Origin: Antiquaquibacter soli
GTDB taxonomy: Bacteria > Actinomycetota > Actinomycetes > Actinomycetales > Microbacteriaceae
DNA: 64,000 nt
Reading direction: 5' to 3'
Assembly (NCBI RefSeq): GCF_030580675.1
Contig: NZ_JAUQUB010000005.1
Coordinates: 1-64,000, forward strand
Part shown: positions 1-64,000 of the stretch, in pieces
How positions within the stretch are numbered: position 1 is the first letter of the stretch
How the letters are laid out: every line of letters begins with the position of its first letter
Program-made: the position numbers and the translations under genes
Notes under the pieces: model-generated
What the model was told of the DNA's origin: nothing
Database searches by the model: none
The model's input: only the letters and a program-made list of their open reading frames with translations

Positions 1-101
1 GCCGTCACGGTGCGCGGCTCGATCGTCAGGGAGACATCCTCCACCGCCTTGAACTTGCCGTAGAAGACATTCAGGTCATTGACCTCGATGCGCTTGGACA
101 C
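1..101 (-). CDS. pstB: Phosphate ABC transporter ATPase PstB (5' part only)
   Basis: Only the first 33 codons are inside the window; the gene continues beyond the left edge. The start is a GTG at 101-99 and the product begins [20 protein letters not shown], the usual PstB N-terminus: an Ile-Glu-Val strand, then the aromatic A-loop Tyr (FYG) that stacks on ATP. PstB is the cytoplasmic ATPase of the high-affinity phosphate importer. It lies 30 bp downstream of pstA on the same strand, so it is the last visible gene of pstS-pstC-pstA-pstB. Walker motifs are outside the window, so the call rests on the N-terminus and the operon position. Confidence 0.9.
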
Positions 102-131
102 GTGGGTTTCCTGTTCTGTGGATGACGGCGG

Positions 132-1208
132 CTAGCGGCCGAGCTTGGGGGAGAAGATGCGGGCGATGAGGCGCGCGATGAGGTTGAGCGCCATGACGAT
201 GAGGATGAGCGTGAGCGCGCCAGCCCACGCCCGGTCGAGGTAGGCCTGCACGTCGCTGCCGGGGTTGGCGTACTGGGTGTAGACGAAGACGGGGATCGTC
301 ATCATCCGGTCGCTGAAGAGGTCGTAGTTCATCGAGGCGGTGAAGCCGGAGATGATGAGAAGGGGCGCGGTCTCGCCGATGACGCGGGCGATGGCGAGCG
401 TGACGCCGGTCGCGATGCCGGCGATCGAGGTGGGGATGACGACCTTGAGAATGGTGAGCCACTTCGGCACGCCGAGCGCGTAGGAGGCCTCCCGCAGCTC
501 GTTCGGGACGATCTTGAGCATCTCCTCGGAAGACCGCACGACGACGGGGATCATGAGCAGGGAGAGGGCGACGGAGCCGCCGAAGCCGAAGCGGATGCCG
601 GGGTCCTGGAGCACGAGGGCGAAGAACGCGAACGCGAAGAGGCCGGCGACGATCGAGGGGATGCCGGTCATGACGTCGACGAAGAACGTGATCGCCCGCG
701 CGAGCGGACCGCGCCCGTACTCGACGAGGTAGATCGCGGTGAGCAGGCCCACGGGCACGGAGATGAGCGTCGCCATCCCGGTGATGAGCAGCGTGCCGGT
801 AATCGCGTGCAGCGCTCCACCGCCCTCCCCGACGACGTTGCGCATCGAGCTCGTGAAGAACTGCAGGTCGAAGCGGTGGAGTCCCTCCGACAGCACGGTG
901 AAGATGAGGGAGATGAGGGGCAGGAGCGCGATGATGAACGCGGTCGCGACGAGCGAGGTTACGAGCCGGTTCTTGGCCTGCCGGGCCCCCTCCACGAGGT
1001 AGGCGATCACGAAGATCGCCACATCGAAGAGCACGGTGCCGAGGAAGATCGCGAGCGCGATGTTGAAGTCGCCCCCGCCGCCCGCCGACATGAGGGCGAA
1101 GACGGCGCTCATGACCACCCAGCTGCCCGCGAGCAGCGCCCACGGCGCCCATTTGGGGAGGCGCCCGGTGGTGAGCGTGTTGACGATTGCCGGCTGGGTC
1201 GCGGTCAT
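132..1208 (-). CDS. pstA: Phosphate ABC transporter permease PstA
   Basis: 358-residue inner-membrane permease of the phosphate importer. The conserved cytoplasmic coupling loop is visible (ELREASYALGVPKWLTILKV, about residues 245-265), as is the PstA segment LVEYGRGPLARAI. At about 358 residues it is longer than classical PstA (about 290). The extra 60-70 N-terminal residues hold two additional predicted membrane segments before the canonical core, a layout often seen in actinobacterial PstA. The start ATG (1208-1206) overlaps the pstC stop by one base (ATGA), so translation is probably coupled to pstC. Upstream in-frame extension would run through pstC and is rejected. Confidence 0.95.
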   Translation of the reverse strand: MTATQPAIVNTLTTGRLPKWAPWALLAGSWVVMSAVFALMSAGGGGDFNIALAIFLGTVLFDVAIFVIAYLVEGARQAKNRLVTSLVATAFIIALLPLISLIFTVLSEGLHRFDLQFFTSSMRNVVGEGGGALHAITGTLLITGMATLISVPVGLLTAIYLVEYGRGPLARAITFFVDVMTGIPSIVAGLFAFAFFALVLQDPGIRFGFGGSVALSLLMIPVVVRSSEEMLKIVPNELREASYALGVPKWLTILKVVIPTSIAGIATGVTLAIARVIGETAPLLIISGFTASMNYDLFSDRMMTIPVFVYTQYANPGSDVQAYLDRAWAGALTLILIVMALNLIARLIARIFSPKLGR

Positions 1209-2146
1209 CAGTTTGCTCCGGAGAAGGCCTTGCGGCGGTTGATGACGATGCGCGCGATCGAGTTGATCACGAGCGTGATGAGGAACAGGATGAGGCCGGT
1301 CGCGATGAGCGCGTTGACGCCGACGCCGTGCGCCTCGGGGAAGTTGAGGGCGATGTTGCCGGCAATGGTCGACGGGTTCTGCGAGCCGGTCAGCACGAAC
1401 GTGATGAGCGCGGCCGGCGAGAGCACCATCGCGACGACCATCGTCTCGCCGAGCGCACGGCCGAGACCGAGCATGGCTGCGGAGATGATGCCGGGGCGTC
1501 CGAACGGGATGACCGCCATCTGGATCATCTCCCAGCGGGTGGCGCCGAGGGCGAGGGCCGCCTCCTGGTGGAGCACGGGCGTCTGGAGGAAGATCTCGCG
1601 GCACAGCGCCGTGATGATGGGGATGATCATGACCGCGAGCACGATCGCGACCGTGAGGATCGTGCGGCCCGTGCCCGACACCGGCGGAGTGAAGAGCGGA
1701 ATCCAGCCGAGGTTCTCGGTGAGCCAGGTGTAGAGCGGCGTGACGGCCGGCGCGAGCACCTTGATGCCCCACAACCCGAACACGACCGACGGGACGGCGG
1801 CGAGCAGGTCGATGACGTAGCCGAGGCCCTGGGCGACGCGACGCGGCGCGTAGTGGGAGATGAAGAGCGCGATGCCGAGCGAGACCGGGAGGGCCATGAG
1901 GAGCGCGAGGAATGCGGCCCAGACCGTGCCGAAGGCGAGCGGGGCGACGTAGGCCCAGAAGCTGGAGGGGGAGCCCTTGAGCTCGGCCGGGTCGACGAGG
2001 AGGGCCGGGATGCTCTGAGCGATGAGGAACACCGCGACGGCGGCGAGGGCGGCGAGGATGAGCGAGCCTGCGACGACGGTCGAGGTGGCGAAGATGCGGT
2101 CGGCGGGGCGCTGCTTGGCGCGGACCGACGGGGCTGCTGTCGTCAT
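1208..2146 (-). CDS. pstC: Phosphate ABC transporter permease PstC
   Basis: 312-residue permease, the partner of PstA in the PstSCAB phosphate importer. About six membrane segments are visible. The coupling loop with the EAALALGATRWEMIQM motif lies near residues 195-210, and the PstC-type segment SHYAPRRVAQGLGYVIDLLA lies near residue 100. The start ATG at 2146-2144 follows the hairpin after pstS by about 100 nt. Expression is therefore likely to be partly read-through from pstS. Its TGA overlaps the pstA ATG. Length and motif order are normal for the family. Confidence 0.95.
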   Translation of the reverse strand: MTTAAPSVRAKQRPADRIFATSTVVAGSLILAALAAVAVFLIAQSIPALLVDPAELKGSPSSFWAYVAPLAFGTVWAAFLALLMALPVSLGIALFISHYAPRRVAQGLGYVIDLLAAVPSVVFGLWGIKVLAPAVTPLYTWLTENLGWIPLFTPPVSGTGRTILTVAIVLAVMIIPIITALCREIFLQTPVLHQEAALALGATRWEMIQMAVIPFGRPGIISAAMLGLGRALGETMVVAMVLSPAALITFVLTGSQNPSTIAGNIALNFPEAHGVGVNALIATGLILFLITLVINSIARIVINRRKAFSGAN

Positions 2147-2194
2147 TCCTGTCTTCCTGCGGCGTGCGGTGGGGGTCGAGGTGGTCTGTCATGT

Positions 2195-2240
2195 CTGTCG
2201 GGCTGCGAACCGGGCGGGGAGCCCGGCCGCAGCCCGACAG
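2195..2240. terminator. Long hairpin between pstS and pstC (partial terminator or processing site)
   Basis: Perfect 13-bp inverted repeat CTGTCGGGCTGCG (2195-2207) / CGCAGCCCGACAG (2228-2240), enclosing a second 6-bp stem CCGGGC/GCCCGG (2210-2215 with 2221-2226). It starts 12 bp after the pstS stop on the minus strand. No T-run follows it, so it may work as a partial terminator or as a 3' stabiliser of the pstS mRNA. Either would give more binding protein than permease, as is common for binding-protein operons. Confidence 0.7.
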
Positions 2241-2251
2241 ATCACAGGGTG

Positions 2252-3340
2252 CTACTCGGCGACGATCGCCTCGAGCGCGGTGGCGACGCGGGCCGAGAGG
2301 TCCGCGGACAGCGGCGCAGCACCGGCAGCGGACGCCGCCTCGGCCTGGCCGGCCTCGCTCGTGATGTAGGAGATGTAGCCCTTGACGAGCGGCGCGACCT
2401 CGGCGTCCTGGAACTCGACGCACGTGACGATGTAGCTCACGAGCACGAGCGGGTAGTGCGTCGGGTCGGTCGTGGTGCGGTCGAGCTTGATCGCGAGGTC
2501 GGTCTCACCGTTGTTGGTGTCACCGGCGGGCGACTCGTCGACGACGGCCGCGGCCGCCTCCGGCGTGTACTTCACGAACTCGTCGCCGACCTTGATGGCG
2601 GCGGTACCGAGGTCTCCGGCCTTCGACGCGTCGGCGTAGCCGATCGTGTTCGTGCCGTTGGTGACCGCGTCAACGACGCCCGAGGTGCCCTGGGCGGCCT
2701 CGCCGGTCGCGTAGGGGAACGGGTCGGCCGGCTCGGCGTCCCACACCTCGGGGGCGACCTTGTAGAGGTAGTCCGCGAAGTTCTTCGTGGTGCCCGAGTC
2801 GTCCGAGCGGTGCACGGCGGTGATGGGGGCCGACGGGAGGGTCGCGTCGGGGTTGAGCGCGACGATCGCCGCGTCATCCCACGTCGTGATCTCGCCCTTG
2901 AAGATCTTGGCGAGGGTCACGGCGTCGAGGTTGAGCTCGTCGACGCCCTCGATGTTGAAGATGACCGCGATCGGGGAGATGTAGGCGGGGACCTGGATGT
3001 AGCCGGTGTCGGGAACGCACGCCGCGAAGCCGCCGTCGATCTCCTCCTGCTTGAGGGCGGAGTCGGTGCCGGCGAAGCTCACGCCGCCCGCGATGAAGGC
3101 CTCACGACCGGCGCCGGAGCCCGACGGGTCGTAGTTGATGGTCAGGTCGGGGTTCTCGGTCTGGAACGCGGCGATCCACGCCTCCTGAGCCGAACCCTGC
3201 GACGACGCGCCCGCGCCGTCGATCGTGCCGGACAGGCCGGCGGCGGGGGTCTCTCCACCCTCGTTGGCAGCGCACGAGGCGAGGAGGATGGTTCCTGCGA
3301 CAGCAATGGCACCGATGGTGCCAATTCGCTTCAGGTTCAC
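2252..3340 (-). CDS. pstS: Phosphate-binding lipoprotein PstS
   Basis: 362-residue extracellular phosphate-binding lipoprotein. It begins with a signal peptide (MNLKRIGTIGAIAVAGTILL) followed by the lipobox LASC, so Cys-23 would be lipidated and the protein anchored to the outer face of the membrane. Phosphate-ligand loops typical of PstS are visible: GAGASSQ near residue 43, SGSGAGREAF near residue 72, and HRSDDSGTT near residue 177. Start is the GTG at 3340-3338, with a GAAGGG-type ribosome site just upstream. It is the first gene of the pst operon. The 150 bp upstream carry a PHO-box candidate, consistent with RegX3 control from the senX3-regX3 genes elsewhere in this window. Confidence 0.96.
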   Translation of the reverse strand: MNLKRIGTIGAIAVAGTILLASCAANEGGETPAAGLSGTIDGAGASSQGSAQEAWIAAFQTENPDLTINYDPSGSGAGREAFIAGGVSFAGTDSALKQEEIDGGFAACVPDTGYIQVPAYISPIAVIFNIEGVDELNLDAVTLAKIFKGEITTWDDAAIVALNPDATLPSAPITAVHRSDDSGTTKNFADYLYKVAPEVWDAEPADPFPYATGEAAQGTSGVVDAVTNGTNTIGYADASKAGDLGTAAIKVGDEFVKYTPEAAAAVVDESPAGDTNNGETDLAIKLDRTTTDPTHYPLVLVSYIVTCVEFQDAEVAPLVKGYISYITSEAGQAEAASAAGAAPLSADLSARVATALEAIVAE

Positions 3341-3405
3341 AGTTTTCCCTTCGGGGAGTTAGATACAGGACTGGGCCGGTGCGACCCACTGCCTGAACCT
3401 AAGAA

Positions 3406-3439
3406 GAACGGTTAACCACCGTTGTCCCGAAAGGTGAAC
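3406..3439 (-). promoter_or_regulatory. Candidate PHO box upstream of pstS
   Basis: On the minus strand, GTTCACCTTTC (3439-3429) is followed by GGTTAACCGTTC (3417-3406), about 70-100 bp upstream of the pstS start. GTTCACC is the core repeat unit of actinobacterial PHO boxes. The same 11-mer, differing by one base (GTTCACCTTCC), lies between phoU and senX3 at 20682-20692, and a GGTTAAC-GTTC element is also near that copy. It is the likely RegX3 binding site. Confidence 0.6.
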
Positions 3440-3491
3440 GACGAGTAAACGCGGCACGAACAGTGCGCGCGACTCCCCGCAATCGCCTCGA

Positions 3492-4418
3492 TCAGCCGGG
3501 GCTGTGCGACTCGACGGCGACGAGCTTGCGCTTCGCGCGAGAGACGTGGAGCACCGAGAAGTCGCCCGTCGAGGGCATCGCCGCCGTGCGCAGGGCGGCA
3601 CTCGGGGCGGCCCCGGTGAGGTGGGCGATCTCGCTGACGATGTGCGGGATGACCGGGCCGTGGCTGCACAGAACGACCGAGTCCTTGCGCTTCAGCCGCT
3701 TCGCCACCACCTCCGGCACGCTCGACTGCCCGAACTCGTAGGCGTCCTGGCTGATCGCCGCGGTCTGCTTGATGGGCATCCCGGTGAGCTCGCTGAGCGG
3801 CGTCACGGTGGCGACGCAGCGCGCGGCCGAGCTCGAGATGATCTTCTCGGGGGCGAACGCGGCGATCGACGGGGCGATGGCGGCGGCCTGATCGGTGCCG
3901 CGGTGCATGAGGGGCCGCGTCGAGTCGGGCCCGTCCCACGTGCCAGGGGGCACTGCCTTGCCGTGGCGCGCGACGACGATCGCGAACGTCCGCGCCGTGC
4001 CGGCCTTGAGTCGCGCTCTCAGCGCCTCGATCATCTCGACGTCGTGCTCGTAGCTGACCTTCTTCACAGCCTTGTCGAGGGGCAGCCACTCCAGGGCGGC
4101 GATCTCGTCGTTCGCGCGGAACCTCGCCAGTTCGAGCGCGTGGTCATCCACCTCGGCCGACCAGTAGTACACGACCTTGGGCCGGCCGTTCGGCAGGGTG
4201 TAGTGCACCTCTCCGAGCGGTGCGCCGAGCGCGACGCTCAACCCGGTCTCCTCCTGCAGCTCGCGCACCGCGGTCTGCGGCAGGAGCTCGCCGGGGTCGA
4301 CTTTGCCCTTGGGGAGCGAGACATCCTTGTGCTGGGTGCGGTGCACGAGCAGCACTCGGGCCTGCTTGCCGATGAGGCGCCAGCAGACCACTCCCGCCGC
4401 GACGACGGGGTCCGTCAC
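3492..4418 (-). CDS. mutT1: Nudix hydrolase fused to a histidine phosphatase (MutT1-like)
   Basis: 308-residue two-domain enzyme. The N-terminal Nudix domain carries a complete Nudix box at about residues 38-60 ([20 protein letters not shown], then TGL). The C-terminal domain is a histidine phosphatase with the catalytic RHG at 151-153 and a second His in SHGPVIPHI. This is the architecture of mycobacterial MutT1, which hydrolyses oxidised guanine nucleotides and diadenosine polyphosphates. The start is the GTG at 4418-4416, whose GTGA overlaps the ppk stop codon and so indicates translational coupling. A longer in-frame version from 4544 would be buried in ppk and is rejected. Pairing with ppk is conserved in actinobacteria. 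Confidence 0.9.
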
Positions 4419-6592
4419 CGCAGAGCAGCCGTCCGCTTGCGTGATGCGATTCGCGTCATGAGGACATTCTGCATGTCCTGCAGCGGTGCGCCCGACTCCG
4501 AGCGCGCGTGACGGCTCCATTCGCCGGAATCGTCCAGCCACCACGAGGAGGTCTCGTCGGACATCGCGAGGTCGAAGATCTGCTCCAACTCGGCCAAGTG
4601 GTCGGGGTCGGTGATGCGGACGAGCGCCTCGACGCGGCGGTCGAGGTTGCGGTGCATCATGTCCGAGCTGCCGATGTAGACGAGGGGGTCGCCGTCGTTG
4701 TGGAACGAGAAGATGCGGGCGTGCTCGAGGTAGCGGCCGAGGATGCTGCGCACCCGGATGTTCTCGCTGAGCCCGGGCTGCCCGGGCTTGATGCCGCAGA
4801 TCCCGCGCACCACGAGGTCGACCGGCACGCCAGCACCGCTCGCGCGGTAGAGCGCGTCGATGATCGCCTCGTCGACGATCGAGTTGACCTTGATGCGGAT
4901 GCCCGACGGCCGACCCGCCTTGGCGTTGTCGATCTCGCCCTGGATCGCTTTGAGAAGTCCCTTGCGCAAGTGGAGAGGGGCGACGAGGAGGCGCTTGAAC
5001 TTCTTCTCGATCGCGTAGCCGGAGAGCTCGTTGAACAGTCGGGTGAGGTCCTTGCCGACGGTGTCACTCGCGGTGAGGAGACCGAGGTCCTCGTAGATGC
5101 GGCTCGTCTTCGGGTTGTAGTTGCCCGTGCCGATGTGGCTGTAGTGCCGAAGCACGCCGCCCTCCTGGCGCACGACGAGGGCGAGCTTGCAGTGCGTCTT
5201 GAGCCCGACGAGCCCGTAGACGACGTGCACTCCCGCCTTCTCGAGCTTGCGGGCCCACGAGATGTTCGCCGTCTCGTCGAAGCGCGCCTTGATCTCGACG
5301 AGCGCGAGCACGGCCTTGCCCGCCTCCGCGGCGTCGATGAGCGCCTCTACGATCGGGCTGTCGCCGCTCGTGCGGTACAGCGTCTGCTTGATGGCGAGCA
5401 CGTTCGGGTCGGCGGCCGCCTGCTCGAGGAAGGCCTGCACGCTCGTCGAGAACGACTCGTACGGGTGGTGGAGCAGGATGTCCTGCTTCGCGATCGACGC
5501 GAAGATGTCGGGAGCCGAGTTGGAGTCCTTCGGCAGCAGGCTCACGGCGGTCGTCGGGATGGCCCGCGGATACTTGAGGGCGGGCCGGTCGATCCGCGTC
5601 AGCTGGAACAGGCCGCCGAGGTCGAGGGGAGCGGGGAGGCGGTAGACCTCCTGCTCAGTGATGCCCAGCTCGCGAACCAGCAGGTCGAGGGTGACCGGGT
5701 CCATGTCGTCCGTGATCTCGAGGCGGATCGGCGGGCCGAAGCGGCGGTTGAGCAGTTGCTTCTCGAGCGCCTGCAGGAGGTTCTCGTTCGGGTCCTCCTC
5801 GACCTCGACGTCTTCGTTGCGGGTCACGCGGAACTCGTGGTGAGCGATGATCTCCATGCCTGGGAAGAGCTCCTCGAGGTGGTTGGAGATGAGGTCCTCG
5901 AGCGGGATGTAGCGCATCTGGCCGCTCTCGTCGTCGGGTAGCTCCACGAATCGCGGGAGGTTCGTGGGCACCTTGAGGCGGGCGAACTCCTCCTTGCCCG
6001 TCTTCGGGTTGCGCACGCGCACGCTCAGGTTGAGCGAGAGGCCCGAGATGTAGGGGAACGGGTGCGCGGGGTCCACCGCGAGCGGCATGAGCACCGGGAA
6101 GATCTGGCTGGAGAAGATCTCGTCGATCCTCGAGCGGTCCGACTCCGCGAGATCCGCCCACGTCTCGATGTGGATGCCCGCCTCGTCGAGTGCGGGCTTG
6201 ACCTGCTCGCGGTAGGCGCGCGCGTGCCGCTCCTGCAGCTCGTGGGCCTTCGCGCTCACGTCGGCGAGCACGTCAGCGGGGGCGCGCCCCGTGTTCGTCG
6301 GCACGGCGATACCCGTCTCGATGCGGCGCTTGAGGCCGGCGACGCGCACCATGAAGAACTCGTCCAGGTTGCTCGAGAAGATCGCGAGGAAGTTGGCCCG
6401 CTCGAGGAGCGGCAGCTGGTCGTCCTCGGCGAGCTCGAGCACGCGCTGGTTGAACGCGAGCCAGCTCAGCTCCCGGTCGAGGTAGCGATCGACGGGCAGC
6501 GTGCCGTCGTCGACGCTCGACGACTCGTCGAGGTCGTACTCGTCCAACGAGTCGGTCGCGGCGGTCGCGTCGCCGAGGGGGGAGCTGTCCAT
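4415..6592 (-). CDS. ppk: Polyphosphate kinase 1
   Basis: 725-residue PPK1, which reversibly polymerises the gamma-phosphate of ATP into polyphosphate. All family regions are present: an N-terminal helical domain ([20 protein letters not shown]), the middle domain, and two phospholipase-D-like catalytic domains. The HIGTGNYNP motif contains the His that is autophosphorylated, and [19 protein letters not shown] contains the second active-site His. Start is the ATG at 6592-6590 behind a GGCAGGA-like site; upstream in-frame extension reaches back into glnR. It is the middle gene of glnR-ppk-mutT1 and ends with a GTGA overlap into mutT1. Length is normal for PPK1. Confidence 0.96.
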
Positions 6593-6645
6593 GCGCCCAT
6601 CCTGCCACCGCCGCGTGAACTGCGGGTTAAGTGCAACCGGGACGG

Positions 6646-7341
6646 CTAGGGAGCGGTCTGCGCCGAACCGACGCGCTCGGCATCCTCGTCGTAGACGTTG
6701 AAGCGGTAGCCCACGTTGCGCACCGTTCCGATGAGCGACTCGAGGTCGCCGAGCTTGGCGCGCAACCGACGCACGTGCACGTCGACCGTGCGAGTACCGC
6801 CGAAGTAGTCGTAGCCCCACACCTCGCTGAGCAGCTGCTCGCGGGTGAACACGCGGGAGGGGTGGGTCGCGAGGAAGCGCAACAGCTCGAACTCCTTGAA
6901 CGTGAGGTCGAGGGGGCGGCCGTGCACTTTCGCCGAGTAAGACGCCTCGTCGATGACAACCCCGGATGCCTGGATCTTGTTGCTCGACGAGTCCTGGGCC
7001 TGCCGTCCGAGCGCCAGGCGGATGCGTGCATCCGCCTCCGCCGGACCGGCCGTCGCGAGGATGACATCGTCGACGCCCCAGTCCGCCGACACGGCGGTGA
7101 GGCCGCCCTCGGTGAGGATGAGGATGAGCGGCACCGTCACGCCCGTGGTGTTGAGGATCTTGCACAGCGACTTCGCGCTCGCCAGATCCTGCCGGGCGTC
7201 CACGAAGATGAGATCGCACGTCGGCGCGGAGATGAGCGAAGCAGGGGATGCCGGAATCTGCTTCGTCGAGTGGCTGAGGAGCCCCAGTGCCGGGAAGACT
7301 TCGCTGTCCACCGCAGAGGTGAGTATCAACAGCTGCGCCAA
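6646..7341 (-). CDS. glnR: GlnR-type OmpR-family nitrogen regulator
   Basis: 231-residue orphan response regulator. The receiver is atypical (LIFVDARQD with Asp-48, but lacking the usual acidic cluster near the N-terminus). It is followed by a complete winged-helix DNA-binding domain ([20 protein letters not shown] ... [19 protein letters not shown]). The combination of [16 protein letters not shown] and [15 protein letters not shown] in the receiver matches actinobacterial GlnR, the global regulator of nitrogen genes. The start is a rare TTG (7341-7339) directly behind a strong GGAGGA ribosome site. No histidine kinase lies beside it. It heads the glnR-ppk-mutT1 row, so nitrogen signalling and polyphosphate synthesis may share a transcript. 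Confidence 0.86.
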
Positions 7342-7391
7342 TAGTCCTCCAGAGTGCGTGGGGTTAGTCTACGTCCCCGTACAATCGCACT

Positions 7392-7649
7392 GTGACGTGG
7401 CAATTGCTCAGCGTGCTGCCGGTGTGGGTACTCAGCCTCGCCGCGGCGGTTCTGATCGGCGTCGCATCTGCTCCCGAGCAGCGCATCACCTGGGTGGGGA
7501 TCGCCTTCGCAGCGTCGATCGTCGCGACCTTCGTCATCCAGCTGGCCATCCAGCGCAAAGAGGGCTTCGTCGTGCGCACCATGGCCGGCATCGGCGGGTC
7601 GCTCGTGATCCTGGCGGCAACAACCGCGGTTTTTACCGTCCTCCTGTAG
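7392..7649 (+). CDS. Small membrane protein
   Basis: 85-residue protein with three predicted membrane segments (LLSVLPVWVLSLAAAVLIGV, WVGIAFAASIVATFVIQLAI, GGSLVILAATTAVFTVLL). A short basic stretch IQRKEG lies after segment 2. It is divergent from glnR, with only 50 bp between the starts. A TACAAT -10 element at 7380-7385 lies exactly 6 nt before the GTG start, so transcription probably begins at the start codon (leaderless). No function is recognised. Confidence 0.8.
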   Translation: MTWQLLSVLPVWVLSLAAAVLIGVASAPEQRITWVGIAFAASIVATFVIQLAIQRKEGFVVRTMAGIGGSLVILAATTAVFTVLL

Positions 7650-7684
7650 CCGGGTGCTCGGACGGGGGAGAGTAGGCTAGAAGC

Positions 7685-7795
7685 ATGCTTCTCGCTCTTG
7701 AGCTGTTCTTCGTCGGCCTCCTCGGCCTGGCAGTGCTCGCGATCGGCTACGTGTCGGTCGTGGTGCTGTACAACCTCTTCCGCGGCCAGCGCTGA
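7685..7795 (+). CDS. 36-residue single-span membrane peptide
   Basis: Very short gene: 36 codons from ATG 7685 to TGA 7793-7795. The product is a single hydrophobic helix (LLALELFFVGLLGLAVLAIG, continuing to YVSVVVLYNLF) with a basic C-terminal RGQR tail, a topology expected to leave the C-terminus in the cytoplasm. A TAGGCT -10 element at 7673-7678 lies 6 nt before the ATG, so the mRNA should be leaderless. Third codon positions are strongly GC-rich, as in real genes here. It sits 11 bp upstream of the nitrobindin-like gene and is likely co-transcribed with it. Function unknown. Confidence 0.65.
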   Translation: MLLALELFFVGLLGLAVLAIGYVSVVVLYNLFRGQR

Positions 7796-7805
7796 GGCGC
7801 GGCTC

Positions 7806-8402
7806 GTGATCGAGCTCGGCGCCGACCTCCCGGCCGAACTGGCACCCCTCTCGTGGCTGATCGGCGTGTGGGAGGGCACGGGCGTCGTGCACTACAACCG
7901 TGGTGAGACCACAGACACCCTCGAGTTCGGCCACCGGGTGAGCTTCTCCCACGACGGGCTCCCGTACCTCAACTACACCTCTTCGACGTGGCTGCTCACC
8001 GAGGACAGCGCCCCGCACGTCTCCGAGCTCGGCTATTGGCGGTTGAGCCGGCCGCTCGGCCCCGGGGATCCGGGACCCGGGATGCTCGCGGGCGTCGGCG
8101 CCCGCCCCTTCACCTCGGCCGCCGCCGTGGAGACGCTGCGCAACGCCGAGGACGGCTTCGACCTCGAGGTCTCGATCCTGCACCCGGACGGCGTGAGCGA
8201 ACTGTACCTCGGCCAGGTCAAGGGCCCGCGCATCGACCTCGCGACCGACGCCGTCGTGCGCACCGCGGGCGCCAAGGACTATGCGGCGGCCACGCGGCTG
8301 TACGGTCTCGTCGACGGGCACCTCCTGTGGGCGTGGGACATCGCCGCCCTCGGACTACCGCTCACGTCTCACGCATCGGGGAGGCTCGCCCGTGTCGACT
8401 GA
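7806..8402 (+). CDS. Nitrobindin-like heme-binding beta-barrel protein (FABP family)
   Basis: 198-residue protein of the nitrobindin / THAP4-C-terminal fold, a ten-stranded barrel that binds ferric heme and can bind NO or isomerise peroxynitrite. The diagnostic N-terminal motif LIGVWEGTG is present near residue 18. It is followed by alternating beta-strands (LEFGHRVSFSHDGLPYLNYT, TSSTWLL) and a C-terminal LYGLVDGHLLWAWDIAA segment. Start GTG 7806 was chosen because it gives the compact family start (MIELGADLPAEL). Its last 11 bases overlap the following ygfZ gene, so the two are an operon. Adjacency to ygfZ is also seen in other actinobacteria. Confidence 0.82.
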   Translation: MIELGADLPAELAPLSWLIGVWEGTGVVHYNRGETTDTLEFGHRVSFSHDGLPYLNYTSSTWLLTEDSAPHVSELGYWRLSRPLGPGDPGPGMLAGVGARPFTSAAAVETLRNAEDGFDLEVSILHPDGVSELYLGQVKGPRIDLATDAVVRTAGAKDYAAATRLYGLVDGHLLWAWDIAALGLPLTSHASGRLARVD

Positions 8403-9462
8403 GTTCGAGGCCGCGGGAGCCCACTTCGGCAACCCGCTCGTCGAGCAGCGCTCGCTCGCCGCGGGCGAGGCCGTCGTCGAGCTTCCCGACCGCTCCGTCG
8501 TCACCGTCACGGGCCCCGACCGCCTCTCGTGGCTGGACTCGCTGACGTCCCAGTCCATCGCGAGCCTTCAGCCCGGGGAGTCGGCCGAGACCCTGCTGCT
8601 CGACCCGACCGGCCGGCTCGAGCACGCGATGCGCGTCGTGGACGACGGGGAGACCACCTGGCTCCTCGTGGACGGGCCCGAGGGCGCGCCGCTCGCCGCC
8701 TGGCTCGACCGCATGCGCTTCATGCTCCGAGTCGAGGTCGCCGACCGCTCGGCGGAGTTCCTGACGGTGGGGGCCTTCGAGGGATCCGCCGCCGTTGAGC
8801 TCACGGAGCGGTTCGCCTCCGCACCGAACGGAGTGCCCCTCGTCTGGGCCGACCCGTGGCGCGAAGTCGTCGTCGGGGGCCACCAGTACTCGACGGCGAC
8901 GGAGCATCCGGCCGCCGACTGGACGTACCGCGAGGTCCTCGTCGCCCGCGGCACGGATCTTTCCTCCTTGCCTCACGCCGGCACCCTCGCGCTCGAGGCG
9001 CTGCGGGTTGCGGCGTGGCGGCCGCGGCTCTCGACCGAGGTCGACGAGCGGAGCATCCCGCACGAGCTCGACTGGCTCCGCAGCGCCGTGCACCTCAGCA
9101 AGGGCTGCTACCGCGGCCAGGAGACGATCGCCAAGGTGCACAACCTCGGGCACCCGCCGCGCCGGCTCGTGCTTCTGCACCTCGACGGCTCCGAGAGCCC
9201 GGTGCCGCCGCCCGCGGGGTCGCCCGTGCTGCTCGATGGGGCCGAGGTCGGTCGCGTCACCAGCCCCGCTCTGCACGCCGAGCTCGGCCCGATCGCGCTT
9301 GCCGTGGTGAAGCGCTCGGTGGACCCCGCTGCCGCGCTCGTGGTCGGGGGAGAGGTGCCGGTCGCCGCGTCGCAGGAGGTCATCGTCCCGACCGACGCGG
9401 GTGCCGAGGCGAACGTGCCCCGCCTGCCCAAGCTCGGCCGAGTGGCCCGACCCGCGAGCTAG
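8392..9462 (+). CDS. ygfZ: Folate-binding protein YgfZ / T-protein-like
   Basis: 356-residue member of the YgfZ/GcvT family, tetrahydrofolate-dependent factors needed for maturation or repair of certain iron-sulfur enzymes. The signature KGCYRGQE with its conserved Cys is present at about residues 237-244, followed by the C-terminal barrel. The N-terminal DRLSWLDSLTSQ motif of the folate-binding domain is near residue 43. Start GTG 8392 lies inside the last codons of the nitrobindin-like gene (11-bp overlap), implying coupled translation. Ends 3 bp before the next gene. Confidence 0.9.
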   Translation: MSTEFEAAGAHFGNPLVEQRSLAAGEAVVELPDRSVVTVTGPDRLSWLDSLTSQSIASLQPGESAETLLLDPTGRLEHAMRVVDDGETTWLLVDGPEGAPLAAWLDRMRFMLRVEVADRSAEFLTVGAFEGSAAVELTERFASAPNGVPLVWADPWREVVVGGHQYSTATEHPAADWTYREVLVARGTDLSSLPHAGTLALEALRVAAWRPRLSTEVDERSIPHELDWLRSAVHLSKGCYRGQETIAKVHNLGHPPRRLVLLHLDGSESPVPPPAGSPVLLDGAEVGRVTSPALHAELGPIALAVVKRSVDPAAALVVGGEVPVAASQEVIVPTDAGAEANVPRLPKLGRVARPAS

Positions 9463-9465
9463 GCC

Positions 9466-10578
9466 GTGGCGGACTCCGCGCCCCTGCGCCGGCTCGCACG
9501 CCGCGTTCACGTGCGCGCCCTCGTCTCGACGGGGTGGCGCCGGATGCTGGACTCCCTGCCTGCGGCGCTGCAGATCGTTCTCGCCGCCGTCGCCGCCTAC
9601 GCCATCGCCCACTGGGGGCTCGGCCATGCCGCCCCCCTCATCGCCGTGACGGTGACGATCACGACGCTCGGCCTCAACCGCGACGCGCGACCGCGCAAAG
9701 TTCTCGAGACCTCGATCGGCATCACGGTCGGCATCGCGCTCAGCGAGGTCGTCGTGCTCGTCGTGGGCAAGGGCTGGTGGCAGCTCGCCGTCGTGCTCTT
9801 CGCCACCCTCGCCGTGACGCGAGCGCTCTCCGCCAATCCCGCCTTCGCGATCGCCGCGGCGGTGCAGTCGAGCCTCGTGGTGCTCCTGCCCGATCCGGTC
9901 GGCGGCCCCTTCACCCGCTCGCTCGACGGCCTCGTGGCCGGGGCGGTCGCCCTCGCCGCGACGGCGCTCATCCCGCGGGATCCGCGCACGGCGGCGGCGC
10001 GGGATGCGCGGGTGCTGTTCTCGGTGTTCCGGGAGAGTATCGAGGGCCTGGCCGAGGGGGTGGCGAGAGCCGATCATCCCGCGACGGAGCTCGCCCTCGA
10101 GCGGCTGAGGCGCACCCAGTCGATGGTCGACGCGTGGACCTCGGCGCTCGACACCGCGCAGTCGATCGCCCGGATCTCGCCGTGGCTGCAGCGGCAACGG
10201 CCGGAGCTCGAGATGCAGGCGCGAGTCCTCCACGCCGCCGACCTCACGTCTCGGCACCTGCGCTCGATCGCCCGCCGCGTCACCGTGCTCGTCGAGGACG
10301 GGCACGAGCGCCCCGAGCTCGCCGGGCTCATCTCGGAGCTCGGCACGGGCATCCGGCTCCTCGGTCAGCAGGTGGAGGACCGCGAGCTCACCGGTGCGGC
10401 CCGCAGCGTCTTCGAGGATCTCGCGACGCGCCTCGACCCCGCCGTCATCGTTCCCGGCGGGGCGCTGCGCGAGGCGGTCGTCGTCGTGCTGATGCGGCCC
10501 CTCGTCGTCGACCTGCTCGTGGCGACCGGAATGGCCGCCGACGACGCGCGAGCGCTGCTGCCCCCGGTGGCGGACTAG
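9466..10578 (+). CDS. FUSC / aromatic-acid-exporter-type membrane protein
   Basis: 370-residue protein with an N-terminal block of about six membrane segments (residues about 30-165) and a long helical cytoplasmic C-terminal half (about 185-370). This matches the FUSC/ArAE class of putative exporters. The GTG start at 9466 follows the ygfZ stop by 3 bp, so it belongs to the same transcript. Its stop is shared with the convergent MFS gene: the palindrome CTAG at 10575-10578 supplies TAG on both strands. Substrate unknown. Confidence 0.75.
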   Translation: MADSAPLRRLARRVHVRALVSTGWRRMLDSLPAALQIVLAAVAAYAIAHWGLGHAAPLIAVTVTITTLGLNRDARPRKVLETSIGITVGIALSEVVVLVVGKGWWQLAVVLFATLAVTRALSANPAFAIAAAVQSSLVVLLPDPVGGPFTRSLDGLVAGAVALAATALIPRDPRTAAARDARVLFSVFRESIEGLAEGVARADHPATELALERLRRTQSMVDAWTSALDTAQSIARISPWLQRQRPELEMQARVLHAADLTSRHLRSIARRVTVLVEDGHERPELAGLISELGTGIRLLGQQVEDRELTGAARSVFEDLATRLDPAVIVPGGALREAVVVVLMRPLVVDLLVATGMAADDARALLPPVAD

Positions 10579-12023
10579 GCCGCGACCGGCACCGGCGTCT
10601 CGATCCCGGACGTGTCGTCGGCGGGGCGCCGACCGCGGCGGTAGGCGAGGATGCTGCCCACCACCGTCACGACGATCGCGCCGCTCCCGATGATCGCGAC
10701 AGTCAGGAACCCGGTCTCGTAGCCCTGCTCGGTGGGGATGCCCGCCGCCCCGACCGCGGACCCGGTGACGATGGCGGTCATGATCGCGACGCCGACGGAA
10801 CTGCCGATCGTGCGGAGGTTCGCGTTCATGCCGCTCGCGACGCCGGTCTCGGTCGCAGGAACCGACTGCACGACGACACTCGTGATCGCGGAGTACACGA
10901 TGCCGAGGCCGAAGCCGAAGACGGCGGCCTCGATCGCGACGAGCCACACCGTCGAGTGGATGAACGCGAGACCGAGGGTCGAGACGACGATGAGGCCCAT
11001 CGACCATGAGATCTGGGCGCGGAAGCCGAGCACCCGGCCGATCGGCCCGACGAGGAACCCGGCGATGCCCATGGTTGCGAGCATCGGCAGCATGAGCAGT
11101 CCCGACTGCGCGACCGTGAGGCCGAGCCCGTAGCCCGACGCGGCGGGCTCCTGCACGAATCGCGGGTAGTACGCGAACACCGCGAACATGACGGCGCCGA
11201 TGAGCACGGCGGCGGCGTTCATGGGCCAGATCGCGGGGCTCAGCATGGTGCGCATGTCGACGAGCGGCTCACGGGAGCGCCATTCGACGATCGCCCACGC
11301 CACGATCAGCGCCGCCGCGAGGGCGAAGAGCCCGACAACGAGCGGCGACCCCCAGCCCCACGTCGATCCTGAGCTCAACGGGAGCAGGAGCGCGACGAGC
11401 CATCCCGACAGCAGCAGGGCGGCGACGACGTTGAGGCGACCCGGCGCGCGGTCGGCCGACTCGGGGACGAGGAAGCGCACGAGGGCGGCGCCGGGGATGC
11501 TCAGGAGCAGCGGCACGACGAAGACCGCGCGCCAGCCGAACGCGGTGGAGATGGGACCGGCGAGGACGGCCCCCACTCCGCCGCCCACGGCGATGACGGC
11601 GGACATCCCGCCGATCGCCGACGGAACGCGGTCGCGGGGGAACGCCTCCCGAAGCAGCCCGAAGGCGAGCGGGAACATCGCCCCTCCGGCGCCCTGGATG
11701 ACGCGCGCGACGATGAGCACCCCGAGCGTGGGGGCGAGTGCGGCGAGGATGCTGCCGACGACCACACCCGCGATCGAGAACAGGAATACCCGTCGGCGAC
11801 CGACCATGTCGCCCACACGGCCGAGGAGCGGGGTCGCGACGGCGGCGGCGATGAGCCACGCGGTGACGGTCCAGGTGACGCCGGATGTGTCAGTGCCGAG
11901 ATCCTCCTGGATGAGCGGGAGGGCGGGCACGACGAGGTTCTGGAGGGTGGTGAATCCGGCGACGCTCAAGGCGAGGGCCGCGAAGGTGCGACGCGGGGTC
12001 GCGGGGGCGGGGGTGACGGTCAT
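10575..12023 (-). CDS. MFS exporter, DHA2 (EmrB/QacA) family
   Basis: 482-residue transporter with about 14 membrane segments and DHA2-type motifs. Motif A is LGRVGDMVGRRRVF in the loop after helix 2, and motif C-like GPISTAFGWRAVFVV lies in helix 5-6. Members export drugs or toxic compounds using the proton gradient. It is transcribed divergently from a TetR-family gene. The 134-bp gap holds two inverted repeats that are probable operators, so this exporter is probably derepressed when its regulator binds a ligand. The start ATG at 12023 follows a TAAGGA ribosome site. Its stop shares the CTAG palindrome with the convergent FUSC gene. Confidence 0.88.
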   Translation of the reverse strand: MTVTPAPATPRRTFAALALSVAGFTTLQNLVVPALPLIQEDLGTDTSGVTWTVTAWLIAAAVATPLLGRVGDMVGRRRVFLFSIAGVVVGSILAALAPTLGVLIVARVIQGAGGAMFPLAFGLLREAFPRDRVPSAIGGMSAVIAVGGGVGAVLAGPISTAFGWRAVFVVPLLLSIPGAALVRFLVPESADRAPGRLNVVAALLLSGWLVALLLPLSSGSTWGWGSPLVVGLFALAAALIVAWAIVEWRSREPLVDMRTMLSPAIWPMNAAAVLIGAVMFAVFAYYPRFVQEPAASGYGLGLTVAQSGLLMLPMLATMGIAGFLVGPIGRVLGFRAQISWSMGLIVVSTLGLAFIHSTVWLVAIEAAVFGFGLGIVYSAITSVVVQSVPATETGVASGMNANLRTIGSSVGVAIMTAIVTGSAVGAAGIPTEQGYETGFLTVAIIGSGAIVVTVVGSILAYRRGRRPADDTSGIETPVPVAA

Positions 12024-12084
12024 GGGGTCCTTACCGAACGGAAGACACCTCGGGTGGAGGGTCGTATGATGGAGCAGACCCTTT

Positions 12085-12127
12085 CGGAGGGTCCCTCCGC
12101 TTAGTACCGTACCGGAGGGAGCCTCCG
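12085..12127. promoter_or_regulatory. Paired TetR operators between the MFS exporter and its regulator
   Basis: Two related inverted repeats: CGGAGGG-T-CCCTCCG (12085-12099) and CGGAGG-GAG-CCTCCG (12113-12127). Both span 15 bp and their centres are 28 bp apart. They lie in the gap between the divergent MFS and TetR genes, where a TetR dimer would cover both promoters. Confidence 0.8.
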
Positions 12128-12157
12128 TTTCGCAACCCGCAGGACGGAGGCACCGCC

Positions 12158-12715
12158 GTGACGACCATCGATGACGTGGTCCGCCGCCCCCAGCGCGCCG
12201 ACGCCCGCCGCAACTTCGATGCCCTGCTCGCTGCCGCGCGCGACGTGTTCGCCCAGGACGGTGCCCAGGGGTCCCTCGAGGAGATCGCCCGACGGGCGGG
12301 AGTCGGCATCGGGACCCTCTACCGCAACTTCGCCACCCGCGAGGACCTCCTCGAAGCGGTCTACGTCGGCGAGATCCAAGCGCTCGTGCGGGTGGCGGAG
12401 TCAGTGGAGTCCGCCGAACCCTGGTCGGCGCTCGAGACCTGGTTGCTGCGCTTCACCGAGTATCTGCGCACCAAGCGCGCCCTCGTCGAAGGACTCAACC
12501 GCGACTCCGAGGTGATGGCCGTCTGCCGCGCCACGATGTACTCCGCGGGCCGGCCCATCCTCGACCGGGCACAAGCTGCCGGGGTCGCGCGGGCCGACAT
12601 CTCCATCGAGGACGCGGTGCGGATGCTCGCCGGGGTCTCGGGCGCGGCGTTCGACAGCCCCGAGCAGCGGGCCCGCGTCCTGAGCATCGCGATCGACGCT
12701 CTACGAGCGCGCTAG
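12158..12715 (+). CDS. TetR-family repressor
   Basis: 185-residue regulator. The N-terminal helix-turn-helix is clear (LEEIARRAGVGIGTLYRNF, about residues 40-58, with the TetR signature GTLYRNF followed by REDLLEAVY). A helical ligand-binding domain follows. GTG start at 12158 with GGAGG 8-9 nt upstream. Divergent from the MFS exporter; two palindromes in the gap are its likely sites, so it probably represses both the exporter and itself. The ligand cannot be inferred. Confidence 0.9.
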   Translation: MTTIDDVVRRPQRADARRNFDALLAAARDVFAQDGAQGSLEEIARRAGVGIGTLYRNFATREDLLEAVYVGEIQALVRVAESVESAEPWSALETWLLRFTEYLRTKRALVEGLNRDSEVMAVCRATMYSAGRPILDRAQAAGVARADISIEDAVRMLAGVSGAAFDSPEQRARVLSIAIDALRAR

Positions 12716-12740
12716 CCGCGCCTCCCCACGCCTCGGGCGG

Positions 12741-13505
12741 CTACGCCGGCGCGACCGAGGCCCACGCGACCGTGAGCTCGCCCAGTCGCCAGCGTGAGCG
12801 GCCGCCCGTTACGGGCCATCCCGCATCCTTCATCGACTGCGCGACCGCGACCCAGCGCTGCGCGGGGGAGTAGACGCCGAGGCCCGCGTGCGTCGCCCAC
12901 TGCCGGTCGAGGTCGCGGAGGAAATCGTGGATGCGCTCGCCGGGCACATTCCGGTGGATCAGGGCCTTGGGCAGTCGCTCCGCGACAACGCTCGGCCTCT
13001 CGAGCGACGGCAGGTGCAGCGAGATGCTGAAGCTCTGGGGGCCGTCGGCCGTGACATCCACCCAGCTCGCCACCCGGCCGACCTCGTTGCACGTGCCCTC
13101 GACGAGCACGCCGCCGGGCTCCAGCCTCTCGACCATGAGCCGCCACGCTCCCGCGACCTCGCTCTCGTCGTACTGCCGCAGCACGTTGAGCGCGCGGATG
13201 ACGGTGGGTCGGTCGCCCGGGACCTCGAAGCCGCCGAGCCGGAAACTGACACCCGGGCGCTCGAAGGGCTTCGCGATCGCGACGCGCGCGGGGTCGATCT
13301 CGATGCCGACGACCCGAACCTCAGGACGGACGCGACTGAGCCGTTGATGAAGTTCGAGCGTGGTCGTCGCGGACGCCCCGTACCCGAGGTCGACGACGAG
13401 CGGATGCTCGGCCCGTCGTAGCGCGGGCAGCTGCGCGATCCACCGGTCGATGCGGCGGAGCCGGTTGGTTCCGGTGGTTCCGCGGGTGACCTGGCCGATG
13501 GGCAT
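12741..13505 (-). CDS. SAM-dependent methyltransferase (class I)
   Basis: 254-residue protein with a Rossmann-type SAM site: motif I VVDLGYGASATTT near residue 40 and the acidic strand-2 end VVGIEIDPARV near residue 72. The later segment ERLEPGGVLVEGTCNEVGR resembles motif post-IV in small-molecule methyltransferases. The start ATG at 13505 was preferred over an in-frame extension to 13772, which would overlap the divergent gene at 13569. Substrate unknown. Confidence 0.72.
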   Translation of the reverse strand: MPIGQVTRGTTGTNRLRRIDRWIAQLPALRRAEHPLVVDLGYGASATTTLELHQRLSRVRPEVRVVGIEIDPARVAIAKPFERPGVSFRLGGFEVPGDRPTVIRALNVLRQYDESEVAGAWRLMVERLEPGGVLVEGTCNEVGRVASWVDVTADGPQSFSISLHLPSLERPSVVAERLPKALIHRNVPGERIHDFLRDLDRQWATHAGLGVYSPAQRWVAVAQSMKDAGWPVTGGRSRWRLGELTVAWASVAPA

Positions 13506-13568
13506 ACCACTAGTGTGCCCTGTGGACAATGCCGGGCGCCGTCCGAGCCCACCGCCTAATCTCGCCTG

Positions 13569-14036
13569 GTGACAGAGTTTCGACGAACCGCGGGGGTGAG
13601 GTGGGGCGCCGCCCCGCGGGTCGTCCGCGTCCGGCTGGAGGGCGCTCCCGGTGCCACCGTCTTGACCGTCGACGATCGTCCGGTTGCCGACGACTCGGCC
13701 GCAGCAGTGAACCGTCTCGCGGATCGGCGGGTGCGCACGGTCGAGCTCTCCCTCGCCAACGCTGGCTACCACGCCGATCCGGAGTCGCGCAGGCTGCTCC
13801 TCGATGCCGAGGTCTGGGACGATCTCGACACGCCGCGATCGCCGCGGACGGCCCTCGGCCTCGTCGTGGAGGCGCTCGCCGTGCGACGCGCACAGGGGCT
13901 CGAGCCCTTCGCGATCGTCTCGGGCGACGAAGCGGGCGATCTCACTCGTCGCGTCGTCGTGCAGTTCGCTGCGCTGCGCAGCCCCGAGCTGGGCGAGTGG
14001 GTCTCCGCCGCCGTCCCGTTCCCCGAGGTCTTCTGA
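13569..14036 (+). CDS. Conserved protein of unknown function
   Basis: 155-residue protein without a recognised domain. It looks soluble and alpha/beta, with no membrane segment. A TAATCT -10 element at 13557-13562 ends exactly 6 nt before the GTG start, so a leaderless mRNA is expected. It is divergent from the methyltransferase (63-bp gap) and lies 50 bp upstream of gpmA, which has its own promoter. Confidence 0.7.
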
Positions 14037-14086
14037 CCCGGCGGGCGGAGGCGCCCGTTCCCCGAGCGGTCGCTACGCTAGAGGCC

Positions 14087-14830
14087 ATGACCTTCACGCT
14101 CATCCTCCTCCGTCACGGCAACTCCGACTGGAACCAGAAGAACCTCTTCACCGGCTGGGTGGATGTGCGACTGAGCGACCAGGGTGTCGCGGAGGCGAAG
14201 CGCGCCGGCGAGTTGCTCGCCGAGTCCGGTCTGAAGCCCGACGTGCTGTACACGAGCGTGTTGACCCGCGCGATCCAGACGGCGAACCTCGCGCTCGAGG
14301 TCGCCGATCGGCTGTGGATCCCGGTCAAGCGCAGCTGGCGGCTCAACGAGCGCCACTACGGTGCGCTTCAGGGTCTCGACAAGGCCGAGACGCTGGAGAA
14401 GTACGGTCCCGAGCTCTTCCAGACCTGGCGCCGCAGCTTCGACACCCCGCCGCCGCCGCTCGACGACGACGCCGAGTACTCGCAGGTGCACGACGAGCGG
14501 TACCAGGGCATCGACGGCGAGATCCCCCGCACCGAGAGCCTCAAGATCGTGATCGACCGGATGCTTCCCTACTGGTTCTCCGACATCACTGTCGACCTCG
14601 CCGCAGGCAAGACGGTGCTCGTCACGGCGCACGGCAATTCCCTCCGCGCCCTCGTCAAGCACCTCGACGGCATCTCGGACGAGGATATCGCCGAGCTCAA
14701 CATCCCCACGGGCATCCCGCTCGTCTACGAGCTCGACAACAACTTCATTCCCACCGGCCCGGCTCGCTACCTCGACCCCGAGGCGGCGGCTGCGGGGGCC
14801 GCGGCCGTGGCGGCGCAGGGCAAGAAGTAG
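14087..14830 (+). CDS. gpmA: 2,3-bisphosphoglycerate-dependent phosphoglycerate mutase
   Basis: 247-residue glycolytic mutase that interconverts 3- and 2-phosphoglycerate. It carries the phosphohistidine motif [10 protein letters not shown] (His-10), the family segment [16 protein letters not shown] with the general acid Glu, and the second catalytic His in [21 protein letters not shown] -10 element at 14074-14079 lies 7 nt before the ATG, so the transcript should be leaderless. In mycobacteria gpm1 is close to senX3-regX3, as here. A 65-bp palindromic repeat follows the stop. Confidence 0.96.
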
Positions 14831-14845
14831 TCGAGTTCCCGCGCC

Positions 14846-14910
14846 GAGTGGCGAGTTCCGCCCCTTCCTGCCTTCACTGAAGGCTCGCTAAGGGGCGCAA
14901 CTCGCCACTC
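14846..14910. repeat. 65-bp palindromic intergenic repeat, copy 1
   Basis: 65-bp imperfect palindrome beginning GAGTGGCGAGTTCCGC and ending GCAACTCGCCACTC. The outer arms extend perfectly to CGCCGAGTGGCGAGTT (14842-14857) / AACTCGCCACTCGGCG (14899-14914), with an inner stem GCCCCTT/AAGGGGC. It lies between the convergent 3' ends of gpmA and the 90-residue gene. Three more copies of the same length occur at 45888, 45980 and 57778. Confidence 0.85.
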
Positions 14911-14930
14911 GGCGAATCAGGGGTGTCGAG

Positions 14931-15203
14931 CTACCGCTCCACGTCCCCGTCGAGCTCGTCGTTCTCCAGGACCGTTTCCGCGCCGCCGAGCTCGTCGCCG
15001 CCCTGGATGAGGCTGTCGCCGGCGAGGTCGGGGGAGAGGAGGGTGTCCTCGCTGCCCTCGCCCGCCGCATCCCCGATCGCGGTGTCCGGCGGGGTGGGGT
15101 CCTCGGGTGGCGAGACGGACTCTCCGCCGCCGCCCACGGGGCTCTCCTCGTCGATCGGAAGACCGGTGTCCGGGTCGATTGGGGTGCTGTTCGTGTCGCT
15201 CAT
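14931..15203 (-). CDS. Small acidic, probably disordered protein
   Basis: 90-residue protein rich in Asp, Glu, Gly, Pro and Ser (MSDTNSTPIDPDTGLPIDEE at the start), with few hydrophobic residues and no recognised domain. It is probably unstructured. ATG start at 15203. It faces gpmA tail-to-tail across a 65-bp repeat and is divergent from the 115-residue gene at 15297. Function unknown. Confidence 0.6.
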   Translation of the reverse strand: MSDTNSTPIDPDTGLPIDEESPVGGGGESVSPPEDPTPPDTAIGDAAGEGSEDTLLSPDLAGDSLIQGGDELGGAETVLENDELDGDVER

Positions 15204-15296
15204 AGCCCCAGTCGACGCCGGGCGACGGGCATCCGCAAGGGGGTGGACACGCCCGCCGACCGCGCCTATCGTGGCCTGCCTGCGGAAGGAGCACGG

Positions 15297-15644
15297 ATGA
15301 CCGCGAAGCTCAACAAGGCAGCCCTCGAGCACGCCCGATCCCTCGTCAAGAAAGGCAAGGTGGTCCGTGACGAGCGCGATGACTGGAGCGAACACGCCCC
15401 TAGCGCGGACGACGAGAACAGCTTCATCGACAAGCACGGGTGGGAGGACTTCGCCGAATGGCACCTGGGCGAGGATGCCGACGCCTCCGAGGAGACGAAG
15501 GGACGTTTCAGCTTCCCCTTCGGCGACTTCACGAGGGTGCACCGGTGCGCCGTGATCTCCCTCGAGAGCCGCGCGGCCCAGTTCGACCACGACGACATCG
15601 CGAAGGCGACGAAGGAGCTCCTCGAGCTCATCGACGAGGGCTGA
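15297..15644 (+). CDS. Conserved small protein of unknown function
   Basis: 115-residue soluble protein, charged and rich in Asp/Glu/Lys, with the central segment [19 protein letters not shown] and the strand-like [20 protein letters not shown]. No catalytic motif was identified. ATG start behind a strong GGAAGGAG site; a TATCGT -10 candidate lies about 25 bp upstream. Its TGA abuts the sdaA stop on the other strand in the palindrome TGATCA (15642-15647). Confidence 0.72.
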
Positions 15645-16997
15645 TCAGCACTCGACGACGTTGACGGCGAGACCGCCCTCGCTCGTCTCCTTGTACTTCG
15701 TCGACATGTCGAGGCCGGTCTGCCGCATCGTCTCCACGACGGTGTCGAGCGAGACGTAGTGCGACCCGTCGCCGCGCATCGCGAGCCGGGCGGCGGTGAC
15801 CGCGGTCGAGGCGGCGATCGCGTTGCGCTCGATGCACGGAATCTGCACGAGCCCGCCGACGGGGTCGCACGTGAGGCCCAGGTGGTGCTCCATCGCGATC
15901 TCGGCGGCGTTCTCCACTTGCGCGGGGGTTCCGCCCATCACCGCAGTGAGGCCGCCCGCCGCCATCGCGCACGCCGAGCCGACCTCCGCCTGGCAGCCGC
16001 CCTCCGCACCGGAGATCGAGGCGTTCGCCTTGAAGAGCGAGCCGAGGGCGGTGGCGGTGAGCAGGAATTCCCGCATCCCGGGAGCGGGGTCATCCGTGGG
16101 GCACACGAACTCCGCCCAGTAGCGGGCGACGGCCGGCAGGATGCCCGCCGCCCCATTCGTCGGAGCCGTAACCACTCGACCGCCCGACGCGTTCTCCTCG
16201 TTCACGGCGAGGGCGAACGCGGCGAGCCATTCGCCCGGGAGCACCGGTCCGCTGTGCGCGTCCGACTCGAGCTGCTCACGGATCAGCCCCGCCCGCCGCT
16301 TCACCCCCAGGATGCCCGGCAGCGTGCCCGAGGCGTGAAGGCCGGCGGTGATGCAGTCGTCCATCGCGCGCCAGATCGAGTCGAGCCCGGCATCCACCTC
16401 GGCCGGGGAGCGGCGGGACTCCTCGTTGACGCGCGCGACGGCGGCGATCGTCGTGCCCTCGAGTTCGCAGAGCGCGAGCAGGCCGTCCGCGCTCGAGAAC
16501 GCCATCGGGTACGACGCCGACGGTGCCTCCGCGGCGCCCTCGCGGCGGATGAATCCACCCCCGATCGAGTAGTAGGTCTCCCGCGCGATCTCCGCGCCTG
16601 CCGCGTCGATCGCGCTAAGCGTGAGGGCGTTCGGATGCCCGGGCAGCCTGGTCCGCGGCTCGAAGCGCACATCGGCCCGCTCGAACCGCACCGGGTGCAC
16701 TCCCGCGAGCATGAGCGCGTTTCCGTCCAGCCAGTCGGACCACGAGGCGCGCACCTGCTCGGGGTGCACCGTCTCCGGGGAGAAGCCCTGCAACCCGGAG
16801 ACGATCGCGTCGGGCGTGCCGTGACCGAGGCCGGTGGCCCCGAGGGAGCCGAACAGGTCGCACGTGACACGGGCGGGTCGGGCATCCGCGACGCGCAGCG
16901 CGAAATCGCGGGCCGCCCGCATGGGGCCGACTGTGTGCGAGCTCGAGGGCCCCACGCCGATGGAGAACAACTCGAACGCGGAGACGTAGGCGCTCAT
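15645..16997 (-). CDS. sdaA: L-serine ammonia-lyase (iron-sulfur serine dehydratase)
   Basis: 450-residue single-chain L-serine dehydratase that converts serine to pyruvate and ammonia with a [4Fe-4S] cluster. The N-terminal beta domain begins [19 protein letters not shown]. The C-terminal alpha domain has the substrate motif [17 protein letters not shown]. Cysteines suited to cluster binding are in [16 protein letters not shown] and [25 protein letters not shown] -10 (17010-17005) ends 7 nt before the ATG, predicting a leaderless transcript. A longer in-frame reading from 17057 is rejected for that reason. Confidence 0.95.
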
Positions 16998-17046
16998 GCA
17001 TTCGAGAGTACGCGGTGCACTGCGGGAGGGCGAGTGGCCTCCCACA

Positions 17047-17081
17047 GGCCCGTCCACCGCACCGAGTGCGATGGACGGGCC
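17047..17081. terminator. Hairpin after rtcB
   Basis: Perfect 10-bp inverted repeat GGCCCGTCCA (17047-17056) / TGGACGGGCC (17072-17081), extended by an inner CGCAC/GTGCG stem. It starts 4 bp past the rtcB stop on the minus strand. No T-run follows, so it is a strong hairpin but not a textbook intrinsic terminator. Confidence 0.7.
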
Positions 17082-17085
17082 GGTG

Positions 17086-18252
17086 CTAGTCGCCCTTCAC
17101 GTTCACGATCTGGCGCAAGGTGTGCCGGATCGTCACGAGGTCGGCGGCGTCGGACATGATCTGGTCGATCGGCTTGTAGGCCGCCGGGATCTCGTCGATG
17201 AACGCCTCGGTGTCCCGGTACTCGATGCCGACCATGGCGGCCCTCAGGTCGTCCGCCGTGAACACCTTCCGCGCGGCCGACCGCGAGTACTCGCGCCCGG
17301 CGCCGTGCGGCGACGACATCAGGGACACCGGGTTGCCGAGCCCCTCGACGACGTAGGAGGCGGTACCCATCGAACCCGGGATGAGGCCTGCCTCGCCCAC
17401 CCGCGCCGAGATGGCGCCCTTCCGGGAAACCCACACGCGCTCGCCGAAGTGCTCCTCGACCTGCGTGAAGTTATGGTGGCAGTTGATCCGCTCCTGCTCG
17501 ATCACCGGCTCGTGCATCCACTCCGACACCTGCCGGACCACCCGGTCCATCATCTCCTCGCGGTTGAGGAGTGCGAACCGTTGGGCCCACCGGAGCTCGG
17601 CAATGTAGCGCTCGAACTCCTTGGTGCCCTCGACGAGGTAGGCGAGGTCGGGGTCGGGCAGCGCGATCCACCACTTCTCCATGAGGCCGCGAGCGACCCT
17701 GATGTGAGCCTGGGCGATCTTGTTGCCGACGCCCCTGGACCCCGAGTGCAAGAAGAGCCAGACGTCGTCTGACTCGTCGACCGACACCTCGATGAAGTGG
17801 TTGCCGCTGCCGAGCGTGCCGAGTTGCAGGTGCCAGTTGCCCGCGTACTGCTTCGGGTCGAAACCGCTCGCGTCCGCGAGCTCGGCGAGCTCGCGGGTGC
17901 GCGGCTCAGCCGTGGCGACGACCTTGCGGTTGTACGCGCCTGCCGAGGTGGGGATGGCCCGCTCGATCTGCTGGCGCAGCTCCGCCAGGCTGCCGGTGAG
18001 GTCGGTTCGGGTGAACTGGGTCCGCACCGCGATCATGCCGCAGCCGATGTCGACTCCCACTGCTGCGGGGATGACCGCGCGCAGTGTCGGGATGACCGAC
18101 CCGACGGTAGCGCCGAGCCCGAGGTGGGCATCCGGCATGAGTGCCAGGTGCGGGTAGATGAACGGCATGGTGGAGGTGGTGCGCGCCTGAGCCTCGGCCT
18201 TCTCGTCGAGGATGGACGCCCAGCTCACCAGCCGGTTCGTGATCTTCTTCAT
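17086..18252 (-). CDS. rtcB: RtcB-family RNA-splicing ligase
   Basis: 388-residue RtcB homologue. RtcB joins RNA 2',3'-cyclic phosphate (or 3'-phosphate) ends to 5'-OH ends using GTP and Mn2+. Metal-site motifs are present: MPDAHLGLGATVGSVIP near residue 40, GVDIGCGMIAVRTQF with the metal-binding Cys near residue 70, and GSGNHFIEV. The nucleotide segments HSGSRGVGNKIA and NCHHNF are also visible, as is a C-terminal SSPHGAGREYSRSAARK, the site of the guanylylated His. It belongs to the short, intein-free form. ATG start with GAAAGGA upstream. A 25-codon ORF and a hairpin lie between it and its likely promoter. Confidence 0.93.
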   Translation of the reverse strand: MKKITNRLVSWASILDEKAEAQARTTSTMPFIYPHLALMPDAHLGLGATVGSVIPTLRAVIPAAVGVDIGCGMIAVRTQFTRTDLTGSLAELRQQIERAIPTSAGAYNRKVVATAEPRTRELAELADASGFDPKQYAGNWHLQLGTLGSGNHFIEVSVDESDDVWLFLHSGSRGVGNKIAQAHIRVARGLMEKWWIALPDPDLAYLVEGTKEFERYIAELRWAQRFALLNREEMMDRVVRQVSEWMHEPVIEQERINCHHNFTQVEEHFGERVWVSRKGAISARVGEAGLIPGSMGTASYVVEGLGNPVSLMSSPHGAGREYSRSAARKVFTADDLRAAMVGIEYRDTEAFIDEIPAAYKPIDQIMSDAADLVTIRHTLRQIVNVKGD

Positions 18253-18324
18253 GGTCCTTTCGATTCTGTGGGGTGGAGTGGGGTGGGGTACCCGGGCATC
18301 CGACCCTGCAGTGTCGAAGAGGAT

Positions 18325-18346
18325 GTCCCGGGAACTCGCCCGGGAC
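18325..18346. terminator. Hairpin between the leader ORF and rtcB
   Basis: Perfect inverted repeat GTCCCGGG (18325-18332) / CCCGGGAC (18339-18346) with a 6-nt loop. It begins 9 bp after the stop of the 25-codon ORF on the minus strand and about 70 bp before rtcB. The position fits an attenuator or terminator between a leader peptide and rtcB; no T-run follows. Confidence 0.55.
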
Positions 18347-18355
18347 GGAGGTCCG

Positions 18356-18433
18356 TCAGGCGAGGCGAAGGAAGGCGCGATCGAGCCGCGCAGTGATCAG
18401 CTGCGCTTCGACGGTGTACTCGTTGCGAGTCAC
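18356..18433 (-). CDS. Possible 25-residue leader peptide upstream of rtcB
   Basis: GTG (18433-18431) to TGA (18358-18356) encodes MTRNEYTVEAQLITARLDRA followed by FLRLA, a short amphipathic helix. A GGAGG ribosome site lies 6 nt before the start, and 20 of the 25 third-codon bases are G or C, as in real genes here. A strong hairpin follows before rtcB. It could be a regulatory leader peptide or a small protein made with RtcB. No family is recognised, and chance cannot be excluded for so short a frame. Confidence 0.45.
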   Translation of the reverse strand: MTRNEYTVEAQLITARLDRAFLRLA

Positions 18434-18590
18434 GACAAGCCTCCTGGGGACGTGCGCCACGGTGGCGCGGACTCACGAGCATAGCTCGGCTCGCGGGAGG
18501 GTGGGGTCTCGAGTTCATAACAGCACGACCTTGTGCACAGATGACGGTGTTCGGGTCCGTGCCTCGAGGTGGGGCGCGCACGCTGGGGCG

Positions 18591-18989
18591 ATGACGATTC
18601 CCCACTACGACACCGTTCGCGACGAGCCCCTCCCTACCGATGACGCAGTGCTGAGCCGCCTCGATGATCTCCTCGAGGAGGGACTCGCGCTTCGCCTGTG
18701 GTTCATGTTCCTCGACGACGAGAGCTACCAGCTGCCGCTACTGCTGCCGATGGACCTCGGTGGCGCCCCCGGCAGCGACGACGTCGACGCGATCGCGCGG
18801 TTCATCGACGACCTCGCCGCGGCAGTGGATGCGGCGACCGCGATCGTCGTCGTCGAGTGGGGCGACCTCGACCACGCCGAGATCGCGGTCGAGTGGATGC
18901 GAGTCGTGGCCGCCGCGTGCTCGCAGTCGGGCGTGGACTACCGGGGTCCGTTCGAGTGCTCGCCGTTCGGGGTCCGGCCGCTCGGCTAG
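18591..18989 (+). CDS. Conserved protein of unknown function
   Basis: 132-residue acidic, soluble protein with a helix-rich N-terminus (AVLSRLDDLLEEGLALRLWF) and a mixed alpha/beta remainder. No domain is recognised. ATG at 18591 is the first good start. It is divergent from rtcB across the long gap. Its TAG and the TAG of the alpha/beta-hydrolase on the other strand share the palindrome CTAG at 18986-18989. Confidence 0.65.
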   Translation: MTIPHYDTVRDEPLPTDDAVLSRLDDLLEEGLALRLWFMFLDDESYQLPLLLPMDLGGAPGSDDVDAIARFIDDLAAAVDAATAIVVVEWGDLDHAEIAVEWMRVVAAACSQSGVDYRGPFECSPFGVRPLG

Positions 18990-19909
18990 CGTCGCCCGAG
19001 GAACTCTCGGACCGCCGCGGCGGACTCCTCGGGGCTGTTCAGCCACGGGGCGTGACCGCCGGGCACCTCCACGAGCTCGGCGGCGGGCATCCGCGACCAG
19101 GACGCTCGGCTGCGCTCCGGCGAGCCGAAGACGTCATCGGTGCCGAGCAGCAGGAGAGTGGGCGAGCTGATGCTCGACAGCTCGAGGGGCGTGAGGGCGG
19201 CGCGGCGGCGCACGCCGAGCACCGACGCGATCGCGCGGAAGAGTCCGGGCAATGTCTCGGCGAAGACGGCGCGACGCGATGCGTACCAGCCGACCGACAC
19301 GAGCTCGGGCGGCCACGGGTCGACCGCTCCGGGCCCGAGAGTGAGGGCGCTGTTAGCGCGGTACTGCTCGAGGGAGACCGGCTTCAGCAGCGCCCGCCCG
19401 AGCCCCGGGATCGCGGCCAGCCGCATCCCGATCGGAGCGATCAGGTTCTCGAACGCGGCCCCGGGCACGCCGACGAGCACGAGTCGACGGACGCGCTCCG
19501 GATGCCCGGCCGCGAAGTAGAGCGCGAACTGCCCGCCGAGCGAGTGCGCGACGATGTCGAACGACTCGATGCCTTCGGTCGCGGCCTCGATGACGTCCGT
19601 GGCGAACGAGCGCAGATCGGTGCGCGGTCCGAACCGGTAGCCGCCGGAGAGCCCGTGGCCGGGCCAGTCGACCGCGATCACCGGTGCGCCGTCGAACGCC
19701 GGGATGAGCGGGATCGCGGCCGCCGTCACCGACGCGATGCCGTGCAGCAGGAGTACGGGCGTGCGGCGCGTCGAGCCGGGGATCGACACGATGCGCACAT
19801 CGGTTCCGGCGACGTGGGCGAACCGCTCCGTCGGCGCGACGCCGTACTCGGCGTACAGTCGCGCCTCATCGGCGCGGAGGGCGGAGGCGAGCTCGGACTC
19901 TGTCGTCAC
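18986..19909 (-). CDS. Alpha/beta-fold hydrolase
   Basis: 307-residue alpha/beta hydrolase. The oxyanion segment LLLHGIASVTAAAI is near residue 53. The nucleophile elbow VAHSLGGQFAL (G-x-S-x-G variant with His-Ser-Leu-Gly-Gly) is near residue 120. The acid LLLGTDDVFGSPE and the catalytic His in VPGGHAPWLNSPEE complete the triad. Start GTG 19909: a TAACGT -10 (19921-19916) lies 6 nt upstream and overlaps the phoU stop codon, so it has its own leaderless promoter just after phoU. Substrate unknown; esterase, lipase or haloperoxidase-like activities are all possible. Confidence 0.82.
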   Translation of the reverse strand: MTTESELASALRADEARLYAEYGVAPTERFAHVAGTDVRIVSIPGSTRRTPVLLLHGIASVTAAAIPLIPAFDGAPVIAVDWPGHGLSGGYRFGPRTDLRSFATDVIEAATEGIESFDIVAHSLGGQFALYFAAGHPERVRRLVLVGVPGAAFENLIAPIGMRLAAIPGLGRALLKPVSLEQYRANSALTLGPGAVDPWPPELVSVGWYASRRAVFAETLPGLFRAIASVLGVRRRAALTPLELSSISSPTLLLLGTDDVFGSPERSRASWSRMPAAELVEVPGGHAPWLNSPEESAAAVREFLGRR

Positions 19910-19918
19910 GAGTCCACG

Positions 19919-20572
19919 TTAGACGTCGGAGGGCACCCAATCGCCCGTCGCGAGGTACTGCACCTTCTTCGCGATGGACACGGCGTGGTCCGCGAAGCGC
20001 TCGTGATAGCGGGAGGCGAGGGTCGCATCGACGGTGTCGACCGCCGCACCCTTCCAGGTCTCGCCGAGCACCTTGTCGAAGACCGCGAGGTGGAGGGCGT
20101 CCACCTTGTCGTCCTCGTTGCGGATCTCCTCGGCGACCTTGAGGTCCTCGGTCTTGAGCAGCTCGACGAGCTTCTTCGCGATCTCGACGTCGAGCGCACC
20201 CATCTCCGCGAACGTCGGGCGCAGCGACTTGGGAACGACCTTGTCGGGGAACCGGTACCGCGCGAGCTGTGCGATGTGCTCGGACATGTCGCCCATGCGC
20301 TCGAGCGACGCGCTGATGCGAAGCGCGGACACGACGATGCGCAGGTCGCGGGCGACCGGCTGCTGCCGGGCGAGGATGTTGATCGCCAGCTCGTCGAGCT
20401 CGGCGGCCGCCGCGTCGATCTTGTCGTCGTCCGCGATCACGGACTCGGCGAGGGATACGTTCGACTCGTTGAACGCCCGAGTGGCGTTCTCGATCGACAC
20501 CGCCACCAGGCCGGAGATCTCGACGAGCCGGTCCTGCACCTCTCGCAGTTCCTGCTGGAATACTTCGCGCAC
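19919..20572 (-). CDS. phoU: Phosphate-signalling regulator PhoU
   Basis: 217-residue PhoU, two copies of a three-helix bundle. It links the Pst transporter to the SenX3 kinase and damps phosphate signalling. Family features include the N-terminal FQQELREVQDRLVEISG, the metal-cluster motifs ADDDKIDA (first repeat) and RNEDDKVDAL (second repeat), and the segment LERMGDMSEHIAQLARY. GTG start at 20572 with an AAGGGAC-like site. Divergent from senX3; the 165-bp gap carries a PHO-box candidate. Confidence 0.95.
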   Translation of the reverse strand: MREVFQQELREVQDRLVEISGLVAVSIENATRAFNESNVSLAESVIADDDKIDAAAAELDELAINILARQQPVARDLRIVVSALRISASLERMGDMSEHIAQLARYRFPDKVVPKSLRPTFAEMGALDVEIAKKLVELLKTEDLKVAEEIRNEDDKVDALHLAVFDKVLGETWKGAAVDTVDATLASRYHERFADHAVSIAKKVQYLATGDWVPSDV

Positions 20573-20635
20573 GTTAGTCCCTTCGTCACGGGCATGACGA
20601 AGCCCGCACGGTTCAGACCTACAGTGCCGTCGTCA

Positions 20636-20692
20636 GGTTAACGTTCGGTGCCCTAGGACTGAACATCACCCGAAGTGATCTGGAAGGTGAAC
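20636..20692. promoter_or_regulatory. Candidate PHO box between phoU and senX3
   Basis: GTTCACCTTCC on the minus strand (20692-20682) matches the pstS upstream 11-mer at 10 of 11 positions. GGTTAACGTTC (20636-20646, plus strand) resembles the second pstS element. The 11-mer lies about 10 bp upstream of the expected senX3 -35 region, so RegX3 could autoregulate senX3-regX3 as well as phoU. Confidence 0.55.
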
Positions 20693-20737
20693 AACTTGTA
20701 ACCGGACCACCCGGATGCTGTAACTAATCTAGTGCCC

Positions 20738-21892
20738 ATGGACTCCGCGTGGCTGGTGCCAGCCGCCCTGGCCTTCGGCATCGCGCTGGGGGCGGGCGTG
20801 TTCGCCATCGTCCTCATGGCCGCTCGCCGCGGCCAGCGCGCGGCCGACGTCGTGTCCACCGCCGTGCCCGACGGGGTCGACCAGGTGCTCGACGCCCTCG
20901 AGTCCGCGGGGGTGGTGCTCGACCCGTCGAACAATGTCGTGAAGGCGTCGCCGGGGGCCATGGCGTTCGGGCTCGTCTGGCACCAGGCGCTCGTGCATCC
21001 GGAGCTCGTTGCGCTCGTCGACCGGGTGCGGCGCACCGGCGAGCCCGTCACCGAGGAGTTGCACTTGAGCCGCGGTCCCTTCGGCGACGCGGCCATCTAT
21101 CTCTTCGTGCGCGTCGCGCGCCTCGGTGCCCGATACATCCTCCTGCTCGCCGAGGACCGCACCGAGTCCTACCGGCTCGAGGAGGTCCGCCGCGACTTCG
21201 TGGCCAACATCAGCCACGAGCTCAAGACGCCGATCGGTGCGGTGGGCCTGCTCGCGGAAGCCCTCGTGAGCGCATCCGACGAGCCCGAGCAGGTCAAGCG
21301 GTTCGCGAAGCGGCTGACCAAGGAGTCGGAGCGGCTCGCGCGGATCACCCAGGAGATCATCGAGCTCTCCCGGCTTCAGGCGACGGATGCCCTGACCCGC
21401 GCCGACCTCGTCGACATCGACCACGTGGTCGCCGTCGCAATCGATCAGAACCGCGTCGTCGCCGACTCTCACCGCATCAACCTGGTCAGCGGAGGGGATG
21501 CCGGTGCCGAGGTCTTCGGCGACGAGACGCTGCTCGTGACCGCGCTCCACAACCTCATCGCCAACGCCATCCAGTACTCCCCGGAGGGATCGCGCATCGG
21601 TATCGGCGTCAGCCAGAGGGACGGAATCGTGGAGATCGCCGTGACCGACCAGGGCGTCGGGATTCCCGAGGATGAACTCGACCGGGTCTTCGAGCGCTTC
21701 TTCCGCAGCGATCCCGCGCGGAGCCGCAACACCGGCGGCAGCGGCCTCGGCCTGTCGATCGTCAAGCACGTCGTCCAGAACCACGGCGGAGACATCCGCG
21801 TCTGGTCTCAGCCCGGCAACGGGTCGACCTTCACCATCCGACTCCCCGAGGCGAACCGCGCCGTGGGGGCTTCACTGGGAGCACACGCATGA
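20738..21892 (+). CDS. senX3: Phosphate-sensing histidine kinase SenX3
   Basis: 384-residue membrane histidine kinase. There is one N-terminal membrane helix (AWLVPAALAFGIALGAGVFA), a PAS-like region (about 45-145), the H-box VANISHELKTPIGAVGLLAE with phospho-His near residue 160, and the N, G1 and G2 ATP-binding boxes (NLIANAIQYSPEG, VTDQGVGIPEDEL, GGSGLGLSIVKHV). A TAATCT -10 (20725-20730) lies 7 nt before this ATG, which favours it over the in-frame GTG six bases earlier. The last bases overlap regX3 (ATGA). With RegX3 it controls the pst genes of this window. Confidence 0.94.
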   Translation: MDSAWLVPAALAFGIALGAGVFAIVLMAARRGQRAADVVSTAVPDGVDQVLDALESAGVVLDPSNNVVKASPGAMAFGLVWHQALVHPELVALVDRVRRTGEPVTEELHLSRGPFGDAAIYLFVRVARLGARYILLLAEDRTESYRLEEVRRDFVANISHELKTPIGAVGLLAEALVSASDEPEQVKRFAKRLTKESERLARITQEIIELSRLQATDALTRADLVDIDHVVAVAIDQNRVVADSHRINLVSGGDAGAEVFGDETLLVTALHNLIANAIQYSPEGSRIGIGVSQRDGIVEIAVTDQGVGIPEDELDRVFERFFRSDPARSRNTGGSGLGLSIVKHVVQNHGGDIRVWSQPGNGSTFTIRLPEANRAVGASLGAHA

Positions 21893-22569
21893 CCCGCATC
21901 CTGATCGTCGAAGACGAGTCGTCGCTGAGCGAGCCCCTCGCATTCCTCCTCGACCGCGAGGGCTATGAGACCGTGATCGCCGCGGACGGGCTGACGGCCC
22001 TGGCCGAGTTCGACAAGAACGGCGCCGACCTGGTGCTTCTCGACCTCATGCTGCCGGGGCTGCCGGGTACCGAGGTGTGCCGCGAACTGCGCACCCGGTC
22101 GAGCGTGCCCATCATCATGCTGACCGCGAAGGACAGCGAGGTCGACATCGTCGTGGGCCTCGAACTCGGTGCGGACGACTACGTCACCAAGCCGTATTCG
22201 ACCCGGGAGCTGCTCGCGCGCATCCGGGCTGTGCTGCGCCGCCGCACGGACACCGAGCTCGACGAGGACCAGATCCTCGAGGCCGGCACCGTGCGGATGG
22301 ATGTCGAGCGCCACGCGGTCACCGTCGACGGCCGGGAGACGCCGATGCCCCTCAAGGAGTTCGAGCTTCTCGAACTGCTGCTGCGCAACGCGGGCCGCGT
22401 GCTCACGCGCGGCCAGCTCATCGACCGGGTGTGGGGTTCCGACTACTTCGGAGACACCAAGACGCTCGACGTGCACATCAAGCGCATCCGCTCGAAGATC
22501 GAAAAGGTGCCGTCGGAGCCGACGATGCTCGTCACGGTCCGAGGGCTCGGCTACCGCTTCGAGGCCTGA
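21889..22569 (+). CDS. regX3: Phosphate response regulator RegX3
   Basis: 226-residue OmpR-family regulator. The receiver has the acidic pair EDE near the N-terminus, the phospho-acceptor Asp in LVLLDLMLPGLPG near residue 52, and Lys in YVTKPYSTRELLARI. The winged helix (MPLKEFELLELLLRNAGRVL ... TLDVHIKRIRSKIE) binds DNA. The ATG overlaps the senX3 stop, so the pair is co-translated. Likely targets in the window are the PHO-box candidates before pstS and at phoU/senX3. Confidence 0.95.
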   Translation: MTRILIVEDESSLSEPLAFLLDREGYETVIAADGLTALAEFDKNGADLVLLDLMLPGLPGTEVCRELRTRSSVPIIMLTAKDSEVDIVVGLELGADDYVTKPYSTRELLARIRAVLRRRTDTELDEDQILEAGTVRMDVERHAVTVDGRETPMPLKEFELLELLLRNAGRVLTRGQLIDRVWGSDYFGDTKTLDVHIKRIRSKIEKVPSEPTMLVTVRGLGYRFEA

Positions 22570-22600
22570 GCCTCCCCGGCAACCGAGCCCTCGCCTCTGC

Positions 22601-24478
22601 CTAGCAGCCCGTGAGGTCCTCGACGGCGGGGGTCAGCGAGACCGGTCCGCCGAGAAGGGTGACGCGGCTGACGTGAAGCCGCTCGAGCTCTGAGAGAACA
22701 CCGGCCGGCACGCAGGTGGTAGGGACGACGTACAGCGGCGCGTCGAGCCCCGCCGCCAGTGACGAGCCGGCAAGCGCGTCCGGGAACTTGAGACCGGTCG
22801 CGAGGAACGCGTGCGACGCGACATCGAAGGCTGCAGCGTTGATCGAGATGGATGCGGCGTAGCGATCGGCGCCCGACCGGCGTTCCACCGGGTACAGTCC
22901 GCTGAGCTGCGACTCGATCTGAGGAGAGACGGATGCGGGGCCACCGGCGATCTGAATGGTCGACGGAGTGAGGCTCGCAATGAGTGCAAGAGTGACCGGG
23001 TCGACGCTCGACGCGAGCCCGTCCACGAGGAGCACGGGAGTACCGTTGCCTGCACCGGCCGCGCCCGCGCTCAGTGCGTCGGGAAAGTTGCGTCCCGTGG
23101 TGATGTAGATCGAGTCGACGTCGTCGAAACCGTAGTCAACGATGTTCCGTGAAGCCTCGTAGCGGTCGGCGCCGGAGAGCCGCTCGACGTTGCCGTCGCC
23201 GACAAGGCCGGTGAGCTGATCGAACACCGCGTCCGAGACGGATGCCGGCCCGCCGACGATGACGGCGTGCGTCGCACCGAGCCGCTGGATTTCTGCCACC
23301 ACCGCGGGGGGCAGGGCATCGGTGTTCGTGAGCAGGAGCGGGGCGTCGAAGACACCGGCGGTGGGGCCGGCCGAGAGGGCGTCGGGATAGTTGAGGCCGG
23401 TGGCGATGAAGACGTTCGCCGACCCCGAGGGGAACGCGGTCTGGGAGATGTTGACGGCGACGTCGAAGCGGTCTGCGCCGGCGATGCGGTCCACCTCGAT
23501 CCCGAGGTCGGTCACGGTGTCGTCGTACTGGTTGGCGACGTAGAGGTGAGCGCCGTCGGGCGACTGGGCGACGCCGAACGGACTCTCGCCGACGGGGATG
23601 GTCCCGATCACCTGTCGCGTGGCGATGGAGATCTGCTCCAGCGAGTCGGTGTCCGACGTGGTGACGTAGGCGAGGCCTCCAGCGAAGAGGATGTCGGTCG
23701 GGTACCCGCCGACCGGGATGGTGGCGACCTCGGTGTCCGTCGCGACGCTGACGACCGACACGGTGTCCGCGATGGCGTCGGAGTTGTTGGTGACCCAGAT
23801 CTCGGTGCCGTCGGGCGACAGTTCCGCTTCGACGGGGAAGTCGCCGACCGGGATGCCCGACCCGATGGGCTCCATCGTCGCCGTGTCGAGCTTCAGGAGC
23901 TGGTCGGCGTTCGTGTCGGTGACGTAGAGGGCCGACTCGTCCGCGCTGAGGGCCGCGCCCTCCGGGTACCCGGTGTAGTCGTAGAAGTCGACGACGGCGC
24001 GCGTCGCCACGTCGATCTTGGCGACGACCCCGTTGAAGTAGTTGGTGACGTAGGCGATGGCGCCATCGGACGTGAAGTCGATCGCGTGGGGGCCGGAGCC
24101 GCCCGAATTGATGGTGGTGACGACCGAGTCGGTTGCCGTGTCGATGATGCTGATCGTCGTCGACCCCCAGTTGCCGACCCACACCTCGGAGCCGTCGGGA
24201 GTGGTGGAGATCCCCAGGGGCTGGTCGCCCACGGGGATGGTGCCGACGCCGGTCGCCGCGGCGACGTCGATCACGGTGACGGTGTCTGATTCGCGATTGG
24301 TGACGTACGCCGTCGAACTGTCGGAGCTGAAGGCGATGAATCGGGGCGTGTCGCCGACGGGGATCGTGTCGAGGACGCCGACTCCGGAGGCGGTGAGGGG
24401 GGATGCGACGAGCATCCCCGCGGCGAGGAGGGGAACAACCGCGACGGCAGCGGCGCGGGACAGGGTGCGAGCGGGCAC
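22601..24478 (-). CDS. Secreted YVTN beta-propeller protein with three cell-wall-binding repeats
   Basis: 625-residue exported protein. It has a signal peptide (about 1-32, LSRAAAVAVVPLLAAGMLVA), then a YVTN-type propeller of about seven blades with repeated TIPVGD/YVTN units (about 35-325). Three CWB2-type cell-wall-binding repeats follow, each opening with a V-RxxGADRY/F motif (starts near 330, 425 and 520) and containing GGPASVS. The CWB2 part should anchor it to the wall and the propeller could bind partner molecules. GTG start with GGAG upstream. A 21-bp inverted repeat lies about 60 bp upstream and could be an operator. Ligand unknown. Confidence 0.85.
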   Translation of the reverse strand: MPARTLSRAAAVAVVPLLAAGMLVASPLTASGVGVLDTIPVGDTPRFIAFSSDSSTAYVTNRESDTVTVIDVAAATGVGTIPVGDQPLGISTTPDGSEVWVGNWGSTTISIIDTATDSVVTTINSGGSGPHAIDFTSDGAIAYVTNYFNGVVAKIDVATRAVVDFYDYTGYPEGAALSADESALYVTDTNADQLLKLDTATMEPIGSGIPVGDFPVEAELSPDGTEIWVTNNSDAIADTVSVVSVATDTEVATIPVGGYPTDILFAGGLAYVTTSDTDSLEQISIATRQVIGTIPVGESPFGVAQSPDGAHLYVANQYDDTVTDLGIEVDRIAGADRFDVAVNISQTAFPSGSANVFIATGLNYPDALSAGPTAGVFDAPLLLTNTDALPPAVVAEIQRLGATHAVIVGGPASVSDAVFDQLTGLVGDGNVERLSGADRYEASRNIVDYGFDDVDSIYITTGRNFPDALSAGAAGAGNGTPVLLVDGLASSVDPVTLALIASLTPSTIQIAGGPASVSPQIESQLSGLYPVERRSGADRYAASISINAAAFDVASHAFLATGLKFPDALAGSSLAAGLDAPLYVVPTTCVPAGVLSELERLHVSRVTLLGGPVSLTPAVEDLTGC

Positions 24479-24535
24479 GAGTACTCCAAGGGTCGGAAGT
24501 GGACGTGCCCAGGCTAGGGACGCGGCGCTACCCGG

Positions 24536-24556
24536 TGAGTAGGTAGTGGCTACTCA
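24536..24556. promoter_or_regulatory. 21-bp inverted repeat upstream of the YVTN/CWB2 gene
   Basis: TGAGTAG (24536-24542) and CTACTCA (24550-24556) with a 7-nt spacer, about 58-78 bp upstream of the 24478 start and 20 bp past the lpqE stop. It may be an operator of the wall-protein gene, or a weak hairpin after lpqE. Confidence 0.45.
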
Positions 24557-24575
24557 ATTCCTCAGAGGAACGGGA

Positions 24576-25073
24576 CTAGCGGAGTACGGCGGGCGGGGCG
24601 AGCTCGGAGTACTCGCCCGTCGCCTCGAGCACGGGCACGAGCAGGAGCTTGCCCTCGGCGTCGCCCTGCTGGACGTAGACGGGGAGAAGGCCGCCCGCAG
24701 CGACGTCGGGGTTGAGGACGACGATCTGCTCCGCATCGGGGGTGCTGCCGAACTCCACCGTCTCGCCCGAGCGGACCGGCTGGGTGATCGTCTGCTTCTC
24801 GCCGTCGGAGTCGACCTGGATGGTGACGTTGGTGATGCGCCCGTTGTTGTGGATCGCCGTCACGAGGCTGATGGCGTGGCCGTCCTCGTTGATGATGCCG
24901 ACCATGTTGAGCACGCGGACGTCGCCGACGGTGGCGCCGACGCCATCGCTCGGGTCGTAGTAGTTGAGCGTCGCGGTGGGGGTGATGAAGACGCACCCGG
25001 TGGTGCCGACGGCGATGCTGGCGGCGAGGACGACGGTAGCCGCGGCGCGGGCGGCACGACTGCGGGTGATCAC
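24576..25073 (-). CDS. lpqE: LpqE-like lipoprotein
   Basis: 165-residue lipoprotein: signal peptide with lipobox TTGC (Cys-27), then a small beta-rich domain. The position directly divergent from carD is that of lpqE in mycobacteria, and the size is similar (about 180 there). A TAGACT -10 (25085-25080) lies 6 nt before the GTG start, so the mRNA should be leaderless. The molecular role is not established. The call rests on lipobox, size and synteny, since the mature sequence alone has no motif I can tie to a function. Confidence 0.7.
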
Positions 25074-25138
25074 GCGACAAGTCTACCCAGTCGCGCTCGC
25101 GGCCGCCGACTTAGGCGAACCTTAGTAAAAGTTGCCTG

Positions 25139-25147
25139 TGATAAACT
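25139..25147 (+). promoter_or_regulatory. Extended -10 promoter of carD
   Basis: TGATAAACT is an extended -10 (TGn plus TAAACT). No good -35 is seen 17 bp upstream, as expected for an extended -10 promoter. Transcription should start near 25154, leaving a short leader with GAAAGGA before the carD ATG. Confidence 0.6.
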
Positions 25148-25172
25148 AGGCGTCTTCGAAAGGACCCCCTTC

Positions 25173-25655
25173 ATGCTGTTTGAAGTCGGCGAGACTGTCG
25201 TTTATCCCCACCACGGTGCCGCCACCATCACCGAGGTGAAGAAGCGCATCATCAAGGGGGAAGAAAAGCTCTACCTCAAGCTCAACGTCACTCAGGGCGA
25301 TCTCACCATCGAGGTCCCCGCGGAGAACGTGGACCTCGTGGGTGTGCGTGACGTCATCGGCAAGGAGGGCCTCGACAAGGTCTTCGAGGTGCTGCGCGCT
25401 CCCTTCACGGAGGAGCCGACCAACTGGAGCCGCCGCTACAAGGCGAACCTCGAGAAGCTCGCCTCCGGCGACGTCATCAAGGTCTCCGAGGTCGTCCGCG
25501 ACCTGTGGCGTCGCGACCAGGACCGCGGCCTTTCCGCCGGGGAGAAGCGGATGCTCGCCAAGGCCCGCCAGATCCTGATCTCCGAGCTCGCCCTCGCCGA
25601 GAAGACCGACGAGGAGAAGGCCTCGAGCGTTCTGGACGAGGTGCTCGCCTCCTAG
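25173..25655 (+). CDS. carD: CarD-family RNA-polymerase-binding regulator
   Basis: 160-residue CarD, which binds the RNA polymerase beta subunit and stabilises open complexes, notably at rRNA promoters. The N-terminal Tudor-like interaction domain is intact ([20 protein letters not shown]), and the helical C-terminal DNA-binding domain contains the conserved Trp in [20 protein letters not shown] start preceded by GAAAGGA. It opens the conserved row carD-ispDF-cysS-rlmB, although ispDF and cysS have their own leaderless promoters. Confidence 0.96.
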
Positions 25656-25686
25656 CATCCCGAGCCCATCTGGGTATCGTGGGAGC

Positions 25687-26823
25687 ATGACCCCGCACGT
25701 CGCCGTCCTCATCGTCGCGGCCGGTTCGGGGACTCGGCTCGGCGCGGGGGTGCCCAAGGCATTCGCACGATTCGCCGGCGCGACCGTTCTCGAGCACGCC
25801 GTGCGCGGAGCATTCGGTGTGGGTCGGCTCGTCGTCGTCGCGCCGCCGGAGTCGATCGACGAGGCCCGGGCCATCGTCGAGCCGATCGATCCCGAGGCGG
25901 TCGTCGTCGGGGGTGGCGCGTCGCGCCAGGCGTCGGTCGCCGCAGGGCTCGCGGTGCTCGAGCCGGGCATCCGGATCGTCCTCGTCCACGACGCGGCTCG
26001 TGCACTGACTCCGCGGCAGCAGCTCGAGGCCGTGGCTTCGGCCGTCGCGGAGACCGGAGCGGGGGTCATCCCGGCGCTCCCCGTGAGCGACACCATCAAA
26101 CTCGTCGACGGGCAGACCGTGCTCGACACCGTCGACCGCAGCAGGCTCGCGGCGGTCCAGACGCCGCAGGGATTCCCCCGTGAGCCGCTCGACCGGGCCT
26201 ACGCGGGAGCGACCGCCGAGTACACGGACGACGCGGCGCTGTTCGCGGCCGCGGGCGGAATTGTCGTGACGGTGGAGGGGAGCCCGCTGGCGTTCAAGAT
26301 CACCACCGCCGCGGACCTCGCGCGGGCCGAGCAGGAAGCGGGGGATGCCGTGGGTGCCACGATCAGGACCGGTGTCGGCATGGATGTGCACGCGTACGAC
26401 GCGGCTGAGCCGCTGTGGCTGGGCGGGCTCTACTGGCCCGACGAGGTCGGCCTGTCGGGCCACTCCGACGGCGACGCGATGAGTCACGCGATTTGCGATG
26501 CGCTCCTGTCGGCTGCGGGGCTCGGCGATATCGGCGGCAAGTTCGGCACCGACGATCCGCGCTTCGCCGGGGCTCATGGCGACGTGTTCATCCGTGAGAC
26601 GGTCGCCCTCGTGCAGGGCGCTGGCTTCGAGGTCGGCAATGTCGCGGTGCAGCTCATCGCCAACGGCCCGCGGCTCGGTGCCCGTCGCGTCGAGCTCGAG
26701 GCGCACCTGTCATCCCTCGTCGGGGCACCCGTGAGCGTGTCGGCGACGACGTCCGACGGGCTCGGCTTCACCGGCAAGGGCGAGGGCGTCGCGGTGATCG
26801 CGACAGCGCTCGTGACGGCGTAA
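25687..26823 (+). CDS. ispDF: Bifunctional IspDF, MEP isoprenoid pathway
   Basis: 378-residue fusion. Residues about 1-215 are IspD (CDP-ME synthase; VLIVAAGSGTRLGAGVPKAF, LVHDAARALTPRQQ, and the TPQGFPRE motif). Residues about 228-378 are IspF (MEcPP synthase; GMDVHAYD with the metal-binding Asp/His, GHSDGDAMSHAICDALL). Together they catalyse steps three and five of the MEP pathway. Most actinobacteria keep the two as adjacent genes; here they are joined by a short linker. TATCGT (25675-25680) lies 6 nt before the ATG, predicting a leaderless mRNA. Confidence 0.95.
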   Translation: MTPHVAVLIVAAGSGTRLGAGVPKAFARFAGATVLEHAVRGAFGVGRLVVVAPPESIDEARAIVEPIDPEAVVVGGGASRQASVAAGLAVLEPGIRIVLVHDAARALTPRQQLEAVASAVAETGAGVIPALPVSDTIKLVDGQTVLDTVDRSRLAAVQTPQGFPREPLDRAYAGATAEYTDDAALFAAAGGIVVTVEGSPLAFKITTAADLARAEQEAGDAVGATIRTGVGMDVHAYDAAEPLWLGGLYWPDEVGLSGHSDGDAMSHAICDALLSAAGLGDIGGKFGTDDPRFAGAHGDVFIRETVALVQGAGFEVGNVAVQLIANGPRLGARRVELEAHLSSLVGAPVSVSATTSDGLGFTGKGEGVAVIATALVTA

Positions 26824-26853
26824 CGCGGCGGGCGCCCCCGGTAAACTCTCGGG

Positions 26854-28266
26854 ATGACCGTTCGCCTGTACGACTCGCGCGCCCACGCGGTGGTCGACTT
26901 CGTTCCGCTCACCCCCGGCAAGGTCGGAATGTACGTGTGCGGTCCGACGGTGCAGTCGAGCCCCCACATCGGCCACTTGCGATCGGCGCTCGTGTACGAC
27001 CTGTGGCGTCGCTGGCTCAACTACCGGGGCTTCGACGTGACCCTCGTGCGCAACGTCACCGACATCGACGACAAGGTGCTCGACAACGCCACCGAGAACG
27101 AGCTGTGGTGGGCGCTCGCGTACCGGGTCGAGCTCGAGTTCTCCGCGGGGTACTCGGCGCTCGGCATCCTGCCGCCGACCTACGAGCCGCGCGCGACGGC
27201 GAGCATCCCGCAGATGCAGGAGATCATCGGTCGCCTCATCGAGCGCGGTCACGCGTACCCGGCGCCGGATGACTCGGGCGACGTGTACTTCGACGTGCAG
27301 AGCTGGCCGGCCTACGGCGAGCTCACCCGGCAGAAGGCCGACGACATGGTCGCCGCCGCCGACGCGGATCCGCGCGCCAAGCGGGACCCGCGCGACTTCG
27401 CCCTGTGGAAGGGCTCGAAGCCGGGCGAGCCGGAGAGCGCGAGCTGGGCATCCCCGTGGGGCGCCGGCCGACCCGGTTGGCACATCGAGTGCTCGGCGAT
27501 GTCGAGCCGGTACCTCGGGCCCGCCTTCGACATCCACGGCGGCGGCCTCGACCTGCGCTTCCCGCACCACGAGAACGAGCTCGCGCAGTCGACCGCCGCG
27601 GGCGACGGATTCGCGAGCTACTGGGTGCACAACGGCCTCGTCAACGTCAACGGCCAGAAGATGTCGAAGTCGCTCGGCAACTCGATCTTCGCCGCGGAGT
27701 TCCTGGCGATGGCGCCCGCGCTCGTCGTGCGCTACTTCCTCGGCGCGGCGCACTACCGCTCGACGATCGACTACCACGACGGGTCGCTCCTCGAGGCCGA
27801 GGCGGCCGTCGAGCGCATCGAGTCGTTCCTGACCCGCGCCGACCGCAGGCTCGAGGGCACCCGCTTCGCGGGCTCGGGCGTCGAGCTCGTGCCCGACGCG
27901 TTCGCGGAGGCCATGGACGACGACCTCTCGGTGCCGCAAGCGCTCGCCGTGCTGCACGAGACGGTGCGGGCGGCCAACACCGCCCTCGACGACGGCGACC
28001 TCGCGGCCGTCGCCCAGGCCCGTGGAACGGTGCTCGCGATGGTCGAGGTGCTCGGCATCAACCCCCTGTCGCCGTCGTGGCGGTCGGAGACGGATGCCCC
28101 CGCGCACCGTGCTCTCTCGAGCCTCGTCGACTCGCTCCTCGCCGACCGCTCCGCGGCGCGCGCGGGCAAGGACTTCGCCACTGCCGACCGGATCCGTGAT
28201 GAACTGGCAGCAGCGGGCATCGTGATCGAGGATGGCCCGAACGGGTCGCATTGGGAGCTGCAGTGA
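26854..28266 (+). CDS. cysS: Cysteinyl-tRNA synthetase
   Basis: 470-residue class I aminoacyl-tRNA synthetase. The HIGH motif is in [20 protein letters not shown], with the zinc-ligand Cys before it. Zinc ligands also appear in WHIECSAMS and HHENELAQS, and the KMSKS motif is in [14 protein letters not shown]. Length is normal. A TAAACT -10 (26842-26847) lies 6 nt before the ATG. The last codons overlap rlmB through GTGA, so the pair is coupled. Confidence 0.97.
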
Positions 28267-29258
28267 AGAACTCCGGCAACAAGCCGCGCGCGGGAGCCGT
28301 GCGCAAGTCGCGCAAGGGACCCCAGGTGGGCTCGGGCGGCCAGGGTCGTCAGGCGCTCGAGGGCCGCGGGCCGACGCCCAAGGCGGAGGACCGCCCGTAC
28401 CATCCGGCAGGCAAGCGCAAGGCCGCGAAGGAGCGGTACGAGGCATCCGTCGGCGGCCGGAAGAAGGCGACGGAGGGTGCCCGCGCCCCGCGGCCGAAGT
28501 CGAAGACCGACGAGTCGGAGATGGTCACCGGTCGCAACTCGGTGCTCGAGGCGCTCCGCGCGCGCATCCCGGCGACGACGCTCTACATCGCCTCCCGGCT
28601 CGAGTTCGACGACCGCGTCAAGGAGATCCTGCACATCGCCACCGGCCGTGGCATCCCGGTGCTCGAGGTCATGCGCCCCGAGCTGGACCGGCTCTCCGGG
28701 CCGGATTCCGTGCACCAGGGCGTCGCGCTCAAAGTGCCGCCCTACGAGTACGCCCACCCGCTCGAGCTGCTCGACACGGTCATCGGTCGCGGACAGGTTC
28801 CGCTGTTCGTCGCGCTCGACGGCATCACCGATCCGCGCAACCTGGGGGCGATCATCCGCTCGGTCGCGGCGTTCGGCGGGCAGGGCGTGATCGTGCCGTC
28901 GCGCCGCTCCGTGGGCATGACGGCGTCGGCGTGGAAGACGTCCGCGGGTGCCGCAGCGCGCACCCCGGTCGCCATGGCCGCCAACCTGACCCAGACGGTC
29001 AAGGCCTTCAAGGAGCGCGGGGTGTTCGTGCTCGGACTCGACGGCGGAGGGGATGTCTCGCTGCCCAACCTCGAGCTCGCGACCGAGCCCGTGCTCGTCG
29101 TCGTGGGCAGCGAGGGCAAGGGCCTCTCGCGGCTCGTCACGGAGAACTGCGACGCGGTCGTGTCGATCCCGATCAGCGCCGCGACGGAGTCGCTCAACGC
29201 GGGAATCGCCGCGAGCGTGACGCTCTACGAGATCTCGAAGCTGCGCGCTTCGCGGTAG
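28263..29258 (+). CDS. rlmB: 23S rRNA 2'-O-ribose methyltransferase RlmB (TrmH/SpoU family)
   Basis: 331-residue SpoU-type methyltransferase. A basic, probably disordered N-terminal tail (about 1-85, many Lys/Arg) precedes the substrate-binding domain ([20 protein letters not shown]) and the knotted SAM domain with motifs [30 protein letters not shown] and [18 protein letters not shown]. It probably methylates G2251 of 23S rRNA. Start GTG 28263 overlaps the cysS stop. Its TAG directly abuts the stop of the convergent gene at 29259. Confidence 0.93.
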
Positions 29259-30272
29259 TTACAGCGCCAGCAGCAACTCGAGATTCTTCGGGCTCCGCTC
29301 GAGCGTTCCCGCCTCGATCTGACGGGCGAGTGCCACGGTGTGCGCGTTGTAAGGTGCTGCCTCGCCACGGCGACCGAGCACGTCCACGACGAGTCCGTTC
29401 ACCTCGGCGACCTCGCCGCGGCGGCCCTTCATCCAGTCCTGCAGCACGGTCGTGCGCGTGTCGGGCAGGGAGTACTTGTCGAGCACCTCGCCGAGGAGGT
29501 CCTGCGCGTACTGGTCGGGGCTGGTCACCTGATCGTCGGTGAGCCCGAAGATGGGCACGAGTCGCGAGCCGTCGGCGACGGCGGCTCGTGCCGCCTCCTT
29601 GCCGCACTCGATCATGAACTCGTGGACCCCCGGCATCCGCACCGCTTCGGCGAGGGGCACGTCGAGGATCGCGGACGGCACCAGCTCGCCGGCGTTGGCG
29701 ACGAGCTTCATCCACTTCGAGGAGCGGATGTCGTCGGAGACCTCGACGGTGCCGGCGTGCTTCAGCACCGACTGCACGAGCTCCGCCCGATCGCGCAGCG
29801 CCGGGTCGAGGGCGCCGACGGCGAACCACGACCCCGCCACCTCGGTCTGCCTGTTGACGATGCCGGGCTCGAACATGTTCGAGGCCATCTCGATGACCGC
29901 CCCGATGGTGCGCTCCCGGCCGACGATCGATGCGACGTCGTCGATCGACATGCCGTTCTGCAGGCCCACCACAAGCCCGTCGTCGGCCAGGAGCGGCTTG
30001 ATGAGCTCGACGGCCCAGCGGGAGTCGTAGGCCTTGACGAGCAGGAAGACGATGTCGAAGGGCTCGCGGAGCGTCGCCACCTCGCACAAGTGCAGGGCGC
30101 GCACCGGGGTGACTTCGGTGTGACTCGGGAACCGCACTTCGATGCCGCGCTCGCGCATCGCCTCGACGTGGGCGGGCCACTGCTCGATGAACGTGACGTC
30201 GAGCCCGGCCCGCGTCAGATCCGCTCCGATTCCCGCGCCCTGAGCGCCCGTGCCGACGAATGCGATCTTCAC
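29259..30272 (-). CDS. Ketopantoate-reductase-like dehydrogenase, copy 1 of tandem pair
   Basis: 337-residue member of the PanE/ApbA family: N-terminal Rossmann fold (IAFVGTGAQGAGIGADLTRA), the NADP-loop region, and the catalytic Lys region SSKWMKLVANAGELVPSA. The C-terminal helical domain is complete. It is a close paralogue of the next gene (30323-31342), sharing blocks such as EQWPAHVEAMR and LCEVATL. Being catabolic-island members, these two may reduce or oxidise a 2-oxoacid or hydroxyacid other than ketopantoate. GTG start with a GGGAG site and its own promoter (TTGACC-16-TACAGT). Confidence 0.82.
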   Translation of the reverse strand: MKIAFVGTGAQGAGIGADLTRAGLDVTFIEQWPAHVEAMRERGIEVRFPSHTEVTPVRALHLCEVATLREPFDIVFLLVKAYDSRWAVELIKPLLADDGLVVGLQNGMSIDDVASIVGRERTIGAVIEMASNMFEPGIVNRQTEVAGSWFAVGALDPALRDRAELVQSVLKHAGTVEVSDDIRSSKWMKLVANAGELVPSAILDVPLAEAVRMPGVHEFMIECGKEAARAAVADGSRLVPIFGLTDDQVTSPDQYAQDLLGEVLDKYSLPDTRTTVLQDWMKGRRGEVAEVNGLVVDVLGRRGEAAPYNAHTVALARQIEAGTLERSPKNLELLLAL

Positions 30273-30298
30273 AGCATCACTCCCTTGTGTTCGCTGAT

Positions 30299-30326
30299 AC
30301 TGTACACGGCGTTCAGTTGAGGTCAA
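30299..30326 (-). promoter_or_regulatory. Promoter of the first KPR-like gene with an operator-like motif in the spacer
   Basis: On the minus strand: -35 TTGACC (30326-30321), 16-bp spacer, -10 TACAGT (30304-30299), about 27 bp before the GTG start. The spacer contains TCAACTGAAC (30320-30311), related to motifs near 31440, 35713 and 42853, in the right place for a repressor. Confidence 0.6.
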
Positions 30327-31342
30327 CCTAGCGCGCGCCGCAGCGGGGTGACGAGGGAAGGCGACGGCTCGAGCTCCCCGCTCTCGATGCGGTGGGCGAT
30401 GGAGACGACGGCCGCGTTCACGGGCGTCGGGATGCCCGTGCGCGCGCCCTCGGCGACGACCGTGCCATTGATGTCGTCGACCTCGCTGTGGCGCGACTTC
30501 GACCAGTCCTGCAGGACGGTCGTGGTCGCTCCCGGGAGGACGAAGCCGCGGTAGAGCGTGTCGAGGAGGGTCTCCACGACCTCCTCGGGACGCTCGACGT
30601 CTTCCGGGGTCAGCCCGAAGATCGGCAGGATCGGATGCCCGAGCGCCCGACCCACGTCGAGCGCTTCCTGCCCGGCCGCGAGCATGACCTCGCGCAGGCC
30701 GTCGAGCTCGATCGCGTCGGCCATCGGCAGGCCGACGATCGCCGTCGGCACGAGCACCGTCGAGTTGCTCACGAGCTTCATCCACTTCGTGGCCTCGATC
30801 GATTCGACGATCGAGACGGTCCCGGAGTGGCGCAGCAGCGCGGCGACCTCCTCCTCGCGGCCGACCGGGCCGCCGGGGAGGGCGCCCACGGCGAACCATG
30901 AGCGGTCGGGCCCGGAGTGACGGTGGACGACACCCGGATCGGTCATCGTCGACGAGATCTCGATCACGGTGCCCATCGTGCGCTCGACCCCGACGACGTC
31001 GGCGATCGTGCGCGTCGACATCCCGTTCTGCACGCCGGCGACGAGTCCGTCAGCAGCGAGGTAGGGCTCGATGAGCTGCGCCGCCCAACGCGAGTCGTAG
31101 GCCTTCATGAGCATGAGCACGACGTCGAAGGGCTGCTTGAGCGTCGCGACCTCGCACAGGTGCATCGTCCTCGGCTGCACGTGGAGCTCGCGGTCGGGCA
31201 TGCGGATGCTGAGCCCGGAGGCGCGCATCGCCTCGACGTGGGCGGGCCACTGCTCGACGAGCGTGACATCCAGCCCCGCAGCCGTCAGATCGGCGCCGAT
31301 GGACGCGCCGTTCGCGCCGGATCCGAGCACAGCGATTCGCAT
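30323..31342 (-). CDS. Ketopantoate-reductase-like dehydrogenase, copy 2 of tandem pair
   Basis: 339-residue paralogue of the adjacent gene: IAVLGSGANGASIGADLTAA nucleotide fold, MKAYDSRWAAQLIEPYLAAD, and the catalytic-Lys segment TKWMKLVSNSTVLVPTA. Start ATG 31342 has AGGAG 5-6 nt upstream and is preferred over in-frame extensions to 31387. Divergent from the first amidohydrolase; the 126-bp gap contains two TGAAC-type motifs. It lies 50 bp upstream of copy 1, so read-through is possible. Two diverged copies side by side suggest two related substrates or a heteromer. Confidence 0.82.
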   Translation of the reverse strand: MRIAVLGSGANGASIGADLTAAGLDVTLVEQWPAHVEAMRASGLSIRMPDRELHVQPRTMHLCEVATLKQPFDVVLMLMKAYDSRWAAQLIEPYLAADGLVAGVQNGMSTRTIADVVGVERTMGTVIEISSTMTDPGVVHRHSGPDRSWFAVGALPGGPVGREEEVAALLRHSGTVSIVESIEATKWMKLVSNSTVLVPTAIVGLPMADAIELDGLREVMLAAGQEALDVGRALGHPILPIFGLTPEDVERPEEVVETLLDTLYRGFVLPGATTTVLQDWSKSRHSEVDDINGTVVAEGARTGIPTPVNAAVVSIAHRIESGELEPSPSLVTPLRRALG

Positions 31343-31375
31343 TCCCACTCCTTTGTCGGTGCACAGTTCTACAGC

Positions 31376-31452
31376 TCGATTGAACACTTTGTGCCGTAGG
31401 ACTTGTCATTCTGCCAGTTGAGCGGCAGAGTGTGAATCGTCACTGAACATTC
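31376..31452. promoter_or_regulatory. Divergent regulatory gap with TGAAC motifs
   Basis: Between KPR copy 2 and the first amidohydrolase. ATTGAACACTTT starts at 31379 and TCACTGAACATTCTC spans 31440-31454, about 15 bp upstream of the amidohydrolase start. The nonamer TCACTGAAC is repeated exactly at 42853-42861. CTGCC and GGCAG form a small inverted repeat between them. No confident -35/-10 pair was found. Confidence 0.5.
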
Positions 31453-31468
31453 TCAACGAGGAGAACAG

Positions 31469-32896
31469 ATGAACGCACCTGCGCCCGAGGACTTCTCGGC
31501 GGGCCGTCCCGTCGTATTCCGCAACGGCATCGTCATCACCGTCGACACCCCCGGAGTACTGCACGACGCAGACGTCCTGGTGGTCGGCGACACCATCCAG
31601 GCCGTCGGCCCGAAGCTCGCCGTGCCCGAGGGCACGCTCGAGATCGACGCGAGCGGGGGCATCCTGATGCCCGGCATGGTCGACACCCACCCCCACATGT
31701 GGCAGACGGCGCTGCGCGGCTACGGCGGCGACTGGGCCCTCAGCCAGTACTTCGTGTTCTACTACCTGCAGCACGGCGAGGTCTTCCGCCCGGAGGACAT
31801 CTACGCGGGCAACCTGCTGAGCGCGCTCGAGTCCGTCGACACCGGCGTGACGACGACCCTCGACTGGTCGCACGCGCTGCGGACTCCGGAGTACGCGGAT
31901 GCCGCCCTCCAGGCCTTCGACGAGATCCCGGGCCGCTTCGTGCTCGGCTACGGCAACTACCTCGGAGCCCCGTGGGAGTGGACCGCCGACCCCGCCTTCC
32001 GCTCGTGGATCGCCAACTTCAAGCACAGCGACCACCTGGGACTTCAGATCGCGTTCGACGTGCCCGACTCGGAGGACTTCCCCGAGCTCGCCGCGTTCCA
32101 GTACGCGCGGGACAACGGCATCCGGGTCACCACGCACGCCGGCGTATGGGGCGCGACGACCGACAACGGCATCTCGCACATGTACGACGCGGGGGTCATG
32201 ACCGACCAGATCACCTACGTGCACGCGGCGAGCCTCAGCCCCGACAGCTACCACAAGATCGCTGCAACCGGCGGCACGGTATCCGTCGCGACCGAGAGCG
32301 AGCAGAGCGCCGGACAGGGCTACCCGTCGACGTGGGAGATCCGCAAGTACGGCATCCCCGCGTCGCTGTCGATGGACACGAGCGTGTGGTGGAGCGCCGA
32401 CTACTTCTCGGCGATGCGCGCGACGCTCAGCTCCGACCGCTCCCGCGACCACCTCGAGGCCCACCGCAAGGGCGAGACGGTCAACGTCAACCGCATGCGT
32501 GCGGAGGACGCCATCTGGATGGCCACCATGGGCGGCGCGAAGTCGCTCGGCATGGAGAGCTCGATCGGCTCCATCACGCCGGGCAAGAAGGCCGACCTGC
32601 TGCTCATCAAGAACGACCAGTCGCCGGCGATGACGCCCATCCTCAACCCCACCGCGCACGTCGTCTACCAGGCCGGCACCGCAGACATCCACACCGTGGT
32701 CGTCGGCGGCCGCGTGGTCAAGTACGAGGGCACCCGCATCGGCATGGACCTCGCCCCCGTTCGCGACATCGTCGCGAAGTCGGTCGAGTACGTGCGCGGC
32801 AAGCTCGGCGAGCAGGCCTGGGAAGAGGGGATGCACCCGCCCCTGAACCCCGACGAGCCCATCGAGAACCCGTACCAGTACACCGAGGACGACTAA
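31469..32896 (+). CDS. Amidohydrolase of the TRZ/ATZ (cytosine deaminase-like) class, no. 1
   Basis: 475-residue metal-dependent hydrolase. The HxH metal motif is in GMVDTHPHMWQT near residue 77 (a Pro where the two paralogues have Arg). The third His is in VTTHAGVW, the fourth in YVHAASLSP, and the metal Asp in SMDTSVWW. These enzymes deaminate or dechlorinate heterocycles or hydrolyse C-N bonds. GAGGAG 5 nt before the ATG. It starts a four-gene operon (amidohydrolase, Dabb, dehydrogenase, amidohydrolase). Only distantly similar to the other two, so it should act on a different intermediate. Confidence 0.85.
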   Translation: MNAPAPEDFSAGRPVVFRNGIVITVDTPGVLHDADVLVVGDTIQAVGPKLAVPEGTLEIDASGGILMPGMVDTHPHMWQTALRGYGGDWALSQYFVFYYLQHGEVFRPEDIYAGNLLSALESVDTGVTTTLDWSHALRTPEYADAALQAFDEIPGRFVLGYGNYLGAPWEWTADPAFRSWIANFKHSDHLGLQIAFDVPDSEDFPELAAFQYARDNGIRVTTHAGVWGATTDNGISHMYDAGVMTDQITYVHAASLSPDSYHKIAATGGTVSVATESEQSAGQGYPSTWEIRKYGIPASLSMDTSVWWSADYFSAMRATLSSDRSRDHLEAHRKGETVNVNRMRAEDAIWMATMGGAKSLGMESSIGSITPGKKADLLLIKNDQSPAMTPILNPTAHVVYQAGTADIHTVVVGGRVVKYEGTRIGMDLAPVRDIVAKSVEYVRGKLGEQAWEEGMHPPLNPDEPIENPYQYTEDD

Positions 32897-32902
32897 GAGC
32901 AC

Positions 32903-33214
32903 ATGATCCTGCACCTCGCCACCTTCCGCTGGAAGGACGACGTGACCGCGGCCGATGTGGCCGAGCTGACCGACGCGCTGCGCGACATGGCGGCGGGCAT
33001 CCCGGAGCTGCGCTCCTATGTCTGCGGAGAGAGCCTGCGCTTGCGCCCCGGCGGAGCCGATTTCGGCGTCGCCGCGATCGTCGCGGACGAGGACGGCCTG
33101 AACGCCTACCTCGACTCCGCGGCGCACGCGGCGGTGTACGAGCGGCTGCTCGGCCGCATGATCGCGGAGCGGGCGGCGGTGCAGCTGCCGGTCGAGTCGA
33201 GCGCGTGGCTGTGA
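32903..33214 (+). CDS. Dabb (stress-responsive A/B barrel) protein
   Basis: 103-residue ferredoxin-like dimeric alpha/beta barrel protein. The family start MILHLATFRWKDDVT (strand, then the conserved F/W-K pattern) and a LRSYVCGESL strand are clear. Members include small oxygenase- or cyclase-like enzymes and ligand-binding proteins. ATG 6 bp after the amidohydrolase stop; its TGA overlaps the next ATG (TGATG), so it is in the operon. In this context it may process or bind a pathway intermediate. Confidence 0.8.
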   Translation: MILHLATFRWKDDVTAADVAELTDALRDMAAGIPELRSYVCGESLRLRPGGADFGVAAIVADEDGLNAYLDSAAHAAVYERLLGRMIAERAAVQLPVESSAWL

Positions 33215-34272
33215 TGCGCGCGGGAGTCCTCCACGCGGCGGGCGACCTCCGCGTGGAGGACAAGCCCGTGCCCGTGCCCGGCCCGGGCGAGGTGCTCGTG
33301 CGCGTCGCCGTGTGCGGCGTGTGCGGGTCGGATGCGACCGAGTTCGACCGCGGCCCCGTTCTCACGGAGCTCCCCGTCACGCTCGGTCACGAGTTCGCGG
33401 GGGTCGTCGAGGCGGTCGGCGAGGGCGTCACCTCGCTCGCGCCCGGTGCCGTCGTCGTCTGCGGCGCGGGCATCTCGTGCGGCGAGTGCAAGCCGTGTCG
33501 GCAGGGGCGCACCAACCTGTGCAGGTCCTACCGGACGGCGGGTCTGCAGGTGGACGGAGGGCTCGCCGGGTTCGCGGTCGTGCCGGCGGGCATCCTGCTG
33601 GATGTCACGGCCACGGGTCTGCCTCTCGACACCCTCGGCCTCGCCCAGCCCATGGCCATCGCGGTGCACGCCGTGCGCCGCTCGGGGCTGCGCGCGGGCG
33701 ACGACGCGGTCATCGTCGGCGTCGGCGGGATCGGCGCGTTCGTCACCTTCGCGGCGGCCGCGACCGGGGCGCGCGTGCTCGTCGTCGACCTGAGCGGTGC
33801 ACGGCTCGAGCTCGCTCAGCGCCTCGGCGCGACCGCGACGTTCCGATCGGGTGACGGCTCGCTCGCCGAGCAGCTCGAGCGGGCGGGGATGGATGCGGAT
33901 GTCCTGTTCGAGGTGAGCGGCTCGGCCGCCGGGCTCGCGTCCGTGCTGGATGCCGCGAAGCCCGGCGCGACGATCGTGCCGATCGGCATCCAGAAGGCCG
34001 ACGTGCCGGTTCCGCTCGGAGCCTGGACGCTCCGCGAGTACACGATCATCGGGACGGTCGCCCACGCGGTCGCCGACGACCTGCCGGAGGCTGTCAGGCT
34101 TCTCGCCCTGCGGGACGACTGGTCAGACATCGCGGGCGAGGTCGTGCCGCTCGACGACGTCGTCGAGCACGGGCTCCGCCCCCTGCTAGCAGGCGGCGCG
34201 AGCCAGATCAAGACCCTCATCGACCCCTGGACCGAGTCGGCTCGACCGGCCGAGCACGCGAGGCACGCATGA
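33214..34272 (+). CDS. Zinc-dependent alcohol dehydrogenase (MDR family)
   Basis: 352-residue medium-chain dehydrogenase. The catalytic zinc ligands are in VCGVCGSDATEF (Cys) and GHEFAG (His/Glu). The structural-zinc Cys cluster is GISCGECKPCRQGRTNLC. The NAD-binding GVGGIGAFVTF is near residue 172. It resembles threonine, sorbitol or glutathione-independent formaldehyde dehydrogenases. ATG overlaps the Dabb stop by one base, and its own stop overlaps the next gene (ATGA), giving tight coupling. It would oxidise a hydroxyl intermediate of the pathway. Confidence 0.88.
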   Translation: MRAGVLHAAGDLRVEDKPVPVPGPGEVLVRVAVCGVCGSDATEFDRGPVLTELPVTLGHEFAGVVEAVGEGVTSLAPGAVVVCGAGISCGECKPCRQGRTNLCRSYRTAGLQVDGGLAGFAVVPAGILLDVTATGLPLDTLGLAQPMAIAVHAVRRSGLRAGDDAVIVGVGGIGAFVTFAAAATGARVLVVDLSGARLELAQRLGATATFRSGDGSLAEQLERAGMDADVLFEVSGSAAGLASVLDAAKPGATIVPIGIQKADVPVPLGAWTLREYTIIGTVAHAVADDLPEAVRLLALRDDWSDIAGEVVPLDDVVEHGLRPLLAGGASQIKTLIDPWTESARPAEHARHA

Positions 34273-35699
34273 AGACCCTCATCACCGACGCCGCCGTCGT
34301 CACCATGGACCCGGAGCTCGGGGACTTCGAGCGCGCGAACATCCTCATCGAGGACGGCCGCATCGTCGCCGTCGCGCCGGGGCTCGAGGCCGACGCCGAG
34401 CGCATCGACGGGTCCACCAAGATCGCGATGCCGGGCATGGTCGATACCCACCGGCACACCTGGCAGACGGCGCTGCGCGGGATGCTCGCCGACGGCAACA
34501 TCCCCGACTACCTCCGGGGCATCCGACTGCAGATGGCGCCGCGCTACCGGGCGGTCGACATGTACGCCGGCAACTACGTCGGCGCGCTCGACGCCCTCAA
34601 CAGCGGAGTCACGACGCTCGTGGACTACTGCCACAACATCCTCGATCCCGAGTGCGCCGACGGCGCGGTGACGGGGCTGCGGGACGCGGGCATCCGCGCG
34701 CTCTACGGCCACGGGCTCACGCCGATCACGACGAACACGTGGAGCGAGAGCAAGGGCGGCCAGGAGGGTGCGGTCGACCCCGCGGACCTCGCCACTCGCG
34801 CGGCTCTGGCGCGGCGCATCCGCGACGAGTACTTCCCGACCGACTCGGGGCTGCTGCGCTTCGGCATCGCGCCGCAGGAGCTCGCGATCGCGCCGGCTTC
34901 GACCGTGCAGGCGGAGTTCGCCCTCGCCCGGGAGCTCGGTGCGCGCATCACCATGCACGCCAACCAGGTCATGGTCCGGCAGCTCTTCAAGGATGTCGAG
35001 GTGCTCGCCGAGCACGGACTCCTCGGCGACGACCTGCTGCTCGTGCACTGCACGTTCAACACGGCCGAGGAGTGGGAGCTGCTGCGCGACACCGGCACGA
35101 TGGTGTCGGTCTGCGCGGAGACCGAGATGCAGATGGGCATGGGCTACCCGGCGATCGCGGAGGTGACCGAGTACACGCGCGGCCCCAGCCTCGGCATCGA
35201 CTGCGTGAGCGGCTGCGGGGGAGACATGATCTCGCACAGCCGACTCGTGCTGCAGGCCACGCGGTACCGCGCCGACGAGCCCGGCTACCAGGAGTGGAAG
35301 GCTCCCCAGGTCATGTCATGGACGACTCGGGATGCCCTGCGCTGGCTCACCGTCAACGGCGCTGCCGCCGCCGGCATGGGCGACGAGATCGGTTCGCTCA
35401 CCCCGGGCAAGCGAGCGGATCTCGTGCTCCTCGAGATGGGCGGCGTCAGCCAGGCGGGCTGGAACCGCCGCGACCCCGCCGGGGCGATCGTCGCGCAGGC
35501 GCACGCGGGCTGCGTGGACACGGTTCTCGTCGAGGGTCGCGTCGTCAAGCGCGGCGGGGAGCTCGTCCACGTGGATGTCGCCGCGGCCCTCCGCGGACTC
35601 GAGGAGTCGCACGAGTACTTGCAGCAGCAGATGGACGAGAACGGCGGGTTCATCCCTCAGCCGCCCATCGACATCCCCCTCTACCGGGAGCGCGCCTAG
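34269..35699 (+). CDS. Amidohydrolase of the TRZ/ATZ class, no. 2
   Basis: 476-residue hydrolase with the canonical metal site: GMVDTHRHTWQTALRG (HxH), ITMHANQVM, LLVHCTFN, and the Asp in LGIDCVSGCGGDM. Closest in type to the 8-oxoguanine/guanine-deaminase and chlorohydrolase group, but the substrate is not decided by sequence. The ATG overlaps the dehydrogenase stop. Final gene of the 31469 operon. It is closer to amidohydrolase no. 3 than to no. 1, sharing for example DTHRHTWQ and GGDM. Confidence 0.86.
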   Translation: MKTLITDAAVVTMDPELGDFERANILIEDGRIVAVAPGLEADAERIDGSTKIAMPGMVDTHRHTWQTALRGMLADGNIPDYLRGIRLQMAPRYRAVDMYAGNYVGALDALNSGVTTLVDYCHNILDPECADGAVTGLRDAGIRALYGHGLTPITTNTWSESKGGQEGAVDPADLATRAALARRIRDEYFPTDSGLLRFGIAPQELAIAPASTVQAEFALARELGARITMHANQVMVRQLFKDVEVLAEHGLLGDDLLLVHCTFNTAEEWELLRDTGTMVSVCAETEMQMGMGYPAIAEVTEYTRGPSLGIDCVSGCGGDMISHSRLVLQATRYRADEPGYQEWKAPQVMSWTTRDALRWLTVNGAAAAGMGDEIGSLTPGKRADLVLLEMGGVSQAGWNRRDPAGAIVAQAHAGCVDTVLVEGRVVKRGGELVHVDVAAALRGLEESHEYLQQQMDENGGFIPQPPIDIPLYRERA

Positions 35700-35712
35700 C
35701 GCCCTCTCCGAC

Positions 35713-35780
35713 GAATGTTCATTGAGAGTAAACATTATGGTCACTCTCACTTGACACTCGTGCAGTGCCGCTTCTAGCAT
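35713..35780 (+). promoter_or_regulatory. Promoter and operators of the transporter operon
   Basis: -35 TTGACA (35751-35756), 18-bp spacer, -10 TAGCAT (35775-35780), about 75 bp before the third amidohydrolase. Directly upstream is the inverted repeat TGAGAGT (35723-35729) / ACTCTCA (35743-35749) with a 13-nt spacer. Overlapping its left arm on the minus strand is TCAATGAACATTC (35725-35713), related to the motif at 31440. This looks like a regulated sigma-70-type promoter. Confidence 0.7.
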
Positions 35781-35854
35781 GGCGATACACACCCAACGCG
35801 TCGTGGCGGTCGGTCGACAACCACGTCGCCCACCACCTGGAGTCAACGACGACT

Positions 35855-37243
35855 ATGAGCACTCGCACCCTGCTCCGCGGCGGGACCGTCATCACTTCGG
35901 CCTCGGCCGGCGAGGTCCTCCCGGCAACGGACATCCTCATCGGAACCGACGGCACCATCGAGGCCATCGGCCCCGACCTCTCGGCCGCGGACGCCGAGGT
36001 CATCGACGTCTCGGGACGCATCGTCCTCCCGGGCTTCGTCGACACCCACCGCCACACCTGGCAGTCGGTCGTGCGCAACGTCGCCTCCGACTGGTCGCTC
36101 ACCGAGTACCTCGCGGGGCTGCACACCGGCCTCTCGAAGTACTTCCGCCCCGAGGACACCTACACCGGCAACTACCTCGGTGCCCTCGAGGCGCTCGACT
36201 CCGGGATCACGACCCTCGTCGACTGGTCGCACAACCTCGCGACCCCCGCCCACGCGGACGCCGCCATCCAGGCCCTCCAGGACACCGGGATGCGCGCCGT
36301 CTTCGCCCACGGCGGCGGCTCGAAGCAGTGGGGCGCACCGCTCCCGTCGCCGAACAACCACCCCGAGGATGCCCGTCGCATCCGCGACCAGTACTTCTCC
36401 GACAACACGGGCCTCGTCACCATGGCGCTCGCCCTGCGCGGCCCGCAGTTCACGCTCCCCGAGGTCAACAAGCACGACTTCGAACTCGCGAACGACCTCG
36501 ACCTGCGCGTCACCGTCCACGTCGGCGACGGCTACTGGGGCAAGTCCGGCCCGATCCGCAAGATGAAGGACGACGGACTGCTCTCCGACCGCATCACCTA
36601 CGTGCACTGCTGCACGCTCGGCGATGACGAGCTCCAGATGATCGCGGACTCGGGCGGCACGGCATCCGTCGCCCCCGACGTCGAGATGCAGATGGGTCAC
36701 GGCTTCCCTGCGACCGGCCGACTGCTCAAGCACGGCATCCGCCCGACCTTCTCGATCGATGTGTGCAGCTCCAACGGCGGCGACATGTTCGGCACGATGC
36801 GCACCGCGATCGGGATGCAGCGGGCCCTCGACAACGCGCCCGCGGTCGAGACCGGCGAGACCATCGAGCGCATCGGGCTGAGCGTCAACGATGTCATCCA
36901 GTTCGCCACGATCGACGGAGCGCACGCCGCCGGGCTGGACTCGGTGACCGGCTCGCTCGTCGTCGGCAAGGCCGCCGACATCGTCGTCCTCGACGACCGC
37001 TCGCTCGCCCTCACGCCGCTCAACAACCCCATCGGCGCCGTCGTGTACAACTCCCACCCCGGGCTCGTGCGCGACGTGTTCGTCCAGGGCAAGCGGGTCA
37101 AGAAGGACGGCCAGCTCGTCGGCGTCGACTTCGCGAAGCTCAAGTCGCAGGCCGAGGCGTCGCGCGACTACATCGTCGGCGAGATGCCCGAGGCGCACCT
37201 CGACGGCTCCTGGCACCCCGACCTCGCGACCCAGTCGGCGTGA
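35855..37243 (+). CDS. Amidohydrolase of the TRZ/ATZ class, no. 3
   Basis: 462-residue hydrolase. HxH in GFVDTHRHTWQSVVRN near residue 62, the third His in VTVHVGDGYWG, the fourth in YVHCCTLG, and the metal Asp in FSIDVCSSNGGDM. ATG 35855 has no strong ribosome site; the mRNA leader from the mapped promoter would be about 68 nt. It is the first gene of the operon with the ribose-type ABC importer, and its stop overlaps the permease start (GTGA). It probably acts first on the imported compound. Confidence 0.86.
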   Translation: MSTRTLLRGGTVITSASAGEVLPATDILIGTDGTIEAIGPDLSAADAEVIDVSGRIVLPGFVDTHRHTWQSVVRNVASDWSLTEYLAGLHTGLSKYFRPEDTYTGNYLGALEALDSGITTLVDWSHNLATPAHADAAIQALQDTGMRAVFAHGGGSKQWGAPLPSPNNHPEDARRIRDQYFSDNTGLVTMALALRGPQFTLPEVNKHDFELANDLDLRVTVHVGDGYWGKSGPIRKMKDDGLLSDRITYVHCCTLGDDELQMIADSGGTASVAPDVEMQMGHGFPATGRLLKHGIRPTFSIDVCSSNGGDMFGTMRTAIGMQRALDNAPAVETGETIERIGLSVNDVIQFATIDGAHAAGLDSVTGSLVVGKAADIVVLDDRSLALTPLNNPIGAVVYNSHPGLVRDVFVQGKRVKKDGQLVGVDFAKLKSQAEASRDYIVGEMPEAHLDGSWHPDLATQSA

Positions 37244-38316
37244 CGGCGATGAGCGAGCAGACGACGACGTCGACCGCCGCACCGCGCACGGCGCCGGCCG
37301 ACCGCCGCTCGGCGGTGAGCGAGGTGCTGTCCTGGCCGGGCACCCGCGCGCTCATCGCGGTCCTCGCGCTGTTCGCGGTGAGCCCGCTCATCGCGATCGG
37401 CAGCGTCAGCCCGACCGCGATCGTCTCGATGCTGCCGTTCGCGGCACTCATCGCCATCGTCGCCGTCGGCCAGACGCTCGTGATCCAGCAGGGCGGACTC
37501 GACCTCTCGATCCCGGGAGCCGTCACGCTCGGCGCGCTCATCGCCGCGAAGTTCGGCACGGAGTGGGACCTCGCGACGGCCATCGTCGTCGCGATCGTGG
37601 GGACGTCCGTGTTCGGGCTGCTCAGCGGGATCGTCATCGCCTACTTCGGCCTGCCGCCGCTCGTGGTCACCATCGCGAGCAACGCCCTCATGATCGGTGC
37701 GGTGCAGGCGATCTCGGGCGGGTTCAGCGAGCAGAGCGCGAAAGCGCTCAGCGACTTCGCACTGAGCAGGCTGTGGGGCATCCCCGTCCTGGCATTCTTC
37801 GCCGTCGGGATCGTGATCATCGTGCACATCGTGCTCAAGCTCACGCGGCTCGGCCGGCGCTTCGAGCTCGTCGGCGAGAACCCCCGCAGCGCGGCCAACA
37901 TCGGCATCTCCACCCGCGGCTACGTGATCTCGTCGTACTGGCTCGCAACGATGCTCGGTGCGACGACGGGAGTGCTGCTCGCCGGCCTCCTCCGGCTGCC
38001 GACGCTCACCGCCGGCAACGACTACCTGCTGCCCTCGATCGCCGCCGTCGTGCTCGGCGGCACCGCCCTCACGGGCGGCAAGGGCAGCGTCATCGGCACG
38101 GCCCTCGGTGCGCTCTTCCTCGCGCAGCTCGGCCAGCTCGTCCAGACCTTCACGCAGGCCACGGCCGTGCAGAACATCGTCCAGGCGCTCATCATCGGCG
38201 TCGGGATCGTCGCCCAGCTCCAGCTGGGCGGCTCCTCCGCGAGGCTCAAGGGCCTCATGCGGAGATCCGCAGTACCCACCCCCAACACCAGCGACTCAAT
38301 GAGGAGTGAGAAGTGA
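37240..38316 (+). CDS. Ribose-type ABC importer, permease
   Basis: 358-residue integral membrane permease of the RbsC/BPD_transp_2 family with about ten membrane segments and the family motifs GGLDLSIPGAVTLGALIAAK and LGGTALTGGKGSVIGT. Start GTG 37240 overlaps the amidohydrolase stop (GTGA); an ATG nine bases later is possible. It is a second permease for the importer, since the ATPase gene downstream also carries a fused permease domain. The substrate may be a sugar, nucleoside or other small cyclic molecule. Confidence 0.9.
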   Translation: MTAMSEQTTTSTAAPRTAPADRRSAVSEVLSWPGTRALIAVLALFAVSPLIAIGSVSPTAIVSMLPFAALIAIVAVGQTLVIQQGGLDLSIPGAVTLGALIAAKFGTEWDLATAIVVAIVGTSVFGLLSGIVIAYFGLPPLVVTIASNALMIGAVQAISGGFSEQSAKALSDFALSRLWGIPVLAFFAVGIVIIVHIVLKLTRLGRRFELVGENPRSAANIGISTRGYVISSYWLATMLGATTGVLLAGLLRLPTLTAGNDYLLPSIAAVVLGGTALTGGKGSVIGTALGALFLAQLGQLVQTFTQATAVQNIVQALIIGVGIVAQLQLGGSSARLKGLMRRSAVPTPNTSDSMRSEK

Positions 38317-39500
38317 TCCGAATCATGAAGCACCGCCGACTGGCCGTCGCGGCCACGGCGGTCGCCCTGGGCGCGTTCGCGCTCTCGGGCTGTTCGTCCA
38401 CCAACGCCGGAGGCGGCGAGACGGGCGGCAACAACCTCGAGGCGGACATCGCCGCGGGCTCGGTCGGCACCGTCGACCAGTTCGCCGACATGGCCGACAT
38501 CTGCGACACCGACGCCGAGGCCGGCAGCATCACGCTCGGCGTCGTCGACGGCGGCGGCACCAACAGCTGGTCCAAGACGGTCCTCGCCGAGATCGAGAGC
38601 GAAGCGGCCAAGTGCCCCGCGCTCTCGAAGGTCGACTACGTCGCGGGCAGCTTCGACCTCGAGACGACGACGTCGGGCATCACGAGCCTCGCGGCCAAGG
38701 GCACCGACATCATCCTCGTCATCCCCGACGCCGGCCCGGGTGAGGCGCACCTCCCGGCGATCCGCCAGGCCACCCAGGCCGGGTCGATCGTCATCAACTT
38801 CGCGTCCGACCCGCAGGGCGAGGCCGGCGTCGACTACCTCGACTACACCGACCAGTCCCCGAAGTTCGTCGGCAAGACGAAGGCCGAGTGGCTCGTCGAG
38901 CAGCTCGGCGAGGAGGGCGGCAACGTCGTCTTCTTCGGCGGCCCGGCCGGCGCGCTCGTCTCCACCCAGGAGTTCGAGGGTGTGAGCGAGGTCTTCGCCG
39001 ACAACCCGCAGATCAACTTCCTGTCGAGCGAGCCGATCGCCACCAACTGGGACCCCGCGCAGGCGCAGCAGGCGATGGCCGGCCTCCTCTCGCAGGGTGA
39101 GAAGATCGACGCCGTGATCGCCGACTACGGCGCATCCGCGTCGGGCGTCATCCGCGCCTACGAGGCGGCGGGCATCTCGGTGCCGCTCATCACCACGACC
39201 GACGACAACTCGCTGAGCTGCGGCTTCGCCGACCTCAAGGCCGCGAACCCGGCCTACGAGCTCGCGACCGTCTCGAGCCGCACGTGGATCGGCCGCGTCG
39301 CCCTCCGCAAGGCCGTCGCCGCGTACCTCGGCGGATCCGACCAGGAGCCGTCGATCTACAACCTGGCCCTCTTCGAGGACTCGACCGGCTCTACCGCCGG
39401 CACGGTCACCCCGGAAGAGGCCTGCCTCCCCGACGCGCCGGCGGACGCCACGCCGTCGACGCTGCTCACCCCTGAAGAGATCACCGCTCTCTTCAGCTGA
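38313..39500 (+). CDS. Substrate-binding lipoprotein of the ribose-type ABC importer
   Basis: 395-residue periplasmic-binding-protein type I (Peripla_BP_4) lipoprotein: signal peptide, lipobox ALSGC near residue 27, then two lobes with the segments ITLGVVDGGGTNSWSKTVLA and VVFFGGPAG. GTG 38313 has GAGGAG 6 nt upstream and overlaps the permease stop (GTGA), so it is preferred over the ATG four codons later. It delivers the ligand to the two permeases and should define the island's substrate. Confidence 0.9.
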   Translation: MIRIMKHRRLAVAATAVALGAFALSGCSSTNAGGGETGGNNLEADIAAGSVGTVDQFADMADICDTDAEAGSITLGVVDGGGTNSWSKTVLAEIESEAAKCPALSKVDYVAGSFDLETTTSGITSLAAKGTDIILVIPDAGPGEAHLPAIRQATQAGSIVINFASDPQGEAGVDYLDYTDQSPKFVGKTKAEWLVEQLGEEGGNVVFFGGPAGALVSTQEFEGVSEVFADNPQINFLSSEPIATNWDPAQAQQAMAGLLSQGEKIDAVIADYGASASGVIRAYEAAGISVPLITTTDDNSLSCGFADLKAANPAYELATVSSRTWIGRVALRKAVAAYLGGSDQEPSIYNLALFEDSTGSTAGTVTPEEACLPDAPADATPSTLLTPEEITALFS

Positions 39501-39517
39501 TGAATGGAGACCCGACG

Positions 39518-42001
39518 ATGATGGATGCAGCTCTCACCCTGACCGGGATCACGAAGACCTACCCGGGTGTGCGCGCCCTCGATGACGTGAGCGTCTCGGT
39601 GGAGCGTGGGAAGGTCCACGCGGTCCTCGGCGAGAACGGTGCGGGCAAGTCCACCCTCGTCGGGATCGCCGCAGGGTCGGTCGTGCCCGATTCGGGCACG
39701 ATCGGCCTTGGCGGCGAGCAGTTCGCGCGCATCCAGCCGCGCGCGGCTCGCGAGCGGGGACTCGCGATCGTGTACCAGATCCCCGCCCTCGCCCCCTCGC
39801 TCACGGTGCTCGACGCCGTGCTGCTCCTCCTGCCCGAGTCGAAGCGGCCGAAGCGCCGCGGGGCGGGGGAGTGGCTCACCCGCCACTTCGAGAAGCTCGG
39901 CCTGCGCATCGACCCGGCGGCCACGATCTCGTCGCTCTCGCTGCGCGAGGCCCACCTCATCGAGATCGCGGCGGCACTCGCATCCGAGCCGTCCGTGCTC
40001 GTGCTCGACGAGCCCACCGAGGCGCTCGGCCCGGAGGAGACACGCTGGCTCTTCGACCGCATCGAGGAGCTGCTGGCCCAGGATGTCGCGATCGTGTACA
40101 TCACGCACCGCATCCCCGAGGTCGTGGAGATCGCCACCGACCTCACCGTGCTCCGCGACGGCAAGGTGGTCGGTCGCGGCGTCGTCGCCGACTACACCGA
40201 GGACCAGATCGTCGAGCTCATCGTCGGCCGGTCTCTCGAGACCACGTTCCCTGACAAGGCCGCGAACGCCCCCGAGGACGAGCCGCTGCTCGAAGTGCTC
40301 GAGCTGTCCGGCCCCGGCTTCTCGAACATCTCCCTCTCGCTGCTGCCCGGCCAGATCATCGGCCTCGCGGGAGTCGAGGGCAACGGCCAGCGCGAATTCC
40401 TCCGCGCTCTCGGCGGGCACGGCTCGACCTCGGGCAGGATGCTCGTGCGCGGCGAGGAGGTCTCGCTCCGCAACCCCAGATCGACTACTCGCGCGGGCGT
40501 CGCCTTCCTTCCCGGTGACCGCATCGGCAAGGCCATGTTCGGCAAGATGTCGGTGCGCGAGAACGTCATGGCCCCGTCGATCGACGAGGCCATGCCGACC
40601 GGGTTCGCCGACCGGCGCCGCGAGTACCGGATGACCCGCGAAGCGGTCGACGGCCTCGCGGTCAAGACCCCCACCCTCGAGACCCCCGTCATGGCACTGT
40701 CCGGCGGCAGCCAGCAGAAGGTGCTGCTCGCCCGCGCCCGCCTCGGGAACCCGCGCGTGCTGCTCGTCGAGGACCCCACCCAGGGCGTCGACGCGGGAGC
40801 CCGCGTCGAGATCTACGCCTTCCTGCGCGCGCTCGCCGACTCCGGCGTAGCCGTCGTCGTGCTCTCGACCGACGCCGTCGAGCTCGAGGGGCTGTGCGAC
40901 CGCGTGATCGTCTTCTCTCGCGGCCAGGTGCAGGCGACCCTCACGGGGACGGATGTCACCGAGCGCGCCATCACGGGCGCCGCCGTGCTCTCCACCACGG
41001 GCTCCGTGCGCACCGTCGACGCGGTGCCGTCGCGGAAGCGCCGCATCCCGCCCGCCCTCCGCGGGGAGGTGCAAGCCGGGGTGCTCGTGTTCCTCACGAT
41101 CGCCCTCGGCATCGCGACGACGTTCGTCTCCAGCGCGTTCGTCAGCCCCCTCAACATCAGCCAGCTGCTCGCGGGCGCCTCGGTGATCATCCTCGTCGGC
41201 CTCGCCCAGCTCCTCGTCGTCATGACGGGCGGCATCGACCTGAGCGTCGGGTCGGTGATCGCGCTCTCGACGGTCGTGATCTCGTTCTTCGGCCAGGGCG
41301 GCCCGGGCTACTTCGCGCTCGGCGTCGCGCTCACGATCGCCGTCGGACTCGGCGTGGGCCTCGTCAACGGCCTGCTCGTCACGCGGCTCTCACTGCCGCC
41401 GGTCATCGCGACGCTCGTCACGTCGATCGCGATCGTGGGCGTCGCCCAGGTGCTGCGCCCGAGCCCGGGCGGGTCCGCGACCGGCGACATCATGACCGCC
41501 ATCGGCACGACGATCGGCGGCGTGCCCCTCGTGCTGGTCGTCGCTGTCGTCGTGTCGGTGCTCATCTGGTTCATCATCCAGCGCACCGGCCTCGGTCGCG
41601 GCTTCCGGGCCGCCGGTTCCGACCCGGTGAAGGCGAATCGGATGGGCGTGAGCGTGCCGCGGATGCGCCTCTACGCCGCTCTCGCGGCGGGAGTGCTCGC
41701 GGCCCTCGCCGGCCTCGTGCTCTACACCCGCACCGGCATCGGCGACGCGAACACGGGCCAGGCGCTCACCCTGACGTCGGTGACGGCCATCGTCATCGCC
41801 GGCGCGAGCATCTTCGGCGGCTCGGGCTCGGCCATCGCGGTCGCTGCGGCGGGCCTCCTGCTGCAGACCATCACGAACGCCCTGTCCTACCTCGGACTGA
41901 GCCTGTCGTGGCAGTACTGGCTGCAGGGCGCGTTCGTGCTCATCGCGGCGGTCATCCCGATGATCGCGCGCTACCGGCGCCGAGCCCGGGAGATCGAGTG
42001 A
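39518..42001 (+). CDS. Ribose-type ABC importer: ATPase (two domains) fused to a permease
   Basis: 827-residue fusion. Residues about 1-490 are an RbsA-like double ATPase. The first domain has Walker A GENGAGKST and Walker B VLVLDEPTEAL, but its signature is degenerate (SSLSLREAHL). The second has a degenerate Walker A (GVEGNGQRE) and a good LSGGSQQKV signature. Residues about 510-827 are an RbsC-like permease (GGIDLSVGSVIALSTVVISF, GASIFGGSGSAIAV). The ATPase and permease are normally separate proteins. ATG 39518 has GGAGA 7 nt upstream; an ATG at 39500 overlapping the previous stop is the alternative. Confidence 0.9.
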   Translation: MMDAALTLTGITKTYPGVRALDDVSVSVERGKVHAVLGENGAGKSTLVGIAAGSVVPDSGTIGLGGEQFARIQPRAARERGLAIVYQIPALAPSLTVLDAVLLLLPESKRPKRRGAGEWLTRHFEKLGLRIDPAATISSLSLREAHLIEIAAALASEPSVLVLDEPTEALGPEETRWLFDRIEELLAQDVAIVYITHRIPEVVEIATDLTVLRDGKVVGRGVVADYTEDQIVELIVGRSLETTFPDKAANAPEDEPLLEVLELSGPGFSNISLSLLPGQIIGLAGVEGNGQREFLRALGGHGSTSGRMLVRGEEVSLRNPRSTTRAGVAFLPGDRIGKAMFGKMSVRENVMAPSIDEAMPTGFADRRREYRMTREAVDGLAVKTPTLETPVMALSGGSQQKVLLARARLGNPRVLLVEDPTQGVDAGARVEIYAFLRALADSGVAVVVLSTDAVELEGLCDRVIVFSRGQVQATLTGTDVTERAITGAAVLSTTGSVRTVDAVPSRKRRIPPALRGEVQAGVLVFLTIALGIATTFVSSAFVSPLNISQLLAGASVIILVGLAQLLVVMTGGIDLSVGSVIALSTVVISFFGQGGPGYFALGVALTIAVGLGVGLVNGLLVTRLSLPPVIATLVTSIAIVGVAQVLRPSPGGSATGDIMTAIGTTIGGVPLVLVVAVVVSVLIWFIIQRTGLGRGFRAAGSDPVKANRMGVSVPRMRLYAALAAGVLAALAGLVLYTRTGIGDANTGQALTLTSVTAIVIAGASIFGGSGSAIAVAAAGLLLQTITNALSYLGLSLSWQYWLQGAFVLIAAVIPMIARYRRRAREIE

Positions 42002-42024
42002 GCGCCGGGCGGCGCCCCGGTCGC

Positions 42025-42720
42025 TCAGCCGTGCAGCTCGTCCATCGCCCGCAGCACGTCGACCGCGGACGACAGCGGCGCGCCCTTCGCGGAGTCGCCG
42101 CCGGGAGCCGTCGGCATAGCCTGGTTCTGCTGGCGGCGGCCCACCACGAACCAGATGCCGCGGGCGACGGTCGTCCCGTTGTTGGAGTACAGGTGCGGCC
42201 GCACCGAGTCGAACTGGAGCGAGTCGCCGGGGCCGAGCACGTGAGTGTCGAAGTCCAGCTGGAGGGTCAGCTCGCCCTCGAGGATGTACGCGTACTCGAT
42301 GCCCGAGTGGCGCATGAGCTTTCCCTCGATGGAGCTGGATGCTCCGGGGTCGTAGCTCACGAGGAGAGCATCCGCCGGCCCGCCCTCGCCGACGGCGAGG
42401 CGCTCCCAGTGGACTCCGTTCTCCATCTCGAGCACGGGGTTCTCGCTCCCGCGCTGGACGGCAGGGAGCACAGGCCCGGTGTGACCGAACAGGGGCGCCG
42501 ACTGGCCCGGCGCGGGGGTGACCCCGAGGAGCTCGTCCATGGAGACGCCGAGGTGGTTGACCATCGCGTAGAGCGTCGAGACGGAGGGCTGCGTCTTGCC
42601 GGTCTCCACTTGGGAGATGAGGCTCGCGGAGACGCCGAGGGCTTGCGCCATGCTGCGGAGGCTCAGCCCCCGCTGCATCCGCGCATCCCGCAAGCGTGCG
42701 CCGATATCCTCCGCCGTCAT
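42025..42720 (-). CDS. XRE-family regulator with a C-terminal cupin
   Basis: 231-residue regulator: an HTH_3 domain (LRDARMQRGLSLRSMAQALG ... SLISQVETGKTQPSVSTLYA, about 10-65) followed by a cupin_2 sensor (EYAYILEGELTLQLDFDTHV, about 155-215). This class often controls catabolism or amino-acid/polyamine genes and senses a small ligand in the cupin. The ATG at 42720 has GGGAG 5-6 nt upstream; in-frame ATGs at 42735 and 42846 lack that. It is divergent from the creatinase-like operon and converges on the ABC operon. It is a good candidate for the regulator reading the TCAnTGAAC or ATACGC-AAC-GCGTAT sites. Confidence 0.87.
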   Translation of the reverse strand: MTAEDIGARLRDARMQRGLSLRSMAQALGVSASLISQVETGKTQPSVSTLYAMVNHLGVSMDELLGVTPAPGQSAPLFGHTGPVLPAVQRGSENPVLEMENGVHWERLAVGEGGPADALLVSYDPGASSSIEGKLMRHSGIEYAYILEGELTLQLDFDTHVLGPGDSLQFDSVRPHLYSNNGTTVARGIWFVVGRRQQNQAMPTAPGGDSAKGAPLSSAVDVLRAMDELHG

Positions 42721-42852
42721 TCTGTCTCCCGCCATCGTGGGGTCGTCATTGACCCGACCGTTCACCAAGTATCCAGCACCGGCGCACAGATCCTCGACAT
42801 TGTCGCGGTAGCCTCGGTGCGACCGTTTATCTCTACTAAACACCATTCTGTC

Positions 42853-42877
42853 TCACTGAACGATACGCAACGCGTAT
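42853..42877. promoter_or_regulatory. Operator-like motifs between the XRE regulator and the creatinase-like operon
   Basis: TCACTGAAC (42853-42861) is identical to the nonamer at 31440-31448. Next to it, ATACGC-AAC-GCGTAT (42863-42877) is a perfect palindrome with a 3-nt spacer, 17 bp before the ATG at 42894. Binding here would block the creatinase-like operon and probably the regulator's own promoter. Confidence 0.6.
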
Positions 42878-42893
42878 TCGGGGGAGGTCACTC

Positions 42894-44276
42894 ATGAGGA
42901 ACACCGGCACGACGGGCACCAACGGCGTCGACTGGGAGGAGCGCGTCGACTTCGAGCGTCTCCGCCGGGAGCGGCTCGCGAGACTGCGCGCCGAGCTCGA
43001 GATCTCCGAGCTCGGAGCCGTGCTCGCCTTCGACTTCTCCAACATCCGCTATATGACCGCCACCCACATCGGCACGTGGGCGATGGACAAGCTCATCCGG
43101 TTCAGCCTCCTGACCCGCCAGAGCGACCCGATCTCGTGGGACTTCGGCTCCGCAGCGAAGCACCACAAGCTCTACAACCCGTGGCTCGACGTCACGAGCA
43201 TGGAGATGGACGCGGACCCGAACGCCCCCCACGAGGGCGCCCTTCGGCCCCGGCTCGAGAGCGGCGCCCGCGCCGGCATCTCCACCCTGCGCGGCGCGTT
43301 CTCGCCCGACGCCGAGATCGCCGAAGGGGTCGCCCTCAAGATCAAGCGCGAGCTCGAGAAGTTCGGCGTGGCCGACCAGCCGCTGGGCGTCGACGTGATC
43401 GAGCTGCCGATCCTGTTCGCGCTGCAGAAGCTCGGCATCCAGGTCGTCGACGGCCAGCAGCTGTTCATGGAGGCCCGGCGCATCAAGACCTACGACGAGA
43501 TCCGGTTGCTGACGCAGGCGGCGTCGATGGTGGATGCCGCGTACGAGGAGCTCTACCGGTTCCTCCGCCCGGGCGTGCGCGAGAACGAGGCCGTCGGCGT
43601 CGTCGCCAAGACGCTCTACGACCTCGGCTCGGAGTACGTCGAGGGCGTCAACGCGATCTCGGGGGAGCGCTGCTCGCCGCACCCCCACGTGTTCTCCGAC
43701 CGCCTCATCCGGCCCGGCGACCCCGCGTTCTTCGACATCCTGCACAGCTTCAACGGGTACCGCACGTGCTACTACCGCACCTTCGCGGTCGGCTCGGCGA
43801 GCTCCGCCCAGCGCGACGCCTACACCCGCGCCCGCGAGTACATGGACCGCGCGATCGCCCTCGTGAAGCCGGGTGCGACCACTGCGGACATCGTCAAGGT
43901 GTGGCCGACCGCGCAGGAGTTCGGTTTCGCGGATGAGGAAGCCGCCTTCGCCCTGCAGTACGGTCACGGTGTCGGACTGTCGATCTGGGAGAAGCCGATC
44001 TTCTCGAGGCTCGTCTCCCTCGACCACCCCGAGGAGCTCAAGGAGGGCATGGTGTTCGCGCTCGAGACCTATTGGCCGTCCGCGGACGGCTGGGGTGCCG
44101 CGCGCATCGAGGAGGAGGTCGTCGTGACCGCCGACGGGTGCGAGGTCATCACCAAGTTCCCCGCCGAGGAGCTCATCGTCGCCGGGCGCCGGTACTACAC
44201 GATCGACGGTCCCCTCAACCTCGAGCGCGACTCCCAGTCGCACCTCAACACGACGTGGGGGCGCGGGGAGGCGTGA
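42894..44276 (+). CDS. Creatinase-like M24 (pita-bread) hydrolase with an altered metal site
   Basis: 460-residue M24/creatinase-family protein. The N-terminal creatinase domain (FDFSNIRYMTATHIG) is followed by the pita-bread catalytic domain. His is present in YGHGVGLSIWEKP and the Glu residues in FALETYW and ARIEEEVVV. However, the usual second metal Asp is replaced: FFDILHSFNGYRTCYYRTF has Cys/Tyr where metallopeptidases have an S-D pair. This is more like creatinase, which cleaves C-N bonds without metal, than aminopeptidase P. GGGAGG 7 nt before the ATG. First of three coupled genes. Confidence 0.78.
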   Translation: MRNTGTTGTNGVDWEERVDFERLRRERLARLRAELEISELGAVLAFDFSNIRYMTATHIGTWAMDKLIRFSLLTRQSDPISWDFGSAAKHHKLYNPWLDVTSMEMDADPNAPHEGALRPRLESGARAGISTLRGAFSPDAEIAEGVALKIKRELEKFGVADQPLGVDVIELPILFALQKLGIQVVDGQQLFMEARRIKTYDEIRLLTQAASMVDAAYEELYRFLRPGVRENEAVGVVAKTLYDLGSEYVEGVNAISGERCSPHPHVFSDRLIRPGDPAFFDILHSFNGYRTCYYRTFAVGSASSAQRDAYTRAREYMDRAIALVKPGATTADIVKVWPTAQEFGFADEEAAFALQYGHGVGLSIWEKPIFSRLVSLDHPEELKEGMVFALETYWPSADGWGAARIEEEVVVTADGCEVITKFPAEELIVAGRRYYTIDGPLNLERDSQSHLNTTWGRGEA

Positions 44277-44278
44277 GC

Positions 44279-45136
44279 GTGATCGGATTCCTCGGACTCG
44301 GCTCGATGGGCTCGGCGATGGCCGGGCGCCTTGTCGAGACCGGGCACGACGTGCTCGCGTGGAACCGCAGTGCCGGGCCCGCCGAGGCGATCGCCGGGGC
44401 ATCCGTCGCCGCGACCGCCGCCGAGGCGCTCGCCCAACCGGTCTCGTTCTCGATGCTCGCCAACGACGAGGCCGCGGATGCCGTGCTCTCCGTCGAGGCG
44501 ATCGGCGACGCACCGGGGCGCATCCACGTCAACACGGCGTCGATCAGCATGCGGCTCGCGGGAGTGCTCCAGGAGCGCTTCGAGTCGGCGGGAGTGCGCT
44601 ACGTCGCCGCCCCCGTGCTCGGGCGCCCGCCGGTCGCGGCGGCGGGTCGGCTGAACATCCTCGCCGCCGGCAAGCCCGACGACGTGGATGCCGTGCTCCC
44701 GCACCTCGAGGCGCTCAGCGCCCGGGTCTGGAGGCTCGGCGAGAAGCCGCCGATGGCGAACGCCGTCAAGATCGCGGTGAACTACAACATCATCCACGCG
44801 CTCGAGGCGATCGGGGAGTCCGTCGCCCTCGTCGAGCGGCAGGGTATCGACGCCGCCGAGTTCACGGACTTGCTGTCGAGCACGCTCTTCGGCGGTGTCG
44901 TGTACGAGGGCTACGGGCGCATCATCGCCGAAGAGAAGTACGTGCCGCCGGGCTTCACCGTCACCCTCGGCCTCAAGGACCTCTCGCTCGCCGAGGAGAT
45001 CGCCGAGGCGGGCGGCGTCACGCTGCCCACGGCCCCCGCGCTGCGCTCGGTGTTCGAGCGGACCCTCGCCGAGCCATCCCTCGCCGACGCCGACTGGGCC
45101 GCGATCGCCGAAGTCGCCCGGCGCGACCTGAGCTGA
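44279..45136 (+). CDS. 3-hydroxyisobutyrate-dehydrogenase-like oxidoreductase
   Basis: 285-residue beta-hydroxyacid dehydrogenase: Rossmann motif IGFLGLGSMGSAMAGRL at the start, the substrate segment VNTASISMRLAGVL, and the catalytic Lys in ANAVKIAVNYNIIHALEAIG. Members oxidise 3-hydroxyacids or reduce semialdehydes such as tartronate semialdehyde. GTG 44279 has GGGGAGG 8 nt upstream; a GTG six bases earlier that overlaps the previous stop is the alternative. Sits between the creatinase-like gene and the SDR in one transcript. Confidence 0.86.
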   Translation: MIGFLGLGSMGSAMAGRLVETGHDVLAWNRSAGPAEAIAGASVAATAAEALAQPVSFSMLANDEAADAVLSVEAIGDAPGRIHVNTASISMRLAGVLQERFESAGVRYVAAPVLGRPPVAAAGRLNILAAGKPDDVDAVLPHLEALSARVWRLGEKPPMANAVKIAVNYNIIHALEAIGESVALVERQGIDAAEFTDLLSSTLFGGVVYEGYGRIIAEEKYVPPGFTVTLGLKDLSLAEEIAEAGGVTLPTAPALRSVFERTLAEPSLADADWAAIAEVARRDLS

Positions 45137-45165
45137 ACCAACCACCCACCTGCAAGGAGGCAGCA

Positions 45166-45873
45166 GTGACTGACCGCACCATCCTCGTCGTCGGCGGCAC
45201 CTCGGGCATCGGCCTCGAGATCGCCCGCGACACCATCGCCCGCGGCGACTCCGTCGTGCTCACCGGTCGCGACCAGGCCCACGCCGACGAGGTCGCGGCG
45301 TCGCTCGGCGACCGCGCCACGGGAGTGGCGCTCGACATCTCCGAGCCGGAGGCGATCGCCGGCCACCTCGCCGGGGTCGGCCGCATCCACGGCTTGGTGC
45401 TCGCCGCAATCGAGCGCGACGCGAACAGCGTGCGCGAGTACAGCATCGAGCGCGCACGGCGGCTCGTGACCCTCAAGCTCGTGGGCTACACGGAGGTCAT
45501 CCACACGATGCTCGACCGCCTCGACCCGACCGTCGACACCGGCATCGTGCTCTTCGGCGGCCGCGCGAAGGACCTGCCCTACCCGGGTTCGACGACGGTC
45601 TCCACCATCAACGGCGGAGTCGAGGGCCTCACGATGACGCTCGCGCTCGAACTCGCCCCCATCCGCGTCAACGCCCTGCACCCCGGCATCATCGGCGACA
45701 GCCCGTTCTGGGCGAGCAAGCCCGAGGGAGTGCTCGACGGCTACAAGTCACGTACGCCGGGCGGCGAGCTCGCGACGATGGCGGACGTCGTGGATGCCAC
45801 GCAGTTCCTGCTCCGCAACCGCGGCATCTCCGGCACGAGCATCGCGATCGACCGCGGGTGGCGCATCACCTGA
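45166..45873 (+). CDS. Short-chain dehydrogenase-like protein lacking the Tyr/Lys pair
   Basis: 235-residue SDR-fold protein. The nucleotide motif VGGTSGIGLEIARD is intact and the C-terminal half is typical (VEGLTMTLALELAPIRVNAL, HPGI). At the active site, where YxxxK is expected before VEGL, the sequence is VSTIN, so both Tyr and Lys are missing, and the preceding Ser region reads FGGRAKD. It may use another chemistry or have lost dehydrogenase activity. GTG start with AAGGAGG 5 nt upstream, 29 bp after the previous gene. Two 65-bp palindromes follow. Confidence 0.8.
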   Translation: MTDRTILVVGGTSGIGLEIARDTIARGDSVVLTGRDQAHADEVAASLGDRATGVALDISEPEAIAGHLAGVGRIHGLVLAAIERDANSVREYSIERARRLVTLKLVGYTEVIHTMLDRLDPTVDTGIVLFGGRAKDLPYPGSTTVSTINGGVEGLTMTLALELAPIRVNALHPGIIGDSPFWASKPEGVLDGYKSRTPGGELATMADVVDATQFLLRNRGISGTSIAIDRGWRIT

Positions 45874-45887
45874 TCGCGTTCGCTCGC

Positions 45888-45952
45888 GAGTTGCGAGTTC
45901 CGCACCTTCGTGGGGCCGGGGTCCCGCGCGGAAGCTGCGTAACCCGCAACTC
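45888..45952. repeat. 65-bp palindromic intergenic repeat, copy 2
   Basis: Left arm GAGTTGCGAGTTCCGCA (45888-45904), right arm TGCGTAACCCGCAACTC (45936-45952), complementary at 15 of 17 positions. It lies between the convergent SDR and aldehyde-dehydrogenase genes, followed 27 bp later by copy 3. Confidence 0.85.
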
Positions 45953-45979
45953 AGTGCACGGCCACAGTCTTCCAGGGTC

Positions 45980-46044
45980 GAGTTGCGAGTTCCGCACCTT
46001 CGTGGCGCCCGGATCCCGGGCGGAAGCTGCGGAACTCGCAACTC
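45980..46044. repeat. 65-bp palindromic intergenic repeat, copy 3
   Basis: Left arm GAGTTGCGAGTTCCGCA (45980-45996) and right arm TGCGGAACTCGCAACTC (46028-46044) are perfectly complementary over 17 bp. The middle GGCGCCCGGATCCCGGGC is itself palindromic. It ends 10 bp before the aldehyde-dehydrogenase stop. Confidence 0.88.
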
Positions 46045-46053
46045 GCGGACGCG

Positions 46054-47427
46054 TCAGGCTTTCCAGACCGACTTCGCGTTGGTGAACTCGCGGATGCCCT
46101 CCACCGAGAGCTCGCGACCGAGGCCCGAGTCCTTCGTGCCACCGAAGGGCACCTGCGGGTACGAGATCGACATACCGTTGACGAACACCGCCCCCGCGTC
46201 GAGGCCCGCGATCGCGCGGCGCTCCTCGTCGGCATCCTGCGTCCACACCGCCGAGCTCAGCCCGAACGTCGTGTCGTTCGCGATCTCGAGCGCCTCCTCG
46301 AGGGATGACGCGCGGAACACCGTCGCCACCGGGCCGAACGCCTCCTCGGCGTAGAGCCGCATCGCCTTCGTCACCCCCGTGACCACCGTCGGCGGGTAGA
46401 ACCAGCCGGGTCCCTCGGGCACGGTGCCGCCCGTCGTCGCGACGGCGCCCTGAGCGAGCGCGTCGGACACGAGCTCGGCGACCTCGTCGCGGCCCGAGCT
46501 CGTCGCGAGCGGGCCGACGTCGGTCGCGTCATCCCGGGGGTCCCCGACGACGAGCGCGGCCATCGCGGCGGTGAAGCGCTCTACGAACGCGTCGTAGACG
46601 TCCTCGTGCACGATGAAGCGCTTGGCGTTGATGCACGCCTGGCCGTTGTTGCTCGTGCGGGCCGTCACGGCGGTCGCGACCGCGGCATCCAGGTCCGCGC
46701 TGGGGAGGACGAGGAAGGGGTCCGACCCGCCGAGCTCGAGCACGACGTGCTTCACCTCGGAGCCGGCGATGGATGCCACGGACCGCCCCGCAGGCTCGGA
46801 GCCGGTGAGCGTCGCCGCCACCACGCGGCGGTCGCGCAGCACGCCCTCGACCTCGCGCGCCCCGATGAGCAGAGTGTTGAACGACCCCGCCGGGAACCCG
46901 CCGCGCTCGAAGATCGCGTCGAGGTAGAGCGCGGCCTGCGGCACGTTCGAGGCGTGCTTGAGCAGCACCGTATTGCCCGCCATGAGCGCGGGAGCGGCGA
47001 AGCGGATGACCTGCCACAGCGGGTAGTTCCACGGCATGACGGCGAGCACGACGCCGATCGGCTCGTAGACCGTGTACGCGCGAGAGGCGTTCACCGCCGC
47101 GGCATCCAGCTCGCGGCCGGTGAGGAACTCTTCGGCGTGCTCGGCGTAGTAGCGCAGGTTGGTGGCCGACTTGCGGACCTCGGCGCGCGATTGCGCGAGG
47201 GTCTTGCCCATCTCGAGGGTCAGCATCGCGGCCGTCTCCTCGACCTCGGCGTCCATGAGGTCGGCGGCGGCGCGCATCCACGCGGCGCGCTCCGCGAAGG
47301 TCGTCGAGCGCAGGGCGCGGTACGCCTCGTGCGACTGCGCGATGCGCCGCTCGATCTCGTCGGCGTCGTGCGGCTCGAACTCGGCGACGGTCTCGCCCGT
47401 GGTCGGGTCGATCGTGGCGATGGGCAT
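46054..47427 (-). CDS. NAD(P)-dependent aldehyde dehydrogenase (succinate-semialdehyde type)
   Basis: 457-residue aldehyde dehydrogenase of the GabD/SSADH group. The catalytic Glu is in VVLELGGSDPFLV, the nucleophile Cys in NNGQACINAKRFIV, the cofactor segment VMPWNYPLWQVIRFAAPALM is present, and FGGTKDSGLGREL closes the fold. It would turn a pathway semialdehyde into an acid. ATG start; it is the last gene of VOC-GntR-ALDH on the minus strand, 24 bp after the regulator. Confidence 0.9.
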   Translation of the reverse strand: MPIATIDPTTGETVAEFEPHDADEIERRIAQSHEAYRALRSTTFAERAAWMRAAADLMDAEVEETAAMLTLEMGKTLAQSRAEVRKSATNLRYYAEHAEEFLTGRELDAAAVNASRAYTVYEPIGVVLAVMPWNYPLWQVIRFAAPALMAGNTVLLKHASNVPQAALYLDAIFERGGFPAGSFNTLLIGAREVEGVLRDRRVVAATLTGSEPAGRSVASIAGSEVKHVVLELGGSDPFLVLPSADLDAAVATAVTARTSNNGQACINAKRFIVHEDVYDAFVERFTAAMAALVVGDPRDDATDVGPLATSSGRDEVAELVSDALAQGAVATTGGTVPEGPGWFYPPTVVTGVTKAMRLYAEEAFGPVATVFRASSLEEALEIANDTTFGLSSAVWTQDADEERRAIAGLDAGAVFVNGMSISYPQVPFGGTKDSGLGRELSVEGIREFTNAKSVWKA

Positions 47428-47451
47428 GGTGTTCCTTGTCTCGAAGCGGGG

Positions 47452-48111
47452 CTAGTCGGAGAAGACTTCGGGGTGGCGAGCGAGCTCCAGTCGGGTGCGA
47501 CGGATGTGGCCGGTCAACACGCGCTCGGCATCCTCGGCGTCGCGGCGGCGCAGCGCCGACACGAGCAGGTGGTGCTCGAAGTGCACGCTGCGGTCGTCGG
47601 AGCCGCGCACGCGCATGAACGCGCGGCGGTAGTGCTGGGTGCGGTTCCACAGCTGCAGCACGGTGTCGCCGAGCACGCTCGTCTCCGCGACCGCGTAGCT
47701 CGACAGGTGGAACTCGCGGTCGAGTCCGATGAACTCCTCGAGGTCGTCGGTGGCCTCCATCGCGGCGGCGAGCCGGTCGAGCTCGTCGATCTGGCCCTCG
47801 CTCAGCAGCGGCACGTTGTAGCGCAGCAGCAGCGGCTCGATCCGCTCGCGGATCTGGTACATCTCCTCGCACTCCGCGAGGCTCAGCCGCGACACCCACG
47901 CGCCCGTGTTGGCGACGAGCGTGACGAGGCCCTCGCCCTCGAGCATCCGCAGCGCCTCGCGCACGGGCAGACGACTGGCGCCGTGGCGGTCGGCGAGGTC
48001 CTCCTGACGGATGCGCGCTCCCGGCTCGAACTCGCCGGCGAGGATGGACCGGCGCAGGTCGTCGGCGATGCGGGTACCGGCGGCGCCGTGCGGCGCGGGC
48101 GTGGCGGTCAT
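47452..48111 (-). CDS. GntR-family regulator with an FCD domain (FadR-like)
   Basis: 219-residue regulator: N-terminal winged helix (IRQEDLADRHGASRLPVREA with RMLEGEGLV) and a C-terminal all-helical FCD domain. FCD metal-ligand residues (Asp in GLDREFHLSS, His in FEHHLLVSAL and GHIRRTR) suggest an acid ligand, as in related carboxylate-sensing members. ATG 48111, 5 bp after the VOC gene. The palindrome GATTGTATTGGAAACAATC overlapping the E1 promoter is its likely operator, and a half-like site lies before the VOC gene. It probably represses both divergent transcripts. Confidence 0.9.
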   Translation of the reverse strand: MTATPAPHGAAGTRIADDLRRSILAGEFEPGARIRQEDLADRHGASRLPVREALRMLEGEGLVTLVANTGAWVSRLSLAECEEMYQIRERIEPLLLRYNVPLLSEGQIDELDRLAAAMEATDDLEEFIGLDREFHLSSYAVAETSVLGDTVLQLWNRTQHYRRAFMRVRGSDDRSVHFEHHLLVSALRRRDAEDAERVLTGHIRRTRLELARHPEVFSD

Positions 48112-48116
48112 GGTCA

Positions 48117-48674
48117 CTATTGTGCGGCCCCGCCCTCGGCCGGGGGCACCGGCTCGGCCGGGTGCGCCGGGTGCCAGAGCTTCACCGGCGCATCGGCCTC
48201 GTACGCCTTGCCGCCGGGGAAGCTCACGAGCTCGAACTGCATGCCCCACGGGCTCCGGAAGTACACCCAGCGCTGGCCGAGCGCGGGGCCCGCGCTCGCG
48301 GTGGGGGCACCCATGATCTCGACACCGTGCGCGCGGAGGTGCTCGAGTGCGGCATCCATGTCGTCCACGTAGAGCGCGAGGTGGTGCCCGCCGATGTCGC
48401 TGTTGCGCGGCTGGGGCGCCTGCCCGTCGGCCGAGTCGTACTTGAAGGTCTCGATGTTGCTGCCGTTGCCGAGGCGGTAGAAGCGGATCTCGCGGATGAC
48501 CGTGCGCGGGTGGACGCCGAGGTGGATGCTCATCCACTCGTCATCGGACTGCTTCGGGCCGAGCGTGTAGATGTGCTGCGCCCCGAGCACCTCGATGAGG
48601 AACGCCTCCGCCTCGTCGAGGTCGGGGACCGTGATGCCGATGTGGTCGATGCCTCGCATTCCGGGGATGGCCAT
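48117..48674 (-). CDS. VOC-superfamily (glyoxalase/dioxygenase-fold) protein
   Basis: 185-residue two-module VOC protein. The four metal-ligand positions are filled: His in IDHIGITVPDL, Glu in NIETFKYD, His in GHHLALYVDDM and Glu in FELVSF. Members include glyoxalase I, extradiol dioxygenases and methylmalonyl-CoA epimerase. ATG 48674 has AAGGAG 5 nt upstream. A longer reading to 50633 would run antisense through E1 and is rejected. First gene of VOC-GntR-ALDH, divergent from E1-E2. Confidence 0.85.
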   Translation of the reverse strand: MAIPGMRGIDHIGITVPDLDEAEAFLIEVLGAQHIYTLGPKQSDDEWMSIHLGVHPRTVIREIRFYRLGNGSNIETFKYDSADGQAPQPRNSDIGGHHLALYVDDMDAALEHLRAHGVEIMGAPTASAGPALGQRWVYFRSPWGMQFELVSFPGGKAYEADAPVKLWHPAHPAEPVPPAEGGAAQ

Positions 48675-48688
48675 GGCGACTCCTTCGT

Positions 48689-48778
48689 CTATTGGATACA
48701 GTCTCTCCCAAAAGTCGGGCAAAAGCCAGGACACCGCCCCGCCCAAGGATTGTATTGGAAACAATCTGGGGGTATCGT
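48689..48778. promoter_or_regulatory. Divergent control region with GntR operators and the E1 promoter
   Basis: GATTGT-ATTGGAA-ACAATC (48748-48766) is a GntR/FadR-type palindrome. CTATTGGATACAGTC (48689-48703) resembles one side of it in the opposite orientation, just upstream of the VOC gene. The plus-strand promoter is -35 TTGTAT (48750-48755), 17 bp, -10 TATCGT (48773-48778), then 7 nt to the E1 ATG. The operator covers the -35, so binding should repress. Confidence 0.72.
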
Positions 48779-48785
48779 GCTCGAC

Positions 48786-50975
48786 ATGGCACGACAACGA
48801 CGTCTCAGCACCGGTGTGGACTGGATCGAGCTCACCACCACGCCCGCCGACTGGAAGGCCGCCGATCCGGCGCTCCTCGGCACGATGCTCACGCAGCTCC
48901 ACCTCATCCGTGCCTTCGAGGAGACCGTGCTCGAGCTCGCCGGGGAGGGCCTCGTCCACGGACCCGCCCACTCGAGCATCGGGCAGGAGGGCGGCGCGGT
49001 CGGATCGATCGTCGGGTTGCGGTCGACGGATGCCGTCAACGGTTCCCACCGCGGACACCACCAGTTCCTCGCCAAGGCCATCACCCACGTCTCCGGCGGC
49101 GCTCTCGACCCTTCCGCGCCGTTCGACGCGCGCGTTCAGGAAGTGCTGCAGCGCAGCCTCGCCGAGATCCTCGGCCTCGCCCAGGGGTACTGCCGGGGTC
49201 GCGGCGGCTCGATGCACCTGCAGTGGTTCGAGGCGGGAGCGCTGGGCACCAACGCGATCGTCGGCGGCGGCGCCCCCGCCGCGACCGGCAACGCGTGGGC
49301 GCAGAAGCACTCCGGCACGACCGACCTCACCATCAACTACTTCGGCGACGGCGCGAGCCAGATCGGCTCCGTGCTGGAGTCGATGAACCTCGCGGCGACG
49401 TGGCAGCTGCCGGTGTGCTTCTTCATCGAGAACAACCTCTACGCCGTGGCCACCAACGCGTCGGAGATCAGCGCGGACGGCCGCTTCTCCGTGCGCGGGC
49501 AGGGCTTCAGCATCCCTGCGTGGCGCGTCGACGGCATGAACCCCCTCGCCGTGCACCTCGCCATGGAGCAGGCGGCCGAACGGATGCGCGCCGGCGACGG
49601 CCCCACCATCATCGAAGCCGAGGTCTACCGCTTCTTCCACCAGAACGGCCCCTACCCGGGCAGCGCATTCGGCTACCGCACCAAGGAGGAGGAGGCCGCG
49701 TGGCGTGCCCGCGACCCCCTCGACCGGCAGGCGAAGGAGATGATCGCCCTCGGACTCATCAGTGAGGAGCAGGTCGCCGATCTCCGCGCCCGCGCCCAGG
49801 CGGCGATGACCGCGGCAGCGGGGGAGCTGCTCGAGGCCGACCCCGAGGCCGAGGGGAAGCGCCGCATCCGCCCCGACCTCTGGCCCGACCCGGGATTCGT
49901 CAACGTCGGGGTGCGCGGGGATGCGAGCGAGCTCGAGTCCCTCACCGTGGCCGACCCGGTGGAGTACACGGGCGCCTGGCGCGACACGAAGTTCGTCGAG
50001 GCCGTCTCGGGCGTCATGGACCGCCGCATGGCCCAGGACGATCGCATCGTCGTGCTCGGTGAGGACGTGCACCGCCTCGGCGGCGGCACGAACGGCGCCA
50101 CGAAGGGACTCGCCGCGAAGTACGGGCCCGGGCGCATCCTCGGCACTCCGATCAGCGAGAACGCGTTCACCGGGCTCGCGGAGGGACTCGCCCTCGACGG
50201 GCGCTACCGTCCCGTCGTCGAGTTCATGTACCCGGACTTCATGTGGGTCGCTGCCGACCAGGTCTTCAACCAGATCGGCAAGGCGCGGCACATGTTCGGC
50301 GGCGACAACCCCGTGCCGCTCGTGCTGCGCACCAAGGTCGCGATGGGCTCGGGCTACGGCTCGCAGCACCTCATGGACCCCGCAGGCATCTTCGCCACGA
50401 GTCCGGGCTGGCGCATCGTCGCCCCCTCGACGGCCGCCGACTACGTGGGCCTCATGAACGCGGCCCTCGCCCTGCAGGACCCGGTGCTCGTCATCGAGCA
50501 CGTCGACCTGTACGGCACCGCCGACCGCGTGCCCGAGGGCGACCTCGACTACATCCTGCCGCCGGGCCGCGCGGCCGTGCGGCGGAGCGGGTCGGATGTC
50601 ACGGTCATCTCCTACCTCTCGATGGTCCGCCACGCGGCAGAGGCCATCGAGCAGACCGGCATCGACGCGGAGCTCATCGACCTGCGGTGGCTCGACCGGG
50701 CCTCGATCGACTGGGAGACCATCGGCGAGAGCATCCGCAAGACCAACGCCGTGCTGATCGTCGAGCAGGGCGCGCAGGGCACCTCATACGGGGCGTGGCT
50801 CTCCGACGAGATCCAGCGCCGGTTCTTCGACTGGCTTGACCAGCCGATCGAGCGCGTCACGGGAGCGGAGGCGAGCCCGAGCATCTCGAAGGTGCTCGAG
50901 CGCGCGGCGATCGCGCGGACCGAGGAGGTCGTCGCCGGGCTCGAGCGCGTGCGCGCCGGGATGGGAGCGCGCTGA
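48786..50975 (+). CDS. 2-oxoacid dehydrogenase E1, alpha and beta fused
   Basis: 729-residue thiamine-diphosphate enzyme. The alpha-type half (about 25-380) has the TPP motif opening FGDGASQIGSVLESM and closing FIENN. The beta-type half (about 395-729) has TKFVEAVSGVMDRRM, VVLGEDV, FMYPDFMWVAADQVFNQIGK and VEQGAQG. Normally the two halves are separate subunits. It decarboxylates a 2-oxoacid and hands the acyl group to the E2 gene downstream. The type suits pyruvate, branched-chain or acetoin substrates. TATCGT 7 nt before the ATG predicts a leaderless mRNA. Stop and E2 ATG overlap (TGATG). Confidence 0.9.
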   Translation: MARQRRLSTGVDWIELTTTPADWKAADPALLGTMLTQLHLIRAFEETVLELAGEGLVHGPAHSSIGQEGGAVGSIVGLRSTDAVNGSHRGHHQFLAKAITHVSGGALDPSAPFDARVQEVLQRSLAEILGLAQGYCRGRGGSMHLQWFEAGALGTNAIVGGGAPAATGNAWAQKHSGTTDLTINYFGDGASQIGSVLESMNLAATWQLPVCFFIENNLYAVATNASEISADGRFSVRGQGFSIPAWRVDGMNPLAVHLAMEQAAERMRAGDGPTIIEAEVYRFFHQNGPYPGSAFGYRTKEEEAAWRARDPLDRQAKEMIALGLISEEQVADLRARAQAAMTAAAGELLEADPEAEGKRRIRPDLWPDPGFVNVGVRGDASELESLTVADPVEYTGAWRDTKFVEAVSGVMDRRMAQDDRIVVLGEDVHRLGGGTNGATKGLAAKYGPGRILGTPISENAFTGLAEGLALDGRYRPVVEFMYPDFMWVAADQVFNQIGKARHMFGGDNPVPLVLRTKVAMGSGYGSQHLMDPAGIFATSPGWRIVAPSTAADYVGLMNAALALQDPVLVIEHVDLYGTADRVPEGDLDYILPPGRAAVRRSGSDVTVISYLSMVRHAAEAIEQTGIDAELIDLRWLDRASIDWETIGESIRKTNAVLIVEQGAQGTSYGAWLSDEIQRRFFDWLDQPIERVTGAEASPSISKVLERAAIARTEEVVAGLERVRAGMGAR

Positions 50976-52258
50976 TGGCCACCGTCATCCGGATGCCCGA
51001 GGTGCTCGCCGGGGCCTCGGAGGCCGCGATCCAGTCGTGGCTCGTCGAGCCCGGGCAGGACCTCTCCGTCGGCACGCCGCTCGCCGAGATCGAGACCGAG
51101 AAGGCCGTCGTCGAGTACGCCGCCGAGACCGGTGGCACCGTTCTCAAGCTCCTCCTCGAGGAGGGGGTCTCCGCGAAGGTGGGCGACCCGATCGCGGTCG
51201 TCGGGGCGCCCGGCGAGTCCGCGGATGACGCGGCGCCTGCAGCCCCCGCCGCGGTGCCCGCCGCCCCGGAGCCCGCCGCGGCACCCGCATCCCCATCTAT
51301 TTCCGCTTCTCCGGAGCCGGCGGCCGCACCCGCCCCGGCCCCGGAGACCTCTGCCCCGGTCTCGGTTTCTCCCGAGCCCGGCGATCACGCGCGCCGCTTC
51401 GCAAGCCCGCTCGTGCGCCGTTTGGCTCGCGAGCGCGGGCTCGACCTCGCGCGCATCACGGGCACCGGCCCGGGCGGGCGGATCGTGCGGCGGGACCTCG
51501 ACGGAGTGGACGCTGCCGCCGCATCCACCGCTCCGGAGCCCACCCCCGGAGAAACGACCACGCCGGCGGTCGCCTCGGGCGAAACGCAGCTCGTGCCGCA
51601 CACCGCCATGCGGCGGGCCATCGCGCGGCGGCTCACCGAGAGCAAGTCGACGGTGCCGCACTTCTACCTCGTCGCCGACTGCCGCGTCGACCGTCTCCTC
51701 GCGCTGCGAGCAGAGATCAACGAGAGCGCCCCGACGAAGATCTCCGTCAACGACTTCGTGCTCAAGGCGGCGGCCGCGGCGTTCCTCGCGGTTCCCGAGG
51801 CGAACGCCACGTGGGGTGAGCAGGCCGTGACCCGCTACTCGACGGTCGACATGTCGGTCGCCGTCGCCATCGAGGGCGGTCTCGTCACCCCGGTGCTGCG
51901 CTCGGTCGAGTCGCTCACGCTCGGCGAGATCGCGCGCTCCGTCGCCGACCTGGCTGAGCGGTCGCGCGCCGGCAAGCTGCGGCAGCACGAGCTCGAGGGC
52001 GGCAGCTTCGCCGTCTCGAATCTTGGCATGTACGGCATCACCGAGTTCTCGGCGATCATCAACCCGCCGCAGTCGGCGATCCTCGCGGTGGGCCGCGCTC
52101 GGCCCGAGGCGGTCGTGGTCGACGGCGCGATCGAGGTCGCGACGGTCATGACGGTCACCCTCTCGGCCGACCACCGCGTGCTCGACGGTGCCCTCGCCGC
52201 CCAGTGGTTGGCCGCGTTCGTGAAGAACATCGAGAACCCGCTCGGGATGCTCGTCTGA
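50975..52258 (+). CDS. 2-oxoacid dehydrogenase E2 (dihydrolipoyl acyltransferase)
   Basis: 427-residue E2: one lipoyl domain with lipoyl-Lys in EIETEKAVVEYAAE near residue 45, an Ala/Pro-rich linker (about 80-130), an E1/E3-binding domain (ASPLVRRLARERGLDLARIT), and the catalytic domain with HRVLDG (SADHRVLDGALAAQW). It transfers the acyl group to CoA. ATG overlaps the E1 stop. No E3 (dihydrolipoamide dehydrogenase) gene is in the window, so E3 must be shared from elsewhere. Confidence 0.93.
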   Translation: MATVIRMPEVLAGASEAAIQSWLVEPGQDLSVGTPLAEIETEKAVVEYAAETGGTVLKLLLEEGVSAKVGDPIAVVGAPGESADDAAPAAPAAVPAAPEPAAAPASPSISASPEPAAAPAPAPETSAPVSVSPEPGDHARRFASPLVRRLARERGLDLARITGTGPGGRIVRRDLDGVDAAAASTAPEPTPGETTTPAVASGETQLVPHTAMRRAIARRLTESKSTVPHFYLVADCRVDRLLALRAEINESAPTKISVNDFVLKAAAAAFLAVPEANATWGEQAVTRYSTVDMSVAVAIEGGLVTPVLRSVESLTLGEIARSVADLAERSRAGKLRQHELEGGSFAVSNLGMYGITEFSAIINPPQSAILAVGRARPEAVVVDGAIEVATVMTVTLSADHRVLDGALAAQWLAAFVKNIENPLGMLV

Positions 52259-52292
52259 AGCCCGGCGGGCCCGGCTGGTCCGTTGCCGGGCT
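52259..52292. terminator. Hairpin between E2 and the convergent DUF4032 gene
   Basis: AGCCCGGC (52259-52266) pairs with GCCGGGCT (52285-52292), immediately after the E2 stop. It has an 18-nt loop and no T-run. Confidence 0.5.
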
Positions 52293-52319
52293 CGTCGTCA
52301 GACCGGGTCCTGACGCGAC

Positions 52320-53600
52320 TCAGACCTTCGAGCGCCAGTCGTCCTCGTCGTCGAGGACGTCCACCGGCGCCGTGAAGGTGCCCGTCGGCGGGTTGATGAT
52401 GGTCGCCTCGTCGCGACGGTGGCGCAGCACCGTGTCGATGTAGCTCGTCATCGCCTCCGCAAGGGGGACGTCGCGGCCGGAGTCCTGGGAGAGGTACCAC
52501 CGGTGCTCGAGAAGCTGGTGGAAGATCTCCGCCGGCTCGAGCTTGCCGCGCAGCTCCTTCGGGATGGCGCGGATGACCGGCTCGAATACCCGAGCGGTCC
52601 ACTCGTGCGCCACGACCTCCTCGTCGACGTCCTGCTTGTCGAAGGCGAGGCGGTAGGCGTCCAGGTCGTTGAGGAGGCGGCGGGCCTGGTTCTCCTGGGC
52701 GTCCAGGCCGGTGAGCCGCAGCAGTCGCCGCGAGTGGTGCCCGGCATCCACCACCTTTGGCTGGATGCGCACCTGGGTGCCGGTCTCGTCGGTGCGGATC
52801 GCGAGCTCCTCGATGTCGAAGCCGAGCTCGTTGAGGCGCTCGACCCTCTGGTTGATGCGCCAGCGCTCCGACGAGTCGAAGACCTCGGTTCCCGTGAGCT
52901 CCTTCCAGAGGCTGCGGTACTTCTCGACGATCCCGTCGCTGATCGCGACCGGGTCGATGTCCTCGTCGAGGCGACCGCCAGCCTGGAGGTCGAGCAGCTC
53001 GCCGGCGATGTTGACGCGAGCGATCTCGAGGTCGTTCTCGCGCTGCCCGTTCGAGAGCCCGTCGTAGAGCTGGCCGGTCTCGGCATCGACGAGGTAGGCG
53101 GCGAAGGCGCCGGCGTCGCGGCGGAAGAGGGTGTTGGAGAGCGAGACATCCCCCCAGAAGAAGCCGACCACGTGAAGGCGCACGAGGAGCACGGCGAGGG
53201 CGTCGACGAGTCGGGTCGCCGTCTCCGGCCGAAGCGACTGGGAGTAGATCGCCCGATAGGGCAGCGAGAAGCGCAAATGCCGCGTGACGAGCACCGACTC
53301 GAGCGGCTCACCCGTCGCGGACGTGCGGTTGGTGATGACGGCGACCGGGTCGACGCAGGGGATGTCGAGCCGTTGGAGCGTGCGGAGCATGTCGTACTCG
53401 CGCTTGGCGAGCTCCGCGGATGTCTCCTTGATGGCCACCACGTAGCCGCTGAGGTTCACGAACCGCACCACATGGCGCGAGATGCCCTTGGGGAGGGCGG
53501 CGATCGTCTCCTCCGGCCACAGCTCGAGGGGGAGCGCCCACGGCAGGTCCAGCAGCCCCGGGTCGACGGTCGCGGCGGTGATGTTGAGTGATCCGCTCAT
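52320..53600 (-). CDS. DUF4032 protein with a kinase-like N-terminal fold
   Basis: 426-residue conserved actinobacterial protein of the DUF4032 type. The N-terminal half looks like a lipopolysaccharide-kinase/protein-kinase fold: a Lys in VVAIKETSAEL, then LVRLHVVGFFWGDVSLSNTLF, where the catalytic-loop-like GDVSLSN and VDAETGQ resemble HxDxxxxN and DxD/G motifs. The C-terminal half (about 330-410) is helical. No substrate is known. GTG/ATG choice: ATG 53600, MSGSLNI. It follows the terminator of the ABC-ATPase gene and is transcribed on its own. Confidence 0.8.
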   Translation of the reverse strand: MSGSLNITAATVDPGLLDLPWALPLELWPEETIAALPKGISRHVVRFVNLSGYVVAIKETSAELAKREYDMLRTLQRLDIPCVDPVAVITNRTSATGEPLESVLVTRHLRFSLPYRAIYSQSLRPETATRLVDALAVLLVRLHVVGFFWGDVSLSNTLFRRDAGAFAAYLVDAETGQLYDGLSNGQRENDLEIARVNIAGELLDLQAGGRLDEDIDPVAISDGIVEKYRSLWKELTGTEVFDSSERWRINQRVERLNELGFDIEELAIRTDETGTQVRIQPKVVDAGHHSRRLLRLTGLDAQENQARRLLNDLDAYRLAFDKQDVDEEVVAHEWTARVFEPVIRAIPKELRGKLEPAEIFHQLLEHRWYLSQDSGRDVPLAEAMTSYIDTVLRHRRDEATIINPPTGTFTAPVDVLDDEDDWRSKV

Positions 53601-53617
53601 GGTTCTCCTGACAAAAC

Positions 53618-53653
53618 GATCGGGCCTGCCGAGACTACTCGACAGGCCCGATC
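53618..53653 (-). terminator. Intrinsic terminator after the sugar-ABC ATPase
   Basis: Perfect 11-bp stem GATCGGGCCTG (53618-53628) / CAGGCCCGATC (53643-53653) with an inner CGAG/CTCG pair. On the minus strand the stem is followed by GTTTTG, a short U-tract. It starts 17 bp after the ATPase stop. Confidence 0.85.
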
Positions 53654-53670
53654 AGGCGTTGATGCAGCGA

Positions 53671-54771
<1,101 letters not shown>

Positions 54772-54986
54772 GGTTGTACTAACTCCTTCACCGGCAGGTA
54801 CGTGCCGGACGATCCGTAGTGAATGGATGCGGTGACAGAAGCCACCACGCACCAGTATGTCACTTCCCGCGAGCCCGTGGCGGTTGGTCAATTCCCAGCC
54901 ACCTCTCCTAGAATTTCTCAGGCATGCGCCCCGCCGGCGCCCACGAATCATCAGGCACAGCCGCCACCATCCCGAATGAGGTCCGA

Positions 54987-55889
54987 GTGAGCTACTCGAA
55001 CGAGTCCCGGCTCAGCAAGAACGAGAAGCGCGAAGCGGCGCGAGAGAAGGCCCGCCTCCTGCGCGAGGAGCAGAAGAAGAAGGACAAGCGCACCCGCCTG
55101 CTTCTCCAGGGCGGGATCATCCTCGCCTCGCTCGCCATCATCGCCGTCGTGGCTCTCGTCATCGTCAACTCGATCAGGCCGGCCGGCCCGGGCCCGCTCA
55201 ATATGGCGAGCGACGGCATCCAGATCGGCGAAGGCTTCGTGGCGACCGAGACGCCCGCACTGCAGCCGGGCGAGGACCCGATCCCGAACGAGCGCGCCGA
55301 CGGCGAGCTCAACATCACGATGTTCGTCGACTACCTGTGCCCGATCTGCGGCCAGTTCGAGGCGACCAACGGCGACTACATCTCGAGCCTCCTCGAGAAC
55401 GGCGGCACGACGGTCGACATCCACCCGATCTCGATCCTCGACCGGCTCTCGCAGGGCACCAAGTACTCGACTCGCTCGGCCAACGCCGCCGCGTGCGTCG
55501 CGAACTACTCGCCCAACCAGTTCTACGACTTCCACAACCTGCTGTTCGCGAACCAGCCCGCCGAGAACTCCACCGGTCTCACCGATGAGGAGCTCATCGG
55601 GTTCACCGAGCAGGCCGGTGTGGAGTCCGCTGACAAGATCGCGTCGTGCATCAAGGGTCAGGATTTCAAGGCGTTCGTCACGAACGCATCGGCGCGAGCC
55701 CTCAACGGACCCATCCCGAACTCCAATGTCGACCAGGTCACCGGCACCCCGACCGTCATCGTCAACGGCCTCAAGTACGAGGGCCCCATCAACGACCTCG
55801 CGTCGTTCCAGGCCTTCGTCATCCAGGCAGCGGGCGAGGCGTTCACGGAGTCCTCGACGTCGACCCCGACGCCCACTCCCGCTCCTTAA
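54987..55889 (+). CDS. Membrane-anchored DsbA-like thioredoxin-fold protein
   Basis: 300-residue protein: a charged cytoplasmic tail (about 1-45, many Lys/Arg/Glu), one membrane helix (GIILASLAIIAVVALVIVNS), then an extracellular DsbA-like thioredoxin domain with the redox motif CPIC in MFVDYLCPICGQFEATN and the cis-Pro segment VTGTPTVIVNG. A Ser/Thr/Pro-rich tail ends it. It probably oxidises or isomerises disulfides of exported proteins. GTG 54987 with GAGG 5 nt upstream is chosen; an ATG at 54924 behind a TAGAAT -10 would add 21 residues. Confidence 0.85.
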   Translation: MSYSNESRLSKNEKREAAREKARLLREEQKKKDKRTRLLLQGGIILASLAIIAVVALVIVNSIRPAGPGPLNMASDGIQIGEGFVATETPALQPGEDPIPNERADGELNITMFVDYLCPICGQFEATNGDYISSLLENGGTTVDIHPISILDRLSQGTKYSTRSANAAACVANYSPNQFYDFHNLLFANQPAENSTGLTDEELIGFTEQAGVESADKIASCIKGQDFKAFVTNASARALNGPIPNSNVDQVTGTPTVIVNGLKYEGPINDLASFQAFVIQAAGEAFTESSTSTPTPTPAP

Positions 55890-55892
55890 GCG

Positions 55893-56711
55893 TCAGACCT
55901 GGCCCGCGGCGACGAGCCGCGACGCCTCCTGCTCGCGAGCCCGCTCGCCGGCGGCGACGATAGCGGGCGTCGGCTTGCCGATAGTGGGCAGCCACACGAT
56001 GAGCTTGCGGTGGTGGCCGGAGAGCTCCTGATACTCGGTGATGAGGCTCATGCGCGGGAAGGTGTTCACCAGTACGGCATCGGGCACCAGGCGATCGACG
56101 AGACGGCGCCATCCGGAGTCGGGGAGCGTGGCATCCGCGCCGTCTCGCTTCGCCAGCAAGTAAGCGTTCTTCTCCCGCGTACGCCGGTAGGCGAGGAGCG
56201 TGAGGATGATCGAGGCGATCGTCGCGAGGACGAGCAGCGAGAGCACCGGCAGGCCGATGGCGACCGGGATCATCGCGAGGACGTGGATGTTGAGCGTGTC
56301 GAGCACGTACATCAGCACGAGCGACAAACCGCCCCACATGAGCGCGTACTTCAGGCACACTCTGCCCTGGATGTTGAGGAACTCCTTGCTGTAGTCCCAG
56401 TAGACCGCGTGAAAGGCCTTCTCCATGACGAGGCTCGTGATGTATTCGAGCACGGTGCCGACGACGAGGCCCAGCCCGAAGACCGCGAACGGGTTGTCGA
56501 AGAACGGCAGGAGCGCGAGGGAGATCACGACTCCACCCGTGCCGTACAGCAGGTTGAAGGGCAGGTAGAGCAGGCCCAGTCGAGACTCGACGACGCCGCG
56601 GTACTCGATCGTCCAGCAGTAGAGCATCTCGACGATCACCCCGGCGAAGCTGTAGATGAAGAACAGCCAGAGGGCGATGTAGACGTAGGTGACGACGGTA
56701 GCGAGATCCAC
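55893..56711 (-). CDS. CmpB-family membrane protein (putative ABC permease)
   Basis: 272-residue membrane protein with about five predicted helices in the first 170 residues. The family pattern is visible: VVTYVYIALWLFFIYSFAGV, EMLYCWTIEYRGVVESRLG, LEYITSLVMEKAFHAVYWDY. This matches the so-called ABC_trans_CmpB group, whose transport role is unproven. GTG start with GGGGAGG upstream. It converges on the DsbA-like gene with only 3 bp between stops. Confidence 0.75.
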   Translation of the reverse strand: MDLATVVTYVYIALWLFFIYSFAGVIVEMLYCWTIEYRGVVESRLGLLYLPFNLLYGTGGVVISLALLPFFDNPFAVFGLGLVVGTVLEYITSLVMEKAFHAVYWDYSKEFLNIQGRVCLKYALMWGGLSLVLMYVLDTLNIHVLAMIPVAIGLPVLSLLVLATIASIILTLLAYRRTREKNAYLLAKRDGADATLPDSGWRRLVDRLVPDAVLVNTFPRMSLITEYQELSGHHRKLIVWLPTIGKPTPAIVAAGERAREQEASRLVAAGQV

Positions 56712-56783
56712 TCGAGCCTCCCCAGGAGTGCGGTTGCCGAGAGACTATCGGTACCTGTCGGAGGCGCACGGTAGCGTCGCGGC

Positions 56784-57476
56784 ATGGACCTGCTGCTGAT
56801 TCCCGGTTTCTGGCTCGATGGCGATTCGTGGGGCGAGGTGACGACCCGCTTGCGCGATGCGGGGCGCACGGTGCATCCGCTCACGCTGCCAGGCCTGGAG
56901 TCGGTGGATGCCGACCGCTCGGGGATCACCCTGCGCGACCACGTCGACGCCGTCGTCGCCGCGGTCGATGCGATCGGCGAGCGCGTCGTCCTCGTCGGCC
57001 ACAGCGGCGGCGGATCGATCGCGTGGGCCGTGGCGGATGCCCGGCCGGAGCTCGTGGCCCGCGTCGTGTTCGTGGATTCCGGCCCGCTCGGCGACGGGGG
57101 AGTCATCAACGACGAGCTGCCTGTGGTCGACGGGGAGATCCCGCTGCCGGACTGGTCGGTGTTCGAGGACGAGGACCTCGTGGACATGACCGAGGAGCTG
57201 CGCGACCACTTCGCGGCGATCGCGAAGCCGGAGCCCGCGCGCGTGGCGAGCGACAAGCAGGTGCTCTCCGATCCGCGACGCTACGACGTCCCCGTGACGG
57301 TGATCTGCTGTGAGTTCACGGCGAACCAGCTGCAGCAGATGATCGACGGCGGGGCGCCGTGGGTGGCAGAGCTCGCCGCGGTGAAAGAGCGCGTGCTCAT
57401 CGACCTGCCGACAGGCCACTGGCCCCAGTTCACGAAGCCCGTGGAGCTCGCGGAGGCGATCGTCGGGGCGCTCTAG
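56784..57476 (+). CDS. Alpha/beta-fold hydrolase
   Basis: 230-residue small alpha/beta hydrolase: oxyanion segment LLIPGFWLDGDSW at the N-terminus, nucleophile elbow LVGHSGGGSIAW near residue 75, and the C-terminal catalytic His in LPTGHWPQFTKP. TAGCGT (56772-56777) lies 6 nt before the ATG, predicting a leaderless mRNA. Its TAG shares the CTAG palindrome (57473-57476) with the convergent small gene. Substrate unknown. Confidence 0.85.
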   Translation: MDLLLIPGFWLDGDSWGEVTTRLRDAGRTVHPLTLPGLESVDADRSGITLRDHVDAVVAAVDAIGERVVLVGHSGGGSIAWAVADARPELVARVVFVDSGPLGDGGVINDELPVVDGEIPLPDWSVFEDEDLVDMTEELRDHFAAIAKPEPARVASDKQVLSDPRRYDVPVTVICCEFTANQLQQMIDGGAPWVAELAAVKERVLIDLPTGHWPQFTKPVELAEAIVGAL

Positions 57477-57745
57477 CGGCGCTTCTTCGCGGCGAGTGCG
57501 CTCGCGGCGCCGTTGCGCATGACTGCTTGCCGAGCTGCGAACGACATCACCGAGAAGACCGCGGCGGCGGACAGGATGCTCCCGAAGGCCACCCACGACC
57601 CGATGGAGAGCACCGAAAACGCCGACCCCACCGACCCGATGCTGCCGATCGACCCGATGCTGCCGATCGACAGGAACGACCCGCGGCTGCCGACCGACAG
57701 GAACGAGTCGCGCGAGCCGATGCTCAGGATCGAGTTGCGGGCCAT
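57473..57745 (-). CDS. Small protein built of Ser-Ile-Gly-Ser repeats
   Basis: 90-residue protein. Residues about 1-52 are a run of short repeats of the form (S/F)(L/x)S(I/V)GS, starting MARNSILSIGSRDSFLSVGS, with at least eight copies of S(I/V)GS. A hydrophobic stretch follows (AFGSILSAAAVFSVMSFAA) and then a basic tail ending AKKRR. The regular hexapeptide-like spacing suggests a small beta-solenoid attached to a membrane helix. ATG start; the opposite strand is also open here but this frame fits the codon pattern better. Function unknown. Confidence 0.65.
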   Translation of the reverse strand: MARNSILSIGSRDSFLSVGSRGSFLSIGSIGSIGSIGSVGSAFSVLSIGSWVAFGSILSAAAVFSVMSFAARQAVMRNGAASALAAKKRR

Positions 57746-57777
57746 GGGGTGAGGTTACTCCTGCCGTGGGGCTCAGC

Positions 57778-57842
57778 GAGTGGCGAGTTTCGCACCTTCG
57801 TGGAGGGATTGTGCACCGGTGAAGGTGCGAAAGTCGCTACTC
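57778..57842. repeat. 65-bp palindromic intergenic repeat, copy 4
   Basis: Left arm GAGTGGCGAGTTTCGCAC (57778-57795), continuing CTTC; right arm GAAGGTGCGAAAGTCGCT (57821-57838), continuing ACTC to 57842. The 22-bp arms match at 20 positions. It lies between the 5' end of the SIGS-repeat gene and tRNA-Thr, so it is not a shared terminator. Confidence 0.85.
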
Positions 57843-57899
57843 AGTGCCGTCCTAGCTCGCGGGCTAGTTACACGCGCCCGGTACTATTGACCGGTCCGC

Positions 57900-57976
57900 G
57901 CCTCCTTAGCTCAGTTGGCCAGAGCATCGCTCTTGTAAAGCGAGGGTCATCGGTTCGAATCCGATAGGGGGCTCCA
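57900..57976 (+). tRNA. tRNA-Thr (anticodon TGT), CCA encoded
   Basis: 77-nt cloverleaf. Acceptor stem GCCTCCT/AGGGGGC (one T-G pair), D-arm TAGCTCAGTTGGCCAGAGCA, anticodon loop CTTGTAA with anticodon TGT (reads ACA, Thr), T-arm with GGTTCGAATCC, and an encoded 3' CCA (57974-57976). A TACTAT -10 candidate lies at 57882-57887 and a terminator hairpin follows. Confidence 0.96.
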
Positions 57977-57982
57977 ACGAAA

Positions 57983-58012
57983 ACAGGGCCGACCCCGAAG
58001 GGCCGGCCCTGT
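57983..58012 (+). terminator. Hairpin after tRNA-Thr
   Basis: ACAGGGCCG (57983-57991) pairs with CGGCCCTGT (58004-58012), with an inner CCC/GGG pair and GAA loop. It starts 7 bp after the tRNA. Only a weak T content follows. Confidence 0.75.
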
Positions 58013-58028
58013 CTCAGGCTGAGGCGGG

Positions 58029-58289
58029 TCAGACGGCGGGGCCGTCGGTCTCCGTCACGTTGCGGGTCACGCGTGCACCGCTGGCCGGGTCGACACCCGA
58101 CGTCGAGGTGGTCACGGCCGCGCGCCGACGGAACATCGCGATGAGTCCGATGAGGAACACCACGACTCCGGCACCCATGAGGATGTAGCCGATGAGGTCG
58201 ATGTTGACGACTCCACCGAGATCGAAGTTGAGGGCGAACACGAGGATCGCGCCGATCACGAACAGGACAACTCCGGTACCGATACTCAT
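58029..58289 (-). CDS. DUF6458-like small membrane protein
   Basis: 86-residue protein with two membrane helices (SIGTGVVLFVIGAILVFAL, LIGYILMGAGVVVFLIGLIA) and a short soluble tail. The MSIGTGVVLFVIGAIL start is characteristic of an actinobacterial family of unknown function. The ATG at 58289 is used; the in-frame reading from 58340 adds a charged stretch that does not fit. It faces tRNA-Thr across a terminator. Confidence 0.78.
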   Translation of the reverse strand: MSIGTGVVLFVIGAILVFALNFDLGGVVNIDLIGYILMGAGVVVFLIGLIAMFRRRAAVTTSTSGVDPASGARVTRNVTETDGPAV

Positions 58290-58418
58290 TGCTTCATTCC
58301 TTTCCGCCCTGGGTAAGGGCTTGTCCCCGAAGGGGACCACTCGACGCTAGAGGTTGGCGGACGCGGGCGAGTAGGGGTTGATTTCCCAGCCGGTTTTGGG
58401 GCATGAGAAGAGGTCAAT

Positions 58419-58901
58419 TCACGTCTGGCGCGACTCGCCGCTCTCCGGCCCCCATGCCCACGTCGCCACCACCTCGGCGGCGTCGCCCCTGAGCTCCACC
58501 AGTGCCGCGCTCTCCAGGGTGACACGGTCGCCCTCCTGCGGGCGGGTCTTGCCGACATGGGTGATGTGGGGCCGGTAGTTCGGCGAGAGGTACTGCGGCT
58601 CCGCGAAGGCCATCCCGTCGAGCACGAGCTGTTCGTGCAGCGCCGTGAGGACACTGGAGGGCTCAACGAGGCTGACCTCTACAGCACCATGCGCGCCGAA
58701 TAGCGCCTCGACACCGACCTGGATCGCACAACGTCGGGCCCGCCGGAGGACCGGATCGACGAGCGCGACCAGGGCCTCTGTTCCGCCATCCCATCGGAAG
58801 TTCTGCCCGACGGTCACGTGCAGCGGCCACGCTCGGCGGGAGAAGGACTGCCCCGCATGCAGGGCCTCGAGCGGGCACACGATGACGAAGGTCTGGCCCA
58901 T
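58419..58901 (-). CDS. 2H phosphoesterase (LigT/ThpR-like)
   Basis: 160-residue protein with the paired HxT/S-x motifs of the 2H superfamily: HVTV near residue 28 and HITH near residue 112. These enzymes open cyclic phosphodiesters (2',3'-cyclic phosphates of RNA ends, ADP-ribose 1,2-cyclic phosphate). The second motif ends in His, not a hydrophobic residue, which is a mild departure. TACTAT (58913-58908) lies 6 nt before the ATG, so the transcript should be leaderless. RtcB also lies in this window, so RNA-end chemistry is a possible link but unproven. Confidence 0.78.
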   Translation of the reverse strand: MGQTFVIVCPLEALHAGQSFSRRAWPLHVTVGQNFRWDGGTEALVALVDPVLRRARRCAIQVGVEALFGAHGAVEVSLVEPSSVLTALHEQLVLDGMAFAEPQYLSPNYRPHITHVGKTRPQEGDRVTLESAALVELRGDAAEVVATWAWGPESGESRQT

Positions 58902-58945
58902 CCCGAAATAGTAGTGACCGCGCCACCCACTAGCCTCGACTAGTC

Positions 58946-59902
58946 ATGTCCACTCAGCACCGCCCCGCATGGGTCACCGTCGTCTGCACCGCGGTCGCCG
59001 TCGCGTGCGGGCTCGGGATGGCGGCGCAGGCCCGGGTCAACGGCGAGCTCGCGACGCGCATCGAGAACGGGCCGCTTGCGGCGTTCATCTCATTCGGCAC
59101 GGGGCTCATCATCATGATCGTGGCGATGGCGTTCTCGCCGGCGGGGCGAGCGGGGGTGGGCCGCGTCGCGGCGAGCATCCGGGAGCGGAGCATCCCGTGG
59201 TTCTGGATCCTCGGCGGACTCGGCGGTGCGTACCTCATCCTCTCCCAGGGCCTGGTCGCGGCGACCCTCGGGGTCGCCCTCTTCTCGGTCGGGGTCGTCG
59301 CCGGTCAGACGCTCAGCGCCCTCGTCATCGACCGGCGCGGGCTGGGGTCGATGGCCCCGAAGCCGATCACAGCACTGCGGGTCATCGGCGCCCTCCTCGC
59401 GCTGGGCGCGGTGATCTTCGCGGGCTCCAGCCAACTGCACGGCGACTTCCCCGTCTGGATGCTCCTGCTCCCGTTCTCGGCAGGCATCGGCATCGCTTGG
59501 CAGCAGGCGTTCAACGGGCAGATCCGGGAGGTGAGCGGATCGGCCGTCACCGCGAGCTTCGGCAACTTCGTCGTCGGCACCCTGGCCCTCGGCATCGCGA
59601 CGCTGGTCGCGAGCCCGTGGAACGGCTGGCCGGACTCGCTGCCGCTCGACCCGGTCGTGTACCTCGGCGGGCCGATCGGCGTCATGTTCATCGTGTGCGG
59701 CGCGATCGTGGTCCGCTACATCGGCGTGCTGCTGCTCGGGCTGGGGATGATCGCGGGGCAGCTTCTCGGTTCGCTCGTGCTCGACATCGTGGTGCCCGCT
59801 GCGGGGCACGAGCTGGGAATCCCCACAATCGTCTCGACGATCGTCACGCTCGTCGCGGTGTCTCTCACCGCGCTCGGCGGTCGCCCCGCTCGAGCACGCT
59901 GA
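58946..59902 (+). CDS. DMT-superfamily transporter, YdcZ (DUF606) type
   Basis: 318-residue membrane protein with about ten helices in two homologous halves. Half 1 opens VTVVCTAVAVACGLGMAAQA with RVNGEL; half 2 has WMLLLPFSAGIGIAWQQAFN with GQIRE. Each half of the YdcZ family carries such a Q-x(3)N/NG-xx motif. ATG start with TAGCCT about 9 nt upstream, so the leader is 2-3 nt at most. Substrate unknown. Its TGA abuts the stop of the nitroreductase gene in TGATCA (59900-59905). Confidence 0.8.
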   Translation: MSTQHRPAWVTVVCTAVAVACGLGMAAQARVNGELATRIENGPLAAFISFGTGLIIMIVAMAFSPAGRAGVGRVAASIRERSIPWFWILGGLGGAYLILSQGLVAATLGVALFSVGVVAGQTLSALVIDRRGLGSMAPKPITALRVIGALLALGAVIFAGSSQLHGDFPVWMLLLPFSAGIGIAWQQAFNGQIREVSGSAVTASFGNFVVGTLALGIATLVASPWNGWPDSLPLDPVVYLGGPIGVMFIVCGAIVVRYIGVLLLGLGMIAGQLLGSLVLDIVVPAAGHELGIPTIVSTIVTLVAVSLTALGGRPARAR

Positions 59903-60457
59903 TCAGTCGAGCACGCTGATGAGCGGCTCCGCGTCGATCGGCTTGCGCGGCTTCTCCTTGTCGGGGATTCGCCCGCCGACGTAGAGCCAGCCGAGCAGGT
60001 GCTCGTCATCGCCGAGTCCGTGCATGCGGTGCACGGCGGCGGCGCGGGTGTGGCCGCCGGTGCGCCACATGACGCCCCAGCCCGCGTCATCCAGCAGCAG
60101 CGACAGCGTGTGGGCGACGCCGGATGCGACGGCCTCCTGCTCCCACGCGGGCACCTTGAAGCTGGGTACCGTGCGTGCCACCACGGCGATCAGCAGACTC
60201 GCACGCAGGGGTTTCGCGGCGAGCTTCTCGGCGTCCTTGCCCTCGAGCCCGCTCGCTTCGACGAAGGCGGCGCCGAGCCGTTCGCGTGCGGCGCCTCGCA
60301 GCTCGATGAGCCGCCACGGCCGCAGGGCGCTGTGGTCGGCCACGGTCGCTGCGGCGGCCACGAGGGGCAGCAGCTCCTCGTGGGTCGGAGCGTCGGCGGT
60401 CACGCTCGAGTGCGACCGCCGACGCAGCACGGCGTCGAGCGCCGAGTGGTCGGCCAC
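59903..60457 (-). CDS. Nitroreductase-family flavoprotein
   Basis: 184-residue FMN-dependent nitroreductase-like protein: RRRSHSSVT at the N-terminus, the flavin segment ALRPWRLIELRGAARERLG, the DDAGWGVMWRTGGHTRAAAV middle and the C-terminal GWLYVGGRIP. Substrates could be quinones, nitro compounds or flavins. GTG 60457 is adjacent to the msrB stop, so it is the second gene of msrB-nitroreductase. Confidence 0.87.
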   Translation of the reverse strand: MADHSALDAVLRRRSHSSVTADAPTHEELLPLVAAAATVADHSALRPWRLIELRGAARERLGAAFVEASGLEGKDAEKLAAKPLRASLLIAVVARTVPSFKVPAWEQEAVASGVAHTLSLLLDDAGWGVMWRTGGHTRAAAVHRMHGLGDDEHLLGWLYVGGRIPDKEKPRKPIDAEPLISVLD

Positions 60458-60859
60458 CTACTCGGCGGCCTCGAACGAGAGGGAGACCGAGTTCATGCAG
60501 AAGCGGTCACCGGTCGGCGTCTGCGGCGCGTCGTCGAAGACGTGGCCGAGGTGGGAGCCGCAGTTGGAGCACCGCACCTCGACGCGCTCCATGCCGAGCG
60601 AGGTGTCCTTGACGAGTTCGACGGCGTCCTGCTCGCTCGGGATGTAGAAGCTCGGCCAGCCGCAGTGCGAGTCGAACTTGGAGGTGCTCCGGAACAGCTC
60701 CTGCCCGCACGCCTTGCACTTGTAGACGCCGGTGCGGTTCTCGTCGAGCAGCTCGCCCGTCCAGGGGCGCTCCGTGGCGGCCTGGCGCAGCACCGCGTAC
60801 TCCTCGGGGCTGAGCTGCTCGCGCCACTCGGCGTCGGACTTGTCGACGTTGTAGGTCAT
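60458..60859 (-). CDS. msrB: Peptide methionine-R-sulfoxide reductase
   Basis: 133-residue MsrB. Catalytic Cys in DRFCMNSVSL, the zinc-binding pairs CKAC and CSNC, and the substrate motif FDSHCGWPSF are all present. It reduces methionine-R-sulfoxide in oxidised proteins. ATG 60859. Nitroreductase follows directly. Divergent from the GNAT gene across a 48-bp gap. Confidence 0.96.
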   Translation of the reverse strand: MTYNVDKSDAEWREQLSPEEYAVLRQAATERPWTGELLDENRTGVYKCKACGQELFRSTSKFDSHCGWPSFYIPSEQDAVELVKDTSLGMERVEVRCSNCGSHLGHVFDDAPQTPTGDRFCMNSVSLSFEAAE

Positions 60860-60907
60860 GGGTTCTCCGTAGAAGGGGTGACGATCACCACCATTAAACT
60901 CGGGCGC

Positions 60908-61369
60908 GTGCCCGAATCTTCCGTGATCGTCCGTCGCAGCGACGAGCTCTCCCTGCGAGAGCTGTACGCGATCCTCAAGCTTCGCACGGATGTGTTCTTC
61001 CTCGAGCAGCATGTCGACGAGGAGGAGCTCGACTGGCGCGACCTCGAGGCCGCGACCGTGCACTACGCCGTGCTCGACGAGACCGGCGCGGCGGCGGCGT
61101 GCTTGCGTGTACTGCAGGATGCCCACCCCGAGCACCTCGACGCGCGTCGCGTGATCGGCCGGGTCGTGACCCGCGCCGACCGCCGAGGGGAGGGGCTCGC
61201 GTCAGCCCTCCTCGGTCGCGCGATCGAGGACTTCGGGTCCGAGCCGATGCTGCTGCACGCCCAGGAGTACGTTGCACCTCTGTACGCGCGGCACGGGTTC
61301 GTCGCGTTCGGGGAGGTCTACGAGGAGGCGGGCATCCCGCACATCTCCATGTACCGGGACGCTGGGTAA
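60908..61369 (+). CDS. GNAT-family acetyltransferase (ElaA-like)
   Basis: 153-residue N-acetyltransferase of the ElaA type: LSLRELYAILKLRTDVFFLE at the N-terminus, the acetyl-CoA loop VVTRADRRGEGLASALLGRA near residue 90, and LLHAQEYVAPLYARHGF. TAAACT (60895-60900) lies 7 nt before the GTG start, predicting a leaderless mRNA. Its stop codon lies inside the first iron box of the next gene. The protein substrate is unknown. Confidence 0.86.
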   Translation: MPESSVIVRRSDELSLRELYAILKLRTDVFFLEQHVDEEELDWRDLEAATVHYAVLDETGAAAACLRVLQDAHPEHLDARRVIGRVVTRADRRGEGLASALLGRAIEDFGSEPMLLHAQEYVAPLYARHGFVAFGEVYEEAGIPHISMYRDAG

Positions 61370-61442
61370 GGTAATCCTAACCAAACTTTTGACACCGCGA
61401 CCTGTCTCCCGCTAGCGTCGAAGTTAGCTTAGCCTTAGCTAA
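61367..61442 (+). promoter_or_regulatory. Iron-regulated promoter with two DtxR/IdeR boxes
   Basis: Box 1 TAAGGTAATCCTAACCAAA (61367-61385) and box 2 TTAGCTTAGCCTTAGCTAA (61424-61442) each match the 19-bp DtxR/IdeR consensus at 17 positions. Between them lie -35 TTGACA (61389-61394), 18 bp and -10 TAGCGT (61413-61418). Iron-loaded repressor at either box would block transcription of the HtaA gene; box 2 covers the expected start site. Confidence 0.88.
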
Positions 61443-61530
61443 AGCTCGGCTCCCCCAGAGCCGACACCTCCCGAGCACCGCACCCTCGAACCGAGCCGTG
61501 CGCGCCACGGGTCTACTGGAGCGAACACTC

Positions 61531-64000
61531 GTGAAGAAAGCCGCGTCGCAGCAGCGCGCCCTGTCCCGGAAGGCGTTCGCGGCCCTCGCCGCCGGCGCCC
61601 TCGTCCTCACCGGCCTGTTCGGCTACGGGCTCCCCGCCGTCGCCGACGAGGCGACTCCCGACGTGGTCGTTGTGGACGAACCCGCCGTCGAGGCCCCGGG
61701 GGAGGAGGCTCCGGTCGAAGAGGCGCCGGTCGAGGACGCTCCGGTCGACGAGGCGCCCGTTGAAGAGGCGCCCGCCGCCCAGGATGCCCTGCTCCCGTCC
61801 GAGGTGGAGGCGGCAGTATCCGCGCAGCCGGCCGCCGACGTGACGGGGCAGGCGAGCATCTCCGTGTCGCAGACCTCCGGCTTCGACCCGGCGGCGACCA
61901 CGGCAGTGACCGTCAGCGGCTCCGGGTTCACCACTACCGGGAATCTGGGCACGAGGCCGCCGCTCTCGGGCATCCCGGCGGGTGTCTACGTGGTGTTCGG
62001 CAAGTTCGCCGACCAGTGGCGGCCGTCGACGGGCGCCGCGTCATCCACCCGCACGGTCCTCGACCAGAAGTGGGCCGCGCCCGGAGCGCCCGCCGCGCTC
62101 GCGGGTAACGCGCAGTACGTGCCCCTGAACGAGGATGGCTCGTTCACGGCCACGCTGAACGTCGCCGTCGGCACGTCGGCCAACCCGAACTACGGCATCT
62201 ACACGTACCCCGCGAGCGGCGCCGTCAATGCGGCTGAGGAGCTCTACACACCGATCACTTTCCGCACTCCGAGCATCTCGGTCTCGCAGACGGACGGCTT
62301 CGACCCGGCCGCGACGACGCAGGTGACGGTCACAGGCTCGGGCTTCACGGCAGCGGGCAACCTCGGCACGAGGCCGCCGCTCTCCGGCATCCCGGCGGGT
62401 GTCTACGTGGTGTTCGGCAAGTTCGCCGACCAGTGGCGGCCGTCGACGGGCGCCGCGTCATCCACCCGCACTGTGCTCGACCAGAAGTGGGCCGCGCCGG
62501 GGGCTCCGGCGGCGCTCGCGGGCAACGCTCAGTACGTGCCCCTGAACGCCGACGGAACCTTCACCGCCACACTGAACATCGCCCCAGGCACGTCGGCGAA
62601 TGCCAACTACGGTATCTACACCTACCCCGCGAGCGGAGCGGTCAACCCGGCGGAGGAACTGTACGTGCCCGTCACGTTCGCCGTTCCGGCCACCGCGACC
62701 ACGACGACGCTGAGCGCGCCCGCGAGCATCCTCGTAGGGGACACGGTGTCGCTCACCGCCACGGTCGCGCCGGCTGCGGCGGGCACCGTGACGTTCTTCG
62801 CCGGATCGACCGAGCTCGGCTCACACGACGTGACAGCCGACTCCGCAACCGTCACTCAGTCCTTCGCGCCTGACGCAGCCGGCGTCGTCACCCTCCGCGC
62901 CGAGTTCGAGCCGGCCGACGCCGACGCGTTCGCCGCGTCGAGCGACGAGCAGGAGGTCACGGTCACCGAGCCGACGGTCGAGGAGCCTGAGGCGACCGCT
63001 CTGGACCTCACCGCCTCTCCGTCCGCGGGGGCTTCGGTCGGCTCGACCGTGTCGCTCTCCGCGACCGTCACCCCGGCGGCTGCGGGAACGGTGGCGTTCT
63101 CGGTCGGCGGCACCGTCATCGCGACCGCGCCGGTGACCGCCGAGTCCGCCACGGCGACGGCGGAGTTCGTTCCGACGGCCGCGGGCACGCTCGGGATCGC
63201 GGCACAATTCACGCCGACGGATGCCGCGGCCTTCGACCCCTCGCAGGACTCCCTCGAGTACTCCGTGACCGCCGCCCCTGCGGCCACCGGTCTCGAGTGG
63301 GGCGTCAAGGAGTCCTTCCGCACCTACGTCACCGGTCCGATCGCGCACGGCACGATCACGACCCTCGGCGACGCGGGACGCCGCGGTGACCTCTTCACCT
63401 TCGCGGCCACCACGGGCGGCACGTTCTCCGGAGCGACCGGTACCGGCACCGCGCTGTACAGCGGCGGGGTGAACTTCTTCGGCCACGCGGGTGCGCTCGA
63501 CCTGACGCTCTCCGACCCGAGCATCCGCGTCGACTCCGCGTCGAGCGCGGTGCTCCTGCTGTCCGTCGACGGCGGCGAGGCGATCCCGTTCGCGACCCTC
63601 GATCTGGCCTCCGCGAGCCGCACGTCCAGCGATGACACGATCACGTGGGCCGGCGCGCCAGCCTCGCTCACCGCTGAGGGCGCCGCGGCGTTCACCGTGG
63701 GCGGGTACACGGCGGGCACGGCGCTCGACCCGGTGACCTTCGTCGTGACGGCGCCGAGCACGGGCCCCGAGCCGGTCGCCACCTCGGTCGCTTTCTCGGC
63801 GACTCCTGCGGGCGGCACCACCGTCGGCGGCGCCGTGACGCTCACCGCGACCGTGACGCCGTCGGCCGCCGGCACCGTCACCTTCCGCTCCGGCTCGACG
63901 GTACTCGGCTCGCGCCCGGTGACGTCGGGCTCCTCCACGGCGACGCTCGCCTTCACCGCCACGACCGCGGGCATCGCCACGCTGCGGGCGGACTTTGTGC
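61531..64000 (+). CDS. Secreted HtaA-type heme-binding surface protein (3' end beyond window)
   Basis: At least 823 residues; open to the right edge. Signal peptide (about 1-38, ending LPAVA), then an acidic Pro-rich stretch with EAPVEEAP-type repeats (about 50-75), then two near-identical 139-residue repeats (about 110-248 and 249-387, each with [20 protein letters not shown]). Two Ig-like domains follow (about 388-582), then an HtaA domain (about 587-741: [10 protein letters not shown] and [16 protein letters not shown] with the heme-ligand-type Tyr/His), then another Ig-like domain. HtaA domains bind heme in corynebacterial uptake systems. GTG start; expression should rise in iron starvation. 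Confidence 0.9.

Follow-up and report, generated by a model that had tools for sequence, protein, structure and literature searches.

Prolidases, creatinase, DddP, and ectoine hydrolase share the Peptidase_M24 domain, and creatinase has the M24 fold without metal ligands. These enzymes, together with the CUT2 importers RbsABC, XylFGH, and LsrABCD, the TRZ/ATZ-type (subtype III) amidohydrolases (TrzN, AtzA, MTA/SAH deaminase), and the E1-E2 components of acetoin and pyruvate dehydrogenases, are the described systems closest to a 23-kb island of 19 genes (29259–52258, codon-model gene call) in the 64-kb stretch of DNA analysed here (the window; Table 1). A similar arrangement is found on Rhodobacterales plasmids (Phaeobacter, Marinovum, Pacificitalea), where M24-E1alpha-E1beta clusters contain an M24 gene 53–55% identical to that of the island, adjoining the E1 genes in all three plasmid regions fetched, as well as a succinic semialdehyde dehydrogenase (SSADH)-like aldehyde dehydrogenase (ALDH), E2, SDR, and a CUT2 importer. 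Unlike the island, the fetched stretches include neither an amidohydrolase nor a KPR gene in their annotation, and they carry a second binding protein. In the literature searched, we found neither a functional description of these clusters nor a pathway with the gene set of the island, the latter in accord with the earlier note.

The gene call returned the nineteen genes that had been counted before, and the families assigned by Pfam and NCBIfam agree with the names first given to them. The island is not distinguishable by G+C content. On balance, we regard the locus as probably a substrate-inducible catabolic island, in which an invariant lower pathway shares one chromosomal slot with an entry module that can be exchanged.

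Table 1. Genes and promoter regions of the island, in window coordinates.
Feature	Position	Strand	Basis or remark
KPR-like oxidoreductase A (ApbA/ApbA_C)	29259..30272	-	Gene call, Pfam, NCBIfam
KPR-like oxidoreductase B	30323..31342	-	Gene call, Pfam, NCBIfam
KPR_B/AMH1 divergent promoter region	31343..31468	.	Window's best cupin-type operator-like site, 31370-31389
Amidohydrolase 1, PRK08204-like	31469..32896	+	Below PRK08204 cut-off; HxH present, Val at HxxE acid position
Dabb (stress-responsive A/B barrel) protein	32903..33214	+	Domain match
Zn-dependent alcohol dehydrogenase (Zn-ADH)	33214..34272	+	NCBIfam nearest IolM/Tdh, all below cut-off
Amidohydrolase 2	34269..35699	+	Gln at HxxE acid position
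Intergenic region	35700..35854	.	Operator-like site at 35718
Amidohydrolase 3	35855..37243	+	Asp at HxxE acid position; TRZ/ATZ fold in AF2 model
CUT2 permease	37240..38316	+	Domain match
CUT2 substrate-binding protein (Peripla_BP_4)	38313..39500	+	Domain match
Fused CUT2 ATPase-permease	39518..42001	+	2 x ABC_tran + BPD_transp_2
HTH + cupin (PuuR-like) regulator	42025..42720	-	Domain match
Cupin regulator/M24 divergent promoter region	42721..42893	.	Operator-like site at 42826
M24-family protein, proposed non-peptidase enzyme	42894..44276	+	D281, H358, E391, E406 present; Cys292 replaces second Asp
HIBADH-like beta-hydroxyacid dehydrogenase	44273..45136	+	K166/N170 conserved
Atypical SDR-fold protein without YxxxK	45166..45873	+	V145/N149 instead
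Aldehyde dehydrogenase, SSADH-like	46054..47427	-	Above PRK09406 equivalog cut-off
GntR/FCD regulator	47452..48117	-	Domain match
VOC protein	48117..48674	-	Domain match; conserved H11, H97, H98, E148
VOC/E1 divergent promoter	48675..48815	.	Two GntR operators (predicted), 48687-48703 + 48750-48766
Fused E1 alpha+beta, TPP-dependent 2-oxoacid dehydrogenase	48816..50975	+	GDG...NN motif at 177
E2 acyltransferase	50975..52258	+	Lipoyl, E3-binding, catalytic domains; DHRVLDG

A search for the same gene neighborhood in other Microbacteriaceae recovered all 19 genes in four of the genomes read (G036, G191, G610, and G594). Among 199 genomes of the family, M24, KPR, and E1 co-occur far above chance. 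M24 was counted in 38 of them (E 1e-120; the first subfamily in 31, only the second, 58–59% identical to the first, in 7), the fused E1 in 50, and both in 37; KPR is present in 28 genomes, 26 of which also have M24. Counted by genus, E1 accompanies M24 in 23/23 genera, and M24 accompanies KPR in 16/17. M24 lies within 30 kb of KPR in 26/26 genomes and within 30 kb of E1 in 32/37. Since M24 and E1 are not within 30 kb on one contig in 5/37 genomes, and 13 of the 50 genomes with E1 have no M24, the E1/E2 pair can serve elsewhere. Amidohydrolase 3 is less closely bound to M24, which is found in 16 of the 27 genomes having this protein, a set that takes in 35–45% relatives. Outside the family, 20 actinobacterial stretches were considered: M24 adjoins a split E1alpha-E1beta pair in 15, is separated from E1 by a single gene in one, and stands without E1 in 4. 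M24 relatives occur in 35 of 396 phylum-sampled genomes (E 1e-60, identity down to 35%).

In the genus, the island has a fixed chromosomal position, a slot flanked by two conserved genes that converge on it. In 24 other genomes of the genus, the core is present in this slot in 7, a short core-less gap in 14, and a contig-end break in 3. The core, i.e., the M24, HIBADH-like, GntR, VOC, E1, E2, and ALDH genes, is constant, and the importer and entry enzymes vary between relatives while it persists. Entry modules of relatives contain hydantoinase A/B, RidA, and a gene annotated as an amidase that is accompanied by a branched-chain-type importer. Three further Zn-ADHs stand beside a CUT2 importer at other M24 loci, and other M24-E1 operons are adjoined by CUT2 importers and LacI regulators (the one LacI protein scanned is nearest to RbsR, below the cut-off). 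Variants on Paenarthrobacter plasmids are situated near a flavin reductase, and some variants have branched-chain-amino-acid-type importers. The initial reading of nineteen genes as one pathway is thus backed by co-occurrence, the common slot, and probable shared operators, but it is too simple for a constant core with exchangeable entry modules. A slot that holds differing gene sets, with variable front-end genes, might also be explained if metabolic genes without a common function had accumulated, by chance or opportunistically, where integration is frequent. We consider this very unlikely, as it is disfavored by the genus-level co-occurrence, by the same core combination in other genera at other sites, and by the conservation of predicted GntR-type operators.

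Flanks and core of eight filled slots were compared in four trees. The window and G610 group together in all four, and G604 and G591 shift. Between the window and G610, flank identity is 87% and core identity 90%; for the other six filled slots, the flanks remain at 85–88% and the core is at 71–81%. These values suggest, short of proof, exchange rather than differing rates.

The E1/VOC promoter has conserved palindromes, namely two of the GntR type in the window, and 82 of 91 GntR-type sites in relatives are located upstream of E1/VOC or E1. All four top cupin-type sites of the 64-kb window fall within intergenic DNA of the island; three of the four score no higher than the top shuffled matches. 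The assertion of two regulators with their own operators is therefore well supported for the putative GntR operator pair and only moderately for the candidate operator of the cupin regulator; which regulator binds which site we infer from sequence. A motif derived from KPR-front regions was set aside, as its top three window matches are outside the island and the fourth is inside, at 31437.

The importer has the complete CUT2 make-up (tandem ATPase, two BPD_transp_2 permeases, and a Peripla_BP_4 binding protein) and in this resembles RbsABC, XylFGH, and LsrABCD; unlike in these systems, the second permease is fused to the tandem ATPase, giving a chain of 827 aa in which a pair of ABC_tran stretches is joined to a single BPD_transp_2 domain. 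The binding protein is of the allose/xylose/ribose type; the importer proteins reach no equivalog cut-off. To the extent that families tell, import as the first step and an acyl-CoA-forming E1/E2 as the last, both proposed earlier, are supported.

A cyclic polyol or sugar-like substrate, which would be imported by the CUT2 system, converted to ketones by the Zn-ADH, KPR-like, and HIBADH-like enzymes, hydrolysed at a diketone C-C bond by an amidohydrolase or M24, and passed to the TPP enzyme, is possible but doubtful. The type of the binding protein points in this direction, as do the Zn-ADH, nearest to the inosose dehydrogenase IolM (below the cut-off), the three extra Zn-ADHs with a CUT2 importer at other M24 loci, the CUT2 importers and RbsR-nearest LacI protein beside other M24-E1 operons, and the finding that, by family, neither an oxygenase nor a CoA ligase is among the 19 genes. 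On the other hand, CUT2 importers carry non-sugar substrates too, and the variants with branched-chain-amino-acid-type importers and the flavin reductase on Paenarthrobacter plasmids fit it poorly.

The three Amidohydro_1 proteins belong to the NCBIfam subfamily PRK08204, whose cut-off is passed by two of them. They share with TrzN, AtzA, and MTA/SAH deaminase the metal site HxH + His + His + Asp, invariant in 22 aligned sequences (HxH and the third His are also kept in separate per-family alignments), and the fold: the AF2 model of amidohydrolase 3 (pLDDT 88) has a TMq of about 0.82 to the TRZ/ATZ type. Unlike these enzymes, all three lack the HxxE glutamate, which we take to be catalytic in TRZ/ATZ deaminases. 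The substitute is fixed per paralogue, i.e., Val in 21/21 sequences of amidohydrolase 1, Gln in 17/17 of amidohydrolase 2, and Asp in 20/20 of amidohydrolase 3; in solved relatives of the latter, the aligned residue is Glu.

From "TRZ/ATZ-class" amidohydrolases and a "creatinase-like" enzyme, the earlier note had deduced that the imported compound is an N-containing ring or amide. This step is not supported: the amidohydrolases keep five metal ligands without the HxxE glutamate, and the sugar-type importers, several Zn-ADHs, and the RbsR-nearest LacI protein of related clusters fit a polyol- or carbohydrate-like substrate equally. We still rate an N-containing ring, lactam, or amide as a candidate, if on the unlikely side: the amidohydrolases and M24 would break C-N bonds, and the skeleton would yield succinic semialdehyde and an acyl-CoA. 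Such a substrate would suit the modelled TRZ/ATZ fold of amidohydrolase 3, the hydantoinase A/B, amidase, and RidA genes of other entry modules (RidA represents an imine/enamine hydrolase family), the ALDH above the SSADH cut-off, and the presence, among the weaker NCBIfam matches of the M24 protein, of ectoine hydrolase, whose name denotes an M24 enzyme hydrolysing a C-N bond. The missing glutamate in all three amidohydrolases counts against it; moreover, RidA is not one of the 19 genes, and other entry modules are rich in Zn-ADHs and sugar-like.

The M24 protein itself departs from all named relatives. Its best NCBIfam match is DddP, with 107.3 bits against an equivalog cut-off of 600. The four metal-ligand positions listed in Table 1 are invariant in the alignment, and the second metal Asp, present in prolidases, is replaced by Cys in 82/82 M24 sequences; the sole Asp-bearing row is an annotated Xaa-Pro aminopeptidase included as outgroup. 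The label "creatinase-like" is accordingly not appropriate, since creatinase has none of these ligands. The five-residue dinuclear site of Xaa-Pro peptidases (M24B) is incomplete, and the annotation of M24 relatives as Xaa-Pro peptidases is most probably wrong. The metal ligands of DddP, as given in the available part of the source, are Asp295, Asp307, His371, Glu406, and Glu421 (PMC4108388). We take the position of Cys292 to be that of Asp307, judging by motif spacing and this ligand list, with DddP itself unaligned; the Cys would thus break the DddP ligand set as well. The AF2 model (pLDDT 58) is too poor for placing Cys292 in the metal site.

The fusion ascribed to the 2-oxoacid dehydrogenase exists, as E1alpha-E1beta in one chain of 719 aa, but E2 is encoded by a separate gene. 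With a TPP E1 and a lipoyl E2, the make-up is that of a 2-oxoacid dehydrogenase, and the solved structures nearest to E1 are PDH E1, PDH being closer than BCKDH. Acetoin and pyruvate dehydrogenases share the TPP motif and the lipoyl E2; the island differs from them in the fused E1, in its tie to M24, and in that none of the 19 genes was identified as an E3. The ALDH passes the equivalog PRK09406, NADP-dependent succinic semialdehyde dehydrogenase (747.9 against a cut-off of 730). KPR-like B is above the TIGR00745 cut-off of 141.35 (155.6) and KPR-like A below it (120.9). Conserved residues are K189/N193/E287 of KPR-like A in 42/42 sequences, K166/N170 in 58/58 HIBADH-like sequences, and, for VOC, H11 in 45/46 (one gap) and H97, H98, and E148 in 46/46. 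The "SDR-like" protein does match the SDR family, but in place of the classical YxxxK pair it has V145/N149 in 28/28 sequences.

The KPR fold with its K189, N193, and E287, the HIBADH-like enzyme, and the 2-oxoacid dehydrogenase would also be compatible with a pantoate- or hydroxyisobutyrate-like branched hydroxyacid, e.g., from pantothenate, that is hydrolysed, oxidized by the KPR- and HIBADH-like enzymes, and passed to a branched 2-oxoacid dehydrogenase. This is highly improbable. At the position that we presume to match the pantoate-binding Asn184 of E. coli KPR, Leu or Met is found in 42/42 sequences; E1 is closer to PDH than to BCKDH; and the three amidohydrolases and M24 are left without explanation. 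Pantothenate degradation was dropped as a pathway, the literature searched offering nothing useful on pantothenate catabolism.

For the catabolic island with a constant lower pathway, we propose the following scheme, in which we infer induction, the order of steps, and the supply of E1 by M24. The CUT2 importer would take up a small polar compound, the redox state of which would be adjusted by the KPR-like, Zn-ADH, and HIBADH-like enzymes, and the three metal-dependent amidohydrolase-fold hydrolases would open or trim it. The Cys-bearing M24 enzyme would then cleave an intermediate into a 2-oxoacid (or alpha-hydroxyketone) and a second fragment; we propose a product that feeds E1/E2 because M24 often adjoins E1 alpha/beta in Actinobacteria and Rhodobacterales. 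Together with an E3 encoded outside the island, E1 alpha/beta-E2 would form an acyl-CoA, and the SSADH-like ALDH would oxidize a semialdehyde. The cupin repressor probably controls the entry genes and the M24 operon, and the GntR protein would control E1/E2 and its own operon.

A wider reading, possible though less likely than not, is that of an undescribed pathway in Actinomycetota and Rhodobacterales centred on a new Cys-site M24 class that supplies its own E1/E2, with importer and entry genes swapped blockwise within the one chromosomal slot; a single core could in this way handle several related substrates. Should the pathway be real, annotation overlooks a type of nutrient that many Actinobacteria use, and the pita-bread fold would support a C-C, C-N, or lyase reaction that is new. 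The slot offers a natural experiment, as near relatives have the island, another entry module, or no island.

Several associations were considered and rejected. Two bicupins of relatives gave no NCBIfam match to ureidoglycine aminohydrolase. Inositol-type genes beside E1/E2 in a single genus (G133) are below cut-offs and occur without M24; we attribute them to chance. Sulfonamide degradation was considered as the function, as the M24 module adjoins sulR in Paenarthrobacter sp. R1, and Microbacterium sp. BR1 and M. lacus SDZm4 have M24, HIBADH-like, and SDR matches of equal identities; since M24 is common far outside such strains, and PMC10873849, in its available part, concerns the sad genes, we read the module as a neighbor.

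Gene calling by a codon-usage model, trained on the window itself, placed 19 genes in the island (29259–52258), and their Pfam and NCBIfam families agree with the gene list of the earlier note. By family, none of them encodes an E3, an oxygenase, a CoA ligase, an integrase, or a transposase. The G+C content of the island, taken in 2-kb steps, is 0.68–0.73, like that of the remainder of the window, and the only tRNA gene of the window is located at 57900. A 1.7-kb segment at 61136–62855 has no called gene in an otherwise dense window.

Flanking genes and transcription units of the island
Feature	Coordinates	Strand	Remark
Left flank gene	28263–29258		convergent with right flank gene
KPR_A, KPR_B		minus	transcription unit
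Amidohydrolase 1, Dabb, Zn-ADH, amidohydrolases 2 and 3, permease, binding protein, fused ATPase-permease		plus	transcription unit
HTH-cupin regulator	42025–42720	minus	transcription unit
M24, HIBADH-like, SDR-like	42894–44276 (M24)	plus	transcription unit
VOC, GntR, ALDH	47452–48117 (GntR)	minus	transcription unit
E1 alpha+beta fusion, E2	48816–50975 (E1)	plus	transcription unit
Right flank gene, DUF4032	52320–53600		convergent with left flank gene

The earlier note had read these genes as one pathway, and the neighbourhood search within the family shows them to be a unit. The binding protein, searched at a threshold of 1e-20, has matches in 27 of 199 family genomes, six of which (A. soli included) are at ≥64% identity. 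The 40 kb around its gene in the five others contain all 19 island genes in G036 and G191, 14 in G026, 13 in G042, and 7 in G093 (G-numbers denote genomes of relatives); two of these, G042 and G093, have M24 and E1 on a different contig. Within the genus, G610 and G594 have the full set of 19. An amidohydrolase-3 match in G042 (C4:305308–306678) carries one in-frame TGA, reflecting either a decayed gene or a sequencing error.

M24 is present in 38 of the 199 genomes, 31 with the first subfamily and 7 with the second only (58–59% identical), fused E1 in 50, and KPR_B or a relative in 28. M24 and E1 occur together in 37 genomes vs. 9.5 expected, and M24 and KPR in 26 vs. 5.3 expected, the genes lying within 30 kb of each other in 32/37 and 26/26 genomes, respectively. 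Among 85 genera, all 23 with M24 also have E1 (31 genera), while 16 of the 17 with KPR have M24. Amidohydrolase 3 (27 family genomes, 16 in common with M24) is linked more loosely, because the threshold of 1e-60 lets in relatives at 35–45% identity. The second M24 subfamily (55–60% identical) was observed alongside the first in G191:C139, G009:C1, G018:C32, G032:C4, and G594:C1. The genes thus form a catabolic island that is real, inherited together, and modular, which confirms the observation of the earlier note. No description of that layout or of the gene set was found in the open PMC full-text literature, judged partly by title and the start of the abstract, in line with the earlier note, which knew of no such pathway.

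The M24 core lies between the two flank genes in 7 of the 24 other genomes of the genus (gaps of 19.8–35.0 kb), vs. 14 with a short gap lacking it (33 bp to 4.9 kb; e.g., 33 bp in G601 and 61 bp in G606); in three the slot is interrupted by contig ends, and two of these have M24. Among the genomes with short slots, G145 retains M24 at a distance of about 21 kb, and the 4.9-kb gap of G611 contains an ALDH relative. The flank genes are at most 0.5 kb apart in 7 of 15 order-level relatives examined. Content was read in all seven filled and 6/14 short slots. M24, HIBADH-like, GntR, VOC, E1, E2, and ALDH are present in 7/7 filled slots and the cupin regulator in 6/7, G604 having a more distant one. 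The remaining content varies: G610 and G594 have the gene set of the window; in G607, G600, and G592, the slot contains a relative of amidohydrolase 1 together with a bicupin, the SDR, an MFS protein, and a CUT2 importer in split form; G591 combines KPR_B, Dabb, and Zn-ADH with a split importer; and G604 has a different importer and three other Zn-ADHs. Trees of flank and core genes fit both block exchange and differing rates.

Partners of M24 were counted at ≥45% identity in 86 loci (80 of at least 538 confirmed candidates and six plasmid regions); flanks reach at most 10 kb for the 80 loci, hence the counts are lower bounds. They are at least 62 for HIBADH-like, 50 for the cupin regulator, 48 for VOC, 47 for E1, 46 for GntR, 37 for E2, 29 for SDR, 25 for KPR_A, 20 for Zn-ADH, 17 for amidohydrolase 1, 15 each for amidohydrolase 3, permease, and fused ATPase, 14 for the binding protein, 13 for ALDH, 12 each for amidohydrolase 2 and Dabb, and 10 for KPR_B. 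One locus (L081, 18797–24479) is a RidA-M24-HIBADH-SDR-LPD module on a Paenarthrobacter plasmid, adjoining the sulfonamide-degradation gene sulR; Microbacterium lacus SDZm4 and Microbacterium sp. BR1 (L122, L123) have M24, HIBADH-like, and SDR matches at the identities of this module.

Outside the family, 20 stretches were sampled from 19 of 34 other genomes of the phylum with an M24 match. M24 directly adjoins E1alpha and E1beta in 15, is separated by one gene in one, and has no E1 in four. Three Rhodobacterales plasmid regions show the order SDR-M24-E1alpha-E1beta-lipoyl protein-SSADH-E2. On the simplest reading, M24 would make the substrate of E1. Relatives of amidohydrolase 3, bicupin, and SDR, found in 8, 8, and 7 of the 20 stretches, respectively, may constitute a separate sub-pathway; they recur near M24-E1 operons of other Actinomycetota (L213–L232). 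The entry side varies, including CUT2 or branched-chain-type importers, amidohydrolases, Zn-ADHs, hydantoinase A/B, and amidase. With upstream genes that differ between variants, an N-heterocycle or amide substrate, as proposed in the earlier note, and a polyol-like one have about the same probability.

The ligand positions D281, H358, E391, and E406 of M24 are invariant in 83 aligned rows. Position 292 is Cys in 82 of them, including three proteins from Rhodobacterales and one from a haloarchaeon, and Asp solely in the outgroup, an annotated Xaa-Pro aminopeptidase; solved prolidases, in contrast, have Asp here. Asp307, which we take as the equivalent residue in DddP, is among the metal ligands listed for that enzyme (PMC4108388), and M24 scores far under the DddP family cut-off. 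Amidohydrolases 1–3 keep the metal-site HxH, His, His, and Asp, and the acid of HxxE is replaced by Val (21/21), Gln (17/17), and Asp (20/20), respectively. Amidohydrolase 3 gave a good AF2 model (pLDDT 88), whose fold is nearest to structures of MTA/SAH deaminases, AtzA, and TrzN. The SDR has Val for Tyr and Asn for Lys in 28/28 sequences. K189, N193, and E287 of KPR (42/42) and K166 and N170 of the HIBADH-like protein (58/58) are retained. Given the altered active sites, annotation should not be followed in labelling these proteins "deaminase," "peptidase," or "SDR dehydrogenase."

Of the operators that the earlier note ascribed to both regulators, the one at VOC/E1 is well supported. A palindrome near TTGTATTGGATACAATC occurs in this intergenic region in the window and in 45 relatives (46 sequences in total), the motif having been fitted on these. 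Only 48750 (26.6) and 48687 (13.4) exceed 9 bits in the window, compared with 0–2 sites in five block shuffles. Of 91 sites above 14 bits in relatives, 78 are upstream of E1 and VOC, 4 of E1, 4 of ALDH, and 1 of another binding protein, and 4 are without a called gene. The palindrome is most likely the GntR operator.

For the cupin regulator, the candidate sites are moderately supported. For the motif learned from the cupin/M24 regions of 18 relatives alone, the four top window sites (31370, 35718, 30285, 42826) all fall in the 504 bases of island intergenic DNA, i.e., 8.7% of the intergenic bases of the window; 31370 (15.6) alone exceeds the best scores of ten shuffles (9.1–13.4). This motif is above the 95th percentile of shuffles in 14/22 KPR-front regions, including that of the window. 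However, training on KPR-front regions gives a motif whose three top window sites (8292, 63448, 13701) lie outside the island and which passes in 9/19 cupin/M24 regions.

A 66-nt palindromic element is present in two tandem copies (45887–45952 and 45979–46044) in the gap where the SDR and ALDH genes converge, and a similar hairpin is located 12 kb away (57778–57842). With up to three mismatches, the element occurs at 11 places in the genome vs. none for the reversed control, and the family looks like a REP-type repeat or a bidirectional terminator.
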